Below, piece after piece: positions 1 through 51,226 of a stretch of DNA of 51,226 nt. The notes beneath the pieces were generated by a model that searched no databases, was not told the origin of the DNA, and saw nothing but the letters and a program-made list of their open reading frames with translations. Made by a program: the position numbers and the translations under genes. Source of the DNA: Ignavibacteria bacterium (GTDB lineage Bacteria; Bacteroidota; Ignavibacteria; Kapaibacteriales; UBA4661); NCBI GenBank assembly GCA_014654705.1, contig JACVZY010000043.1:1-51226 (forward strand). Reading direction: 5' to 3'. Every line of letters starts with the position of its first letter. Position 1 is the first letter of the stretch.

Positions 1-150
1 TCTTCTATCACGATTATCTGGGCAATCCAGTTTTAACTTTTAATTGGCATTTTTACTTGTCATTGCTCATCAGTCTTTAACTTTTTACTAAATTACGCCC
101 CACTTACCAGTAAAAAAACGTTTCAGGCTAATTTTTCCTACACTCTTTTT

Positions 151-3100
151 ATGGTTTGTCGCACTGTTTTTGCCGATGTTCTTGTGGTACTAACTCTGGG
201 TGTGCTTACACTCGGAGTAGGAGCATCGTTGCAAACATTGACGGCACAACCTCGCAAGCCGACTGCCCTTGCGCTTCCCCGCAGCCTTAGCGATTCGCGC
301 ACTTCCGAAACAGCCTTGACGGACGTTCTTCCCTTCAGTTCGCGCTATACGATTGATGTTTGGAACAGCGAAAACGGCTTACCCGCCAATGCAATTCTGG
401 CGATGTGTCAGACGCGTGACGGCTACATCTGGCTGGGAACATATAGTGGACTGGTGCGGTTCGATGGAGTTCGCTTTACGGTCTATGGCAAAACAGACAA
501 GGGCTTGCAAGAGATGAGCAAAACAAGTAATGCTGCGGCAATTCAAGTGTATTCATTGTATGAAGACCGCTCCGGTGCTCTCTGGTCGGGACTTGCCGAG
601 GGCGGTATTGTGCGCGTGAAGGGTGAAGAATCGGTCATTTTCAACGAAAAGAACGGGCTTCCGAACTCTAAAATTTGGAGTTTTTGCGAATTACCGGATA
701 AGACGCTGCTTGCCGGAAGCGACAAAGGCATTTATCGCTTTGACAACAGCAGCAATCTATTTGTACGTGACAGCGCAATCAACGACGGCATACAGGGTTC
801 GGAGATATACCTCCTCTCGCGCTCCGACGGCTCACTATGGGTTGGCACGAGTGAAGGGCTGTATCAAAAAATAGGCGGGAAAACGATACGACATAGCTTT
901 AACCACGCATTCTCGAATAAAATTTACTGCCTGCGCGAAGACCGTTCGGGCAATATTTGGGCTGGAACCTCCACAGCAGCATACAAGTGGGACGGAAAAA
1001 CCATGTCTGCCGACACAACACTTCCCAATCTTGAATCCTTCCTGAGTGACAGCAAAGGCAACCTGTGGATTGGACTTAGTAACAAACTGATATGCCGAAA
1101 AAATATTACCAGTGATACCCTAACGAAACACGAAGGGCTTGCCGACGACCGCATTTATTCGTTGCTGGAAGACCTGGAAGGAAATATCTGGGTGGGCACG
1201 TACTACGGCGGATTGCAGCGATTGAAGCACGGAAAATTTATGACCTTCACCGCACGCGAAGGACTGCAAGGCGAAGTAGTGTATTCCATTCGGCAGACGA
1301 AAACAAATGCGCTCTGGATAAGCTACGTTGGTGGTGCGCGGCGGATGCAGAATGGAAGCGTCACCACGTATAATTCTCGGAATGGTCTTGGCAATACCAC
1401 CGTGCGGGATGTCTGCGAGTACTCAGACGGCACAACGTGGATAGCCACCTACGGCGGTCTATATCGCCTCACCGGCAAAACGCTACAATCGTATTCCGCC
1501 AAAAACGGATTGGCGAGCGAGCGTATTCGCGTTCTGACCGAAACCACCGACAGTACGCTCTGGATAGGCACAAACAATGGTCTCAATACGTACCGCAATG
1601 GTTTTTTCGGCACGTATAAAAAGCCCGACGGAACGCCAATATCGGTGGGGGTACTCTCACTTTTTGAAGATTCTAAAAAGCAGTTATGGGTAGCAACCGA
1701 CGGCGAAGGAGTCATGGCTATACGGGGTAGCACCTTCACGGTCTATAAGAAAAAAGAGGGTTTAGGTAATAATACGGCATTTTGCTTCCACGAAGACAGC
1801 AATGGTGACATTTGGGTAGGCACAAAAGACGGGTTGTCACGGATTCACAATGGTACGATTACCACCTTTACTACCACCGATGGACTGGCAGACAATCAGA
1901 TATTTCAACTCGTCGAAGATGAATTTGGTTACTTTTGGATAGGCTGTAACAAAGGAATCATGCGGGTTCAACGCGAAGAACTCAACCAACGTGCGAATAT
2001 AAAAACGGGCAAGGTTGTGTGCGCACTCTACAACCGCTCCGATGGCATGAGTTCCAACACGACCAACGCACCTGCCGCCGCCTGCCGCACAAGCGACGGA
2101 CGGATATGGTTCCCGACGGACAAAGGCATAACGGTTGTCGAACCAAAGAATTTTCGCTTCAACACAAGTGTTCCATCTGTATTTGTGCCGCATATTTTTG
2201 TGGATGGTGTACGTTCTACACAAAGCAACAATCTCGCACTGGAAGCAAATGTGCAGCGCTTGGAGTTTCATTATACCGCGCTCAGTTTCTTTGCGCCTGA
2301 GAAAGTACTTTTCAAATACCGTTTGGATGGCTACGACAACGATTGGATTGATGCCGGCTCGCGGCGAGTTGCCTACTATACAAGCCTTCCGCGCGGGCGG
2401 GAATATCGCTTTCGGGTGATTGCCTGCAACAACGATGGTATCTGGAATGATGAAGGAGTAAGTGTAGGCTTGTACATCAAGCCCTATTGGTACGAAACAT
2501 CGTGGTTTTATATCACCTGTGGACTGTTTGTTCTCGGTGCGGCATTCGGTCTCTATCGCAGCCGTGTACACGCCATTGAAGCACGAGCGCAGGCGTTGGA
2601 GGAAACTGTTCGCCTCCGCACCTCCGAACTGCAAGCGGCAAACGCGGAAATTAGCCGTCGCATGGAGGTTCAGACCGAACAGACGCACCAAATTGAGCGG
2701 GCAAACAAAGATTTGCAGACCACCAATGAACAATTGGACAAAGCGAATCGCCTCAAGACGCAGCTTCTTTCCATGGCTGCGCACGATCTCAAAAATCCAC
2801 TCAGTGCTATTATTGGACTTTCTGAGATTGCGCTGACGACCATTCCGCAGGAGAATCAAGCACGCGAACTGCTGGGACACATCCAAACGACAGCGGAGCG
2901 TATGGGGCTTCTCATCAAAGATTTGCTGGACGCTGCTACTATCGAACTTGGCAATATCGCCCTGCACAAGCATGATGTGATACTCCCCCTGCTCGTCTAT
3001 GGCATCGCAGAACGGTATCAACTGAACGCGAAACAAAAGGGACAGCATATCAATATCGAAACGATGGACGACCTTGTAGTGACCGCCGATCCATCGCGCT

Positions 3101-3444
3101 TAGAGCAAATCTTTGACAATCTTCTTTCTAACGCCGTCAAATACTCTCCGCACGGAAAAAATATTTGGGTTCGTGTCCGCAAAACACCAACAACGGCACG
3201 AGTGGAAGTACAGGACGAGGGTCCGGGAATAAGTGCCGAAGACCAAAAACTCCTTTTTGGTTTCTTCCAGCGTCTCAGCGCCAGACCAACAGGCGGTGAA
3301 AGCTCGAACGGCGTAGGCTTGGCGATTGTCCGAAAGATTGTAGATTTGCACGGAGGCAACATTTGGGTAGAATCCGAAGTAGGCAACGGTACGACATTTA
3401 TTGTGGAATTGCCACTAGCAAAAGAGAAAGAACAAAATTCGTAG
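151..3444 (+). CDS. Propeller/Y_Y_Y sensor histidine kinase (HK1)
   Basis: Membrane sensor kinase of 1097 aa. An N-terminal hydrophobic signal/anchor (about residues 8-32) leads into a periplasmic region. I count 14 blades of the two-component-regulator propeller type (motif like G-N-I-W-V-G-T..GL.R), which fits two seven-bladed propellers. A Y_Y_Y domain follows (about 706-785), then a TM helix (about 787-807), a coiled coil, HisKA with phospho-acceptor His878 (AAHDLKNPL), and HATPase_c with N-box Asn994, a DEGPG box and a G2 box reading GGESSNGVGLA. The input half matches that of Bacteroides hybrid two-component systems, but there is no receiver and no AraC domain, so the output partner must be elsewhere. 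The ATG at 151 is followed directly by the signal sequence. The ligand is unknown; in the family it is often an oligosaccharide. Confidence 0.9.
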   Translation: MVCRTVFADVLVVLTLGVLTLGVGASLQTLTAQPRKPTALALPRSLSDSRTSETALTDVLPFSSRYTIDVWNSENGLPANAILAMCQTRDGYIWLGTYSGLVRFDGVRFTVYGKTDKGLQEMSKTSNAAAIQVYSLYEDRSGALWSGLAEGGIVRVKGEESVIFNEKNGLPNSKIWSFCELPDKTLLAGSDKGIYRFDNSSNLFVRDSAINDGIQGSEIYLLSRSDGSLWVGTSEGLYQKIGGKTIRHSFNHAFSNKIYCLREDRSGNIWAGTSTAAYKWDGKTMSADTTLPNLESFLSDSKGNLWIGLSNKLICRKNITSDTLTKHEGLADDRIYSLLEDLEGNIWVGTYYGGLQRLKHGKFMTFTAREGLQGEVVYSIRQTKTNALWISYVGGARRMQNGSVTTYNSRNGLGNTTVRDVCEYSDGTTWIATYGGLYRLTGKTLQSYSAKNGLASERIRVLTETTDSTLWIGTNNGLNTYRNGFFGTYKKPDGTPISVGVLSLFEDSKKQLWVATDGEGVMAIRGSTFTVYKKKEGLGNNTAFCFHEDSNGDIWVGTKDGLSRIHNGTITTFTTTDGLADNQIFQLVEDEFGYFWIGCNKGIMRVQREELNQRANIKTGKVVCALYNRSDGMSSNTTNAPAAACRTSDGRIWFPTDKGITVVEPKNFRFNTSVPSVFVPHIFVDGVRSTQSNNLALEANVQRLEFHYTALSFFAPEKVLFKYRLDGYDNDWIDAGSRRVAYYTSLPRGREYRFRVIACNNDGIWNDEGVSVGLYIKPYWYETSWFYITCGLFVLGAAFGLYRSRVHAIEARAQALEETVRLRTSELQAANAEISRRMEVQTEQTHQIERANKDLQTTNEQLDKANRLKTQLLSMAAHDLKNPLSAIIGLSEIALTTIPQENQARELLGHIQTTAERMGLLIKDLLDAATIELGNIALHKHDVILPLLVYGIAERYQLNAKQKGQHINIETMDDLVVTADPSRLEQIFDNLLSNAVKYSPHGKNIWVRVRKTPTTARVEVQDEGPGISAEDQKLLFGFFQRLSARPTGGESSNGVGLAIVRKIVDLHGGNIWVESEVGNGTTFIVELPLAKEKEQNS

Positions 3445-3482
3445 CGACTCACGCGATATCATTTCTTGTCCTTGAACGGCGA

Positions 3483-3591
3483 AACGCAGATTTCAGGCTG
3501 ATTGTCAGAAACCGAAAGCACTTCTGTCTTCTTTCGATGAAATTCTTTTTCTGAAAATCCTCTTCATCCGAAAAATCCTAAAATCTGCGTT
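3483..3591. repeat. Imperfect inverted-repeat element between HK1 and HK2
   Basis: The 15-nt arm at 3483-3497 (AACGCAGATTTCAGG) is repeated in inverse at 3577-3591 with one mismatch, and the similarity continues weakly outward. The roughly 80-nt interior is AT-rich and has no reading frame. It could be a MITE-like or REP-like element, or a long-stem 3' structure after HK1. Confidence 0.5.
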
Positions 3592-3682
3592 CTGCCATCG
3601 AACACGCACACCGCATGATAGAATAGCTATTTTCACGTAGTTGTTTGTACATTGTTGCGATCAAAGTAAATCATCCTTTGTT

Positions 3683-5497
3683 ATGAACCAACCGGAATCA
3701 TCGCTCCCCGTCTCACTCTTCAGCACCGCATTACAGGGCATCCGAGAATCGGTCATTATCACCACCGCCGAAGGGATTGTGCTTGATTGGGACTCTCATT
3801 CGGAAACGATATTCGGATGGGCGCGCGGCGAGATGATTGGCGAAGACCTGAGCAATATTCTGCACAAGCACGACCTCGAAACGATGCAGCAAGAATTTGA
3901 CCGTCTCACCCAATCGCCCGTGTCCACCGAGCGCCCGTACACCGCACTGGGACGGCATCGCTCAGGGAAACATTTTGCACTGGAATATTCGGTGCAAACA
4001 TTGAGCATTGGCAGCAATTCCGAGCCAAACTACAACTTTTGCATTTTTATTCGTGATATTGAGCAGTTCAAAGACGGCTATGCTGAACTTCGGCGGCGCG
4101 AGCGGCGATACCGTATTCTGAGCTACTTCGCCTCTTCAATCTTTGGCAATGATACAGTTGAGGAAGTCTGCCGAGACATTACCCAAAATTGTATTGCCGA
4201 GATGGATTTTGAAGATGCCGTTGTGTACTTGCTGGATGCGGAGTGTAATGTTTTGGTGCAATCAGCAGCCTTTGGCAAAGGCAAAGAAGCAAATTCCACC
4301 GTTCTGAATCCCATCGATATCCCAATGGGTCAAGGAATTGTGGGAGCGGCAGCACTCTTGCAAACCGTTCAACTGATATGGGATACAGCACTCGATCCGC
4401 GCTATATCGTGGACGACAAGCCGCGCCTCTCCGAACTGGCAGTGCCGATTCTGTATAAAGGCACAACCATTGGTGTCATAGATTCCGAGCATTCGCGCAG
4501 GAATTTCTTCACCGACGAAGACGCGCTGATTTTGCAACAAATGGCGAGCATTGCGGCAACAAAAATCGTGCGTATTCGTGCCGAGGAGCAAGTACGAATG
4601 ATGAACGACCGACTGGAGCACCTTGTGCAGGAGCGAACACAAGAACTGTACGATGCTAATGCGGAGATTCAGCGACAAATGGAAATCCTTGCTCACCAAG
4701 CGCAGGAAATCGAATACAGCAATGTAGAATTGCAGGATAAAAACGAGCAACTCTCCGCACTCAATAGCGAACTGGATGCTGCATCACGCTTTAAGACCGA
4801 GATTTTGTCTATTGTTGCCCACGACCTCAAGAACCCGCTCGGTGCGGTGATGACCTTTGCTGACCTCGCACTGCACGACATCGGTAAGGAAAGCCCAGCA
4901 CAAAGATTTCTTCAGCGTATTGCCGAGAGTGCAAGCTATATGTTCTCCCTCACGACGCAGCTGCTAGAAGCCGCCGCCATTGACTTGGGCAAAATGACGA
5001 TCGCCAAACATGAGATCAGTTTATCGGCACTTGTCAGAACTATTCTTGAATCTTCTCTGGGACGCAGCGCCGCAAAATCGCAGACGATTCTTGTCGAAGC
5101 AGAGCCGTTTGTAGTGGTGATGGGCGATGAAGGACGCTTGCATCAGGTAGTAGATAATTTGGTCTCCAACGCCCTGAAGTATTCCCCGCACGGCACCACT
5201 ATTCGCGTCTGCGTCACAAACCTCAAGCCTCCGGAACGAATGTCCTATCATAATCCTGACATTGGGTATGCGCGTCTGGAAATCCATGACGAAGGACCCG
5301 GCTTCAGCGAAGAGGACAAAGCAAAAGTATTTCAATTTTTCCAACGCTTATCGGCAACGCCCACAGGCGGCGAAAGTAGTCATGGCGTGGGATTGGCGCT
5401 CGTCAAAAAAATTGTGGAAGCGCACAACGGTTTCATCCGTTTAGAATCAGAGTCCGGCAGAGGTGCAACGTTCATTGTGGAATTGCCGATTGCCTAA
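3683..5497 (+). CDS. Cytosolic PAS-GAF histidine kinase (HK2)
   Basis: Soluble sensor kinase of 604 aa from the ATG at 3683 (MNQPESS). An in-frame upstream start at 3641 would add 14 residues of poor character. There is no signal peptide or TM helix. A PAS domain (about residues 10-135) is followed by a GAF domain (about 150-300), a long coiled coil, HisKA with His380 in IVAHDLKNPL, and HATPase_c (LVSNALKYSPHG; DEGPGFS; GGESSHGVGLA). The catalytic core is closely related to those of HK1 and HK4, so it looks like the same kinase with its sensor exchanged. The PAS/GAF pair suggests a small intracellular ligand or redox cue. No cognate receiver is adjacent. Confidence 0.9.
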   Translation: MNQPESSLPVSLFSTALQGIRESVIITTAEGIVLDWDSHSETIFGWARGEMIGEDLSNILHKHDLETMQQEFDRLTQSPVSTERPYTALGRHRSGKHFALEYSVQTLSIGSNSEPNYNFCIFIRDIEQFKDGYAELRRRERRYRILSYFASSIFGNDTVEEVCRDITQNCIAEMDFEDAVVYLLDAECNVLVQSAAFGKGKEANSTVLNPIDIPMGQGIVGAAALLQTVQLIWDTALDPRYIVDDKPRLSELAVPILYKGTTIGVIDSEHSRRNFFTDEDALILQQMASIAATKIVRIRAEEQVRMMNDRLEHLVQERTQELYDANAEIQRQMEILAHQAQEIEYSNVELQDKNEQLSALNSELDAASRFKTEILSIVAHDLKNPLGAVMTFADLALHDIGKESPAQRFLQRIAESASYMFSLTTQLLEAAAIDLGKMTIAKHEISLSALVRTILESSLGRSAAKSQTILVEAEPFVVVMGDEGRLHQVVDNLVSNALKYSPHGTTIRVCVTNLKPPERMSYHNPDIGYARLEIHDEGPGFSEEDKAKVFQFFQRLSATPTGGESSHGVGLALVKKIVEAHNGFIRLESESGRGATFIVELPIA

Positions 5498-5625
5498 GAG
5501 CAAAATAGTTCACGCACACTCATTCGCTTTGGAAGTTGCTTGTATTCTTCCTACTTTGGTCTTTCCTGCTTTGGTTCTTTTTGTTTTGGCAGCAACCATT
5601 CTACGCACCAGATAAAGCAACAACT

Positions 5626-7362
5626 ATGAGACAGAACTTTTTCACCCGTACACGATTTCACGTCGTCATTGGTTTCCTGACTCTTGCGCTTTTCGCCTTT
5701 CCGGCAGTGCCGGTGCAGGCACAAGAAGCCGATAAACGCGTTGAGAACATGATTTATAGCTTTCAGGAAGATAGAGAAAGCCTGAACAGAACGTATTCCG
5801 TCCGCGAATCGGAAGAATACTATAACCGCATGACGATTTTCTACGATAATTGGCTGCGTGAGCTAAGCGCCTTCAATTTTAAGGCACTCCGGCACCCCGA
5901 CAAAGTTGATTTCGTACTGCTGCGCAACACCATCGAAGAGCGCCGCTACACAAACGCTCAGAAACTGGCGGAGTACCTTGCCATAAAGACCCTGCTGCCC
6001 TTCTCCGATACGATAATGGCGTTTGTTGTTCAGCGCAGACATGGCGCAAAACCAAATGCCCAAGAACTTGCAGCCCGCTTCTTTCGTCTTGCAGAGTCCA
6101 TCAGCACACTTGGCAAAGGCGTACAGCAGAAGCCTAAAATTCCGGCTCGGCAAGCCACTAAAGCAGCAAACGCAACGCGAGAACTCAAACGCGCTTTTGA
6201 TGAGGCATATAAATTTTACGCTGCCTACGACCCGCTTGTAGGCTGGTGGACAAAGAATCCGCACGAAAAATTGCTGACAGTGCTGGAAGAATACGCTTCG
6301 GCACTGCAAGCATGGACAACACCCGACAACACCCAAGACGACGGCACAGGCATCACGGGCTTACCGCTCGGACGTGAAGAATTTATCAAAAGCCTTCAAT
6401 TTGCAATGATTCCCTACACGCCGGATGAACTCATTGTCGCCGGCAATGCGGAATTTGCGTGGTGCGAGCGCGAGATGCTCCGTGCTTCGGAAGAAATGGG
6501 TTTCGGAGCGAATTGGAAAGCAGCACTCGAAAAAGTAAAAAATGATTTTGTACCCATTGGCGAACAGCCTGCTTTTATCACGTTTTTGGCAGAAGAAGCC
6601 ATCGACTACGTGGAGAAAAATAATCTTCTGACCATACCGCCGCTTGCCAAAGAAACGTGGCGTATGTCTATGCTCACAGCCGAGCAGCAACGGTACAGCC
6701 CATTTTTCTTGGGCGGAGAGTTGATTCAGGTTGCCTATCCGACCGATGGTATGCGCCATGACGAAAAAATGATGAGCCTTCGGGGCAACAACAAGCACTT
6801 TGCTCGGGCAACCGTGTTTCACGAGCTGATACCGGGTCATCATTTGCAAATGTTTATGATGAACCGCCATAATCGGCAACGCGACCTCTTCGATACGCCC
6901 TTCTGGATGGAAGGTTGGGCGCTTTATTGGGAAATGCAGCTTTGGGATAGAAAATTCACGACAACGCCCGAAGACCGCGTGGGTGCTTTGTTCTGGCGGA
7001 TGCACCGCTGCGCACGCATTGTCTTTTCGGTGAATTATCATCTTGGCAAGTGGACTCCTAAGCAGTGTATTGACTTTCTAGTCGAGAAAGTCGGGCATGA
7101 ACGCGCCAACGCCGAAGCAGAGGTGCGCCGCTCGGTCATGGGTGGTTACGGACCCTTGTATCAGCTTGCGTACATGATTGGGGCAAAACAGTTTATTGCG
7201 TTGCGCAAGGAATTTGTAGAAAGCGGGAAAATGGCAGAAAAAGACTTCCACGATGCGATACTACGTAATGGCAATATTCCCATCGAAATGACCCGCGCTC
7301 TGCTTTCAGGGCAAGAGGTGCCGAAAGATTTCAAAACGGCATGGCGCTTTTTAGGGCAATAA
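5626..7362 (+). CDS. Secreted DUF885 family protein, putative metallopeptidase
   Basis: About 578 aa from the ATG at 5626. This start gives a normal signal peptide (hydrophobic stretch ending near PVQAQ), whereas the longer frame from 5536 adds an implausible hydrophobic leader. The DUF885 hallmark HELIPGHHLQ lies at residues 399-408, with EGWALYWE about 30 residues later. These resemble the zinc-binding His/Glu set of gluzincin-like peptidases, so a zinc-dependent peptidase in the periplasm or outside the cell is likely. The length is usual for the family. It sits between two kinase genes, 128 nt after HK2 and 98 nt before HK4. No functional tie to the kinases is visible. Family assignment is firm; enzymatic activity is inferred. 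Confidence 0.88.
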   Translation: MRQNFFTRTRFHVVIGFLTLALFAFPAVPVQAQEADKRVENMIYSFQEDRESLNRTYSVRESEEYYNRMTIFYDNWLRELSAFNFKALRHPDKVDFVLLRNTIEERRYTNAQKLAEYLAIKTLLPFSDTIMAFVVQRRHGAKPNAQELAARFFRLAESISTLGKGVQQKPKIPARQATKAANATRELKRAFDEAYKFYAAYDPLVGWWTKNPHEKLLTVLEEYASALQAWTTPDNTQDDGTGITGLPLGREEFIKSLQFAMIPYTPDELIVAGNAEFAWCEREMLRASEEMGFGANWKAALEKVKNDFVPIGEQPAFITFLAEEAIDYVEKNNLLTIPPLAKETWRMSMLTAEQQRYSPFFLGGELIQVAYPTDGMRHDEKMMSLRGNNKHFARATVFHELIPGHHLQMFMMNRHNRQRDLFDTPFWMEGWALYWEMQLWDRKFTTTPEDRVGALFWRMHRCARIVFSVNYHLGKWTPKQCIDFLVEKVGHERANAEAEVRRSVMGGYGPLYQLAYMIGAKQFIALRKEFVESGKMAEKDFHDAILRNGNIPIEMTRALLSGQEVPKDFKTAWRFLGQ

Positions 7363-7367
7363 TTGTG

Positions 7368-7391
7368 GAGCGATACGTTTTTCTATCGCTC
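7368..7391 (+). terminator. Hairpin after the DUF885 gene
   Basis: The 8-bp perfect stem GAGCGATA/TATCGCTC with an 8-nt T-rich loop starts 5 nt after the stop codon. There is no T tract after the stem, so it may act as a 3'-end or processing hairpin rather than a classical intrinsic terminator. Confidence 0.4.
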
Positions 7392-7460
7392 TACACGTAG
7401 GCAAATAAGACACAATTGGACTTCGGTGGCATATTAGGATGATTTTCGTATCTTACGGCA

Positions 7461-9575
7461 ATGATAATCACTATCTGCAGACTCGCACTCTTTATGCTCT
7501 TCGGGAGCGTAAGCACCACCCAAGCCGCACAGATGCAGGAGCATTGCAGCGTGGCGGTGACGGAGTTGTTGTCTCTGCGGAATACCTCGCAGCCTGAACA
7601 GCTTCTTGCTTCGCAAGATTCATTACAAGGTGCATTAGGACAAGTGAACGAGTCGGACACTGCCTATATCAATCGTCTCAATACACTTGCCGAAGAGTAT
7701 TCTTATCGTACCGCCGCCGTCAAAGACACAGCATCGCTCTATGCAGCGCAAGCGCTCGCACTTGCGAAAAAAATCGACTACAAGCGCGGTATCGCCGAAG
7801 CGCTTGCCGTGCTGTCGTACCGATTCAATCTGGAAGGCAAAATTGAACAAGGCTTGGATGCGGGATTCAAGCAACTGCGAGTTGCGGAAGAGCTTGGCGA
7901 CCAAAGACTCATCGCTCGTGGACTTACGTGTATCGGTTTTGCTGCCGGACAGCAGTCCCACGCAGAGGTGGCAGCTATCAAAGAAGCACGGGAACGACTC
8001 CTCAGAGCGCTCAGAATAGCTACGGCTCTCCCCGATGATTTTCTTATTACTTTTAGCTGCAATGCTCTGGGGCGCTTGGCACGCCTTGAGGGACATCAGC
8101 AGGAAGCGCTGACTTACCACCAGCAAGCGCTTGGTTTTGCAAAAAAAATTCAGAATTCCGAACAACTCAGCTGGGCGCTCCATAGTTTGGCAATAATTTA
8201 TGAAGCGCAAAAGCAATATACACTTGCTCTCGACTATTCAAAACAGGCACTGGCACTGCGCGAGAAGAATGGACGCGCTTTTGCTATTGCTACCTCGCGT
8301 CGGCTTACTGGTTCTATTTATTTTCACCTTGGGCAATTTGAAGAAGCAAAACGGTATGCCGAGAGTAGTATTGCTGCCAGCAAAGATGAAGAAGGGATAT
8401 TCGTTCCCAAAATGCAGGCGTATCACCTTCTCTCCGATGCCTACATTGCTCTACACAAACCCACCGAGGCGCTTCAATACTACAAGAAAAGCATTGCTAT
8501 CCGGGATTCTGCCGCAGCTATCGAATCTAAAAGTAATATTCTGCAGCTTCAAGCGCAACTTGACCGCGAGCGAAGAACCCGCGAAGAAGCCATTGCTCAG
8601 CGTGACCGCCAACTTCAGGCGGAGCGTTTTCAGCGTCAGCGCGTTATCGGAGCGGTTATCCTGAGCGGAATGGTGCTTTTGAGTATCATTGTGGCAATGC
8701 TCTGGCGAACCAATCGGCTGAAGAACAAACAAAATATTGAACTGACGGTCGCATATCAAGAAATCAAGCAGCAACAAGAAACGCTGGAATCACAAGCACA
8801 AGAAATTGAAATTACCAACACTCAACTGCACGAAATAAACGAAACGCTCGCGGCATCAAACGCCGAACTAGACAAAGCAAACACATTCAAACTGAATATG
8901 TTGAGTATAGCTGCGCACGACCTCAAGAACCCGCTTCACGCCATTGCCAATTTTGCAGACCTTATCGGCGAAGAGTCGGAAAACAAAGACGGAAAAATCA
9001 CGATGTTTGCCGGGCGTATTAGCCAGATTTGCGCCCGTATGCTCGCGCTGATTCATGACCTTTTGGACACCGCAGCGCACGATTTAGGCAAGATGGCACT
9101 TCAGATTGAACCGGTTAATATCAGCGACCTTGCTCTTGCAGTTACTGAACAGTACACGCCTCAAGCAAAGGAGAAAGAACAAGAAATATACCTTGAAAAG
9201 CACAACGAATGTTGGGTAGCGGGCGACGCGCAGCGGTTGTATCAAGTTCTTGAAAATTTGCTTTCTAATGCGGTGAAATACTCGCCACACGGCAAACGTA
9301 TTTGGTGCACCGTTTCCATTCATTCCCAGCAAGGCATAGCAAGGCTTTCTTTCAAAGACGAAGGACCTGGCATGACAAGCGAAGACCAAGAAAAAGCCTT
9401 TACCATGTTCCAACGCCTCAGCGCTCAGACCACAGGGGGCGAGAGTTCTACGGGAGTGGGCTTGGCATTAGTGAAGCAAATTGTGGAGCTTCACAATGGA
9501 CAGGTACATATCGTGAGCAAACAGGGCGGCGGTACGGAATTTGTTGTCGAACTACCATTATACAGCGCTGTTTAG
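7461..9575 (+). CDS. TPR-containing sensor histidine kinase (HK4)
   Basis: 704 aa. The signal peptide ends near TTQAAQ. A periplasmic helical region (about 50-370) holds several tetratricopeptide repeats (for example the stretches around GRLARLEGHQQEALTYHQQA and YTLALDYSKQAL). A basic coiled segment, a TM helix at about 395-415, a second coiled coil, HisKA with His486 (AAHDLKNPL) and HATPase_c (LLSNAVKYSPHG; DEGPGM; GGESSTGVGLA) follow. The core closely resembles HK1 and HK2. The architecture of periplasmic TPR, TM and HisKA is common in Bacteroidota sensors, where the TPR part is presumed to bind protein or peptide cues. The ATG at 7461 directly begins the signal peptide. No receiver gene is nearby. 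Confidence 0.9.
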   Translation: MIITICRLALFMLFGSVSTTQAAQMQEHCSVAVTELLSLRNTSQPEQLLASQDSLQGALGQVNESDTAYINRLNTLAEEYSYRTAAVKDTASLYAAQALALAKKIDYKRGIAEALAVLSYRFNLEGKIEQGLDAGFKQLRVAEELGDQRLIARGLTCIGFAAGQQSHAEVAAIKEARERLLRALRIATALPDDFLITFSCNALGRLARLEGHQQEALTYHQQALGFAKKIQNSEQLSWALHSLAIIYEAQKQYTLALDYSKQALALREKNGRAFAIATSRRLTGSIYFHLGQFEEAKRYAESSIAASKDEEGIFVPKMQAYHLLSDAYIALHKPTEALQYYKKSIAIRDSAAAIESKSNILQLQAQLDRERRTREEAIAQRDRQLQAERFQRQRVIGAVILSGMVLLSIIVAMLWRTNRLKNKQNIELTVAYQEIKQQQETLESQAQEIEITNTQLHEINETLAASNAELDKANTFKLNMLSIAAHDLKNPLHAIANFADLIGEESENKDGKITMFAGRISQICARMLALIHDLLDTAAHDLGKMALQIEPVNISDLALAVTEQYTPQAKEKEQEIYLEKHNECWVAGDAQRLYQVLENLLSNAVKYSPHGKRIWCTVSIHSQQGIARLSFKDEGPGMTSEDQEKAFTMFQRLSAQTTGGESSTGVGLALVKQIVELHNGQVHIVSKQGGGTEFVVELPLYSAV

Positions 9576-9662
9576 TTCCGTTCACTCTTAGAAAAAAAGT
9601 AACCTGCTTCCGCCCCACAGCAAGCACCCAATTTCTGCTTCTTGATTATATTTCCCGATTTC

Positions 9663-12600
9663 ATGCGCTATTTCCGCCACTTCATATCGCCCTTGCTTGT
9701 AAGCCGACTGCTCAGGCTTATGCTCACGGTGTTTGGCGGTGCTTTACCCGTAGTAGCACAACATCACCCCGTCCATACTCCTCCCCTTCCCTCCGGTGCA
9801 GGCGCACAATTTCTCGCCCCAGAGGTTTCGCTCAAGAACTACACGCACAAGATTTGGAAAACCGAACAAGGATTACCACAAAATTCAGCATGGGCGATTT
9901 GCCAAACCAATGATGGATACTTGTGGATAGGCACCGAAGAAGGGCTTGCGCGGTATGACGGCGCACGGTTTACGGTATTCAATAAACTCAATATCCCCGC
10001 ACTTCAGAACAACTGGGTCTTGGAGTTTTTGGCAGTTCCCCGCCCCGATGGAAAAGGAAGTACGCTCTGGTTTGGCACAAATGGCGGATTGCACCGCATG
10101 GAGAATGGTGTCATTACCAGCTTCACCACCAAAGACGGCTTGCCGAGCGACCTGATTGTCTCACTGCTCCACGATAAGCGGGACGGCGCGATTTGGATAG
10201 GAACGCGCGGCTTCGGACTGAGCCGTTTTCACAACGGCACGTTCACCACCTACACCACCAAAGATGGCTTGTCCAATAATTTTGTTCATGGTCTGGTGCA
10301 GGACGGTGCGGGAGCAATTTGGATCGGTACGGATGGTGGCGGACTGAATCGGCTGCACAATGGCACATTTACGACGCTCACTACCAAAGACGGCTTGTCT
10401 AACAATAATATTTGGGCACTCTGTTTTGATAACGCTGCCGACCCCAATAATCCGCCACTCTGGATTGGCACAAACGGCGGTGGGCTGAACAAGCTGCACA
10501 ATGGCGTATTCACACACTATACATCGAAAAACGGCTTATCGAACGACATTGTTACCTCGCTGTGGAAGGACAAACGTGGCGCACTCTGGATAGGTACATG
10601 GGGCGGCGGTGTCAATAGGCTCTACAACGACACAATTACCTCCTTCACCACCAAAGACGGCTTGTCGCACGATGTGGTGTACTCGGTCATGGGCGACCGC
10701 GAAGGTGCGCTCTGGGTGGGAACGCAGGGCGGCGGATTAAATCGCTTTCAAAACAGCAGCTTCACGAGTATAAGCGCCAAGAACGGCTTGCCAAGCGACT
10801 TTGCTGTTACCATGCTGGAAGAACCACCACGCCCGGCAGTACATACCAAATTTCGGCAAGAATCCCTGCAAAATTCCTTGCAAAATTCCCCGCAAAAGTC
10901 CCTGCAAAGCGGCTCTGCAGCAGGCGGCACACAAACGCTTTGGTTCGGTACCTATGGCGGACTGAGCCGTATTCAGAACGGCGTACAAACGAAGTACACC
11001 ACCACACAAGGACTTAGCAACAATAGTGTTCATGCGCTCTGCCGCGACCCCGCCGCCGATGGTTCGATATGGATAGGTACGTGGGGCGGCGGACTAAATC
11101 GACTGCGCGACGGAAAATTTACGCATTACACTACCAAAGACGGTGTATTGAGTTCGATTGTAACGTCGGTCATACCGGACATTGCTGCTGATGGTTCGTT
11201 GTGGATTGGCACATGGAGCGGCGTGAATAAAAGGCTGCCCGATGGTACGTTCAAGCAGTACACAATGCAGCAAGGTTTGTCGAATAATTTTATTTTTACA
11301 ATTCTTCAAGATCGCACCGACAGCGCTCTCTGGATAGGCACTTGGGGTGGCGGCGTGAACAGGCTCTACAAAGGCAACATCACGCATTATTCGACCGAGC
11401 AGGGGCTTTCCAACAAGTTTATCCGCACGTTCATGCAAGACCGCGATGGCGTGCTTTGGATTGGTACGGTTGGCGGGGGCTTGAATCGGCTGCAAAACGG
11501 CACAATACGCAGCATTACCACCAACGACGGCTTATTCGATGACCACGTCTGGGGTATTGTGGAGGACGACAACGGCTGGCTGTGGATGACGTGTAATCGG
11601 GGTATTTTTCGAGCATACAAGTCAGAGTTAAATGCACTGGCGGCAGGAACAATCAAGCGTATTTCTTGCCAGCACTTCGGCGTATCGGACGGAATGAAAA
11701 GCGCCGAGTGCAATGGTGGCACTCCTTCGGTCTGGAAAAGCAGCGACGGGCGCTTGTATTTCCCCACCATGCAAGGCTTTGCCGTAGTTCACCCCGATAA
11801 TATCCTTGTCAACCGTGTTGCCCCGTCGGTTATTATCGAAGGTATCATCGCCGACAGCACATCAACCGACCTCAGCGCACCCGCCATGATGCCGCAAGGA
11901 GCCGAGAAGTTTGAATTTCATTATACTGCCACGAGCTTGCACACGCCGGAAGCGGTCAGGTTCAAATACTTATTGGAAGGCTTCGACAACGCATGGACAG
12001 ATGCCGGAGCACGGCGCGTCGCCTATTACACGCACCTTCCTCGTGGACGCACGTATCGTTTTCGGGTCATCGCATGCAACAACGACGGTGTCTGGAACGA
12101 AACGGGTGCATCGGCGGTATTCTACCTTACACCATTTTTTTGGGAAACGTGGTGGTTTTTCGGATTATGCGGGGTATTGGTTGTTTCAAGCAGTTATGCG
12201 ATGTTCCGCCTGCGTGTACGCCGATTGCAGCACCGCGCCTTAGAGCTGAAGCGCACAGTGGCAGAGCGGACAGCAGAAGTACACGAGGCAAACTTGGAAA
12301 TCCAGCGCCAAATGGAAATCCAAGCGGAACAAGCGCGCGAGGTCGAACTGGCAAACACCGAACTGCACGAAAAAAACGCCGCCCTTGATGCGGCTCTCCG
12401 CGATTTGAAGGATACACAAGCGCAGCTCGTCCACTCCGAAAAAATGGCAGCTATCGGGCAACTTACCGCCGGAGTCATGCACGAAATAAACAACCCCAAC
12501 GCCGCTATCTATGCCGCTGCTCACTCTATGAGCGTGTCGCTGCATGATATTGAAGCCTACTTCTTTTCGCTCCTTGATGACCCGTCGAAAGAGTCACGGA

Positions 12601-13184
12601 AAGCAAAACGTTTTTCGCAAATGCTTGCCGAAGCCCGCAGCATTAATAGCATAGCACAAACAGGATCGGAGCGAATTACCGATATTGTCGGCGGATTGCA
12701 ACACTTCACGAAACACCAACGCGCCGGAGCAAGTACGGAAGACGTTGCACACGAAATAGCAATGACGGTCGAAATGTTTCGCTATCAGTTCAGCACCAAA
12801 GTCATTACCGAAGTATCGCCGCCCGATACGCAGGCGAAAACAGACTGGAGCGAACTTAACCAAGCATTGCTTAGTATTCTCGTGAACGCGGCACAGGCAG
12901 ATGCAACAACAATACACCTCACCGCAAAACTAGAAAAAGAAGCAGCGCAGCACCTGCTGGTTATCGCGGTAAAAGATAACGGACGTGGTATGCCGGAAGA
13001 AACACGCCAACGAGTTTTTGAGCCGTTCTTCACGACAAAGCCCATCACACGACAAGGAACAGGCTTAGGAATGACTATTGCCGGAACAATTATTCGGAAA
13101 AACGGCGGCAAAATCACTATAGAAAGTGTAGAGCATCAAGGTACGACTGTTGTAATTGTGCTACCTGTGGAAACACAGCCCTAG
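9663..13184 (+). CDS. Propeller/Y_Y_Y sensor histidine kinase (HK5)
   Basis: 1173 aa from the ATG at 9663; the frame opens at a TTG 21 nt earlier. The signal peptide ends near PVVAQ. Fourteen well-kept propeller blades (repeats such as LWIGTWGGGLNRL, each ending near TTKDGLSNN) are followed by a Y_Y_Y domain, a TM helix and a coiled coil. The HisKA domain is of a different subtype from HK1, HK2 and HK4: EKMAAIGQLTAGVMHEINNPN, with phospho-acceptor His940. HATPase_c has LSILVNAAQA, DNGRGMP and GTGLGM boxes. A glutamine-rich insertion encoded by a 12-bp tandem repeat interrupts the blades near residues 400-420. HK6, the next gene, is a paralogue with the same core. Confidence 0.9.
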   Translation: MRYFRHFISPLLVSRLLRLMLTVFGGALPVVAQHHPVHTPPLPSGAGAQFLAPEVSLKNYTHKIWKTEQGLPQNSAWAICQTNDGYLWIGTEEGLARYDGARFTVFNKLNIPALQNNWVLEFLAVPRPDGKGSTLWFGTNGGLHRMENGVITSFTTKDGLPSDLIVSLLHDKRDGAIWIGTRGFGLSRFHNGTFTTYTTKDGLSNNFVHGLVQDGAGAIWIGTDGGGLNRLHNGTFTTLTTKDGLSNNNIWALCFDNAADPNNPPLWIGTNGGGLNKLHNGVFTHYTSKNGLSNDIVTSLWKDKRGALWIGTWGGGVNRLYNDTITSFTTKDGLSHDVVYSVMGDREGALWVGTQGGGLNRFQNSSFTSISAKNGLPSDFAVTMLEEPPRPAVHTKFRQESLQNSLQNSPQKSLQSGSAAGGTQTLWFGTYGGLSRIQNGVQTKYTTTQGLSNNSVHALCRDPAADGSIWIGTWGGGLNRLRDGKFTHYTTKDGVLSSIVTSVIPDIAADGSLWIGTWSGVNKRLPDGTFKQYTMQQGLSNNFIFTILQDRTDSALWIGTWGGGVNRLYKGNITHYSTEQGLSNKFIRTFMQDRDGVLWIGTVGGGLNRLQNGTIRSITTNDGLFDDHVWGIVEDDNGWLWMTCNRGIFRAYKSELNALAAGTIKRISCQHFGVSDGMKSAECNGGTPSVWKSSDGRLYFPTMQGFAVVHPDNILVNRVAPSVIIEGIIADSTSTDLSAPAMMPQGAEKFEFHYTATSLHTPEAVRFKYLLEGFDNAWTDAGARRVAYYTHLPRGRTYRFRVIACNNDGVWNETGASAVFYLTPFFWETWWFFGLCGVLVVSSSYAMFRLRVRRLQHRALELKRTVAERTAEVHEANLEIQRQMEIQAEQAREVELANTELHEKNAALDAALRDLKDTQAQLVHSEKMAAIGQLTAGVMHEINNPNAAIYAAAHSMSVSLHDIEAYFFSLLDDPSKESRKAKRFSQMLAEARSINSIAQTGSERITDIVGGLQHFTKHQRAGASTEDVAHEIAMTVEMFRYQFSTKVITEVSPPDTQAKTDWSELNQALLSILVNAAQADATTIHLTAKLEKEAAQHLLVIAVKDNGRGMPEETRQRVFEPFFTTKPITRQGTGLGMTIAGTIIRKNGGKITIESVEHQGTTVVIVLPVETQP
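10863..10910 (+). repeat. 4 x 12-bp tandem repeat inside HK5
   Basis: Four consecutive 12-bp units of the form TCCCTGCAAAAT, with small changes, encode SLQN SLQN SPQK SLQS. The repeat lies in a linker between two propeller blades and keeps the frame, so unit gain or loss would not disrupt the protein. Confidence 0.8.
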
Positions 13185-13282
13185 CGAAGAACTGAAACTG
13201 CAACCCTTGAGAAGCTGATATTTAATCATATCGCCCACAATAATCACATCATTTCCATTCGCTGACTTTTTTGCTTGATTTC

Positions 13283-16200
13283 ATGCGCTTTTTCAGCCAC
13301 GTCATCTTCCAATCGCCGATGAGGTTCTCAATAGTCGCACCGATGGCAATAATGCTTTTGGTCAACTCTGGTATGCTCAGCGCCCAAAGCGAACGAATGC
13401 TCTCACGTGGAATCACACTTGAATGGTTCAACAACGACGGAGGGCTTTCCAACAACGCCATTCGTTGTCTCTTACAGGACAAAAAGGGCTTTTTATGGGT
13501 TGGAACTGATGACGGTGTAAATCGGTACGACGGCTATACATTCACTACATATCGCCACAGCCCGACAGATTCTTCATCGCTGGTCTGGCATACAGCAGCC
13601 TCCATCTGTGAAGATAATGCTGGAAATATTTGGGTCGCCTCGCCCAAAGGCATTAACCGCTTTGACGAGACTCGGAATTGTTTTCGGCGTTTTTATCTTA
13701 CCAATCCTACGTCTGGCAAACCACTTGGCGATATTGACCAGATACTCCCTGCTCCACAAGGCAAACTCCACGTGATGTGCAGACAAAGCGGTCTTTTTTT
13801 GTACGACCCCACGACTGGGGCGAGCAAGCATATTACCATAGCAGACCATCCGATAAGCCTCGAAGAAATAGCGTTAGATTCAGCCGGAGGGCTGTGGATT
13901 TTTGCCAAAGATAGGAAATCTCTACCCGCTGAGGGTGGTATTACGACGAGCTTATTCCACTTGCCTACACAGTCGGAGAGTATCTCGAAAAACCTCCTGC
14001 CTGATAACCTCCGTGCACCTTCCGACAGACCTGAAGACCAGTTTATGCCGTGGCGCTGGGGGCAAGACAGCCAGATTATGTGCGATAGCGAAGGTATGCT
14101 CTGGATTATTTTGGAAAAGGGTTTGGTGCGCTTTCACCCACAAAAGCGCACTGTGCTGGCGCTGTACAGCCACAATTCTGCCTCCCCTTCCGAAGGCTTG
14201 GCAAGTAACCATATCACCGATATATGCGAGATGCAGCCGGGAACGCTTTGGGTCAATACGCTGGCTGGGCTTTGTGTGCTTACTATACGAACTGGAGAGT
14301 GGACAAGAGTGCGGAGCAATATGGCAACATTTGCCGAGACCAATGAAGTTCGGGCGCTCTACCGAGACCGCTCCGGCGTGGTCTGGATGGGACACCGCAC
14401 TAGCGGGCTGTTCAAATATGCACCCTATCATTTCAAATTTCAGCATGAACACCGCCGCACAAGCGACACAACGGGACTGAGCAATAATTATGTTCGCGGC
14501 ATCAGCAAAGACGCCCATGGAGCGCTGTGGGTAGCGACGCAGTACGGAGGCTTGAATAGGCGCATCCCCGGAACGCTTCAGTACGAACACTTCTATAATC
14601 CGCGTTCTGTCAGCACATCCGATATATCCTCCGTGCAAAATGTCTGGTCGGTTTGCACCGACAGTTTGGGCAGGCTGTGGATAGGAACGTGGGACAAAGG
14701 CTTGTTTTGGTATAATGAGGGCAAGCGGCGATTTGAGCAATTCCCTTTTACGGCGCCCGACAAACAAATAGCAGCCATTGCTCTTCATGCCGATTCACGA
14801 GGCGGATTGTACGTTTCTCAGTTCAGTGTTCTGCATTATATCACTCCACAGCGAAAGGTGGAGCATTACGATTTGGCGAAATATTTCAAAAATGCAGGCG
14901 CACAAATTAGCTGCATCCTTCAAGAAAACGACAGTCTCATTTGGCTTGGTACTGGAGACGGTGTTTACGAGTGGAATAGCCGCAGTCAAAGCGCCCGTTC
15001 AGTTTTTACCCAAGATGAAAATGTGATTTACACAACGTCGCTATACAAAAGCAGACGGGACGATTTGTGGGTAACAACCAAAGGGAACGGTGTTTATCGC
15101 TACACACCGTCGCCATTGCCGTCCCAGGGCGCTCTTGAGCACATCACCGAGCGCGAAGGCTTGCCCCATAATTTTGTCTATGGCATTTTGGAAGATGACG
15201 AGACGGGAAACCTGTGGATGAGCACCGATAACGGCATTGCGGAATATAATCCCGGCACACGCACATTTCGCTCTTTCGGCATCAGTACTGGCTTACAGAG
15301 CAAAGAATTTAACCGCCTCTCGTACTACAAGGACAACAACGGAGAGATGTTTTTTGGCGGTATCAATGGCTTCAACAGCTTTTTTCCGCGCGACACGAAG
15401 GACAACCCAACACCGCCCAACGTGGTGATTACAGCACTGAAAGCCGGAGACACGACCATATATCGCATGGGCAGCGAGACCGCGCTAGAACTCCCCTACA
15501 CACGCAACAATCTCGTTTTCAGCTTTGTAGCATTGGAATTTACCTTGCCTGAGCGCAATTTTTATTCGTGGAAACTGGAAGGTTTTGACCCCGATTTCCA
15601 GCAAAGTAGCGCTCGGCGCGACGCATACTATACCAATCTTGACGCAGGCACGTACAAATTTCGCGTTCGCGCCTGTAATAGCGACGGCATTTGGAACGAG
15701 ACCGGAGCATCTCTTACTGTCGTGATATTACCGCCGTGGTGGGCGACGTGGTGGTTCCGCGCGGCATTACTTGCTGGTGTTTCTACCCTTGTATGGGGGG
15801 CATACAAGGGGCGTGTACGTACAGTAGAAGCCAGAAACCGTGAATTAGCGAGGCAAGTGAGCGAGCGCACGGAGGATTTACATACGGCAAATTTCGAGAT
15901 TCAGCGCCAACTGGAAATTCAAGCCGAACAAGCCCGCGAAGTGGAAATTGCAAATTCCGAACTGAGTGAGAAAAATATTGCTCTCGACAACGTTGTTCAG
16001 GCACTAAAGCAGACTCAAACGCAGCTCGTTCATGCGGAAAAGATGGCTGTTGCCGGGCAGCTCACCGCAGGAGTAATGCACGAAATCAACAACCCCAATG
16101 CAGCCATCTATGCTGCGCTACACGACCTCGACCGCGCGCATCTGACAATTGAGGAATACTTTTTTTCGCTTCTGGACGAAAAATCGAAAGAATCACAAAA

Positions 16201-16804
16201 AGCAAAGCGTTTTCAACAAATGCTTGGCGATGCGCAGCACCTCACACACATTGCACTCACAGGCTCGGAGCGTATCAAATCTATCGTCTCTGGATTGCAA
16301 CACTTTACCAAGCATCAACGCGAGGGCATGACAAAAGGCATCGTAGCGGACGAAATCTCGGCAACCGTGGCGATGTTCCGTTATCAATTCAAAGAAACAC
16401 AGGTGCGGATTGCTATTGAAAAAGGCTTGCAGTTGACCATGCACTGGGGCGAATTCAATCAAGTGCTACTGAATATTCTGGTCAATGCGGCACAAGCATA
16501 TGCAACAGAAATCACACTCACAGCGCACTTGAAGAATGAATTTGTCGTTCTTACCATCGCAGATAACGGACACGGTATGGCGGAGGAGACGCAAAGGCGA
16601 CTCTTTGAGCCGTTTTTCACGACAAAACCCGCCGGCAAAGGAACAGGCTTGGGTATGGCAATTGCGCACGGGATTATCGAAAAGCATGGTGGACAAATTA
16701 GCGTAGAAAGCATTATCGGCAAAGGAACGGTATTCACGATTATACTCCCTGCTGTCGCACCCTATGCAACAGTAGAAGGCACACACAATACCGCGAATCA
16801 GTAA
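13283..16804 (+). CDS. Propeller/Y_Y_Y sensor histidine kinase (HK6)
   Basis: 1173 aa from the ATG at 13283; a TTG 12 nt earlier and an ATG at 13319 are alternatives. Signal peptide (MLLVNSGMLSAQ), about 14 propeller blades (the first, GFLWVGTDDGVNRYDG, is very typical), a Y_Y_Y domain, a TM helix, and a coiled coil with EIQRQLEIQAEQAREVE. HisKA follows with His933 in GVMHEINNPN, then HATPase_c (LNILVNAAQA; DNGHGM; GTGLGMA). The region around the start codon and the kinase half resemble HK5 closely, which points to tandem duplication. The blades are more diverged, so the two probably sense different ligands. Confidence 0.9.
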   Translation: MRFFSHVIFQSPMRFSIVAPMAIMLLVNSGMLSAQSERMLSRGITLEWFNNDGGLSNNAIRCLLQDKKGFLWVGTDDGVNRYDGYTFTTYRHSPTDSSSLVWHTAASICEDNAGNIWVASPKGINRFDETRNCFRRFYLTNPTSGKPLGDIDQILPAPQGKLHVMCRQSGLFLYDPTTGASKHITIADHPISLEEIALDSAGGLWIFAKDRKSLPAEGGITTSLFHLPTQSESISKNLLPDNLRAPSDRPEDQFMPWRWGQDSQIMCDSEGMLWIILEKGLVRFHPQKRTVLALYSHNSASPSEGLASNHITDICEMQPGTLWVNTLAGLCVLTIRTGEWTRVRSNMATFAETNEVRALYRDRSGVVWMGHRTSGLFKYAPYHFKFQHEHRRTSDTTGLSNNYVRGISKDAHGALWVATQYGGLNRRIPGTLQYEHFYNPRSVSTSDISSVQNVWSVCTDSLGRLWIGTWDKGLFWYNEGKRRFEQFPFTAPDKQIAAIALHADSRGGLYVSQFSVLHYITPQRKVEHYDLAKYFKNAGAQISCILQENDSLIWLGTGDGVYEWNSRSQSARSVFTQDENVIYTTSLYKSRRDDLWVTTKGNGVYRYTPSPLPSQGALEHITEREGLPHNFVYGILEDDETGNLWMSTDNGIAEYNPGTRTFRSFGISTGLQSKEFNRLSYYKDNNGEMFFGGINGFNSFFPRDTKDNPTPPNVVITALKAGDTTIYRMGSETALELPYTRNNLVFSFVALEFTLPERNFYSWKLEGFDPDFQQSSARRDAYYTNLDAGTYKFRVRACNSDGIWNETGASLTVVILPPWWATWWFRAALLAGVSTLVWGAYKGRVRTVEARNRELARQVSERTEDLHTANFEIQRQLEIQAEQAREVEIANSELSEKNIALDNVVQALKQTQTQLVHAEKMAVAGQLTAGVMHEINNPNAAIYAALHDLDRAHLTIEEYFFSLLDEKSKESQKAKRFQQMLGDAQHLTHIALTGSERIKSIVSGLQHFTKHQREGMTKGIVADEISATVAMFRYQFKETQVRIAIEKGLQLTMHWGEFNQVLLNILVNAAQAYATEITLTAHLKNEFVVLTIADNGHGMAEETQRRLFEPFFTTKPAGKGTGLGMAIAHGIIEKHGGQISVESIIGKGTVFTIILPAVAPYATVEGTHNTANQ

Positions 16805-16821
16805 AAATATTTGATAATCAA

Positions 16822-16852
16822 CTTGACAATCAAAAATAATTGGTTATATTTG
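16822..16852 (+). promoter_or_regulatory. Bacteroidota-type promoter of the marR-like gene
   Basis: CTTG at 16822-16825, a 19-bp spacer, and TATATTTG at 16845-16852 fit the Bacteroidota housekeeping pattern TTTG-N19-TAnnTTTG with one mismatch. The distance to the ATG at 16874 is short (21 nt). Confidence 0.65.
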
Positions 16853-16858
16853 TAACCA
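16841..16858. promoter_or_regulatory. Operator-like palindrome over the marR promoter
   Basis: The perfect inverted repeat TGGTTA-TATTTG-TAACCA (18 bp) overlaps the -7 element of the promoter. Size and placement are those expected for autorepression by a MarR dimer. This is inferred from position, not shown. Confidence 0.55.
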
Positions 16859-16873
16859 TAATTGGAAAACATC

Positions 16874-17365
16874 ATGGAAACAATCGAAACTTTCAACGTA
16901 AACGACTCGTTCGGTCTTTTGCTCGGGCGTACATCAAAGCTCATGGCTGAACACCTGCAACGGCGTTTTGTAACGGCAGATTTAGGTATTACCATGAGCC
17001 ACTGGATTATTCTTGCGCAACTCTGGCACGAAGACGGACTATCGCAGCAAGAAATCAGTCGGCGCTCAGGCGTTGCGAAGCCGAATGTAACGACGATGGT
17101 GGATGCGCTCGAAGAGGAAAGCTATATCGTTCGCATACCAGACCAATTAGACCGACGCATTAATAGAATTTATCTGACGCAAAAAGCAAAAGATATGCGC
17201 TGTGATGCAGTTCGGCAAGCTATCTCGGTGTACGATACTGCCTTTGAAGGCTTATCCGAGGAGGAGCAGCGTAATTTCCTTCATGCTCTTTCTACTGTGA
17301 TGAAAAATCTCCAAGCGCAGGGCACAGGCTGTGGAAATGCGAGCTGCCCATCAGCAGGAATGTAG
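16874..17365 (+). CDS. MarR family transcriptional regulator
   Basis: 163 aa from the ATG at 16874; the frame extends 12 nt upstream to a TTG. Winged helix-turn-helix DNA-binding protein: the recognition region SRRSGVAKPNVTTMVDAL (about 62-79) precedes the wing with the conserved D-RRINRIYLT stretch (about 93-102). The C-terminus is unusual for the family, reading GTGCGNASCPSAGM with Cys153 and Cys158, and could serve redox or metal sensing. It lies 115 nt before a membrane protein and an Old Yellow Enzyme homologue, so it may control them as well as itself. An operator-like palindrome covers its promoter. Confidence 0.88.
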   Translation: METIETFNVNDSFGLLLGRTSKLMAEHLQRRFVTADLGITMSHWIILAQLWHEDGLSQQEISRRSGVAKPNVTTMVDALEEESYIVRIPDQLDRRINRIYLTQKAKDMRCDAVRQAISVYDTAFEGLSEEEQRNFLHALSTVMKNLQAQGTGCGNASCPSAGM

Positions 17366-17480
17366 AACTTCCTTTGTGTCGGCTATCGTTATCCTTTGGG
17401 ATTATTAATTTTTCGACTATATAGTTATTTTTATCACTATAACTTTCATAACTATTTTTCACCATATTTTTTTTACCGCT

Positions 17481-17897
17481 ATGAGTACCACAAAAATTGC
17501 CTCGAAAAAACTCCTGACCGTTGCGCCGATTACCGCGATTGCTGCGGCTGGTATCAATGCTGTTCTGTTCTTTATTGGCAAAGCCACAGGCTTATTGCGT
17601 GATTCTGTCTTGATTCAGCCTGCGAACGAGCCACTATCGCTTATTCCTGTCCTTATTTCTTCTATTCTACCGACACTTCTAGCTGGAGGTGTGCTGGCAC
17701 TGCTGAACCGCTTTGTTGCTGCTCCCTTGAGAATTTTCAACATCATTGCAGTAGTTCTGCTCGTGTTGTCGTTTATTAATCCATTTGCCGCGATTCCAAA
17801 TGTTCCCATTGGCATGGGCGTTTGGCTGAATGTCATGCACGTTGTCGTTGCCGGAGCAGTAGTCTTTGCTTTTAACCGCTTTACTGCAGTGGAATAA
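17481..17897 (+). CDS. DUF6069-like small membrane protein
   Basis: 138 aa with four hydrophobic helices (about residues 12-32, 50-72, 80-98 and 112-133). Its layout and the PNVPIGMGVWLNVMH-like last part resemble DUF6069 proteins, small inner-membrane proteins of unknown role often found beside stress or transcription regulators. The ATG at 17481 follows an AT-rich leader. It is 33 nt ahead of the oxidoreductase gene, close enough for a shared transcript. Confidence 0.7.
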   Translation: MSTTKIASKKLLTVAPITAIAAAGINAVLFFIGKATGLLRDSVLIQPANEPLSLIPVLISSILPTLLAGGVLALLNRFVAAPLRIFNIIAVVLLVLSFINPFAAIPNVPIGMGVWLNVMHVVVAGAVVFAFNRFTAVE

Positions 17898-17930
17898 TAC
17901 TTTCTTCACCACAGAACCTCACGCTCCACC

Positions 17931-19007
17931 ATGAAACTCACAGAAAAAGTAACTATCGGCACAGTAGAGCTAAAAAACCGCATGGTTATGGCTCCCATGA
18001 CCAGAAGTCGCGCCAATGCTGACGGTATAATACAAGATATAACCGTAACCTACTACCAACAGCGAAGCACCGCCGGACTCATTGTTACCGAGGCAACAAA
18101 CATTTCCGAACAAGCCAGAGGTGCGCTCTTTACACCCGGCATCTACTCAGATGCACAGGTAGAGGCATGGCGCAACGTAACCAATGCGGTTCACCAAGCC
18201 GGAAGCCGTATTTTCATGCAGCTTTGGCACACCGGCAGAGTGGGTCACTCCATTGACAAGAACGGTATATTGCCCGTAGCGCCGTCGGCGATTGCTATTG
18301 AAGGACAGCAACACCACACTTCGCAAGGCGCACAGCCGTATGAAACACCTCGCGCATTGGAGACACACGAAGTAAAACAAATTATTGCCGATTATATCGA
18401 AGCAGGAAAAAAAGCCAAAGCAGCTGGTTTTGACGGCGTGGAATTACACGGTGCCTTTGGCTATTTGCCCAATCAATTTTTAGTTGATGGAGCAAACAAA
18501 CGCACGGATGAATATGGCGGTTCGATAGAAAATCGTTCACGTTTTGTTCTCGAAATTCTCGCCGGTCTCACCGAAGTCTGGGGCGCGGGTAAGGTTGGCG
18601 TGAAATTGTCGCCTTCCATCCCGTACAACGGCATGATAGATAGTGACCCCGTCGCGCTTTACAGCTACTTAATTACGCAATGTAACGCCCTACCGCTTGC
18701 ATACCTTCACCTCATGCAGCCGCTCCTCCCCATTGAGCAATTCCCGCACTGGTCGAAGGATGTATTGAAATCGTTTCGGCATCTTTCCAAACACTCCGTC
18801 ATTGCCAATGGCGGTTATCAGATGGAAAATGCAGAAAAGACCCTGCTTGCAGGCGAAGCCGATGCTATCTCCTTCGGTAGCTTGTTCCTTGCCAACCCCG
18901 ATTTGCCCCAACGCTTTGAACTGAACGCCGAGCTTAATGCGCCGGACAGAAGCTCTTTTTATGGCGGTACCGAAAAAGGGTACATTGATTATCCTGTTCT
19001 TCATTGA
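17931..19007 (+). CDS. Old Yellow Enzyme-like NADH:flavin oxidoreductase, atypical active site
   Basis: 358 aa, full length for the OYE/NemA family of FMN-dependent ene-reductases (TIM barrel). Typical parts are the APMTRSR start of the barrel (Thr24), FMQLWHTGR (Gln97), the RTDEYGGSIENRSRF signature (191-205), and Tyr178, the usual proton donor. Several key residues differ from the family norm. The HxxN/H substrate pair reads HGAF (His173, Phe176). The FMN-binding Arg of the LSP strand is Lys225, and the phosphate-binding Arg after FG is Ser317. FMN binding or substrate choice may therefore be altered. It probably belongs to one unit with the MarR-like gene and the DUF6069-like gene. Family membership is certain; activity is not. 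Confidence 0.88.
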   Translation: MKLTEKVTIGTVELKNRMVMAPMTRSRANADGIIQDITVTYYQQRSTAGLIVTEATNISEQARGALFTPGIYSDAQVEAWRNVTNAVHQAGSRIFMQLWHTGRVGHSIDKNGILPVAPSAIAIEGQQHHTSQGAQPYETPRALETHEVKQIIADYIEAGKKAKAAGFDGVELHGAFGYLPNQFLVDGANKRTDEYGGSIENRSRFVLEILAGLTEVWGAGKVGVKLSPSIPYNGMIDSDPVALYSYLITQCNALPLAYLHLMQPLLPIEQFPHWSKDVLKSFRHLSKHSVIANGGYQMENAEKTLLAGEADAISFGSLFLANPDLPQRFELNAELNAPDRSSFYGGTEKGYIDYPVLH

Positions 19008-19047
19008 TGAAGTTTAGGATTATCAAAAGAATATGAGATGGAGTGCG

Positions 19048-19109
19048 AAACGCAAGCTTGCTCACTGTACGGCTTCAATTGGAGTACGAGCTTGCGTTTG
19101 TACTCCAAT
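19048..19109. repeat. Two overlapping inverted repeats
   Basis: AAACGCAAGCT (19048-19058) pairs with AGCTTGCGTTT (19089-19099). ATTGGAGTAC (19078-19087) pairs with GTACTCCAAT (19100-19109). The second hairpin holds an arm of the first in its loop, so the two folds exclude each other in RNA. It lies between the oxidoreductase stop and the next gene's start. Confidence 0.6.
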
Positions 19110-19177
19110 ATGACAATCTATTTCTCGAGCAATCATACAATTCAGATACCAATTGTTCGTACTCTTTTTTCAACGCC

Positions 19178-19981
19178 ATGAAGACGTTATTACTTTGGGA
19201 TTCAAGACTCTACCCTTTGCGATTTTTTTACATTGCAATCGCAATCGTCTGCATCACACACCTCGCGGTACCAATGCGCACAAGAGCACAGCCAGCAGCG
19301 ACGGCGACAAGTACTCCTCCAGAAGACAGCCTCAAAGGCTCAGCCCGTATTGGCGCTGAGATGCAAGTACAATCAGGCAATATAGAGCGCTTCATGCTGC
19401 GGGTGAATGCTGCGGGGGACATCCGCAACTCCTCGTTTGCGCTTATGTCGTCGCTTTCCTATTCCCTCCACCAGATTTTTGGACAGCAGTTAGATAATGA
19501 TTGGTTCGGGTTTGTGGATGTACGCGCTTTCCCCACAAGTACGTTCTTTCCGGTTGGTTTTGCGACTTTTGAGACCTCCAATTTACGTTTTTTAGACTTG
19601 CGTGTGCAAGGCGGAATGGGCGGAGGAATTAACTTTGTACGCTCTCCAGCGGTCAATCTTTCGCTCAGCGCCGCGCTCACCTACGATCAAACGAGGTTTC
19701 GCATAGCCAATAGCTACGAAGGTTGGCGCTATTCCTTTCATCTCTACGGTAATTATGCCTTGTTCGACGGCAAGATGATACTTACCCATAATTTTTTCTC
19801 ACAGCCGACTGCTCTCTTCACGAGCAATTATCGCCATCGCGTCATTGCCCTTTTGCTGATTCCCATCACTCGTAATCTTTCTATCTCTTCCACAGTCGAT
19901 TATAGCTACGAAAGCGTCGTGGACGAAACACGCAAGCCCACCAATATATTTCACGCCATTGGCATAACATGGAGTTTCTAA
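19178..19981 (+). CDS. Putative outer-membrane beta-barrel protein
   Basis: 267 aa from the ATG at 19178; an in-frame start at 19043 would place an implausible leader over the palindromes. The N-terminus has a signal-like hydrophobic stretch (about 15-32). The rest alternates polar and aromatic residues in short strands (for example RFMLRVNAAGDIRNSSFALM and YRHRVIALLLIPITRNLSIS). It ends in WSF, and a terminal aromatic is typical of barrel proteins recognised by the BAM complex. I do not recognise a named family; transport or structural roles are both possible. An IS remnant begins at the base after its stop codon, so the gene is intact but has lost its original downstream context. Confidence 0.65.
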   Translation: MKTLLLWDSRLYPLRFFYIAIAIVCITHLAVPMRTRAQPAATATSTPPEDSLKGSARIGAEMQVQSGNIERFMLRVNAAGDIRNSSFALMSSLSYSLHQIFGQQLDNDWFGFVDVRAFPTSTFFPVGFATFETSNLRFLDLRVQGGMGGGINFVRSPAVNLSLSAALTYDQTRFRIANSYEGWRYSFHLYGNYALFDGKMILTHNFFSQPTALFTSNYRHRVIALLLIPITRNLSISSTVDYSYESVVDETRKPTNIFHAIGITWSF

Positions 19982-20190
19982 GAGCTTGTTTGAAAAGTCA
20001 TTATTTGTCTAACCGACGGAGCAAAAGCCGAATCATCACAAGTTCAACAAAGGCTTGATGAGATTGTGGTAATCGTTCATAATCTTTTGCTAACTGACGA
20101 GCAGATGAGAGACAAGCGAACGTTCGTTGAACGACCCAGCGTCGTTTGAGCGGAAGAAATCTTTTTTTGTGTTCGCGGCACAACCTCAAG
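19982..20190 (-). mobile_element. IS5-type insertion sequence remnant
   Basis: The C-terminal end of a DDE transposase, read leftward, is left at 20001-20189: RRWVVQRTFACLSSARQLAK, then DYERLP and MIRLLLRRL, the conserved end of IS5-family (IS427/IS1031-like) enzymes. A stop codon lies just upstream in that frame, so most of the gene is gone or frame-broken. The stretch GAGCTTGTTTGAAAAGTC at 19982-19999 resembles the terminal inverted repeat of such elements. No matching second end was seen up to 20585, so the element is truncated and inactive. Confidence 0.8.
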
Positions 20191-20584
20191 CGCTATCTGC
20201 CAAAGAGAACAAGCCAAGGCAATGAAGGTTAACTTTGAAGCCGGCATTGCACCAAACAAGACAAATAGTTTGATAGCATTCATGAAGACGATGCAGCACC
20301 AAAAAGCCGCACTGATTTTCGCTTGTCCTTTCGGTGAAGATGTTTCCCCTATCGAAACCATTATGGGGGAAACCGTTGATTCTTTATCTAGGCTCTTAAT
20401 AAGCCAACATAACGATGAGAGAAAAGGCTTCAAAGCAAAAGGTATGCTACTGCAACATGAAAACATGCTAAAATCAGCTATTTTCAAAACGTTTTGTTGT
20501 AAAGAAGCGTTGAAAAACAAACCCGTTTGCGGCAGTATTGCTGTCACCAACGGGTTTTGTATAAAACGATAAATAACGGAAGAA
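20190..20584. other. Intergenic stretch without a convincing gene
   Basis: Overlapping frames exist on both strands (116 codons on + at 20222-20572; the - strand frame overlapping the IS remnant), but neither resembles a known family or has a convincing start signal. It is probably decayed DNA left by the insertion. It ends with the terminator of the giant gene. Confidence 0.4.
20519..20557 (-). terminator. Intrinsic terminator of the giant gene
   Basis: Read on the - strand, a 9-bp perfect stem (AAACCCGTT/AACGGGTTT) is followed by GTTTTTC, starting 27 nt past the stop codon of the giant gene. Confidence 0.7.
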
Positions 20585-23500
20585 CTACCGCACCACTTGT
20601 ATCTGCTGCGTGTACACTTCCTCCGCATCTACACTCAAACGCACGGTGTAGGAACCACTGGCAAAGCGTTCTACTCGTACAGGGAGAGTATGTGTACCTT
20701 TCGCTTGTACTTGGCTGAGAAATGTCCCCACCTCTTGCCCACGCACATCCACGAGCGAAACCGTCACAAAACCGCTCTTTGCGAGGGTATATGTTACTTC
20801 CAGAACGTCTCTTGAGGGATTGGGAGCAATGCTGACCGCCGTTATCCCGGCAGAAGCACCGGCAATAAGACGTTTTCCGCCTGCTTGCGATACTCTTGCT
20901 CGGAAGTTCGTATTAGCGTACTCCGTCAAGTACACACCCTCCCAGCGAAGGTCTTCGATTTCGATACTGGTCGTATCGGTTTCTCCTGCCACCACTTGAA
21001 GATTGAACTGCGCAAGCACAAGCCCATTGGTGGGCGCAATCGTCGTCCGCGGCATTAACGCCCGTTCCATTCGATTCCCCACTCCGCTATTCCGCGCACG
21101 ACGCCATACGTTTTCTTGCGGGGCAAGCGTCAGCACTTGATTGCCGTACCGTATCGAACCATTGATAAACGGCTCCGCCCGCTGTAGTAGCATATCACGA
21201 CCGGCACTACCGGATGCTAAATACAACTCCATCGGGACCGTCGTTCCCGGCGGTACATTGTTGATATTATTTGCAGGGCGCACACCCACCCGTGCCACAA
21301 GGTCAGAAGGCTGTCTGAGTCGGGCAAACGAGCGCACTATCACTCTTGCCGTGTCGAACATTGTTGGCGTACTCTGTACAATACCACTCGATTCCAGAAG
21401 AGCCGTTGGAAGTGCACCAATACTCTTTGCTTCGCATCGGATAAGAACGGTTGCGGTATCACCGACACCGAGTTTGGAATCCGGTGCGCCTTTGATTTGG
21501 AACACACCCTCACCACCACTTCGGAAGCGCGTTTGCGCAATATCTACCGGCACATTTCCACGATTGATGAGCAGCGCTGCCGCCACGCGGGGCAAACCAA
21601 TCAGGATCGTATCCAATGCCGGAGCCACCAGTTTTAATGCCGAACCGATTCCCCGTAATCGCTCGGAGTGCACCCACACATCGCGTTGACCGTTCACGCT
21701 ATAGTCAAAGCGGATATCGGCACTAAAGCGTCTGACCGCATCCGGCGTAAACCTCACGGTATAGTCCCGAACTTCTCCCGCTTGGAAGACCGTACCACCC
21801 GATGGCTGTCCGCCAGATTCAACCCGAAAGCCAGCATCACTTGATTCCAGGGAAACAAGTGTTGCCGCGCTGCTTGCCACATTCCGCACTCTCAGTATTG
21901 CAAACGCCGTATCACCTCGCGGTATGCGTCCGAAGTCCGTACGTCGCGCCCAGAAGGCAACGTCCCTATCGGTCGTAACAAAAGTGGAAGACGTTGACCA
22001 GACACTTTCGCCAAATCTGTTTCGCGCCACCACACGCCAGTAGTACGTAGTCGAAGGCTGAAGAGCATTCAGCTGCGGTGCTTCCACGATACCCGTTTGT
22101 ATTGCTTCAAGCGTTTGCTGCACATTCTGGCTGTTTACTACTCTACCAAAGTCTGCTTGCGTAGCTATCTGTGCTGTGTACGATGCCGCACCCTCACTTG
22201 TCGTCCACACCAACGTCGGACGTAAAGCGGTGGTTTCGTTCCGCTCCGGCGCTATCAGAATAGGCACCGGCGGCGCACTCTTCGGCTCGACCGCCAGTAA
22301 TGTTTGCTCGCGTGAGATAAGCGTCAGATTTGGTAACAGCGGATTGGTGACATAACACCGATACACGCCCGCGTCCGCATCTTGGAACGAAGCAAACACC
22401 ACCGTACTGGTCGTACTCTTGGCAGTAATGGGTTTCCACGCCCCATCCGGCTGGCGTTTACGCCACTCATACCAATTACGCTCGCCGCTGACTTGTAACG
22501 ACAGACGAGCAACACCGTCCAAAGCCACTTCTTCTGTCCTCTCCGGACCCACTTCCGCCTGGGGCGCATATCGGAAGATAGGCGTCCAACGATTATTCTC
22601 CAGCGGACCGAACTCAAACGCATTGTTATCCACCGCCACGGTGTTCAAACGAATAATCGAACGGAGGTCCGGCATATTCGTCAGCGCATTCTTGCTGAGA
22701 AGCAACGTTTGCAAACGCACAAGCCCTGCAAAACCCTCCGGTACAACACCTGTCAAGCGGTTACTGTCCAATGCCAATGTTCGCAAGCCCGTCAGCGTAG
22801 CCCATGAATCCGGAATACCATCGGTAATGGCATTCACTCCGAGGTCAAGCACTTGCAATCCTGTCAATCCTGTCACCTGCGCGGCTCCTTTGAATGCTTT
22901 TATGGTCTCCTCGTTATTGCCCCATGCTGCCGGAAGAGCGCCCGTTAAGCGGTTCTTACGCAGATTAAGCACCGTGAGCAACCGTAGTGTGCCCAAGCCC
23001 GACGGCAGCGAATCCGAAAGTTCATTCGCGCTTGCATCCAGTACGCTCAATCGTTCCAGATTCAGCAAGCATTGTGGGATAGGTCCGTAGAGCCGATTAT
23101 TGTTCACAATTGCTCTCTCCAAATTTATCAGACAGCATAGGACATTACTCAAGCTATCACGCAAGGCATTGTTACTGATGTCCAAATCGCGCAGCTTGAG
23201 AAGACCACACAAGTCTTTCAGATTGCCCGTGAGATTATTCTTACCCAGATTGAGGGTTTCGAGCAGCTTGAGTTTGCTGAGACTACGCGGCAACGTACCA
23301 TTCAAACCATTTCCGGACAAGTCCAGCGCCCGCAATCCATCGAGGCGAGCAAGCGCAGAATCGACCACCGCACTGCTGACGGTGCCGCGCAGATTATTGC
23401 TTGGCAAACGCAGCTCACGGACTCTTCCACCTTCCACCGTCACACCATACCACGAGCCGACAAAGCCCCGCAGCCAGTTGGTGTTCCGCGTCCACGACGT

Positions 23501-26500
23501 ACCGCCTAAGGCGGAATACAGAGTAACCAACGCTACCGAGTCCTGACGGGCAACACCACCCACAACAGCACCGGTATAGCGGAACGTAGCGGTTGTCGTA
23601 ATCGTCCCCAACGGCGTGCGGATAACAACGGCACCACTTGCCACATTCCCGACAACGCTGACTATCAAGCGCGAATTCTGAACCACAAACGATTGCACCG
23701 GCACGCCACCAATCGTGATATCCACAATACTTGACCGCAAGCTTGTACCAAAATTGCGACCTTCGATAGTAATGGTCGTAATACTATCGCCTTCTTCCGG
23801 CGTAAAGCCGGTGATGACCGGTGCATCGGGCGCGAATACCGGAACCTGCAATGAGGCGGAAGTTATTCCCTGTGGTGTTCGTACGCTCAATACGGCTTGC
23901 GTGGAAAACACGGTCTGCGGTACAACTCCCGATGGAATGCGAAACGTGAGTGTCGTTGAGGAAGTATAGACTGCACCCGGAATGGCAATGCCCCCAAAAA
24001 ACACGCTTGCTGCGGACTGACCATTCGGATTGTACGGAAAGTTGACACCGCGAACGGTGAGGAAAGCACCCTCAACAGCCGGCACGGGCTCAAAGCCTGT
24101 AATGGTCGGATTGAGCTGGGGCGTACCGCCAAAAGATTGTGTTGCCGTTACCGTACCGCCACGAGTGCTCACACTGATGCTCGCGCCGGTGCTCACACCA
24201 CTTGGAATAATTGCCCGTATGCTTCGTCCGTCCGCGCTGACCGTAAATGTCGCTGTGGTATTCCCGAAGCGTACTGCCGTTGTCCCCAAGAAGTTTGTTC
24301 CCGATATTTCCACAATCTGCCCCGCCGACCCCACCGTGGGTGAAAAACCCGTGATCGAAGGTGGTGCAATAATGGTCAGGGCAGTGCCGGAGACAGCACT
24401 GCCGCCACTTGTTTGGATGCGAATAAAGCCCGAACCCGTCGCGCCGCCCGCTCCGGCAGGAACAGTGAGGGTGATACCGGTCGAAGAGGTAAGGATATAG
24501 TTCGTCACCGGCACACCACCGATAGTGATACTACTAATCAAGCGGAAATCCGTACCCCTAAGCGTTATCGTCTCGCCTGCCGCAGCAGTGCCGGGCGAAA
24601 AACCGAGAAGAGTCGGTGGCGGAAGAACGCCCACGACTGTCGCCGTGGTAGCGATACCGCCCCATGACTGCACCGTCAGATTACCCGTCGCGGCGGCGGT
24701 GAAACGCACTCGCATTTGCGTAGGGGAAATGACTTCCACACTGGATGCCGTGATACCCCCTATCCGCACCACCGGCAGATACAATTCACCCGATGTCGGT
24801 GTGCCATAAAAATTATTTCCACTGATGACTATATCTTGCCCCAGCGCAAAGAACTCAGGCGAGACCGTTGCCATGGTCGGCGGTCCAATAAACGTGAACG
24901 GCTGAAACGACGTGGTAGAGCCACTGGTGGCCGTTTGCAGCGTAATAGGTCCGGTTTGCGTTCCGGACGACAGTGTCAGTGTAATGCGTGTCGAAGAAAG
25001 TACCGTAAAGCTCACCGGCACACCGCCGATACGGACGCCGGTCAGATTGTTCAGGTTCGTACCGTTCACTACCACTCTTGTGCTGCTCGTGCCTATCGTC
25101 GGACCAAAATTTGTTATCGTCGGCTGTTGCGACGGCGCAACGGCACTAAACGGCGTACCGATGGTAAAGGTGCTAAAATTTGCAAACGTACTGCTTTGAA
25201 TCTGATTACCCGACACCGAGCCACCGATATTGGTGTAGATACCGTTCCGCGTGGGTGATTTTGCCACCACCGAACCTACCGGAATCGGCTGCACAAATGC
25301 ACCAAAGCGCCCCAACTCTGCACGGCTCTGCGTATGGTCGCCCGCCAGCAAGCGCACATTCCAATACTCTCCCTGCCCTATGGCGCTGAGTGTACTGTCC
25401 ATCGTCCCGCCTTGTGCACCACTAAAAGCTTCAGCTTCTAGGAGTGGAGAGTTACCGCCCGTGCGTGGGTCTATGAGCGTGAATGGCAGGTATTTGCCCG
25501 CACGTCCGGTAGGGAACAACCATGAACCGGAGCCACTAGTGAGAATATTGGTCGGAAAATATCGACGAATGGGACCTTCAACAAATGACGAATCATTACC
25601 GCCGACAATCGCATTGAAATTTGTGTTCACTACTATTGGATGGTTCGATGTGTCCGAGCGCAGGAATCCCCGCGCCATAGAAAGACCGCCTCGAATCAAC
25701 ATCGGCGAACCAAGAGTCAGCACCGATGCCGGACGATTCATCGTAAAATCGTTCAATACATTCGTGGCGATATTGAATGTGCCTTGGATGGCTGCCGGCG
25801 TCCCGCTTTGGTGACCGATTTCCACATTCGAGAAATTGTTCGCAATAAACGCACCGCGTAAATCCAAGCGCCCTTGCAGAAGGATATTCCGATTGCGGAT
25901 GTCGAGCAAACCTCCCAGTACAAGACCGCTTAAGAAAGTCTTATGATCGTCCAGCACCGCCGTCACGCCTTCATCCACCACCACCGTTGCCGGCATGGAA
26001 GACGGGAACTCTAATGGTGTCGTCGTACGGACGACATTGGTACCGGAATACTGCAAAATAGTCATGGGGCTTTGATAGAGTGGCGCAGTGCCCGTTATCG
26101 TACCACTGCCCACAAAACGGAGCGTTCCACCCGTCGAGGCAGTACCCTCCACGATTAATGTTCCGTTATTGACGAGCGTCATGCCATTGTCCACCGTCAG
26201 GACAGAAGGTGCTTGGACGCGCATGGTAACGCCCGCGCCAAGAGTAAAGGTAGCATTTGCCGTAGCAATCGTGGAACTCAGAACACCATTGCCCATGACA
26301 ATAAATGTTGTTCCGGGTGTCGTCAACGATGCTGCCGGAACCCCTAAACCATAGTTCGTGAGCCAATTGGACGGTACCGAAGCATCGCCACTGCGGAAAT
26401 AATACGCTCCGCTCACCAAAGAAACCGTTACCGCCGTGGAATGAGAAAATCCGAGAGCGTCGGTCACCGTGACGGTGTACGCCTGCCCTGCGGCACCATT

Positions 26501-29500
26501 GAAGATGGGCGATGCAACATTAGTTGCGCTCAGACTTGTCGCCGGCGACCACTGCCACGTGAGCGGTCCGGTGCCACCGACCACCGTAGGCGTAGTGAGA
26601 GGCGTATTGACCAGTGCAACGGCATATTGTGCTCCGCCGGTGGTCAGACGCGGCTCGTAGCGCACAGTCATCGTGGCGGTGCTCACACTAACGCCGTCCG
26701 TTGCTTGATACCCAAATGTGTCCGTTGCGTTCAGAGCCACAGGGCTGGTGAGATTGGTAAAGGTGATGGCATTGGCGACCGGAGCTGAAACCGTTCCCAA
26801 CGCAGAAGCAGGAGCAACCAGTGTGTACGTTGGAAGACCTGCCGCCACTGTTGCCGGAAGCAAGGCGGCATTGACCGAACCTACTGCCGGATCGGCAACC
26901 ATGCTCACCGGAGCTTGGGAAATCACATTCACCGGTGCGTTGAGCAACGTTCCGGTGTTGACGCCTTTGCTATCTGCTGCCGATGCGCCGCCGTATTCAT
27001 TCAAGCGCCAATAGCTCACGAGCGAACCCCAGTTCGGATGCGTGGTGCTAATTTCTACGCCATTGTACGTACTGACAACGTTCTGCCCAAGAGCAGTATT
27101 CCATACCCGCACTTCGTCTATTGCGCCCGTGAAGAACGGTGCTGCGCCACTCAGCGCTCCGATACTGAAGACCGACGCATTGGCGCCCACCGCCACGGCG
27201 GTGCTGAGGCTGCCGACTGCCATACCATTCACGTAAAGCATCATCGTCGCGCCGTCGTAAGTTGCCGCCACGTGCGACCATGCGCCAAGCGGCACAGTGG
27301 TCGTTGAGGTCAGGGTCGAAAGCCATGCCGCACCGCTACCGATTTGGAACACAAGATTACCTGCCGCATTAACGCTCAAGCCGACGACGTTGTTTTTGCC
27401 AACGATGTGTCCGCCGCCGACAAAGGATGCAGGATTAATCCATGCTTCCAGAGTAAGCGGGCTCGTAGGAGCAAGTGCCGCACCTGCGTTGACGGATTGA
27501 TTGATGCCGTTGAAGGATAACGCATTACCGAAGCCTGCGCGTATTGGGGCGTTTTGATTGAATAAAATCGATACGTCGTTCGAGGCATGATTTGCGGTGG
27601 CAATATCGATGTCTCCGTCCCCGTCCCAATCACCCGACGCAAGGCAAAAGCTCGTTGTTCCGCTTATCAGTGTCGTGGAACTTGCCGATGCCGGGAACCG
27701 CGCCGCAAGAGTACCCGCGCCCGCATTGAGAAGTGCATACACCGTATTGTTGTTGACCGAAACAATGTCAAGGCTGCCGTCGCCGTTGTAATCCGCAATA
27801 TGAACATCCGCACTCGGAACGAGGCGGTTGATGATACCGAAACTCAAAATACCACCCGAAGTAGTATTCTCCAATATCGTCAATGCCGCACCGCTGTTGA
27901 TATTCCCCACCACCACATCGACATCGCCGTCATTATCCAAATCGCCGACGCTCAAATAGATTGCTGTATTCACCGCTCCAACGACAAACGGCGTTGTGGA
28001 AAAGTTTCCGAAGCCATCATTCACCAAAAAGCCGACGGTGTTGCCGCCGTTCGTTCCGTACACAATATCTACATCGCCGTCATTATCCACGTCGCCGACG
28101 GCACAGGATTCAGTGTTTCCGACGGGAATGGTTTGGTACGTGGTAAAGGACATTCCGCCGTTGTTTCGTGCAACACGGATGCCGCTCAGACCGCACGACG
28201 CCACAATATCTATCAGCCCGTCGCCATTGAAATCTGCGGCGGCAAGGTTGTCTAATCCCCCCAACCCTGCTATTGAGCCAACATTCGTCATCGTGCCTGC
28301 AGGGAAGTTCCGGAAAATCACCGCCGATGAGGTTCCCAAACTACTGACGATGATGTCTGCATTGCCGTCGTTGTCGAAATCCCTGACCACAGGAACGCTG
28401 GGCAACGTCATGGCAAGTGGTGCTTGAGCAGTAAAGCTCCCCGCTCCGTTGTTCATCATCAGCCGAATATTATTGGAACCGTTTTGATTGACCATCACCA
28501 AATCAAGGACACCGTTGTTGTCCCAATCTCCTGCCGCGACGGAGCGAGTATTTCCGCCACCGCCCGCGACGGTCTGTACTTGCTGGAACGTTCCCGGTCC
28601 AACGCCTGCTGCCGCGCGGAAACTGTACACCACGGGACGTGCCGCGATGCCAACACTACCCACCACACTTGTCTGCGCCTGCGTCACGCTGACCCATACT
28701 TGTTCGCCCGGAAGGAACGCTACCGTCGGCGCAAGGCTCGGCGTTGTGCCGCCCCCGCCCGAATACGTCCCCGCCTTTATGCCTGTAAAGCCACCCCAGA
28801 CTTTGAACGCTCCGACCGATGCCGTGCCCGTCGTCATGGTTTGATTGTACACCGGTGCGATACTTGCACCAAGCGTCGCCGTGTTCGTGTGCCGCGTAGG
28901 CGCTACACTTGTAAGTATGGGTTGGGAGCCATTTTTGAGCAATACACCACCGGCTGAACCTAATGCAAAGATATCTAGGTCGCCGTCGTTGTCGAAATCT
29001 CCCGGACTACAAGCAAATACTCCCTCTGGTGAACCTGTTGCTGATTGGGTAAACGCCCACCCGCCCGTGTTCCGAAGCACCATGTAGCGTGTGCCATCGT
29101 TACAGAAAATATCGGGACGTGGGTCATTATCAAAATTGCCGACAGCCAAGCCATATGGAGCAGCAAGTCCTGATGCGATGTTATGCGTTATGGGAAAGTT
29201 TCCTGTGCCGTCGTTTTCCAGAATGGCAACACCAGTCGGACCGCCTTCATACACAATATCTACATCGCCGTCGCCATCCATATCAAACACCTTTGGCGTG
29301 GCACCTGTTCCGGCGACAGATGTCACTACAAACGAGCCAGCACCGTTGTTTCGGAAGGTATAGCGATTACCATTATTAGCAAAAACGAGGAAATCCATAT
29401 CACCGTCGTTGTCAAAGTCTCCCGCGCAAGCGGCATTGGGAGAAGGCGTAAGAGGAAGAGTAACATTATAAAGCAACGCAAAGCCGCCCCCGCCATTGCC

Positions 29501-32500
29501 AGAATAGACATTGATTTCGTGAGAGTTAAAACTCGTTGCCGCAATATCGAGATTGCCATCGCCGTTAAAGTCTGCCGTTACAACCGAAACAAGTCCAAAT
29601 GCTGTCGGTACAATCACTGGTGCGCCGAAGCCGCCAGAACCGTTATTTATAAAAACATCAACTTTGCTATCTCCGTTATTAGCAGCAACAATATCAATCC
29701 ACCCATCATTATTAAAATCACCCGTTGTTACAAAACGTCCTTGCGGTGAAGGACCTGACATAAGATAGCCAATCGGAGCTAGAACCCCCCCCATTCCATC
29801 GCCGCGAGCAACTTGTATTCTAGCAGATCCAGCGTTTTGTTCAATGATAATGGCATCAACGTTACCGTCTTTGTCCACATCAGCAACCGCACTCGAATAC
29901 AACGACGTCGTACCGACAGAGAAGCCGTTAGTGCGATAAAGGGTTCCAATACCGTTAACGGCTTCGCCGACAAACTCGTACACGTGCGGAGCCGTCATAA
30001 AGCCCGCAGCGCTCGATGTTCCCGTCATGACGGTGGTGTGGATTTTTTCACCGGGTTTGAAGGTGTTCCCGCCCTGTGTGCCGATATTGCCCGCAAAACT
30101 TGTCGCCGTGAGGTTTTGTCCCGTCATGCTACCCCACGTCCGCGACGAAAATGCCGTTAATACCTGCGAAAATGTTATCGCTATCGGACTTGTCGCCGGT
30201 GTTGCAGACGGATTGTTTCGCGTTGGCGAAAGGGCTGATACAAGCGGCGGTCCAATGCTGGAGCCAATTCCATAGAACATCGTTCCCGCTGACAGATTCT
30301 GTGGTGCCGTGTTGGAAATTGATATATTGGGGACGACCGTACTCAAAAAGCCAGTATATGCACCATTGGATGTGACAGAATTTCCTAAAACGTTGCCGCC
30401 AGCACCGCCCGTAAGGGATCCCATGGGAGGAGTGCGCTGGAACGTTAGTGTGGCAGTGTTCACTACTCCGGAGGAATTTGTACGCCAATACTCAGCTGTT
30501 GAAAGAGTAAGCCCCGCCATAATACCCGTTTCCGTCCCTCCCGATGCCCCAAGAATTGATTCGACTTCATATGTCGCACCGCCTGCTGCCGAAGCATAAT
30601 TCATCGACAATGGCAAATACGTCGTACCCGTGCCGCCGCCGACGGGAAAATTAAAGATGCCGCCACCAGCCGGAAGACTCCTGCGCAGCGTACCTGCTAT
30701 GTGTGCCGTCGTGCCGCCGCCAGCAATAGCTCCCACAATCGGATTCGTCACCGACAGCACATTTGCGGGCGTGTTGTTCACATAGCCTTGCGTCAGCGTC
30801 AGCGTACCCGTTACATCCAAAGGTGCACCAAGCGTCAGCGTCGCGCTCGCTCGGTTCATAGTCAGCGTTTGCAGACCGCCCGTCAGCGTCATTGCGCCGT
30901 TCAGATTGCCCGCGCCCGTTATCGCAAGACCCGACGAAGCGCCGCCTGTCATGCTGCCGCCCGTAAACGTTGCCGCGCCGTTCAGCGTGAGCGTGTTCGC
31001 GCCCACGGCAAACGTACCCGACTGCATCGTGAACGTGCCGTTCACTTGTGTACTGCCCCAAAGCGTGACCGTATTCGAGCCGTTCACCCAGACCGAACCC
31101 GGCATTGGTGAAGGCAGTTCCACGTTTGTTGTCAGTGTCCCGGCGATGGTTTGATATTCCAGCGTTGCATTGGTGCTCCAGTACCGCACGGGATTGCCCG
31201 TGACGGCTCCCGAACCGACAAGCTGCAATCTCGCTGCTTGGAGCGTCGAGCCGCTCACGTTCAAAAAGCCGTTGTTGGTAATGGTGACGAAGTTTCCGAC
31301 TGCCAATACGGACGGTGTAGTAACGTGCAGGCTCACATTTGCGCCAATCGTAATCGGTGCAATGACTGATGCCGTTGTTGTCGCGCCGCCACCCATGACG
31401 TAGAAATCTGTGGCAGGGCTGGAGAAGGAGGTTGCCGCCAAACCACCGCCCCACGGTAGTGAATTCCAGTTAGCAGGATTATTGGCGTTGCCGGATTGGT
31501 AGTAGTAAGTGGTGGGGACAATAGTATTAAACAAAATCTGCACGGCATTGCCCGACGAGAGTGATGCCAAAACGTCCATGTCGCCGTCCCCGTCGAAGTC
31601 TGCCACTGCCAAACCGTCGTTCAGGTTATTCCCCGCTATGGTCGTATTCACGGCTGCGGTCAGCGTCATTGTACCGTTGCCTCGCAAAAACGCCATGTTC
31701 CCCGTGCCCGCGCCCGCCACCACATCGACTTGACCGTTGCCGTCAAAGTCCCCGACCGACAGACCGTTTGCATTTGCCGTCAGCGTGTTGGTCTGAGGAG
31801 CAGCAAACAAGCCCGTGCCCAAGCCTTGCAATACCGAAACGTTGCTTCCGCCGTTCGTTCCCGCCACAAGGTCGAGATTGCCGTCGTTGTTGATGTCGAC
31901 GGCATGAAGATTCAAAACATTGGTAAAGCCCGTCGCATATCCTGCCAACGAAACAAAGGATCCCGATCCCGTGTTTTGCATGATTTCGACCGTGCCCGCA
32001 AAATTGCCGAGCGCAATATCAATATCGCCGTCGTTGTCGAAGTCGCCCGCAGCAAGCGAAAACGGGCTTGCATTGGCAGTGCCGTAGGTTGTTGCCGTAG
32101 CTGGGAACGTGCCTGTGCCCGTACCCAAGAAAACTGCAAGGGTAGTAGTTGCGGTGTTAGCGGTGATAAGGTCGAGATTGCCGTCGCCGTTCACATCCGC
32201 CGTCACGAGCATATTCGGCTGAACACCGCCCGTACCGTAGGTAGTACCAACGCCAGGGAAGGTGCCCGTGCCGGAGTTTAGAAGAACGCTCACATTGTTT
32301 GCGCCATAGTTTGCCGTGGCAATGTCTATCCAGCCGTCGTTATTAAAATCACCGAGGACGGGACCACCACCGTTCATACCGACGGTCGAAAGTGCAGGCG
32401 CAGAAAAGCTTGTGCCACCACCCAAATTCCGCATGACCGCAATCTGACTACTTCCGTCTGATGCAGCAACAATATCCATCAATCCATCATTGTTGACATC

Positions 32501-35500
32501 GCCCGCTACTGCCCTCCGCACGACAAGTCCAGAAGGAATGCCTGCACCCGGCACAAACTGCGCCGGACCCGCGACCGCCGCTGTGCGGAAACCGTACACA
32601 TGCGGACGCGCCGCTATGCCCACACTTCCCACCGAACTCGTCTGCGCATTCGTTACCGTTACCCAGACCTGCTCTCCCGGGCGGAATGCTGTCGTCGGTG
32701 CAATACTCGGCGTCGCTGTGCCGCCACCCGAATATGCGCCCGCTTTTAAGCCCGTGAAACCTCCCCACACCTTGAAGGCGTTTACGGATGCTGTGCCTGT
32801 CGTCATCGTTTGGGTGAATGTCGGGCTGATGCTTGCCGCGAGTGCGGCAGTGTTGATGTTGCGAGCAGGGGCGAGGGTGGTCAGAACGGGTTGGATGCCA
32901 TTTTTCATAATGGACACATTATGACTGAATTCATTTGCCGTTGCAAGATCAAGGTCGCCGTCGCCGTCAAAATCGCCATGAACAACAGATGTTGGAAACA
33001 GTCCCACATCGGAATTCACTGCAGCGGCAAATACTCCGCCACCGATATTCATCAGAACGTTGAGCTTATTATCAGATGTGGCTGCTATATCCAAATCGCC
33101 GTCACCGTCGAAATCTCCCGTTGTAATACCGCTTGCATTCGCACCCACAGGATAATTCACCGCCGCCGCAAAGGTAGCGTTACCGTTATTTCTGAGAACA
33201 GAAATATCGTTGCTATTAAAATTCGACAATGCAAAATCGAGATCACCGTCGCCGTCAAAGTCACCCGACGTACAAATAACCGGATTGGTACCGGTCGCAT
33301 AATTCACCGCAGCAGCAAAAACACCATTACCGGTATTGAGCAGCATACTCATATTGGAGCTGCCGCCGTTTGACACTGCCATATCAAGGTCGCCATCGCC
33401 GTCGAAATCACCGATTGTAGTTGCACGCGGAATTGACCCCGTGCCATAATTCACCGCTCCGGCAAAGGTACCATTACCGTTATTCATGAGAACGGAGACA
33501 TTACTGCCGTTATAATTTGCTACGGCAAGATCAAGATCGCCATCGCCATCGAAATCACCCGCCGAGACAGAATTTGCTCCGCTGCCTGCACCATAATCTA
33601 CAGCGGCAGCGAATGTTCCACCGCCGATATTCAAAAGAATGGAAACATTGTTGCCGGAATAATTTGCCACCGCAAGATCAAGATCGCCGTCATTATCAAA
33701 ATCACCACTCGTGATTCCTAAAGGTTGCGCACCGGCTCCATAGTTTACTGCCGCAGCAAATGAACCAATTCCTCCATTCAGCAGAACACTGACACTATTG
33801 CCATTTCTATTTGCCGTTGCCAAATCGAGATCACCGTCGCCGTCGAAATCCCCGCTTGTTACGCAATAAGGACCCAGTCCTGTTTGCGGCGAACTGGTTG
33901 AATATATGGTTCCCGGACCCGTTCCCGCTCTCATTTGGAAGCCCATCACAAAGGGGCGCGTACTTACGCCGCCCGTAGATTGAGCATTCGTTACCGTCAC
34001 CCAGACTTGTTCACCGCTCTTGAAATCCACCGTCGGATTCACCGTCGCAGTCGCTCCGGCGGCGCTGTACGCCGCTACCTTCAAGCCAGTAAAGCCGCCG
34101 TGAACGCGGAAGTTTGCGGCATTGACCGTCGGGGCGTTCAGGTTTGAACTGAAGGGGATGGTAATATTTGTCGCAAGAGCAGCGCTGACCGTATTCAAAA
34201 GTGGTGTGGTTGCGGGGCGAGGCGTGAAGGGCGGAAGATTGCCCGCCACGTTCATCGGTGTCGCATTTTTCCATAAAAACCACGGCTGGGTTCCACCACC
34301 GGTAGTTATCACAATATCCATGTCGCCGTCGTTGTCGAAATCCGCTACCGCCTGAGAGTATGTCGCCGTTTGCCCGTCCGACGAAAAGAGAGCAAAACTT
34401 CCCGCGCCGTTATTGAGATAAATTTTTCCATCGACAACAAGGTCGAGTCCGTTCAGACCGTCCATATCGGCAAACACTGCATCGATAGCATTTGCCGACA
34501 ATCCCGTAATAGCCGGATCAGCCGTAAACGTGCCCGTACCCGGGTTCCGCAGAATAATCACGTTCCCCGTTGCAGCGTCCGACACTGCCGCATCCAAACC
34601 GCCGTTACCGTCGATATCCGCAAGGTCTCCCAAAGCGTTGCCGACCGTCAGTGTTTGTGTGACCGTGAAATTCCCCATACCGTCGTTGCGCAAAACATGG
34701 AAATTGTTTGTCGCCGAAAAATTACCCGCGATAATGTCTATATCGCCGTCGTTATCCACATCGCCCGCTTTGAGAGCCGAGGCATTAACCGTGCCCAAAG
34801 CAAGCGGTCCGCTGACCACCGGGAAAGCGCCCGTGCCGTTCCCGAATGCAATGCGCACCGTGCCGGCAAAATAATCCGTTACCGCAAAATCCATATTGCC
34901 GTCGGCGTTAAAGTCTGCTACGCACAACGCGAATGCCGAGCCGCCCACCGCAATGGTCGAATTTGCAGCTGCCGGTAAGGCACTGCCCGTGTTCAAAAAC
35001 ACATCCACCCCGCCGAATAGTATCGCCGAAACGACATCCAAGCGTCCGTCATTGTTGAAATCGCCCGTGCAAGCAAGACGGCGATTGCCCGTACTCGCGC
35101 CGTGCGTGGTCGGTGCGGCAAAATTCCCCGCACCGTCGCCGGCATAGACGTACAGCATACCGCTGGTACCAATGATGTCGGGATTGCCGTCGCCGGTTAC
35201 ATCACCGGCAAGAAGCCACGCAAAGTTATTGCCAACACCGGAGGTGGCGGAATTGATAAGTCGTGCCGGTCCTGCGCCCGCTTGTGTGCGGAAGCCATAC
35301 ACCTGCGGACGCGCCGCTATGCCCACGCTGCCCACAAGGTTCGTTTGCGCGTTTGTCACCGTTACCCATACCTGTTCGCCCGGGCGGAACTGCGTCGTCG
35401 GCGCGAGGCTCGGCGTTGCCGTGCCGCCGCCCGAATATGCACCCGCTTTTAAGCCCGAAAAGCCACCCCACACCTTGAACGCAGGCGCGGAGGCTGTGGC

Positions 35501-38500
35501 GGTGGTCATCGTTTGATTGAACGTAGGGGAAATTGTCGCGTTGACGGTGGCGGTGTTTATGTTGCGGGCGGGGGCAAACGTCGTCAAGACAGGCTGCACG
35601 CCGTTTTTCCAAATATAAATTTGATTGTCCGCATTGAACGCGATATCGAGGTCGCCGTCTCCATCATAATCTGCCGGCGGTGTAGGGTACGAATTGCCTG
35701 CAAACGTTCCATATGTGAGCGGTGAGGACAGAGTCGGGAACGTACCCGAATTATTCCCAAGACCAACCCGAAACGAACTCGAAGAGAGGATCGAGGCAAT
35801 GATGTCCATCTGACCGTCACCGTTCACGTCCGCAAAGGTCGGATAAGTATAGCCGATGGCAGAAGCCCCCATCATCGTAGCCGACGCAGGAAGGATGGAT
35901 GCGGTTCCCGTGTTCAAGAAAATACCGATGTCCGCCCCGCGTCCGCCGACCGCCACATCCAAACGACCGTCGTTATTGATGTCGGCAATCGAAAGATAAA
36001 TCGGTACGTTTGCGCACGTATAGGGCGAACCCGTTGCCGTTTGGGAAAAATTCCCCGTGCCGTCGTTGAGGCGAATCGAAATCGTGTTTTGAGTATCGTC
36101 GGTAATAACCCAATCCAAATCTCCGTCGTTGTCCATGTCGGCGAATTGCGACCAATCCCGCCCTGATACTGCCGCCGCTTGCGCGTAGGTTTGTTCGGTG
36201 CCGGCAAAGCTTCCGTTGCCGAGGTTCAGGAATCGCCCGATGAGCGTATTGCTGCTCGTGAAATAGGTAACGCCCAAATCCAAAAATCCATCGCCGTTCA
36301 CGTCACCGAGTGTAAGACCGCGGACGCCCGTATTGGAGGTTGCGAGGGGCGAACCGACCATTTGCGAAGGGAAAGCACCAGTACCGTCGTTTTTGAAGAT
36401 ACGAATTTGATTTCCGGTGTTAAAATCGGTGTTCAAAATGTCGATAAACCCGTCATTATCGACGTCCGCAAGAATACTGCGGGCAGTGCTGCTGCCGTAC
36501 ACGCCGCTCACGAGAGCGCCGACCGCAAATGTTCCGTCGCCGTTTCCGAGATAGACCCGCATTTGCGTGGCATTGATATATGCTACAATATCCAAGCGAC
36601 CGTCATTGTTCAAATCTGCCGTAAGAATATCTGCCGAAGAGTAGCCGTTAAAAACTGTTCCCTGCAGGAACTGATAAAACGTGCCGGGTCCGGGACCCGC
36701 TTGTGCTCGGAAACCGTACACCTGCGGACGCGCCGCTATGCCCACGCTGCCTGCAAGGCTCGTCTGCGCATTGGTGACCGTTACCCACACCTGCTCGCCC
36801 GGACGGAACGCCGTCGTGGGCGCGAGGCTTGGCGTTGCCGTGCCGCCGCCCGAATACGTTCCTGCCTTCAAGCCTGAAAAGCCGCCGTGTACCTTCATTA
36901 CGGGTGCCGATGCCGTCGCCGTTGTCATTGTTTGGCTGAAGGTCGGAGAAATTGCCGCGCTGACTGCCGCGGTGTTGATGTTGCGTGCGGGAGCAAACGT
37001 GTTCAAGAGGGGTTGAACGCCGTTTTTGACGATTGTTATACCGTTTTCTGAGTATCGAAAACTCAGCATATCCAAATCCCCGTCGCCGTCAATGTCGGCA
37101 AGATCGGACATCGAAATACCCCCAATCGACGGATTTCGCGTTGCCGAACCGAAACTGCCCGTTCCGTTATTCAAACGCACGACAATATCGGAAGCACTCG
37201 TACCGTCGGTTGTGACCAAATCAAGACTTCCATCACCATTAACATCTGCAAAACGTACCGGAATACCGCTTGTACCTGTGGGGTACGATGTCGGAGCAGC
37301 AAACGTGCCGTCACCATTATTGAAGCGCACTTCCGCATTACTGCCGACAGTAATCGGTGTCGAAACAAGATCAATATACCCGTCACCGTTGAGGTCACCC
37401 GATGCAATATCCGCTTCTGTCGCCGATGCCGTATAATTTGCCTGTGCACCGAAAATACCAGTACCGTCGTTGCGAAATACTGCTACCTGACCCGTAGCAG
37501 CCAACTGCGTCATCACATCAACATCGCCATCGTTGTCCATATCTCCAACCAATGCCCTGCGTGGAAAACTGCCTGCACCGGTCGCCATTGCCCCGGCAGC
37601 CGTAAACGTCCCGTTGCCGTTGTTCCGAAAAACGCTCAAACTATGAATAAACGTATTGACAGCAATCAGGTCGAGATACCCGTCGGCGTTTACATCCCCC
37701 GTTACAACCGTTGTCGGACCGGAGGTTGCATAGACAGTAGCACCGGCAAAGGTGCCATTACCGTTGTTGAGCAGAACACTCAGATTGCCCGCACCGCCGA
37801 AGTTTGCCGTTGCTACGTCGAGATCACCGTCATTGTCGAAATCGCCGACCGTCATGGATTCAGGTCCTGTAGCACCGCCGCCAATACCGTACGTCACGGG
37901 TGCCGCAAAAGTGTTCGGTCCCGTATTGAGAATAATTGCCACTTGATTTGACCAGCGCAGTAGCGCAACAATATCGGGATTGCCGTCGCCGTTCATGTCG
38001 GCGATGTTCGTTCCCGCTACTCCTGAAGGAAGAGCAATATTGGCAGCAGGATAAAACGTCCCCGGACCCGCGCCAGCCCGCGTCCGCACACCCATTACAA
38101 ACGGACGTGTGAATGCACCGCCTGTGCTTTGCGCATTGGTAACACTGACCCAGACTTGTTCGCCCGGATTGAAGTTTGCCGTTGTGGTAAACGTCATCGT
38201 TGCGCCTGCGCCCGAAAATCCTTGACCGGAGCGGTAGCCTTGAGAAGTCGTGCCGTGAACTTTCATCACATTGCGGGCTGTCGGGTCAGTAAAGGTTGCT
38301 GCCGTTGCGTTTTGCGAGAAGGTTACACTGATACCCGTCGGAACTGTACTCATCGGCACTGTCACAGGCGAACCTGTGGGCGTGCCGTAATTCATTGTAT
38401 TCATAAGCGGCACGGTCGTCGGGCGTGGATTATATGGAGGGATGTTTCCCAAAACGGTCATAGGAAGCGCATTCAGCAAAATCGAAGCATTGTTGCTGGT

Positions 38501-41500
38501 AAAATTAGAAGCGACAAGGTCAAGATCGCCATCACCATCGAAGTCAGCACTGGTAAGAGAACGAGGTCCGGTACCGACAGCATACTGTACTGCCGTGCCA
38601 AAACTTCCCGCGCCTGCATTAAGAAGAACACTAACGTCGTTACTGGTAAAATTTGCGACACTAAGGTCAAGATCGCCATCACCATCAACATCGCCGCTTG
38701 TTATACCTCGTGGACCGACTCCAACAGCGTAATTCACCGCAGCAGCAAATATACCACTACCGGTATTGAGCAGAATGCTGGTATTGTTGCTATTACCATT
38801 GGCAACAGCTAGATCAAGGTCGCCATCACCATCAAAATCACCACCGGTAATTGCTGCGGGGGCTGTACCAACAGCATAACTTGCTGTTAAAACAAACGTG
38901 CCGCTTCCGGTATTGAGGAAAATATCAACATTATTACCAAGAAAATTTGGAACAGCAAGGTCAAGATCGCCATCACCATCAAAATCGCCGCTTGTTATTG
39001 CCCGAGGCTGCGAACCTCCGGCGTAATTTGCCGCAGGAGCAAATGTTCCGTTGCCATTGTTCAGAAGAATGCTGATGGTATTACCATTGAGGTTTGCCAC
39101 GGCAAGGTCAAGGTCGCCATCACCATCAAAGTCGCCGCTTGTTATTGCTCGAGGCTGCGAACCGACTCCATAGTTCACCGCTGCGGCAAATGCTCCGGCA
39201 CCTGTGTTCAAAAGAACACTGACATTATCGATACCATTATTCGCTGTCGCTACATCAAGGTCGCCATCATTATCAAAATCACCGCTTATCACAGAATATG
39301 GTTGTGAACCGACTCCATAGTTCACCGCTCCTGCAAATGCTCCGGCACCCGTATTAAGGAGGATACTTGTATTGGCGCTACCAAAATTTGCAATAGCAAC
39401 ATCAAGATCGCCATCACCATCGAAATCGGCACTTGTTATGGATTCCGGATTTGTTCCCGCAGCAGGAGCAGAACTTGGCTGGAATACAGCCGGACCCGTT
39501 CCCGCTCTTGTGCGGAAACCCATCACAAAGGGACGAGTGAATGCGCCGCCCGTGCTTTGAGCATTGGTTACCGTTACCCAGACTTGTTCACCGACGTTAA
39601 AGTTTGCTGTCGTTGTAAACGTCATCGTCGCGCCTGCGCCCGAAAACCCTTGACCGGAACGATACCCGCGTGAGGTCGTTCCAAAAACTTTCATCACATT
39701 GCGGGCTGTCGGGTCGGTCAAAGTTGCCGACGTTGCATTTTGCGAGAAGGTAACGCTGATGCCCGTCGGAACAGTATTCATCGGCACTTTCATGGGCGAA
39801 CCTGTGGGCGTACCGTAGTTCATCGTGTTCAAAAGTGGCGTGGTGGTGGGGCGTGGCGTGAACGGCGGGATGTTGCCCAGAACATTCATCGGCGGTGAGT
39901 TGAACAAAATAGAAACATTATTGCTGCCAAAGTTCGCCGTGGCAAGGTCGAGGTCGCCATCGCCGTCGAAATCACCTCCGGTAACTTCCCGTGGATCTGT
40001 CCCGACGGCGTAATTCACCGCCGCTGCAAAAGCACCCGCGCCCGTGTTCCGAAGAATGCTTGTATTGTTGCCGCCATTATTCGCCGTGGCAAGGTCGAGG
40101 TCGCCGTCGCCATCGAAATCACCACTGGTAACGGATATTGGTCCTGTCCCGACGGCGTAATTCACCGCCGCTGCAAAAACGCCCGCGCCAGTGTTCAGCA
40201 GAATGCTCGTATTGTTGCTCCCTTGATTCGTCACGGCAAGATCGAGGTCGCCGTCGCCGTCGAAATCACCACTGGTAACGGACCGTGGCTGTGTCCCGAG
40301 GGCGTAATTCACCGCCGCTTCAAAAGTTCCTGCGCCAGTGTTCAGCAGAATGCTTGCATTACCGCTATTAAAATTCGCCACGGCAAGGTCGAGGTCGCCG
40401 TCGCCGTCGAAATCCCCACTGGTAACGGATACTGGATTTGTCCCGACGGCGTAATTCACTGCAGCTGCAAAAACGCCCGCGCCGGTATTCAGAAGAATAC
40501 TCGTATTGTTGCTATTTGAGTTCGCTACGGCAAGGTCGAGGTCGCCGTCGCCATCGAAATCGCCGCTGGAGACAGAATATGGAGTTGTCCCGACGGCGTA
40601 ATTCACCGCTGCTGCAAAAGTACCCGCGCCGATGTTCAGGAGAATACTCGTATTGTTGCTACTTTCATTCGCTACGGCAAGGTCGAGGTCGCCATCGCCA
40701 TCGAAATCCCCACTGGTAACGGATATTGGTCCTGTCCCGACGGCGTAATTCACCGCCGCTGCAAAAGCACCAGCGCCGGTGTTCAGGAGAATACTCGTAT
40801 TGTTACTGCCATAGTTCGCCGTGGCAAGGTCGAGGTCGCCGTCGCCATCGAAGTCGCCACTGATAACGGAATACGGACTTGTCCCAACCACCGGCACTGA
40901 ACCGGGCTGGAACGTCGCCGGTCCCGCGCCCGCCGCCGTGCGGAAACCCATCACAAAGGGGCGCGTACTTGCACCACCCGTGCTTTGAGCGTTGGTTACC
41001 GACACCCACACCTGCTCACCGCTCCGGAAATCTACCGTCGGATTCACCGTTGCCGTTGCCCCCGCCGCACTGTATGTGGCTGCTTTTAAGCCCGTGAACC
41101 CGCCGTGAACACGGAAGTTTGTTGAGTTTACTGTTGGGGCATTCAGAGTTTGATTGAACGGAATAACGATATTTGAGTTTAATGCCGCCGTCATGGTGTT
41201 GAACGTCGGTGTGGTAGGCGGGATGCCGAAGGGCGGCACGTTGTTTTGGACGTTCATCGACGCTACATTGAACAAAATCGAAACGTTGTCACTACCGTCG
41301 TTCGCCGTAGCAAGGTCGAGGTCGCCGTCGCCATCGACGTCCCCGACAATTATGCCAAATGGACTATTTCCAGCCGGATAGTTCACTGCTGCTGCATAGA
41401 TGCCTGTACCAATGTTGCGGAGGATGCTGACGTTGTCACTACCCTCGTTCGCCGTAGCAAGGTCAAGGTCACCGTCGCCATCGAAGTCCCCAGCGCTTAT

Positions 41501-42739
41501 GCCGTGTGGACTATTCCCCGCCGGATAGTTCACTGGTGCTGCAAATATCCCCGACCCCATGTTCAAAAAGATACTTACATTGTTGCCGCTACCATTCCCC
41601 GTCGCTAGATCAAGGTCGCCGTCGCCGTCGAAGTCCCCGGCGGTTATACCGCGTGGACCATTCCCGGCCGGATAGTTCACTGCTGCTGCAAATACCCCCG
41701 ACCCCGTGTTCAAAAAAACGCTTACATTATCGCTGAGAAAATTCGCCGTCGCAAGGTCCAGGTCGCCGTCGCCGTCGAAGTCTCCGGCGATTACCTGGCG
41801 TGTATCACTACCCGCCGGATAGTTCACCGCTGCGGCGTACGTCCCCGATCCAGTGTTCAAAAACACACTCACATTGCCGTCGAGGTTATTCCCTGTCGCA
41901 ATATCGAGGTCGCCGTCGCCGTCAAAGTCACCAATTGTTATCCCGTTTGTACCATTCCCCGCCGGATAGTTCACTGCTGCTGCAAATACCCCCGACCCCG
42001 TGTTCAAACGCACACTCACATTGTCGCCGACAGCATTCGCCGTCGCTAAATCGAGGTCGCCGTCCCCATCCAAATCTCCGGCGATTATCCCGAGTGGACC
42101 ATTCCCAGTTGGATAGTTCACCGCTGCGGCATATGTTCCTGACCCCATGTTCAAACGCACACTTATATTATTGCTGACTAAATTCGCTGTCGCAATATCG
42201 AGGTCGCCGTCTCCGTCAAAGTCACCAATTGTTATGCTGCGTGGACTATTACCCACGACAGGGGTAGAGCCGGGAACAAACGTCCCCGAACCCACGCTAG
42301 CAGCCGCACGGAAAGAATATACTTCGGGGCGACCATCGATAAAGACGGCATTTTGCGCGTTTGTCACCGTCACAAATATCTGTTCGCCCGGTTTGAGATT
42401 ATTCGTTGGGTTCAGTTGGATTTGATTTGCCCCCGGATTGGAATATGCTCCCGAAAGCCGCCCCGTCATCATTCCATACACTTTCAGCACATTTGCCGAA
42501 CCCGTGGCACCCGTGACGTTTTGTGTAAAGGATACATCAATGTTTGTACCGAGTGGCGCTGTGTTCAGATGCCGTATGGGGCTGCGGGTACTGACGTTGG
42601 GCTGCGCAGACAGCATCGACGGCAGACTGCACAAGCACAGCATGAGAGAAAGCGCCGTAAACACTCTCGAAAGGAAACCGCCACGAGAATAACCAGCATT
42701 CATGCGCAACACGCGATAGGAAGGGAAACCAAAAGTCAT
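20585..42739 (-). CDS. Giant multidomain secreted protein with ten FG-GAP propellers and T9SS sorting domain
   Basis: About 7384 aa. The ATG at 42739 (or 42703) starts a normal signal peptide ending at MLSAQ. The frame stays open to 43342, but that extension overlaps another gene and has no protein character. Order of domains: eight units of Ig-like Big_5 domain (motif GEQVWVTVTNAQ) plus a seven-bladed FG-GAP/VCBS propeller (about 47-3743); a beta-helix-like segment (to about 4160); two more units (to about 5063); LamG (to about 5280); an Ig-like linker; a second beta-helix (to about 5866); six IPT/TIG domains (to about 6390); leucine-rich repeats; Ig; FN3; ASH-like; and the type A sorting domain (from about 7302). 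Nearly every blade carries a calcium-binding DFDGDGDLD loop. Export to the cell surface by the type IX system is expected. The role is probably adhesion or carbohydrate/protein binding; this is inferred. Confidence 0.93.
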   Translation of the reverse strand: MTFGFPSYRVLRMNAGYSRGGFLSRVFTALSLMLCLCSLPSMLSAQPNVSTRSPIRHLNTAPLGTNIDVSFTQNVTGATGSANVLKVYGMMTGRLSGAYSNPGANQIQLNPTNNLKPGEQIFVTVTNAQNAVFIDGRPEVYSFRAAASVGSGTFVPGSTPVVGNSPRSITIGDFDGDGDLDIATANLVSNNISVRLNMGSGTYAAAVNYPTGNGPLGIIAGDLDGDGDLDLATANAVGDNVSVRLNTGSGVFAAAVNYPAGNGTNGITIGDFDGDGDLDIATGNNLDGNVSVFLNTGSGTYAAAVNYPAGSDTRQVIAGDFDGDGDLDLATANFLSDNVSVFLNTGSGVFAAAVNYPAGNGPRGITAGDFDGDGDLDLATGNGSGNNVSIFLNMGSGIFAAPVNYPAGNSPHGISAGDFDGDGDLDLATANEGSDNVSILRNIGTGIYAAAVNYPAGNSPFGIIVGDVDGDGDLDLATANDGSDNVSILFNVASMNVQNNVPPFGIPPTTPTFNTMTAALNSNIVIPFNQTLNAPTVNSTNFRVHGGFTGLKAATYSAAGATATVNPTVDFRSGEQVWVSVTNAQSTGGASTRPFVMGFRTAAGAGPATFQPGSVPVVGTSPYSVISGDFDGDGDLDLATANYGSNNTSILLNTGAGAFAAAVNYAVGTGPISVTSGDFDGDGDLDLAVANESSNNTSILLNIGAGTFAAAVNYAVGTTPYSVSSGDFDGDGDLDLAVANSNSNNTSILLNTGAGVFAAAVNYAVGTNPVSVTSGDFDGDGDLDLAVANFNSGNASILLNTGAGTFEAAVNYALGTQPRSVTSGDFDGDGDLDLAVTNQGSNNTSILLNTGAGVFAAAVNYAVGTGPISVTSGDFDGDGDLDLATANNGGNNTSILRNTGAGAFAAAVNYAVGTDPREVTGGDFDGDGDLDLATANFGSNNVSILFNSPPMNVLGNIPPFTPRPTTTPLLNTMNYGTPTGSPMKVPMNTVPTGISVTFSQNATSATLTDPTARNVMKVFGTTSRGYRSGQGFSGAGATMTFTTTANFNVGEQVWVTVTNAQSTGGAFTRPFVMGFRTRAGTGPAVFQPSSAPAAGTNPESITSADFDGDGDLDVAIANFGSANTSILLNTGAGAFAGAVNYGVGSQPYSVISGDFDNDGDLDVATANNGIDNVSVLLNTGAGAFAAAVNYGVGSQPRAITSGDFDGDGDLDLAVANLNGNTISILLNNGNGTFAPAANYAGGSQPRAITSGDFDGDGDLDLAVPNFLGNNVDIFLNTGSGTFVLTASYAVGTAPAAITGGDFDGDGDLDLAVANGNSNNTSILLNTGSGIFAAAVNYAVGVGPRGITSGDVDGDGDLDLSVANFTSNDVSVLLNAGAGSFGTAVQYAVGTGPRSLTSADFDGDGDLDLVASNFTSNNASILLNALPMTVLGNIPPYNPRPTTVPLMNTMNYGTPTGSPVTVPMSTVPTGISVTFSQNATAATFTDPTARNVMKVHGTTSQGYRSGQGFSGAGATMTFTTTANFNPGEQVWVSVTNAQSTGGAFTRPFVMGVRTRAGAGPGTFYPAANIALPSGVAGTNIADMNGDGNPDIVALLRWSNQVAIILNTGPNTFAAPVTYGIGGGATGPESMTVGDFDNDGDLDVATANFGGAGNLSVLLNNGNGTFAGATVYATSGPTTVVTGDVNADGYLDLIAVNTFIHSLSVFRNNGNGTFTAAGAMATGAGSFPRRALVGDMDNDGDVDVMTQLAATGQVAVFRNDGTGIFGAQANYTASATEADIASGDLNGDGYIDLVSTPITVGSNAEVRFNNGDGTFAAPTSYPTGTSGIPVRFADVNGDGSLDLVTTDGTSASDIVVRLNNGTGSFGSATRNPSIGGISMSDLADIDGDGDLDMLSFRYSENGITIVKNGVQPLLNTFAPARNINTAAVSAAISPTFSQTMTTATASAPVMKVHGGFSGLKAGTYSGGGTATPSLAPTTAFRPGEQVWVTVTNAQTSLAGSVGIAARPQVYGFRAQAGPGPGTFYQFLQGTVFNGYSSADILTADLNNDGRLDIVAYINATQMRVYLGNGDGTFAVGALVSGVYGSSTARSILADVDNDGFIDILNTDFNTGNQIRIFKNDGTGAFPSQMVGSPLATSNTGVRGLTLGDVNGDGFLDLGVTYFTSSNTLIGRFLNLGNGSFAGTEQTYAQAAAVSGRDWSQFADMDNDGDLDWVITDDTQNTISIRLNDGTGNFSQTATGSPYTCANVPIYLSIADINNDGRLDVAVGGRGADIGIFLNTGTASILPASATMMGASAIGYTYPTFADVNGDGQMDIIASILSSSSFRVGLGNNSGTFPTLSSPLTYGTFAGNSYPTPPADYDGDGDLDIAFNADNQIYIWKNGVQPVLTTFAPARNINTATVNATISPTFNQTMTTATASAPAFKVWGGFSGLKAGAYSGGGTATPSLAPTTQFRPGEQVWVTVTNAQTNLVGSVGIAARPQVYGFRTQAGAGPARLINSATSGVGNNFAWLLAGDVTGDGNPDIIGTSGMLYVYAGDGAGNFAAPTTHGASTGNRRLACTGDFNNDGRLDVVSAILFGGVDVFLNTGSALPAAANSTIAVGGSAFALCVADFNADGNMDFAVTDYFAGTVRIAFGNGTGAFPVVSGPLALGTVNASALKAGDVDNDGDIDIIAGNFSATNNFHVLRNDGMGNFTVTQTLTVGNALGDLADIDGNGGLDAAVSDAATGNVIILRNPGTGTFTADPAITGLSANAIDAVFADMDGLNGLDLVVDGKIYLNNGAGSFALFSSDGQTATYSQAVADFDNDGDMDIVITTGGGTQPWFLWKNATPMNVAGNLPPFTPRPATTPLLNTVSAALATNITIPFSSNLNAPTVNAANFRVHGGFTGLKVAAYSAAGATATVNPTVDFKSGEQVWVTVTNAQSTGGVSTRPFVMGFQMRAGTGPGTIYSTSSPQTGLGPYCVTSGDFDGDGDLDLATANRNGNSVSVLLNGGIGSFAAAVNYGAGAQPLGITSGDFDNDGDLDLAVANYSGNNVSILLNIGGGTFAAAVDYGAGSGANSVSAGDFDGDGDLDLAVANYNGSNVSVLMNNGNGTFAGAVNYGTGSIPRATTIGDFDGDGDLDMAVSNGGSSNMSMLLNTGNGVFAAAVNYATGTNPVICTSGDFDGDGDLDFALSNFNSNDISVLRNNGNATFAAAVNYPVGANASGITTGDFDGDGDLDIAATSDNKLNVLMNIGGGVFAAAVNSDVGLFPTSVVHGDFDGDGDLDLATANEFSHNVSIMKNGIQPVLTTLAPARNINTAALAASISPTFTQTMTTGTASVNAFKVWGGFTGLKAGAYSGGGTATPSIAPTTAFRPGEQVWVTVTNAQTSSVGSVGIAARPHVYGFRTAAVAGPAQFVPGAGIPSGLVVRRAVAGDVNNDGLMDIVAASDGSSQIAVMRNLGGGTSFSAPALSTVGMNGGGPVLGDFNNDGWIDIATANYGANNVSVLLNSGTGTFPGVGTTYGTGGVQPNMLVTADVNGDGNLDLITANTATTTLAVFLGTGTGTFPATATTYGTANASPFSLAAGDFDNDGDIDIALGNFAGTVEIMQNTGSGSFVSLAGYATGFTNVLNLHAVDINNDGNLDLVAGTNGGSNVSVLQGLGTGLFAAPQTNTLTANANGLSVGDFDGNGQVDVVAGAGTGNMAFLRGNGTMTLTAAVNTTIAGNNLNDGLAVADFDGDGDMDVLASLSSGNAVQILFNTIVPTTYYYQSGNANNPANWNSLPWGGGLAATSFSSPATDFYVMGGGATTTASVIAPITIGANVSLHVTTPSVLAVGNFVTITNNGFLNVSGSTLQAARLQLVGSGAVTGNPVRYWSTNATLEYQTIAGTLTTNVELPSPMPGSVWVNGSNTVTLWGSTQVNGTFTMQSGTFAVGANTLTLNGAATFTGGSMTGGASSGLAITGAGNLNGAMTLTGGLQTLTMNRASATLTLGAPLDVTGTLTLTQGYVNNTPANVLSVTNPIVGAIAGGGTTAHIAGTLRRSLPAGGGIFNFPVGGGTGTTYLPLSMNYASAAGGATYEVESILGASGGTETGIMAGLTLSTAEYWRTNSSGVVNTATLTFQRTPPMGSLTGGAGGNVLGNSVTSNGAYTGFLSTVVPNISISNTAPQNLSAGTMFYGIGSSIGPPLVSALSPTRNNPSATPATSPIAITFSQVLTAFSSRTWGSMTGQNLTATSFAGNIGTQGGNTFKPGEKIHTTVMTGTSSAAGFMTAPHVYEFVGEAVNGIGTLYRTNGFSVGTTSLYSSAVADVDKDGNVDAIIIEQNAGSARIQVARGDGMGGVLAPIGYLMSGPSPQGRFVTTGDFNNDGWIDIVAANNGDSKVDVFINNGSGGFGAPVIVPTAFGLVSVVTADFNGDGNLDIAATSFNSHEINVYSGNGGGGFALLYNVTLPLTPSPNAACAGDFDNDGDMDFLVFANNGNRYTFRNNGAGSFVVTSVAGTGATPKVFDMDGDGDVDIVYEGGPTGVAILENDGTGNFPITHNIASGLAAPYGLAVGNFDNDPRPDIFCNDGTRYMVLRNTGGWAFTQSATGSPEGVFACSPGDFDNDGDLDIFALGSAGGVLLKNGSQPILTSVAPTRHTNTATLGASIAPVYNQTMTTGTASVGAFKVWGGFTGIKAGTYSGGGGTTPSLAPTVAFLPGEQVWVSVTQAQTSVVGSVGIAARPVVYSFRAAAGVGPGTFQQVQTVAGGGGNTRSVAAGDWDNNGVLDLVMVNQNGSNNIRLMMNNGAGSFTAQAPLAMTLPSVPVVRDFDNDGNADIIVSSLGTSSAVIFRNFPAGTMTNVGSIAGLGGLDNLAAADFNGDGLIDIVASCGLSGIRVARNNGGMSFTTYQTIPVGNTESCAVGDVDNDGDVDIVYGTNGGNTVGFLVNDGFGNFSTTPFVVGAVNTAIYLSVGDLDNDGDVDVVVGNINSGAALTILENTTSGGILSFGIINRLVPSADVHIADYNGDGSLDIVSVNNNTVYALLNAGAGTLAARFPASASSTTLISGTTSFCLASGDWDGDGDIDIATANHASNDVSILFNQNAPIRAGFGNALSFNGINQSVNAGAALAPTSPLTLEAWINPASFVGGGHIVGKNNVVGLSVNAAGNLVFQIGSGAAWLSTLTSTTTVPLGAWSHVAATYDGATMMLYVNGMAVGSLSTAVAVGANASVFSIGALSGAAPFFTGAIDEVRVWNTALGQNVVSTYNGVEISTTHPNWGSLVSYWRLNEYGGASAADSKGVNTGTLLNAPVNVISQAPVSMVADPAVGSVNAALLPATVAAGLPTYTLVAPASALGTVSAPVANAITFTNLTSPVALNATDTFGYQATDGVSVSTATMTVRYEPRLTTGGAQYAVALVNTPLTTPTVVGGTGPLTWQWSPATSLSATNVASPIFNGAAGQAYTVTVTDALGFSHSTAVTVSLVSGAYYFRSGDASVPSNWLTNYGLGVPAASLTTPGTTFIVMGNGVLSSTIATANATFTLGAGVTMRVQAPSVLTVDNGMTLVNNGTLIVEGTASTGGTLRFVGSGTITGTAPLYQSPMTILQYSGTNVVRTTTPLEFPSSMPATVVVDEGVTAVLDDHKTFLSGLVLGGLLDIRNRNILLQGRLDLRGAFIANNFSNVEIGHQSGTPAAIQGTFNIATNVLNDFTMNRPASVLTLGSPMLIRGGLSMARGFLRSDTSNHPIVVNTNFNAIVGGNDSSFVEGPIRRYFPTNILTSGSGSWLFPTGRAGKYLPFTLIDPRTGGNSPLLEAEAFSGAQGGTMDSTLSAIGQGEYWNVRLLAGDHTQSRAELGRFGAFVQPIPVGSVVAKSPTRNGIYTNIGGSVSGNQIQSSTFANFSTFTIGTPFSAVAPSQQPTITNFGPTIGTSSTRVVVNGTNLNNLTGVRIGGVPVSFTVLSSTRITLTLSSGTQTGPITLQTATSGSTTSFQPFTFIGPPTMATVSPEFFALGQDIVISGNNFYGTPTSGELYLPVVRIGGITASSVEVISPTQMRVRFTAAATGNLTVQSWGGIATTATVVGVLPPPTLLGFSPGTAAAGETITLRGTDFRLISSITIGGVPVTNYILTSSTGITLTVPAGAGGATGSGFIRIQTSGGSAVSGTALTIIAPPSITGFSPTVGSAGQIVEISGTNFLGTTAVRFGNTTATFTVSADGRSIRAIIPSGVSTGASISVSTRGGTVTATQSFGGTPQLNPTITGFEPVPAVEGAFLTVRGVNFPYNPNGQSAASVFFGGIAIPGAVYTSSTTLTFRIPSGVVPQTVFSTQAVLSVRTPQGITSASLQVPVFAPDAPVITGFTPEEGDSITTITIEGRNFGTSLRSSIVDITIGGVPVQSFVVQNSRLIVSVVGNVASGAVVIRTPLGTITTTATFRYTGAVVGGVARQDSVALVTLYSALGGTSWTRNTNWLRGFVGSWYGVTVEGGRVRELRLPSNNLRGTVSSAVVDSALARLDGLRALDLSGNGLNGTLPRSLSKLKLLETLNLGKNNLTGNLKDLCGLLKLRDLDISNNALRDSLSNVLCCLINLERAIVNNNRLYGPIPQCLLNLERLSVLDASANELSDSLPSGLGTLRLLTVLNLRKNRLTGALPAAWGNNEETIKAFKGAAQVTGLTGLQVLDLGVNAITDGIPDSWATLTGLRTLALDSNRLTGVVPEGFAGLVRLQTLLLSKNALTNMPDLRSIIRLNTVAVDNNAFEFGPLENNRWTPIFRYAPQAEVGPERTEEVALDGVARLSLQVSGERNWYEWRKRQPDGAWKPITAKSTTSTVVFASFQDADAGVYRCYVTNPLLPNLTLISREQTLLAVEPKSAPPVPILIAPERNETTALRPTLVWTTSEGAASYTAQIATQADFGRVVNSQNVQQTLEAIQTGIVEAPQLNALQPSTTYYWRVVARNRFGESVWSTSSTFVTTDRDVAFWARRTDFGRIPRGDTAFAILRVRNVASSAATLVSLESSDAGFRVESGGQPSGGTVFQAGEVRDYTVRFTPDAVRRFSADIRFDYSVNGQRDVWVHSERLRGIGSALKLVAPALDTILIGLPRVAAALLINRGNVPVDIAQTRFRSGGEGVFQIKGAPDSKLGVGDTATVLIRCEAKSIGALPTALLESSGIVQSTPTMFDTARVIVRSFARLRQPSDLVARVGVRPANNINNVPPGTTVPMELYLASGSAGRDMLLQRAEPFINGSIRYGNQVLTLAPQENVWRRARNSGVGNRMERALMPRTTIAPTNGLVLAQFNLQVVAGETDTTSIEIEDLRWEGVYLTEYANTNFRARVSQAGGKRLIAGASAGITAVSIAPNPSRDVLEVTYTLAKSGFVTVSLVDVRGQEVGTFLSQVQAKGTHTLPVRVERFASGSYTVRLSVDAEEVYTQQIQVVR
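20588..20835 (-). other. T9SS type A C-terminal sorting domain of the giant protein
   Basis: The last 80 or so residues begin SIAPNPSRDVLEVTY and contain the VSLVDVRGQEV and GSYTVRLS strands of the Por_Secre_tail family. This domain directs passage through the type IX secretion pore and is usually cleaved or attached to anionic LPS. Confidence 0.9.
22620..23545 (-). repeat. Leucine-rich repeat block of the giant protein
   Basis: About ten repeats of plant-like LRR type (LRALDLSGNGLNGTLP, LETLNLGKNNLTGNL, LRTLALDSNRLTGVVP). The block starts with the cap-like stretch ALVTLYSALGGTSWTRNTNW found in many bacterial surface LRR proteins. One repeat pair contains Cys residues (CLINLE; CLLNLE). Confidence 0.85.
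23560..25130 (-). repeat. Six IPT/TIG domains of the giant protein
   Basis: Six Ig-like IPT/TIG units of about 85-95 residues follow one another. Each opens with a motif like ITGFSPTVGSAGQIVEISG and has a VRIGG or VFFGG turn. They form a stalk between the second beta-helix and the LRR block. Confidence 0.88.
25140..26410 (-). other. Second beta-helix-like segment of the giant protein
   Basis: Starts at YYFRSGDASVPSNW and runs through short repetitive strands (LTVDNGMTLVNNGTLIVEG; LGGLLDIRNRNILLQGRLDL). The first segment (30260-31510) has the same opening (YYYQSGNANNPANW) and the same closing module with RRSLP/RRYFP and EYW, so the two are paralogous. Confidence 0.65.
26900..27545 (-). other. 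LamG / concanavalin-like domain of the giant protein
   Basis: Residues LSFNGINQSVNAGAALAP through DEVRVWNTALGQN and VSYWRLNEYGG show the typical LamG_3 layout (LEAWINP, WSHVAATYDG, LYVNG, IDEVRVW). Such domains bind glycans or serve as surface modules. It directly follows the tenth propeller. Confidence 0.85.
27550..30260 (-). repeat. Propellers 9 and 10 of the giant protein
   Basis: Two units of Ig-like domain plus seven FG-GAP/VCBS blades, irregular in length and diverged. One blade of unit 9 has a degenerate calcium loop (NFDNDPRPD). The units are separated from propellers 1-8 by the first beta-helix segment. Confidence 0.85.
30260..31510 (-). other. First beta-helix-like segment of the giant protein
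   Basis: Opens at YYYQSGNANNPANW after propeller 8. Contains short G/T/N-rich strand repeats (LTLNGAATFTGGSMTGGASS; LTLGAPLDVTGTLTLTQG) and ends before unit 9. Confidence 0.65.
31510..42600 (-). repeat. Propellers 1-8 of the giant protein (56 FG-GAP/VCBS blades)
   Basis: Eight consecutive units of about 1.34-1.48 kb: unit 1 about 41257-42600, 2 to 39880, 3 to 38455, 4 to 37020, 5 to 35590, 6 to 34255, 7 to 32880 and 8 to 31510. Each has one Big_5-like domain and seven blades. In units 1, 2, 3 and 7 the blades are nearly identical and mostly exactly 49 residues (147 bp) apart, with GDFDGDGDLDLA in each. Units 4, 5, 6 and 8 are irregular. Confidence 0.92.
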
Positions 42740-42792
42740 GGTATTACGTTGGATAGAGGTAAGAATGTGGTGATTGTTTCGTAAGGAAGTTT

Positions 42793-43113
42793 TTAGTCTG
42801 CCGTGTTCGCCGAAGCAAATACCGACGGCATATCCGGTGCAACCAACGCGACAAGAATATCTTCCGGAGCCAGTACTTCGACTGACTCCCGAAAGTCTTG
42901 TTCCCATTGAGCAAAATCCGTCGGCGGTGGTATCTTCACTCCTGCTTCCACCATACCGAGCAATGCAGTTCGCAGAGAGGTACGAACAAGTTTCAGTGTT
43001 TGCTCCACTGTTGTTCCCGTCACAGTACAGCCGGGAATATCGGGGACGAACGCCCCATAAATTCTTTTGTCCGGAAGCAAATACGGCTTTATGATAATGA
43101 TGTATGGTTGCAT
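42793..43113 (-). CDS. HicB-like antitoxin-fold protein, orphan
   Basis: 106 aa from the ATG at 43113 (MQPYIIIIKPY); the frame extends 15 nt further to another start. The first 65 residues match the HicB partial RNase H fold: a short strand, YGAFVPDIPGCTVTG, and a helix TVEQTLKLVRTSLRTALLGM. The rest lacks the usual ribbon-helix-helix or HTH DNA-binding tail. No HicA toxin gene is present on either side. It ends 53 nt before the giant gene on the same strand, so read-through is possible. Confidence 0.75.
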   Translation of the reverse strand: MQPYIIIIKPYLLPDKRIYGAFVPDIPGCTVTGTTVEQTLKLVRTSLRTALLGMVEAGVKIPPPTDFAQWEQDFRESVEVLAPEDILVALVAPDMPSVFASANTAD

Positions 43114-43157
43114 ACACAAAAATAGCATTCAAGCAAAATATAACGAGAAATTTTGGA

Positions 43158-43185
43158 TAAGCGGTCAATAGAATGGGTAAGCGGT
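43158..43185. promoter_or_regulatory. Direct repeats upstream of the LytS-type kinase
   Basis: TAAGCGGT occurs at 43158-43165 and 43178-43185, 20 bp apart (two helical turns). It is preceded by GGA or GGG in each case, so 10 of 11 bases match. Tandem sites about two turns apart are the usual target form of LytTR regulators, and one is encoded nearby. Confidence 0.45.
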
Positions 43186-43193
43186 AAAAATGG

Positions 43194-43215
43194 GCAAAAA
43201 AAGCACGTTTTTTGC
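43194..43215. promoter_or_regulatory. A/T hairpin in the divergent intergenic region
   Basis: GCAAAAAA-AGCACG-TTTTTTGC forms a perfect 8-bp stem with a 6-nt loop between the direct repeats and the kinase promoter. It could be a weak terminator or a bent-DNA site. Confidence 0.35.
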
Positions 43216-43247
43216 GATTTTTAGGAGAGGCTAAAAATTGAATAGGA

Positions 43248-43278
43248 TTTGCTGATGCGCTATAAAGATGTAGATTTG
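43248..43278 (+). promoter_or_regulatory. Bacteroidota-type promoter of the LytS-type kinase
   Basis: TTTG (43248-43251), a 19-bp spacer, and TAGATTTG (43271-43278) match the Bacteroidota consensus in full. It supports translation from 43357 rather than from the upstream TTG of the same frame at 43249. Confidence 0.7.
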
Positions 43279-43356
43279 CGTACTTCATTCCCGTTCTATA
43301 CTTGGGAAAGTGTAGGGCGAGGAAATCTGACCAGTTCATCACAGCACATATTCCCC

Positions 43357-46300
43357 ATGCTTTTCCACTGCTTTATGTTGAGTCGTAGTTTCGTTATCGC
43401 TCTCTGGTCGCTATTGGCAGCGTTCTCGCCCCTTTGGGCGCAGCCGGGCTACGACGATTTCTCGGTGGAACGTTTTACGCGGGAACAGGGCTACAACCCA
43501 GATGTGGAGCCGCTCTGCTTTTTGCAGGACAAAAAGGGCGTGATGTGGATCGGCACCTCGGACGGTTTGTATCGCTATGATGGCACTTTTCGCCGCTATG
43601 TGCACGAGGTTGGCAATCCTTTTTCCCTCCCGAAAAATTCTATCTTAACGCTGTATGAAGATAAAGAAAACGTACTGTGGGCTTCAATCACGAATGGCGG
43701 TTTGGTTCGCTTCGATCGCAATAGCGAGCGGTTTATACAGTATAGCAATCGTGCGGGCGATACAAGCTCTTTGCCTGCTACCTATTATATATTCTCCATC
43801 ATCGAAGACAGAGATGGTCGGTTTTGGTTAGCTACCGCTGATTCGGGAATTATTCGTTTCGACAGACACACGGGAAAGGTCGCTCGGCGGTATCCGTTCC
43901 ACGTGGAAGCGCAATCGTTTGCACTCGATGGCTCGGGGCGGTTGTGGGTCTCTTCTCAGAATGATAGGTTCATATACCGATATGATGAACGGAGCGATTC
44001 GTTTATGCGCTCACCGTTTGAATTGCCTTTTACTGCAAATATGTTAATGGGCGTGGGTGACACTTTGTGGGCAGCGACGAATGAGAAAAGAGGCGTTTAT
44101 GCCGTCAATGTCCGCGAGGGGCGGGTGGTGGGCGAATATTTGAAGAATGAAAATCACTTCCCGCAATGCCTCTACTACGCCACATCCGACCGCATATGGG
44201 TAAGTGGAACCGATATCGGCGGAAGCAGCGCTTTATTTACTATCAACCCTCGCACGGGTGTTGTCCTTGCACATAGAAACCACTCACGCCAAAATGGTCT
44301 CGTCCCCTCACGTCTCGGCTATTATGTTCAAAGTGTGTACGAAGACCGTTCGGGCGTTGTGTGGCTGAATGACGCAGGTGCTGCTGACAAACGGAATCTT
44401 GGCAAACACGCGCCGTATAAACTACGGTTCAAGACATATCGCCATAACCCTTCGGATTCTAATAGCCTGAGTGGGAACTACGCACGCGCCCTGCTTGCCG
44501 ACGACAAGAATAACCTTTGGGTGTACGTTCAAACGGAAGGAATTGATCGCGGCGTATTGAACGCCATAGATCGCACCAGAGGCACGGTAAGACGATATTA
44601 TCCGAACCCACGCAAAGCGGGCGGTCTTACTCAAGGTATCGGTACGCTTTATCAAGACACAAAGGGAATGCTTTGGGTGGGGGCAAATACTCTGCAAATT
44701 TTTGACCCCGACCGTCCCGCACTTGGTTTCCGTACATTCAGATCTCGCCCTTCGCCCAAAAAAAATTTCGATTCTACTTTTATTACATACATCGGAGGCG
44801 ACCACGCGGGAAATTTATGGGTAGGCACCATTGGTGCAGGCTTGTGGTACATACCCTCCGCCACTGGAAAAACGGGAAAATACCTCCCTCTCCGAAATCC
44901 CCAAACGGGAATGCCATTTCCCTTCAAGTACATTAACGCGGTACTCGAAGACTGCTACGGGGCATTGTGGATAGCGAGTTGGGATGGCATTATTCGCTAC
45001 GATACGGTGAATAAAACCTTCCGTCGGTACGCGAGCGAAGCGGGCAACCCGCTGACTATCGGGGACAACTTAGTTACGTCCATCCTTGAAACTCGCTCGG
45101 GGGACTTGTGGGTAACTACTAAAGGAGGAGGTATTGCGCGGTACGACCGCGAACGGGATGTTTTTAGGAAAATGACGATGGATAATGGCTTGCCGCACGA
45201 CAACTGCTATGCCATTCTGGAAGATGGCGCGGGGCTGCTCTGGATAAGTACGGACAACGGGCTGTGTTCGTATAACCCCAAAACGGGCGTTGTGCGACGC
45301 TACGACACCGATGACGGCTTACAAGGTAATGAGTTTAATCGGTTCTCGTATTACCAAAGCACAAGCGGAGAGATGTTTTTTGGGGGTACGGGCGGCGTGA
45401 GCAGTTTTTTTCCGGATTTACTCAGGGACAACCCCACCCCGCCGCTTGCGGCAATCATAAACGTACGGGACATCGGGGGCGACACGACGTATCTGGTTGC
45501 GTATCGGGGGGAAATCGAACTGACGTACCGTCAGAACAACCTGAGCGTCGAGGCGGCGGCGTTGGAGTTCACCCATCCCGAACGGAATTTATATTCGTGG
45601 CACTTGGAAGGTATTGATACGGGCTGGACGGAAGCGAAGCGGAATCGGTGGATAACCTACACGAATCTGTCACCGGGCGAGTATCGTTTGCGGGTCAAAG
45701 TTGCTAATGCTGACGGGGTGTGGAACACTGAGACTGCGACGCTTCTACTGCGTATTCACCCTGCGTGGTGGCAGACGTGGTGGTTTCGGACATTCGTTGT
45801 GCTTGCCTCCGTGGGTGCCCTAGCGGCGGTACTGCAAGTGTATCGTCGCCGTATTGCACGTTTGCAGGAGCAGCGAGCGGAATTGATGTTGCACATCGAG
45901 GAACGCCGCCGTTCGGAGAGGAAATTCCGTGCACTCTTCGATACTTCACCCTTGGGGATGATTCTGTGGGAGCGCAGCGGTCAGATTATCGAAACCAATC
46001 CTGCCTTTGAAGCAATTACTGGGTACGGCGCACGTGATGGCGCTCCACTAGACTTCCGCAACCTCGTCCCCGATTCGCTCTTTGCGCTTATTGACTATGG
46101 TCTGGAGAGGCGAGGCGCCTTCGGTCCGATAGAGCACCTCTTTACTCGTGCCGACGGCGCAAAACTTTCCATCATCCTCTCCGGCATTATTATCAGTGAA
46201 GCGGACGTGCCGACGGGGCTGGACAGCAATCTTGACAACAATTCGGACAACAATCGGATTTGGTCGGTGATGGAAGACGTAACCGAGCGCAAACGCGCCA

Positions 46301-46941
46301 CCGATGCGATGCTACGGCATCAACTCAATCCGCATTTTATGTTCAATGTTCTCAATTCCATTAGCTCCCTTCTGAGCGAAAACCCCCGCAATGCCAAACG
46401 GATGATTCTGGAATTTTCCTTGCTGCTCCGCCACACACTGGATGCGGGTTCGCAGTTAACTATCCCTTTGGGCGAAGAAATTGAAGCGGTGGAGCATTAT
46501 CTGGATATTGAAAAATTGCGTTTTGAAGAACGACTGCATGCGACCGTGTATGCCGACCCCAAGACACTCAATTTCAATGTTCCGGTCTTTCTGATACAAC
46601 CCTTGGTCGAAAATGCCATCAAGTATGGCATGGAATCGTCGGAGGAAGATGCCTTGCGCGTAGAGGTGTCGGTTACACTGGACGGCAATATGAGCGAGGA
46701 GCAATGGCTACGACTTGTCGTGGGCAATAGCGGTACGTGGATAGAGCTGGACGAATCGGACGACGAAGAGCGAGGTTTGGCGGCGCTGGTAAAGCAGAAT
46801 AGCACGGGAATTGGCTTGGACAATTTACGAAAACGATTACAGCAACTGTACCCCGATGGTCACAGCATGGACATCACGGAAACCGGCAACATGGTGTACG
46901 TCATTATCCGCATTGCTACGCGGGAACTGGAGCAAAAATGA
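43357..46941 (+). CDS. Propeller/Y_Y_Y/PAS LytS-type sensor histidine kinase
   Basis: About 1194 aa from the ATG at 43357 (alternative 43375); the signal peptide ends at PLWAQ. About 14 propeller blades (first GVMWIGTSDGLYRYDG, last GEMFFGGTGGVSSFF), a Y_Y_Y domain, and a TM helix are followed by a PAS domain (about 850-985). The catalytic part is of the His_kinase/LytS type (PF06580), with His993 in QLNPHFMFN, then HATPase_c (QPLVENAIKYG; GIGLDNLRKRL). This differs from the HisKA cores of the first cluster. The convergent LytTR regulator (stop 257 nt away) is its natural partner. An asparagine/aspartate-rich insert (about residues 950-968) interrupts the end of the PAS domain. Confidence 0.92.
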   Translation: MLFHCFMLSRSFVIALWSLLAAFSPLWAQPGYDDFSVERFTREQGYNPDVEPLCFLQDKKGVMWIGTSDGLYRYDGTFRRYVHEVGNPFSLPKNSILTLYEDKENVLWASITNGGLVRFDRNSERFIQYSNRAGDTSSLPATYYIFSIIEDRDGRFWLATADSGIIRFDRHTGKVARRYPFHVEAQSFALDGSGRLWVSSQNDRFIYRYDERSDSFMRSPFELPFTANMLMGVGDTLWAATNEKRGVYAVNVREGRVVGEYLKNENHFPQCLYYATSDRIWVSGTDIGGSSALFTINPRTGVVLAHRNHSRQNGLVPSRLGYYVQSVYEDRSGVVWLNDAGAADKRNLGKHAPYKLRFKTYRHNPSDSNSLSGNYARALLADDKNNLWVYVQTEGIDRGVLNAIDRTRGTVRRYYPNPRKAGGLTQGIGTLYQDTKGMLWVGANTLQIFDPDRPALGFRTFRSRPSPKKNFDSTFITYIGGDHAGNLWVGTIGAGLWYIPSATGKTGKYLPLRNPQTGMPFPFKYINAVLEDCYGALWIASWDGIIRYDTVNKTFRRYASEAGNPLTIGDNLVTSILETRSGDLWVTTKGGGIARYDRERDVFRKMTMDNGLPHDNCYAILEDGAGLLWISTDNGLCSYNPKTGVVRRYDTDDGLQGNEFNRFSYYQSTSGEMFFGGTGGVSSFFPDLLRDNPTPPLAAIINVRDIGGDTTYLVAYRGEIELTYRQNNLSVEAAALEFTHPERNLYSWHLEGIDTGWTEAKRNRWITYTNLSPGEYRLRVKVANADGVWNTETATLLLRIHPAWWQTWWFRTFVVLASVGALAAVLQVYRRRIARLQEQRAELMLHIEERRRSERKFRALFDTSPLGMILWERSGQIIETNPAFEAITGYGARDGAPLDFRNLVPDSLFALIDYGLERRGAFGPIEHLFTRADGAKLSIILSGIIISEADVPTGLDSNLDNNSDNNRIWSVMEDVTERKRATDAMLRHQLNPHFMFNVLNSISSLLSENPRNAKRMILEFSLLLRHTLDAGSQLTIPLGEEIEAVEHYLDIEKLRFEERLHATVYADPKTLNFNVPVFLIQPLVENAIKYGMESSEEDALRVEVSVTLDGNMSEEQWLRLVVGNSGTWIELDESDDEERGLAALVKQNSTGIGLDNLRKRLQQLYPDGHSMDITETGNMVYVIIRIATRELEQK

Positions 46942-47054
46942 TTCTTTATCTTGTTGATTTGAGTTCTCGCTTACGGTCTGTCTCTTCGTCCTCACATATT
47001 CATACGGTACTGGGCAGATCGCTCAGAAAGACGGACAGCAGACCTAAGGACTGC

Positions 47055-47081
47055 AAAAAAAATAAAGTGTCAATTTTTTTT
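47055..47081. terminator. A/T hairpin between convergent genes
   Basis: Eight A plus T, a 9-nt loop, then A plus eight T form a perfect 9-bp stem between the converging kinase and regulator genes. It may end transcription from both sides, though the stem is weak. Confidence 0.45.
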
Positions 47082-47087
47082 GGCTTC

Positions 47088-47164
47088 GGTGGCACAGAAA
47101 TTCTTGTCTGTGAGGTTTGAAGCAGTTTGCAAGGACTCGCGCAGACAAGTATGTCTTTGCCACC
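47088..47164. repeat. REP-like inverted pair
   Basis: A 25-nt arm at 47088-47112 (starting GGTGGCACAG, ending CTTGTCTGTG) pairs with 47140-47164 at 21 of 25 positions. Each arm is itself palindromic (CACAGA..TCTGTG; AGACA..TGTCT). Two small palindromes in opposite orientation around a short spacer is the layout of REP/BIME elements. Confidence 0.55.
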
Positions 47165-47198
47165 CAGAAAGATTTTTTCACTTATTTTTGAACTATTT

Positions 47199-48035
47199 CT
47201 AAGCAATACGTTCTTTTAACTTCGCCAAATATCTGCGGCTTACAGCAAAGGGTTCCGGAATATCGCGCACGTAGATTTGTACGGAGCCGCCCATCGTTTC
47301 CAACGGTCGGGAATTATCAATAAACGCTCGGTTTACGATGGTGCTGCGATGAATCCTGAAAAAATCCGATGGCGGCAGTATAGATTCCCATTCATTCATC
47401 GTTCTGAGAATCAATGCCCGTTTATCTTTTGAGAGCCACACCTCGGAATAATTTCCATCGGAAGTGATACAAACGATGTGGGGAACAGGCACAAAACGCA
47501 TTTTTTTGCCAATCGTGACAAACACGAAGTCGTCTGGGGTAAGTTTTTGTAATGTTTCAACATTTGTTTCTTGTACAGTGTTGTCGTCGCGCTCATCCGA
47601 TATATCGTTTTCTGCGCCCGCCTCAGATTGTCTGCTGTCTACTGAAACACTTGTTTCTCCCATTTTTATTTGAAGTCGCGCGAGCGTCAGTTCCAATCGT
47701 TTGACATCCACCGGTTTAACGATATAATCAAGGGCGTTGACCGTAAAGGCTCGAACGGCGTATCTGCTGTAGGCGGTCACAAAGACGATGCAAATCGGAT
47801 GCTTGCCTTCGTAGTCTATGTCCTCCAACACCTCGAATCCTGACCCGCGCGGCATATTAATGTCCAAAAAAATCACATCGGGACGTGGATTTTCGGGAGA
47901 TGCCAAAAAATTTGTCACCTCGCGTTTATTCGCCGCTTCACCAACGACCGTAATTTTATTGGTAAATTCCTCCAGTATTCTCCTGAGTTCCACTCGCGCT
48001 AGGCGCTCGTCATCAACAAGTAGAGCTTTGATCAT
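47199..48035 (-). CDS. LytTR family response regulator
   Basis: 278 aa from the ATG at 48035 (MIKALLVDDE); the frame runs 51 nt further up without sense. Receiver domain with acidic pair Asp8/Asp9, phospho-acceptor Asp58 (FLDINMP), Thr87 and Lys107 (IVKP). An acidic linker of about 45 residues follows, then a LytTR DNA-binding domain (about 175-278; FFRIHRSTIVN and the SDGNYSEVWL strand). It is expected to be phosphorylated by the convergent LytS-type kinase and to bind paired direct repeats. Confidence 0.93.
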   Translation of the reverse strand: MIKALLVDDERLARVELRRILEEFTNKITVVGEAANKREVTNFLASPENPRPDVIFLDINMPRGSGFEVLEDIDYEGKHPICIVFVTAYSRYAVRAFTVNALDYIVKPVDVKRLELTLARLQIKMGETSVSVDSRQSEAGAENDISDERDDNTVQETNVETLQKLTPDDFVFVTIGKKMRFVPVPHIVCITSDGNYSEVWLSKDKRALILRTMNEWESILPPSDFFRIHRSTIVNRAFIDNSRPLETMGGSVQIYVRDIPEPFAVSRRYLAKLKERIA

Positions 48036-48079
48036 AATGAAATTTGGGAAAAGCACAAAAAAAATTGCCCCAGAACACT

Positions 48080-48098
48080 TGCTCACGAAGCGTGAGCA
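48080..48098 (-). promoter_or_regulatory. Leader hairpin of the LytTR regulator
   Basis: TGCTCACG-AAG-CGTGAGCA, an 8-bp perfect stem with a 3-nt loop, lies 45 nt before the regulator's start. It is framed by two copies of TTGCCCCA (48065-48072 and 48103-48110). A role in control of the regulator's own expression is possible. Confidence 0.4.
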
Positions 48099-48346
48099 GA
48101 TTTTGCCCCAAAATTACAATAAAGTGATTGTTTGGCATAGAACTTTCAACCAGTCTCGCATTTGTACACACAGCGCTGAAGCTCACTGCTTCGTAAGTCA
48201 TTCTTGAACAACGGTCTTCATCCCCATTATGTTCGATATTTGCGAACGCCCCCTTTGTTTTTTTGTGCAATCTTAACTGCGCAGTGGCTTCTTCCGAAGT
48301 CGCTTTTTCAATCGCTTCTTCCTCATCCGCACTGTCTTTGCTTCGG

Positions 48347-48379
48347 TTGTAGCACATCTCAATGAGGGATGTGCTACAA
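48347..48379. repeat. 12-bp perfect inverted repeat
   Basis: TTGTAGCACATC, 9 nt, GATGTGCTACAA. There is no T tract on either side, so it is not a plain terminator. It lies 100 nt upstream of the hydrolase start and may be an operator or a dispersed palindrome. Confidence 0.55.
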
Positions 48380-48479
48380 GGTTGCGAGGGCGCCATGATT
48401 CTTGTTTGTTCTTCAGGCTGTTTTTGAGTATCTTCTCCCTCACTCAAATGTTTATCGTATGCCAAACAGGAAGCTTAGT

Positions 48480-49337
48480 ATGGGACAATCGTCGGAGTAT
48501 TTTCTCCTCACAACCAAAGACGGCAAGCAGCTTTGCGGTTATATCTGGGATATTCCCGAACCATCTGCTTGCATCACGCTCGTACATGGCTTGGGCGAAC
48601 ACGCTGCTCGATATGCCCACGTCGCTGAAGCGCTGAATAATGCCGGCTGTGCTGTCGTCGCCTTCGACCAGCGCGGTCATGGCAAAAGCGTTGCAAGCAC
48701 AAGCGGGAGACGCGGGCATGGCGAAAGTTATGAACAAATGCTAGATGACATTGCCTCACTTCTGGATGTCTCTGCGCACCGCTTCCCGTCTTGCCCACAG
48801 ATACTGTACGGACATAGCATGGGTGGCAATCTGGTTCTCAATTTTGCACTACGCCGCAAGCCCACTCTTGCCGGGATCATTGCGACCTCCCCCGCACTCC
48901 GCCCCGCCTTTACGCCACCTGCGCTCAAACTCGCAGCAGGAAAAATGCTGTACTCCATCGCGCCATCACTCACTATGCCGAATGGGCTTGACGTAACGGG
49001 TATTTCGCGTAACCCTTCCGTCGTCAAGGCGTACATCGCCGACCCGCTTCGCCATAATCAACTTTCTGCACAACTTGGCATGGATATTCTCTCCTCCGGC
49101 GAATGGGCGCTTCAGCACGCCCGCGAATGGACGTTGCCTTTACTCCTCATGCACGGCGAAGCTGACCGCCTCACGTCATGCGCAGCCACAACCGCGTTTG
49201 CCCAAAACGTGCCACCTGCCTTGCTGACGTTTCGCACGTGGGCGGAAGGATACCATGAACTGCACAACGAACCGAACAATGCAGAAGTGCTGGAGTTTAT
49301 GTGCCAATGGGTGCGCACGGTGCTTGGTTCTAAATAA
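48480..49337 (+). CDS. Alpha/beta hydrolase, monoacylglycerol-lipase type
   Basis: 285 aa from the ATG at 48480, chosen because AGGAAG lies 6 nt before it; the ATG at 48459 is the alternative. Serine hydrolase of the Hydrolase_4 group (monoglyceride lipase/lysophospholipase-like). It has an oxyanion region VHGLGEH, the strand AFDQRGHGKS, nucleophile Ser113 in GHSMGG, acid Asp229 (HGEADRLTS) and base His259 (GYHELHNE). There is no signal peptide, so it is probably cytosolic and acts on membrane-derived monoacylglycerols or similar esters. Length and motif spacing are normal for the family. Exact substrate is not readable from sequence. Confidence 0.9.
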   Translation: MGQSSEYFLLTTKDGKQLCGYIWDIPEPSACITLVHGLGEHAARYAHVAEALNNAGCAVVAFDQRGHGKSVASTSGRRGHGESYEQMLDDIASLLDVSAHRFPSCPQILYGHSMGGNLVLNFALRRKPTLAGIIATSPALRPAFTPPALKLAAGKMLYSIAPSLTMPNGLDVTGISRNPSVVKAYIADPLRHNQLSAQLGMDILSSGEWALQHAREWTLPLLLMHGEADRLTSCAATTAFAQNVPPALLTFRTWAEGYHELHNEPNNAEVLEFMCQWVRTVLGSK

Positions 49338-49364
49338 CATTGCAAACGATTCCGTGCCATGCTG

Positions 49365-49377
49365 AAGCACTGTGCTT
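49365..49377. repeat. Short palindrome after the hydrolase gene
   Basis: AAGCACTGTGCTT, 27 nt after the stop codon, in the 147-nt gap before the next gene. Too small for a firm role. Confidence 0.25.
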
Positions 49378-49484
49378 AAACCTTCCCCATCATTCACGGC
49401 ACAAAGACTAGAGCAGTAACGCACCAGTAGAGTAAGCGCCTACATGAATGTCCCATCATTTTTTTGATAGAGAGAAAAAAAGAC

Positions 49485-50369
49485 ATGAATACCTCTTCAA
49501 AGACTTCACTACTCAAAGCAGCCAGGAATTACATACGTCATACCCGTGCGACGGAAGCGTCCTTTAATTCTTCAGTCGTAGGACTGGGGGAGCATTTTAG
49601 CTTTAGGCTACTTTTTCTATTCGCCGCGTTCATCATTGCCCACACGCTCCCGATATATGCCGAAGACCGTATCGCAAGCGGGCGAGCAACACCACCTGCT
49701 TCGTTGAATTATGATACGAAACTTCTCAAAACGATCAAAAAACCGCAAACAGTGGTGGATTATTTTTTGCTTCTCCCGGAAGCGTATTTCACGCACTATG
49801 GCGCAACGACAAGCAGCGTCACATCCTTCGACACACGTAAGCGCCGAACAATTCTATCGTCATTTTCAAGCGATACTTCCAAAATGCTGGGCGTGGAACT
49901 CTTCACCGGAGCGCTGGAAATCAAGAACAAGTACCTCATCGTCAATACGCCCGAAAGCGACAAAGGGTACTCGTTTTCGGTAGCGCTCTGGACTATGAAA
50001 AATAAGAAAACCTTGGTGGGCTTTAGTCGCCGCCGATGGCAGCGCGATGGCATTGGTACGGAGGTCGCATTCTTAACCTTTGAGAACAATCAATGGCAAG
50101 ACGTGACGGCGCAAGTCTTTCCCGACATTCCGCTCACCACGTTTTTTTCATGGAGTGGACTCAAAAAACATCCCCACCTAAAAGCACCACTTGATATCGA
50201 ATTAGCACGGGGCGAACAAGCTATCATCGTGCATTTGGATATGCTCACGCTTCAGCAAATGCCGGAACTGAAGCCTATTGGCGAGGCGGGATTGGAGAAA
50301 TCTGTCACCATTCGCACGCTTGAACTTCGCCTGAATAATGATGCCTTTGCGATTATGAATAAGTATTGA
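49485..50369 (+). CDS. Exported protein of unknown function
   Basis: 294 aa from the ATG at 49485, preceded by a purine-rich AGAGAGAAAAAAA stretch. The N-terminus has a long basic region (about 40 residues) and then a hydrophobic segment (about 39-56) ending near PIYAED, so an uncleaved anchor or long signal peptide is likely. The rest is a mixed, strand-rich domain with a conserved-looking core (YFLLLPEAYFTHYGATTSS; LGVELFTGALEIKNKYLIV; SVALWTMKNKKTLVGFSRR). I do not recognise the family. It follows the hydrolase by 147 nt; no shared role can be claimed. Confidence 0.7.
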   Translation: MNTSSKTSLLKAARNYIRHTRATEASFNSSVVGLGEHFSFRLLFLFAAFIIAHTLPIYAEDRIASGRATPPASLNYDTKLLKTIKKPQTVVDYFLLLPEAYFTHYGATTSSVTSFDTRKRRTILSSFSSDTSKMLGVELFTGALEIKNKYLIVNTPESDKGYSFSVALWTMKNKKTLVGFSRRRWQRDGIGTEVAFLTFENNQWQDVTAQVFPDIPLTTFFSWSGLKKHPHLKAPLDIELARGEQAIIVHLDMLTLQQMPELKPIGEAGLEKSVTIRTLELRLNNDAFAIMNKY

Positions 50370-50765
50370 TGGGGACTTTCGAGATGGGGTTTCCTTTCTT
50401 CCCTGTTCCATGGCTGAAGAGTGCTCAAAAATAGAGGCCTATCATCCATTATTTTTGAATTTTACTCCGTTTTTTGATTTTTTTTTCAATCTCCATCGCC
50501 ACGCCCCCACCGACCACAACATCTTTCCTTACAATCTTTTACAGAGATTCGTGCACGGAATAATCAATGTTACAACAACGATTGTAACGGGTTTTTCGTT
50601 ACAGGTGACACTAGCGCGGTATGGGGTGGAAGTTGTATATTTGCGCAGGAAAAACGTCGAAGAATAGCAACACGAAAAGTACGACGAACAATCAAGGCAA
50701 TATGAAAAAGGCGACAAAAGTTTTGCATATTTATGAGCTATCACTCACACTAAATTAAATCACAA
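50370..50765. other. Intergenic stretch with alternating GTTAC half-sites
   Basis: 396 nt. A frame of 85 codons (50410-50667) has no protein character. GTTACAA (50569-50575), TTGTAACG (50582-50589) and CGTTACA (50597-50603) form two mutually exclusive hairpins that share the middle arm. A TATATTTG box at 50636-50643 resembles a -7 element but has no matching -33 box at the usual distance. Base composition becomes AT-rich from about 50660. Confidence 0.5.
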
Positions 50766-51203
50766 ATGAAAATAAGCTCAGTTAAAATAAACAAGTTTAA
50801 AAGGTTCACAGACCTGACAATTAAGGATATTCCAGAAAGTGCAAGACTTATTATCCTTGTCGGACCAAACGGTTGTGGTAAGACCTCAATGTTTGAAGCA
50901 TTTAATCACTGGTACAGATGGAAAGGTTTTAATAATCATGGACAAAAAGAGTATTATGAAAAAATTGACACTGTTGGCTCAACGAATACTTGGTATCAGG
51001 AAAAAGTCACAATTAATATTCATAATTCGGACGCATTAGATAAAGAGGAAATAAAAGGAAAATTTTACTTTAGAACAGCTTATCGAAATGAACCAGACTT
51101 TACAGTAAGTAATCTAAACAAGCAAGGTGACCCAACACAAGGTATAAAACTTCAAACTTTAATGCAAAATGACATTAGACAAAATGTATTGATAGTTCTT
51201 TAA
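50766..51203 (+). pseudogene. Truncated AAA/SMC-like ATPase
   Basis: 145 aa: the N-terminal nucleotide-binding half of a RecF/SMC-like AAA ATPase (AAA_15/AAA_21 group), starting MKISSVKINKFKRFTDLTIKD with Walker A GPNGCGKTS at about residues 33-41. It stops 23 nt before the window ends and lacks the ABC signature, Walker B and the coiled-coil part, while family members are usually 350-700 aa. It is thus frame-broken or cut short; a sequencing indel near 51180 would also explain it. The DNA is far more AT-rich than the rest of the window, a sign of recent acquisition. Such ATPases often belong to defence or mobile modules, but the neighbour that would show this is outside the window. Confidence 0.65.
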
Positions 51204-51226
51204 TTTTCATTGTTTTATCGCCAAAG

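What the first reader, a model, noticed from the sequence alone, without database searches (positions are those of the whole stretch)
20585..42739. A 7384-residue surface protein with ten seven-bladed propellers
Counting by eye, the protein holds ten units of Ig-like (Big_5) domain plus exactly seven FG-GAP/VCBS blades, 70 blades in all. Nearly all have a DxDxDG calcium loop. The protein continues with two beta-helices, LamG, six TIG, LRR, Ig, FN3 and a T9SS sorting domain. Exact seven-blade grouping in all ten units argues for ten closed propellers on a string. The size and the mix of binding modules suggest a long calcium-stiffened surface fibre for adhesion or prey/substrate capture.
Basis: partly seen in the sequence, partly recalled or inferred. 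Interest (0 to 1): 0.75.

Follow-up and report, generated by a model that had tools for sequence, protein, structure and literature searches.

The report
Giant adhesin with swappable seven-bladed propellers
A freshwater bacterium carries a gene for a 7,384-residue, probably surface-exposed protein with ten seven-bladed propeller heads, and comparison with its relatives suggests that such bacteria exchange whole heads between proteins and species while varying residues on one face, as if renewing what the fibre can grip.

Summary
In detail: one minus-strand frame (42739→20585, 7384 aa) with ten Ig-like (Big_5) connectors, each followed by exactly seven VCBS/FG-GAP blades (70 of 70). AlphaFold2 models cover three propellers; for two, structure comparison supports closed seven-bladed rings resembling integrin-α and virginiamycin-B lyase. 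The host is the Kapabacteriales MAG Clear-D13. Seven blades and Ig-linked propellers are ordinary for VCBS proteins.

The unexpected part is how the array is built. Connector and propeller have separate histories. Connectors with 78-95% identical DNA can flank very different propellers, changing sharply at the propeller edge; closely similar propellers occur between unlike connectors, apparently even across genera. Propellers behave as roughly 1-kb cassettes. Three or four of the window's ten look recently amplified. In the two youngest of the family, amino-acid-changing variation concentrates in the D-A' and B-C loops on one face and exceeds four-fold synonymous variation, while the calcium loop stays fixed. 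A similar pattern was reported for fungal HET-D/HET-E recognition propellers.

Best reading: a type IX-secreted, multivalent adhesin whose heads are exchangeable binding modules. Ligand, surface location and exchange mechanism are untested.

The parts
20585..42739 (-). giant surface-protein gene, 7384 aa, ATG at 42739, stop at 20585
   Evidence: the start is supported by a similar N-terminus (MTFG...) at the related locus in G001 (sequences printed, compared by eye)
42602..42739 (-). N-terminal signal-peptide-like segment (about residues 1-46)
   Evidence: sequence shows basic N-end, hydrophobic core and small-residue site; no signal-peptide predictor was available
42302..42586 (-). Big_5 connector 1
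41261..42301 (-). propeller 1 (7 blades; recently amplified)
40934..41218 (-). Big_5 connector 2
39893..40933 (-). propeller 2 (7 blades; youngest in this gene, mean blade identity 0.79; folded)
39506..39790 (-). Big_5 connector 3, 0.93 protein identity to a connector of contig C118
38468..39505 (-). propeller 3 (7 blades; recently amplified; DNA 47-70% to the propeller between the matching connectors in C118)
38063..38347 (-). Big_5 connector 4 (82% DNA identity to connector 3)
36995..38062 (-). propeller 4 (7 blades; old)
36686..36970 (-). Big_5 connector 5
35585..36685 (-). propeller 5 (7 blades; old; folded)
35276..35560 (-). Big_5 connector 6 (80% DNA identity to connector 5)
34262..35275 (-). 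propeller 6 (7 blades; old; folded together with unit 5, structure matches do not cover it)
33923..34207 (-). Big_5 connector 7
32885..33922 (-). propeller 7 (7 blades; weaker sign of recent amplification)
32564..32848 (-). Big_5 connector 8
31505..32563 (-). propeller 8 (7 blades; old; 0.76-0.80 identical to propeller 6 of L041, a contig binned to another genus, under an unlike connector)
30257..31513 (-). first non-propeller insert, solenoid-like in appearance, no family match
29960..30244 (-). Big_5 connector 9 (divergent)
28910..29959 (-). propeller 9 (7 blades; old)
28604..28888 (-). Big_5 connector 10
27554..28603 (-). propeller 10 (7 blades; old; about 0.66 position-matched identity to propellers of L035 and L060 under unlike connectors)
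27080..27508 (-). Laminin_G_3 / concanavalin-like domain (residues about 5078-5220)
26411..26911 (-). weak Big_9 stretch (below cut-off), Ig/PKD-like in appearance
25148..26410 (-). second non-propeller insert, solenoid-like in appearance, no family match
23555..25123 (-). six TIG domains
22621..23554 (-). leucine-rich repeats
21638..22564 (-). Ig (just under cut-off), FN3-like by appearance (no FN3 model matched) and ASH/HYDIN Ig domains
20588..20848 (-). type IX secretion type A C-terminal sorting domain
43249..46941 (+). divergent neighbour: Reg_prop/Y_Y_Y sensor histidine kinase; its 79% relative in G001 also sits beside a giant propeller gene

Best explanation
The gene encodes a type IX-secreted, cell-surface or released multivalent adhesin. 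Ten closed seven-bladed VCBS propellers, joined by Big_5 Ig-like connectors, are the binding heads; the LamG/TIG/LRR/Ig C-terminal part is stalk and further binding modules; the C-terminal tail is the export signal. Calcium in the A-B loops holds each propeller together. The D-A' and B-C loops of the seven blades form one variable face, which is the likely ligand surface. The repertoire of heads is renewed in two ways: new propellers arise by amplification of blades and diversify on that face, and finished propellers are exchanged as roughly 1-kb cassettes between giant genes and between species, with the similar connectors as likely recombination handles. Shown by sequence: the architecture, the exact blade count, the discordant histories of connector and propeller, and the concentration of variation in young propellers. 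Supported by models: closure of propellers 2 and 5. Inferred: calcium binding, adhesion, ligand binding by that face, location at the surface, homologous recombination as the agent. The ligand is unknown; the mucilage or cells of the co-cultured Dolichospermum are my first guess.
For: Closure: 70 of 70 blades in ten sevens; in the wider family 171 of 179 interior runs are exactly seven. Fold: pLDDT 89.6, pTM 0.88 for connector-propeller 2-connector; Z 34-35 to integrin alpha and virginiamycin-B lyase at rmsd about 2.4. Separate histories: of 130 pairs of old propellers with upstream connectors at least 75% identical, 104 have propellers under 50% and 19 at or over 60%; of 52 pairs whose blades 1-3 are at least 60% identical, 40 share blades 5-7 at that level, 22 the upstream connector and 12 of 26 the downstream one. 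Window unit 3 against C118 unit 3: DNA 78-95% in 12 of 13 connector-side steps of 60 nt (the last is 67%), 47-70% in the 18 steps of the propeller. L041 propeller 7 against L077 propeller 1: DNA 75-98% per step, flanks 33-62% but for one step of 73%. Four largely collinear pairs of giants keep most connectors while some propellers are kept (up to 0.96) and others are unlike or extra. Variable face: columns 4, 24, 2 and 25 have the highest non-synonymous variation in 39 propellers other than window propeller 2; in 30 propellers not looked at when the columns were chosen, the leading six are 4, 24, 25, 27, 26 and 2, all in these two loops. In the two youngest propellers first and second codon positions of columns 2, 4, 24, 25 differ in 0.62 and 0.70 of blade pairs against 0.13 and 0.27 at four-fold sites; with the four columns chosen from the 30 unseen propellers the values are 0.49 and 0.60 (p = 0.0046 and 0.0095).
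Against: No binding, surface or expression data. The PVL/tachylectin sugar-pocket GW motif of the D-A' loop is essentially absent (a W in an 11-residue stretch there in 2 of 70 blades), so PVL-type lectin activity is not indicated. The variation is not confined to the two loops: columns 39 and 21 in window propeller 2, and 42 and 39 in C118 propeller 3, vary almost as much. Across 30 non-overlapping pairs of homologous older cassettes the four columns change 1.6 times as fast as other sites (0.181 against 0.116) but less than four-fold sites (0.363), and of the four only column 25 is among the 12 most divergent, so there is no sign of a continuing arms race once a head is formed. In 81 old propellers the four columns do not stand out: column 25 is not among the first 12. 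Of eight other propellers tested, four showed no significant excess over four-fold sites. Type A tails can also yield soluble secreted proteins (recalled). Some contigs compared are short metagenome pieces and may be binned to the wrong species, which weakens 'between genera' but not the discordance itself.
Confidence: 0.6

Rival explanations
1. The propellers are a passive stalk: repeats are gained, lost and mixed without selection on binding, and only length and export matter.
For: Unit number varies freely between relatives (1 to 10 runs) and one whole connector+propeller unit differs between C81 and its G001 relative. In most young propellers the variable columns lie at about the synonymous level, and other columns vary as well.
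Against: In the two youngest propellers the loop columns vary beyond four-fold sites (p = 7.5e-5 and 0.0022 with the columns as first chosen; 0.0046 and 0.0095 with columns chosen from unseen propellers; sites taken as independent) while most of the blade is held. A passive rod does not explain why loops on one face lead in 30 unseen propellers.
Confidence: 0.17
2. The array is a self/kin recognition or inter-bacterial recognition device rather than an adhesin for a substrate, comparable in logic to the fungal HET-D/HET-E propellers.
For: The same pair of loops (d-a and b-c), repeat homogenisation and exchange between family members were reported for Podospora NWD genes (PMC1805685, passages read). 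The gene is embedded among sensor kinases.
Against: The family scans show no effector or signalling domain in the protein; it has an export signal; no population data on one species were available.
Confidence: 0.12
3. Connectors are held by strong purifying selection and the propellers simply diverged in place very fast; nothing was exchanged.
For: Young propellers share a consensus that makes descent hard to read, and rank correlations over all pairs differ little (0.32 for the two halves of a propeller, 0.21-0.22 for propeller and connector).
Against: Same-residue codons agree 0.60 in connectors but 0.43 in the propellers of the same pairs, close to the 0.42 background. The reverse case exists: L041 propeller 7 and L077 propeller 1 are alike at 75-98% per DNA step between unlike flanks, and window propeller 8 is alike to one in L041 under an unlike upstream connector.
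Confidence: 0.07
4. The propellers are catalytic or metal-storage domains (as in aldos-2-ulose dehydratase or rhamnogalacturonan lyase relatives).
For: Aldos-2-ulose dehydratase is among the structural matches (Z about 33).
Against: No catalytic family model matched at E up to 0.001; face residues vary blade by blade, unlike an active site.
Confidence: 0.04
5. The long frame or its mosaic is an assembly artefact of short reads.
For: A metagenome bin from 150-bp reads; several other giants end at contig ends.
Against: Longest exact internal repeat 57 bp; longest exact match to four other giants of the genome 47 bp; no stop in 22 kb; connectors flanking unlike propellers recur in separate genomes.
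Confidence: 0.03

Closest known systems
VCBS-core proteins with several propellers and Ig-like domains (Pereira and Lupas 2021, PMC8023676)
   Same: Signal sequence, several VCBS propellers with DxDxDG loops, mostly Ig-like partner domains (section 5 read).
   Different: Here ten propellers, a type IX tail, and evidence that propellers move independently of the connectors; I did not see exchange described in the parts read (passages and section 5).
Recently amplified, highly repetitive propellers (Pereira and Lupas 2022, PMC9218822)
   Same: Young propellers made of closely similar blades beside diverged ones.
   Different: That work reports varied blade numbers within VCBS lineages (passages); here 171 of 179 interior runs are seven, and several ages of propeller sit in one chain.
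HET-D/HET-E (NWD) WD40 recognition propellers of Podospora anserina (PMC1805685)
   Same: Family-wide exchange of repeat material, and diversified positions in the d-a loop and the b-c turn, on the top face (passages).
   Different: Different propeller superfamily, intracellular receptors of a fungus; there single repeats are exchanged, here mainly whole seven-blade propellers; selection here is inferred from far fewer data and other columns vary too.
Integrin alpha and Psathyrella velutina lectin propellers
   Same: Seven-bladed fold: integrin by sequence profile and structure, the lectin by Foldseek; DxDxDG metal loops (PMC8023676).
   Different: The lectin's GW pocket motif is missing; identity in the structure alignments 11-20%.
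RTX adhesins with Ca2+ in inter-repeat linkers (PMC7493085, listing only) and SprB-type type IX adhesins (recalled; listing only)
   Same: Very long, secreted, modular, probably adhesive.
   Different: The recognised metal loops here are inside blades; type IX tail instead of the RTX route; type A tail, whereas SprB's tail is of another type (recalled).

Membership tests
VCBS/FG-GAP beta-propellers | four-stranded blades with a DxDxDG loop between strands A and B | tested here: met
   FG-GAP_3 at E 1.7e-222 and 3.7e-190 in two pieces; loop complete in 67 of 70 blades, D or N accepted; strand order in the model
VCBS/FG-GAP beta-propellers | closed toroid with velcro closure | tested here: met
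   seven per unit, outer strand split between start and end of the unit; propellers 2 and 5 match closed seven-bladed folds. Three of ten propellers modelled, matches seen for two; no experiment
PVL/tachylectin-type sugar-binding propellers | GW motif in the D-A' loop | tested here: not met
   W in an 11-residue stretch around that loop in 2 of 70 window blades; motif from PMC8023676
Type IX secretion substrates | C-terminal type A sorting domain | tested here: met
   PF18962 30 bits against cut-off 27, TIGR04183 32.4 bits against cut-off 23
Type IX secretion substrates | machinery in the same genome | tested here: inconclusive
   SprA_N over cut-off; other components not searched
Surface adhesin | located on the cell and mediating attachment | not testable with these tools
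   domain content only
RTX / calcium-stiffened adhesins | calcium sites in the linkers between repeats | tested here: inconclusive
   the DxDxDG loops are in the blades; of the joints, one is predicted disordered and without Asp or Glu, one ordered; the others were not examined. Definition from a search listing
HET-D/HET-E-like diversified propellers (working likeness, not membership) | diversified positions in d-a and b-c loops | tested here: met
   columns 2, 4, 24, 25 and 4, 24-27, 2 in unseen propellers; strands. No likelihood test of selection was possible
HET-D/HET-E-like diversified propellers (working likeness, not membership) | WD40 sequence and NACHT receptor architecture | tested here: not met
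   FG-GAP/VCBS sequence, no WD40 or NACHT match at E up to 0.001

The most novel reading that the evidence does not exclude
Kapabacteriales keep a shared, horizontally exchanged repertoire of seven-bladed propeller cassettes: new heads are born by blade amplification under diversifying selection on one face and are then traded between giant type IX adhesins over conserved Ig connectors. This would be a bacterial counterpart, evolved in a different propeller superfamily, of the fungal HET recognition propellers.
Probability: 0.42. Interest if true: 0.85.

Novelty: new variant of a known kind. Interest (0 to 1): 0.7.

Why it matters
How bacteria change what a long surface fibre sticks to is little known outside a few well-studied groups (my impression, no call). 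Here a natural series, from near-identical to fully diverged propellers in one chain, with the same heads in different chains, makes both propeller evolution and adhesin specificity directly testable. If the variable face is the binding site, these genomes hold well over a hundred ready-made heads (173 compared here) on one calcium-loop scaffold. The likeness to fungal recognition propellers would show the same solution reached twice.

Tried and rejected
Orthologue of equal length: none in the rows listed for 40 related genomes (the lists are capped and many giant frames are cut by contig ends; the longest listed is 6065 aa). The related locus in G001 (79% identical kinase next door, similar signal peptide) has propellers and connectors unlike ours (0.34-0.59) and is cut by the contig end; in G007 the contig carrying the neighbouring DUF481 relative ends about 300 bases past it.

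Is seven special? No: the control of 79 loci outside the genus gave 71 of 107 interior runs of seven, 10 of fourteen, 7 of eight, 5 of fifteen, 4 of six and 10 others. It was picked by similarity to our blades, spans many phyla including Bacteroidetes, some loci gave no run, one locus of the same genus (L084) was left out, and close double hits were merged there but not in the family count. In the family set the eight runs that were not seven are four eights (three look like split hits by their spacing, one does not), two threes in L076 that may be one seven with a missed blade, a three in L048 and a four in L033. The family set (45 loci, 42 of which gave propeller proteins, plus the window) was chosen as matches to the window's own sequence, so it is biased. 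Runs under three blades and runs at contig ends were left out.

Variable columns: 2, 4, 24 and 25 were chosen after looking at ten young propellers; one search repeats the test with columns taken from 30 propellers not looked at, which gives a weaker but still significant excess. The ten propellers were picked by me, two of them (L068 unit 3, L074 unit 1) after one search had shown a raised ratio; p-values there treat sites as independent and are not corrected for number. The neutral simulation is a crude star model (0 of 2000 at each of five rates). Blade 7 was left out of these codon tests because its outer strand is missing. Continuing diversification of older cassettes: not seen. Lectin motif: not seen.

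A diversity-generating retroelement was considered and not searched. Pairs share members and are not independent. Structure alignments used 64 of 170 (A2) and 48 of 119 (A3) available segments.

Literature: the rows listed by searches showed no paper on exchange of propeller cassettes in bacterial adhesins; several lists were cut (for example 10 of 41 and 8 of 274) and only open-licence PMC papers are held, so this is no proof that none exists.
Full report
OBSERVATION. The frame runs on the minus strand from 42739 to 20585 and encodes 7384 residues. A profile made from its own blades finds ten groups of exactly seven. Blade 7 of each unit lacks the outer strand, and a matching strand stands between the connector and blade 1, as in the usual velcro closure (velcro as a feature of propellers from PMC8023676, passages). 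The metal loop is complete, D or N accepted, in 67 of 70 blades.

HOST. The genome held for the window has 5,724,991 bases, exactly the size published for Kapabacteriales bacterium Clear-D13, a metagenome-assembled genome from a Dolichospermum circinale enrichment of Clear Lake, taken on an 8-micrometre filter (PMC7714850, whole text; contig numbers differ, 118 here and 127 in the paper). Retention on that filter fits attached cells but does not prove attachment. The genome has SprA and at least 149 type A tails over cut-off. At least four other genes in it code for giant propeller proteins.

FOLD. Propeller 2 with its two connectors was modelled at mean pLDDT 89.6 and pTM 0.88; all ten-residue blocks of the propeller are 93-99, and the stretch leading to the next connector is below 50. 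Units 5 and 6 together reach 84.9 and 0.76, and the joint between them is ordered. Best structural matches of propeller 2 are integrin alpha heads (Z 35.4, rmsd 2.4, 319 residues aligned) and virginiamycin-B lyase (Z 34.6, rmsd 2.4, 278 aligned); Foldseek ranks a KICSTOR subunit, PVL-type lectins and LGI1 first. Propeller 5 matches integrin alpha (Z 30.9); the listed matches do not reach propeller 6. So closure in sevens is supported by structure for two propellers and by count for all ten.

SEVEN IS ORDINARY. In 45 proteins from 42 of 45 fetched loci, plus the window's, 171 of 179 interior runs are seven. In loci outside the genus 71 of 107 are seven and 10 are fourteen. Strings of VCBS propellers with Ig-like domains are described (PMC8023676, section 5).

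AGES. Within the gene, blades of units 1, 2, 3 and 7 share the same codon for a shared residue in 0.60, 0.75, 0.57 and 0.53 of cases, against 0.35-0.46 within the other six units and 0.32-0.54 between units. Units 1 to 3 were thus amplified or homogenised more recently; unit 7 lies at the upper end of the between-unit range and is less certain. Between young propellers, blades at the same position are little or no more alike than blades at different positions, whereas the old propellers with close relatives keep position-wise likeness to them.

CASSETTES. Upstream connectors at least 75% identical (205 pairs among 173 propellers) mostly stand before unlike propellers: 162 pairs below 50%, 21 at or above 60%. 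In the 162, same-residue codons agree 0.60 in the connector and 0.43 in the propeller; the background over all pairs is 0.39 for connectors and 0.42 for propellers. Restricted to old propellers, 104 of 130 pairs are below 50%. In reverse, 43 of 77 pairs with propellers at least 60% identical have connectors below 55%. Blades 1-3 predict blades 5-7 (40 of 52 pairs) better than the upstream connector (22 of 52) or the downstream one (12 of 26); starting from blades 5-7 the figures are 40 and 23 of 51, and 11 of 29. The rank correlations over all pairs are low throughout (0.32 for the two parts of a propeller, 0.21-0.22 for propeller and connector, 0.29 for the two connectors), so the contrast rests on the closely related pairs.

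EXAMPLES. Window connectors 3 and 4 match connectors of contig C118 at 0.93-0.94 protein identity; in DNA 12 of 13 connector-side steps are 78-95% and one is 67%, while the 18 steps of the propeller between are 47-70%, and the change falls at the propeller's edge. Both propellers are of the young type and share a consensus. Window propeller 8 and the insert after it are 52-100% identical per 25-residue step to L041 (18 of 24 steps over 75%), while the connector before it runs from 24 to 71%, rising towards the propeller. L041 propeller 7 and L077 propeller 1 are 75-98% identical per 60-nt DNA step, with flanks of 33-62% but for one step of 73%. C118 and its G004 relative share propellers 1, 4 and 7 at 0.96, 0.95 and 0.85 and propeller 6 at 0.65, but not 2, 3 and 5 (best match 0.40-0.49), although connector 5 is 0.93. 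Of three further pairs, two show the same mixture, and in one a whole connector+propeller unit is extra. As a yardstick, part of SprA is 79% identical between G000 and G001, 68% to G004 and 48-50% to G009; G001 against G009 was not measured. The closest cassettes exceed these values, which suggests transfer between species. The contigs of G009 are short and could be misbinned.

VARIABLE FACE. In propeller 2, blade pairs differ most at codon positions 1 and 2 of columns 4, 2, 24 and 25, followed by 39 and 21; in C118 propeller 3 at columns 24, 25, 42, 39, 2 and 4. Columns 2, 4, 24 and 25, chosen after seeing ten young propellers, lead the non-synonymous ranking in 39 propellers without window propeller 2. 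In 30 propellers not seen before, columns 4, 24, 25, 27, 26 and 2 lead. By the model's strands, columns 2 and 4 are at the start of strand A and 24-27 in the B-C turn, two loops that lie on the same face in propellers (established topology; stated for WD40 in PMC1805685). First and second codon positions at columns 2, 4, 24 and 25 differ in 0.70 of blade pairs in propeller 2 and 0.62 in C118 propeller 3, against 0.27 and 0.13 at four-fold sites (p = 0.0022 and 7.5e-5); with columns taken from the unseen propellers 0.60 and 0.49 (p = 0.0095 and 0.0046). Of eight other propellers tested, four have p below 0.05 and four do not. The Asp positions 10, 12, 14 and 18 do not vary in the ten young propellers. 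Among the 70 window blades there are 67 different quadruplets, a gap counted as a letter. The fungal HET propellers show four positively selected codons in the same two loops and exchange of repeats (PMC1805685, passages). Against a continuing race: between homologous old cassettes the four columns change less than four-fold sites (0.181 against 0.363), and in 81 old propellers they do not stand out.

MECHANISM AND LIMITS. I read the protein as a type IX-exported fibre of exchangeable binding heads. Shown: architecture, count, discordant histories, concentration of variation in the youngest propellers. Supported by models: closure of two. Inferred: adhesion, calcium binding, the face as ligand site, surface location, recombination through the similar connectors (connectors in this gene are up to 0.82 identical in DNA). 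Unknown: ligand, regulation, and whether the neighbouring sensor kinases matter; a 79% kinase relative sits beside a giant gene in G001 too.

Noticed in passing
window 151-16804 and 43249-48086: The giant gene is set among sensor kinases with Reg_prop/Y_Y_Y sensor parts (151-3444, 9642-13184, 13271-16804, 43249-46941), two other histidine kinases (3641-5497, 7461-9575) and a LytTR response regulator (47199-48086, minus).
   Followed up: partly
G000 contig C29, about 16-66 kb: A row of further giant proteins resembling the C-terminal TIG/LRR/type IX part of the window protein; the search with the window's first propellers lists no match on that contig.
   Followed up: no
   Followed up: no
window 25148-26410 and 30257-31513: Two inserts of about 420 residues, alike by eye, with no Pfam or NCBIfam match; the first travels with propeller 8 in L041.
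   Followed up: partly
L119 (Roseivirga sp.) and L116 (Hymenobacter actinosclerus): Other long proteins with six and five propeller runs, in 5152- and 2785-aa frames.
   Followed up: no
L033 and L048, N-terminal ends: Runs of four and three blades before the first full propeller, perhaps a decayed propeller.
   Followed up: no
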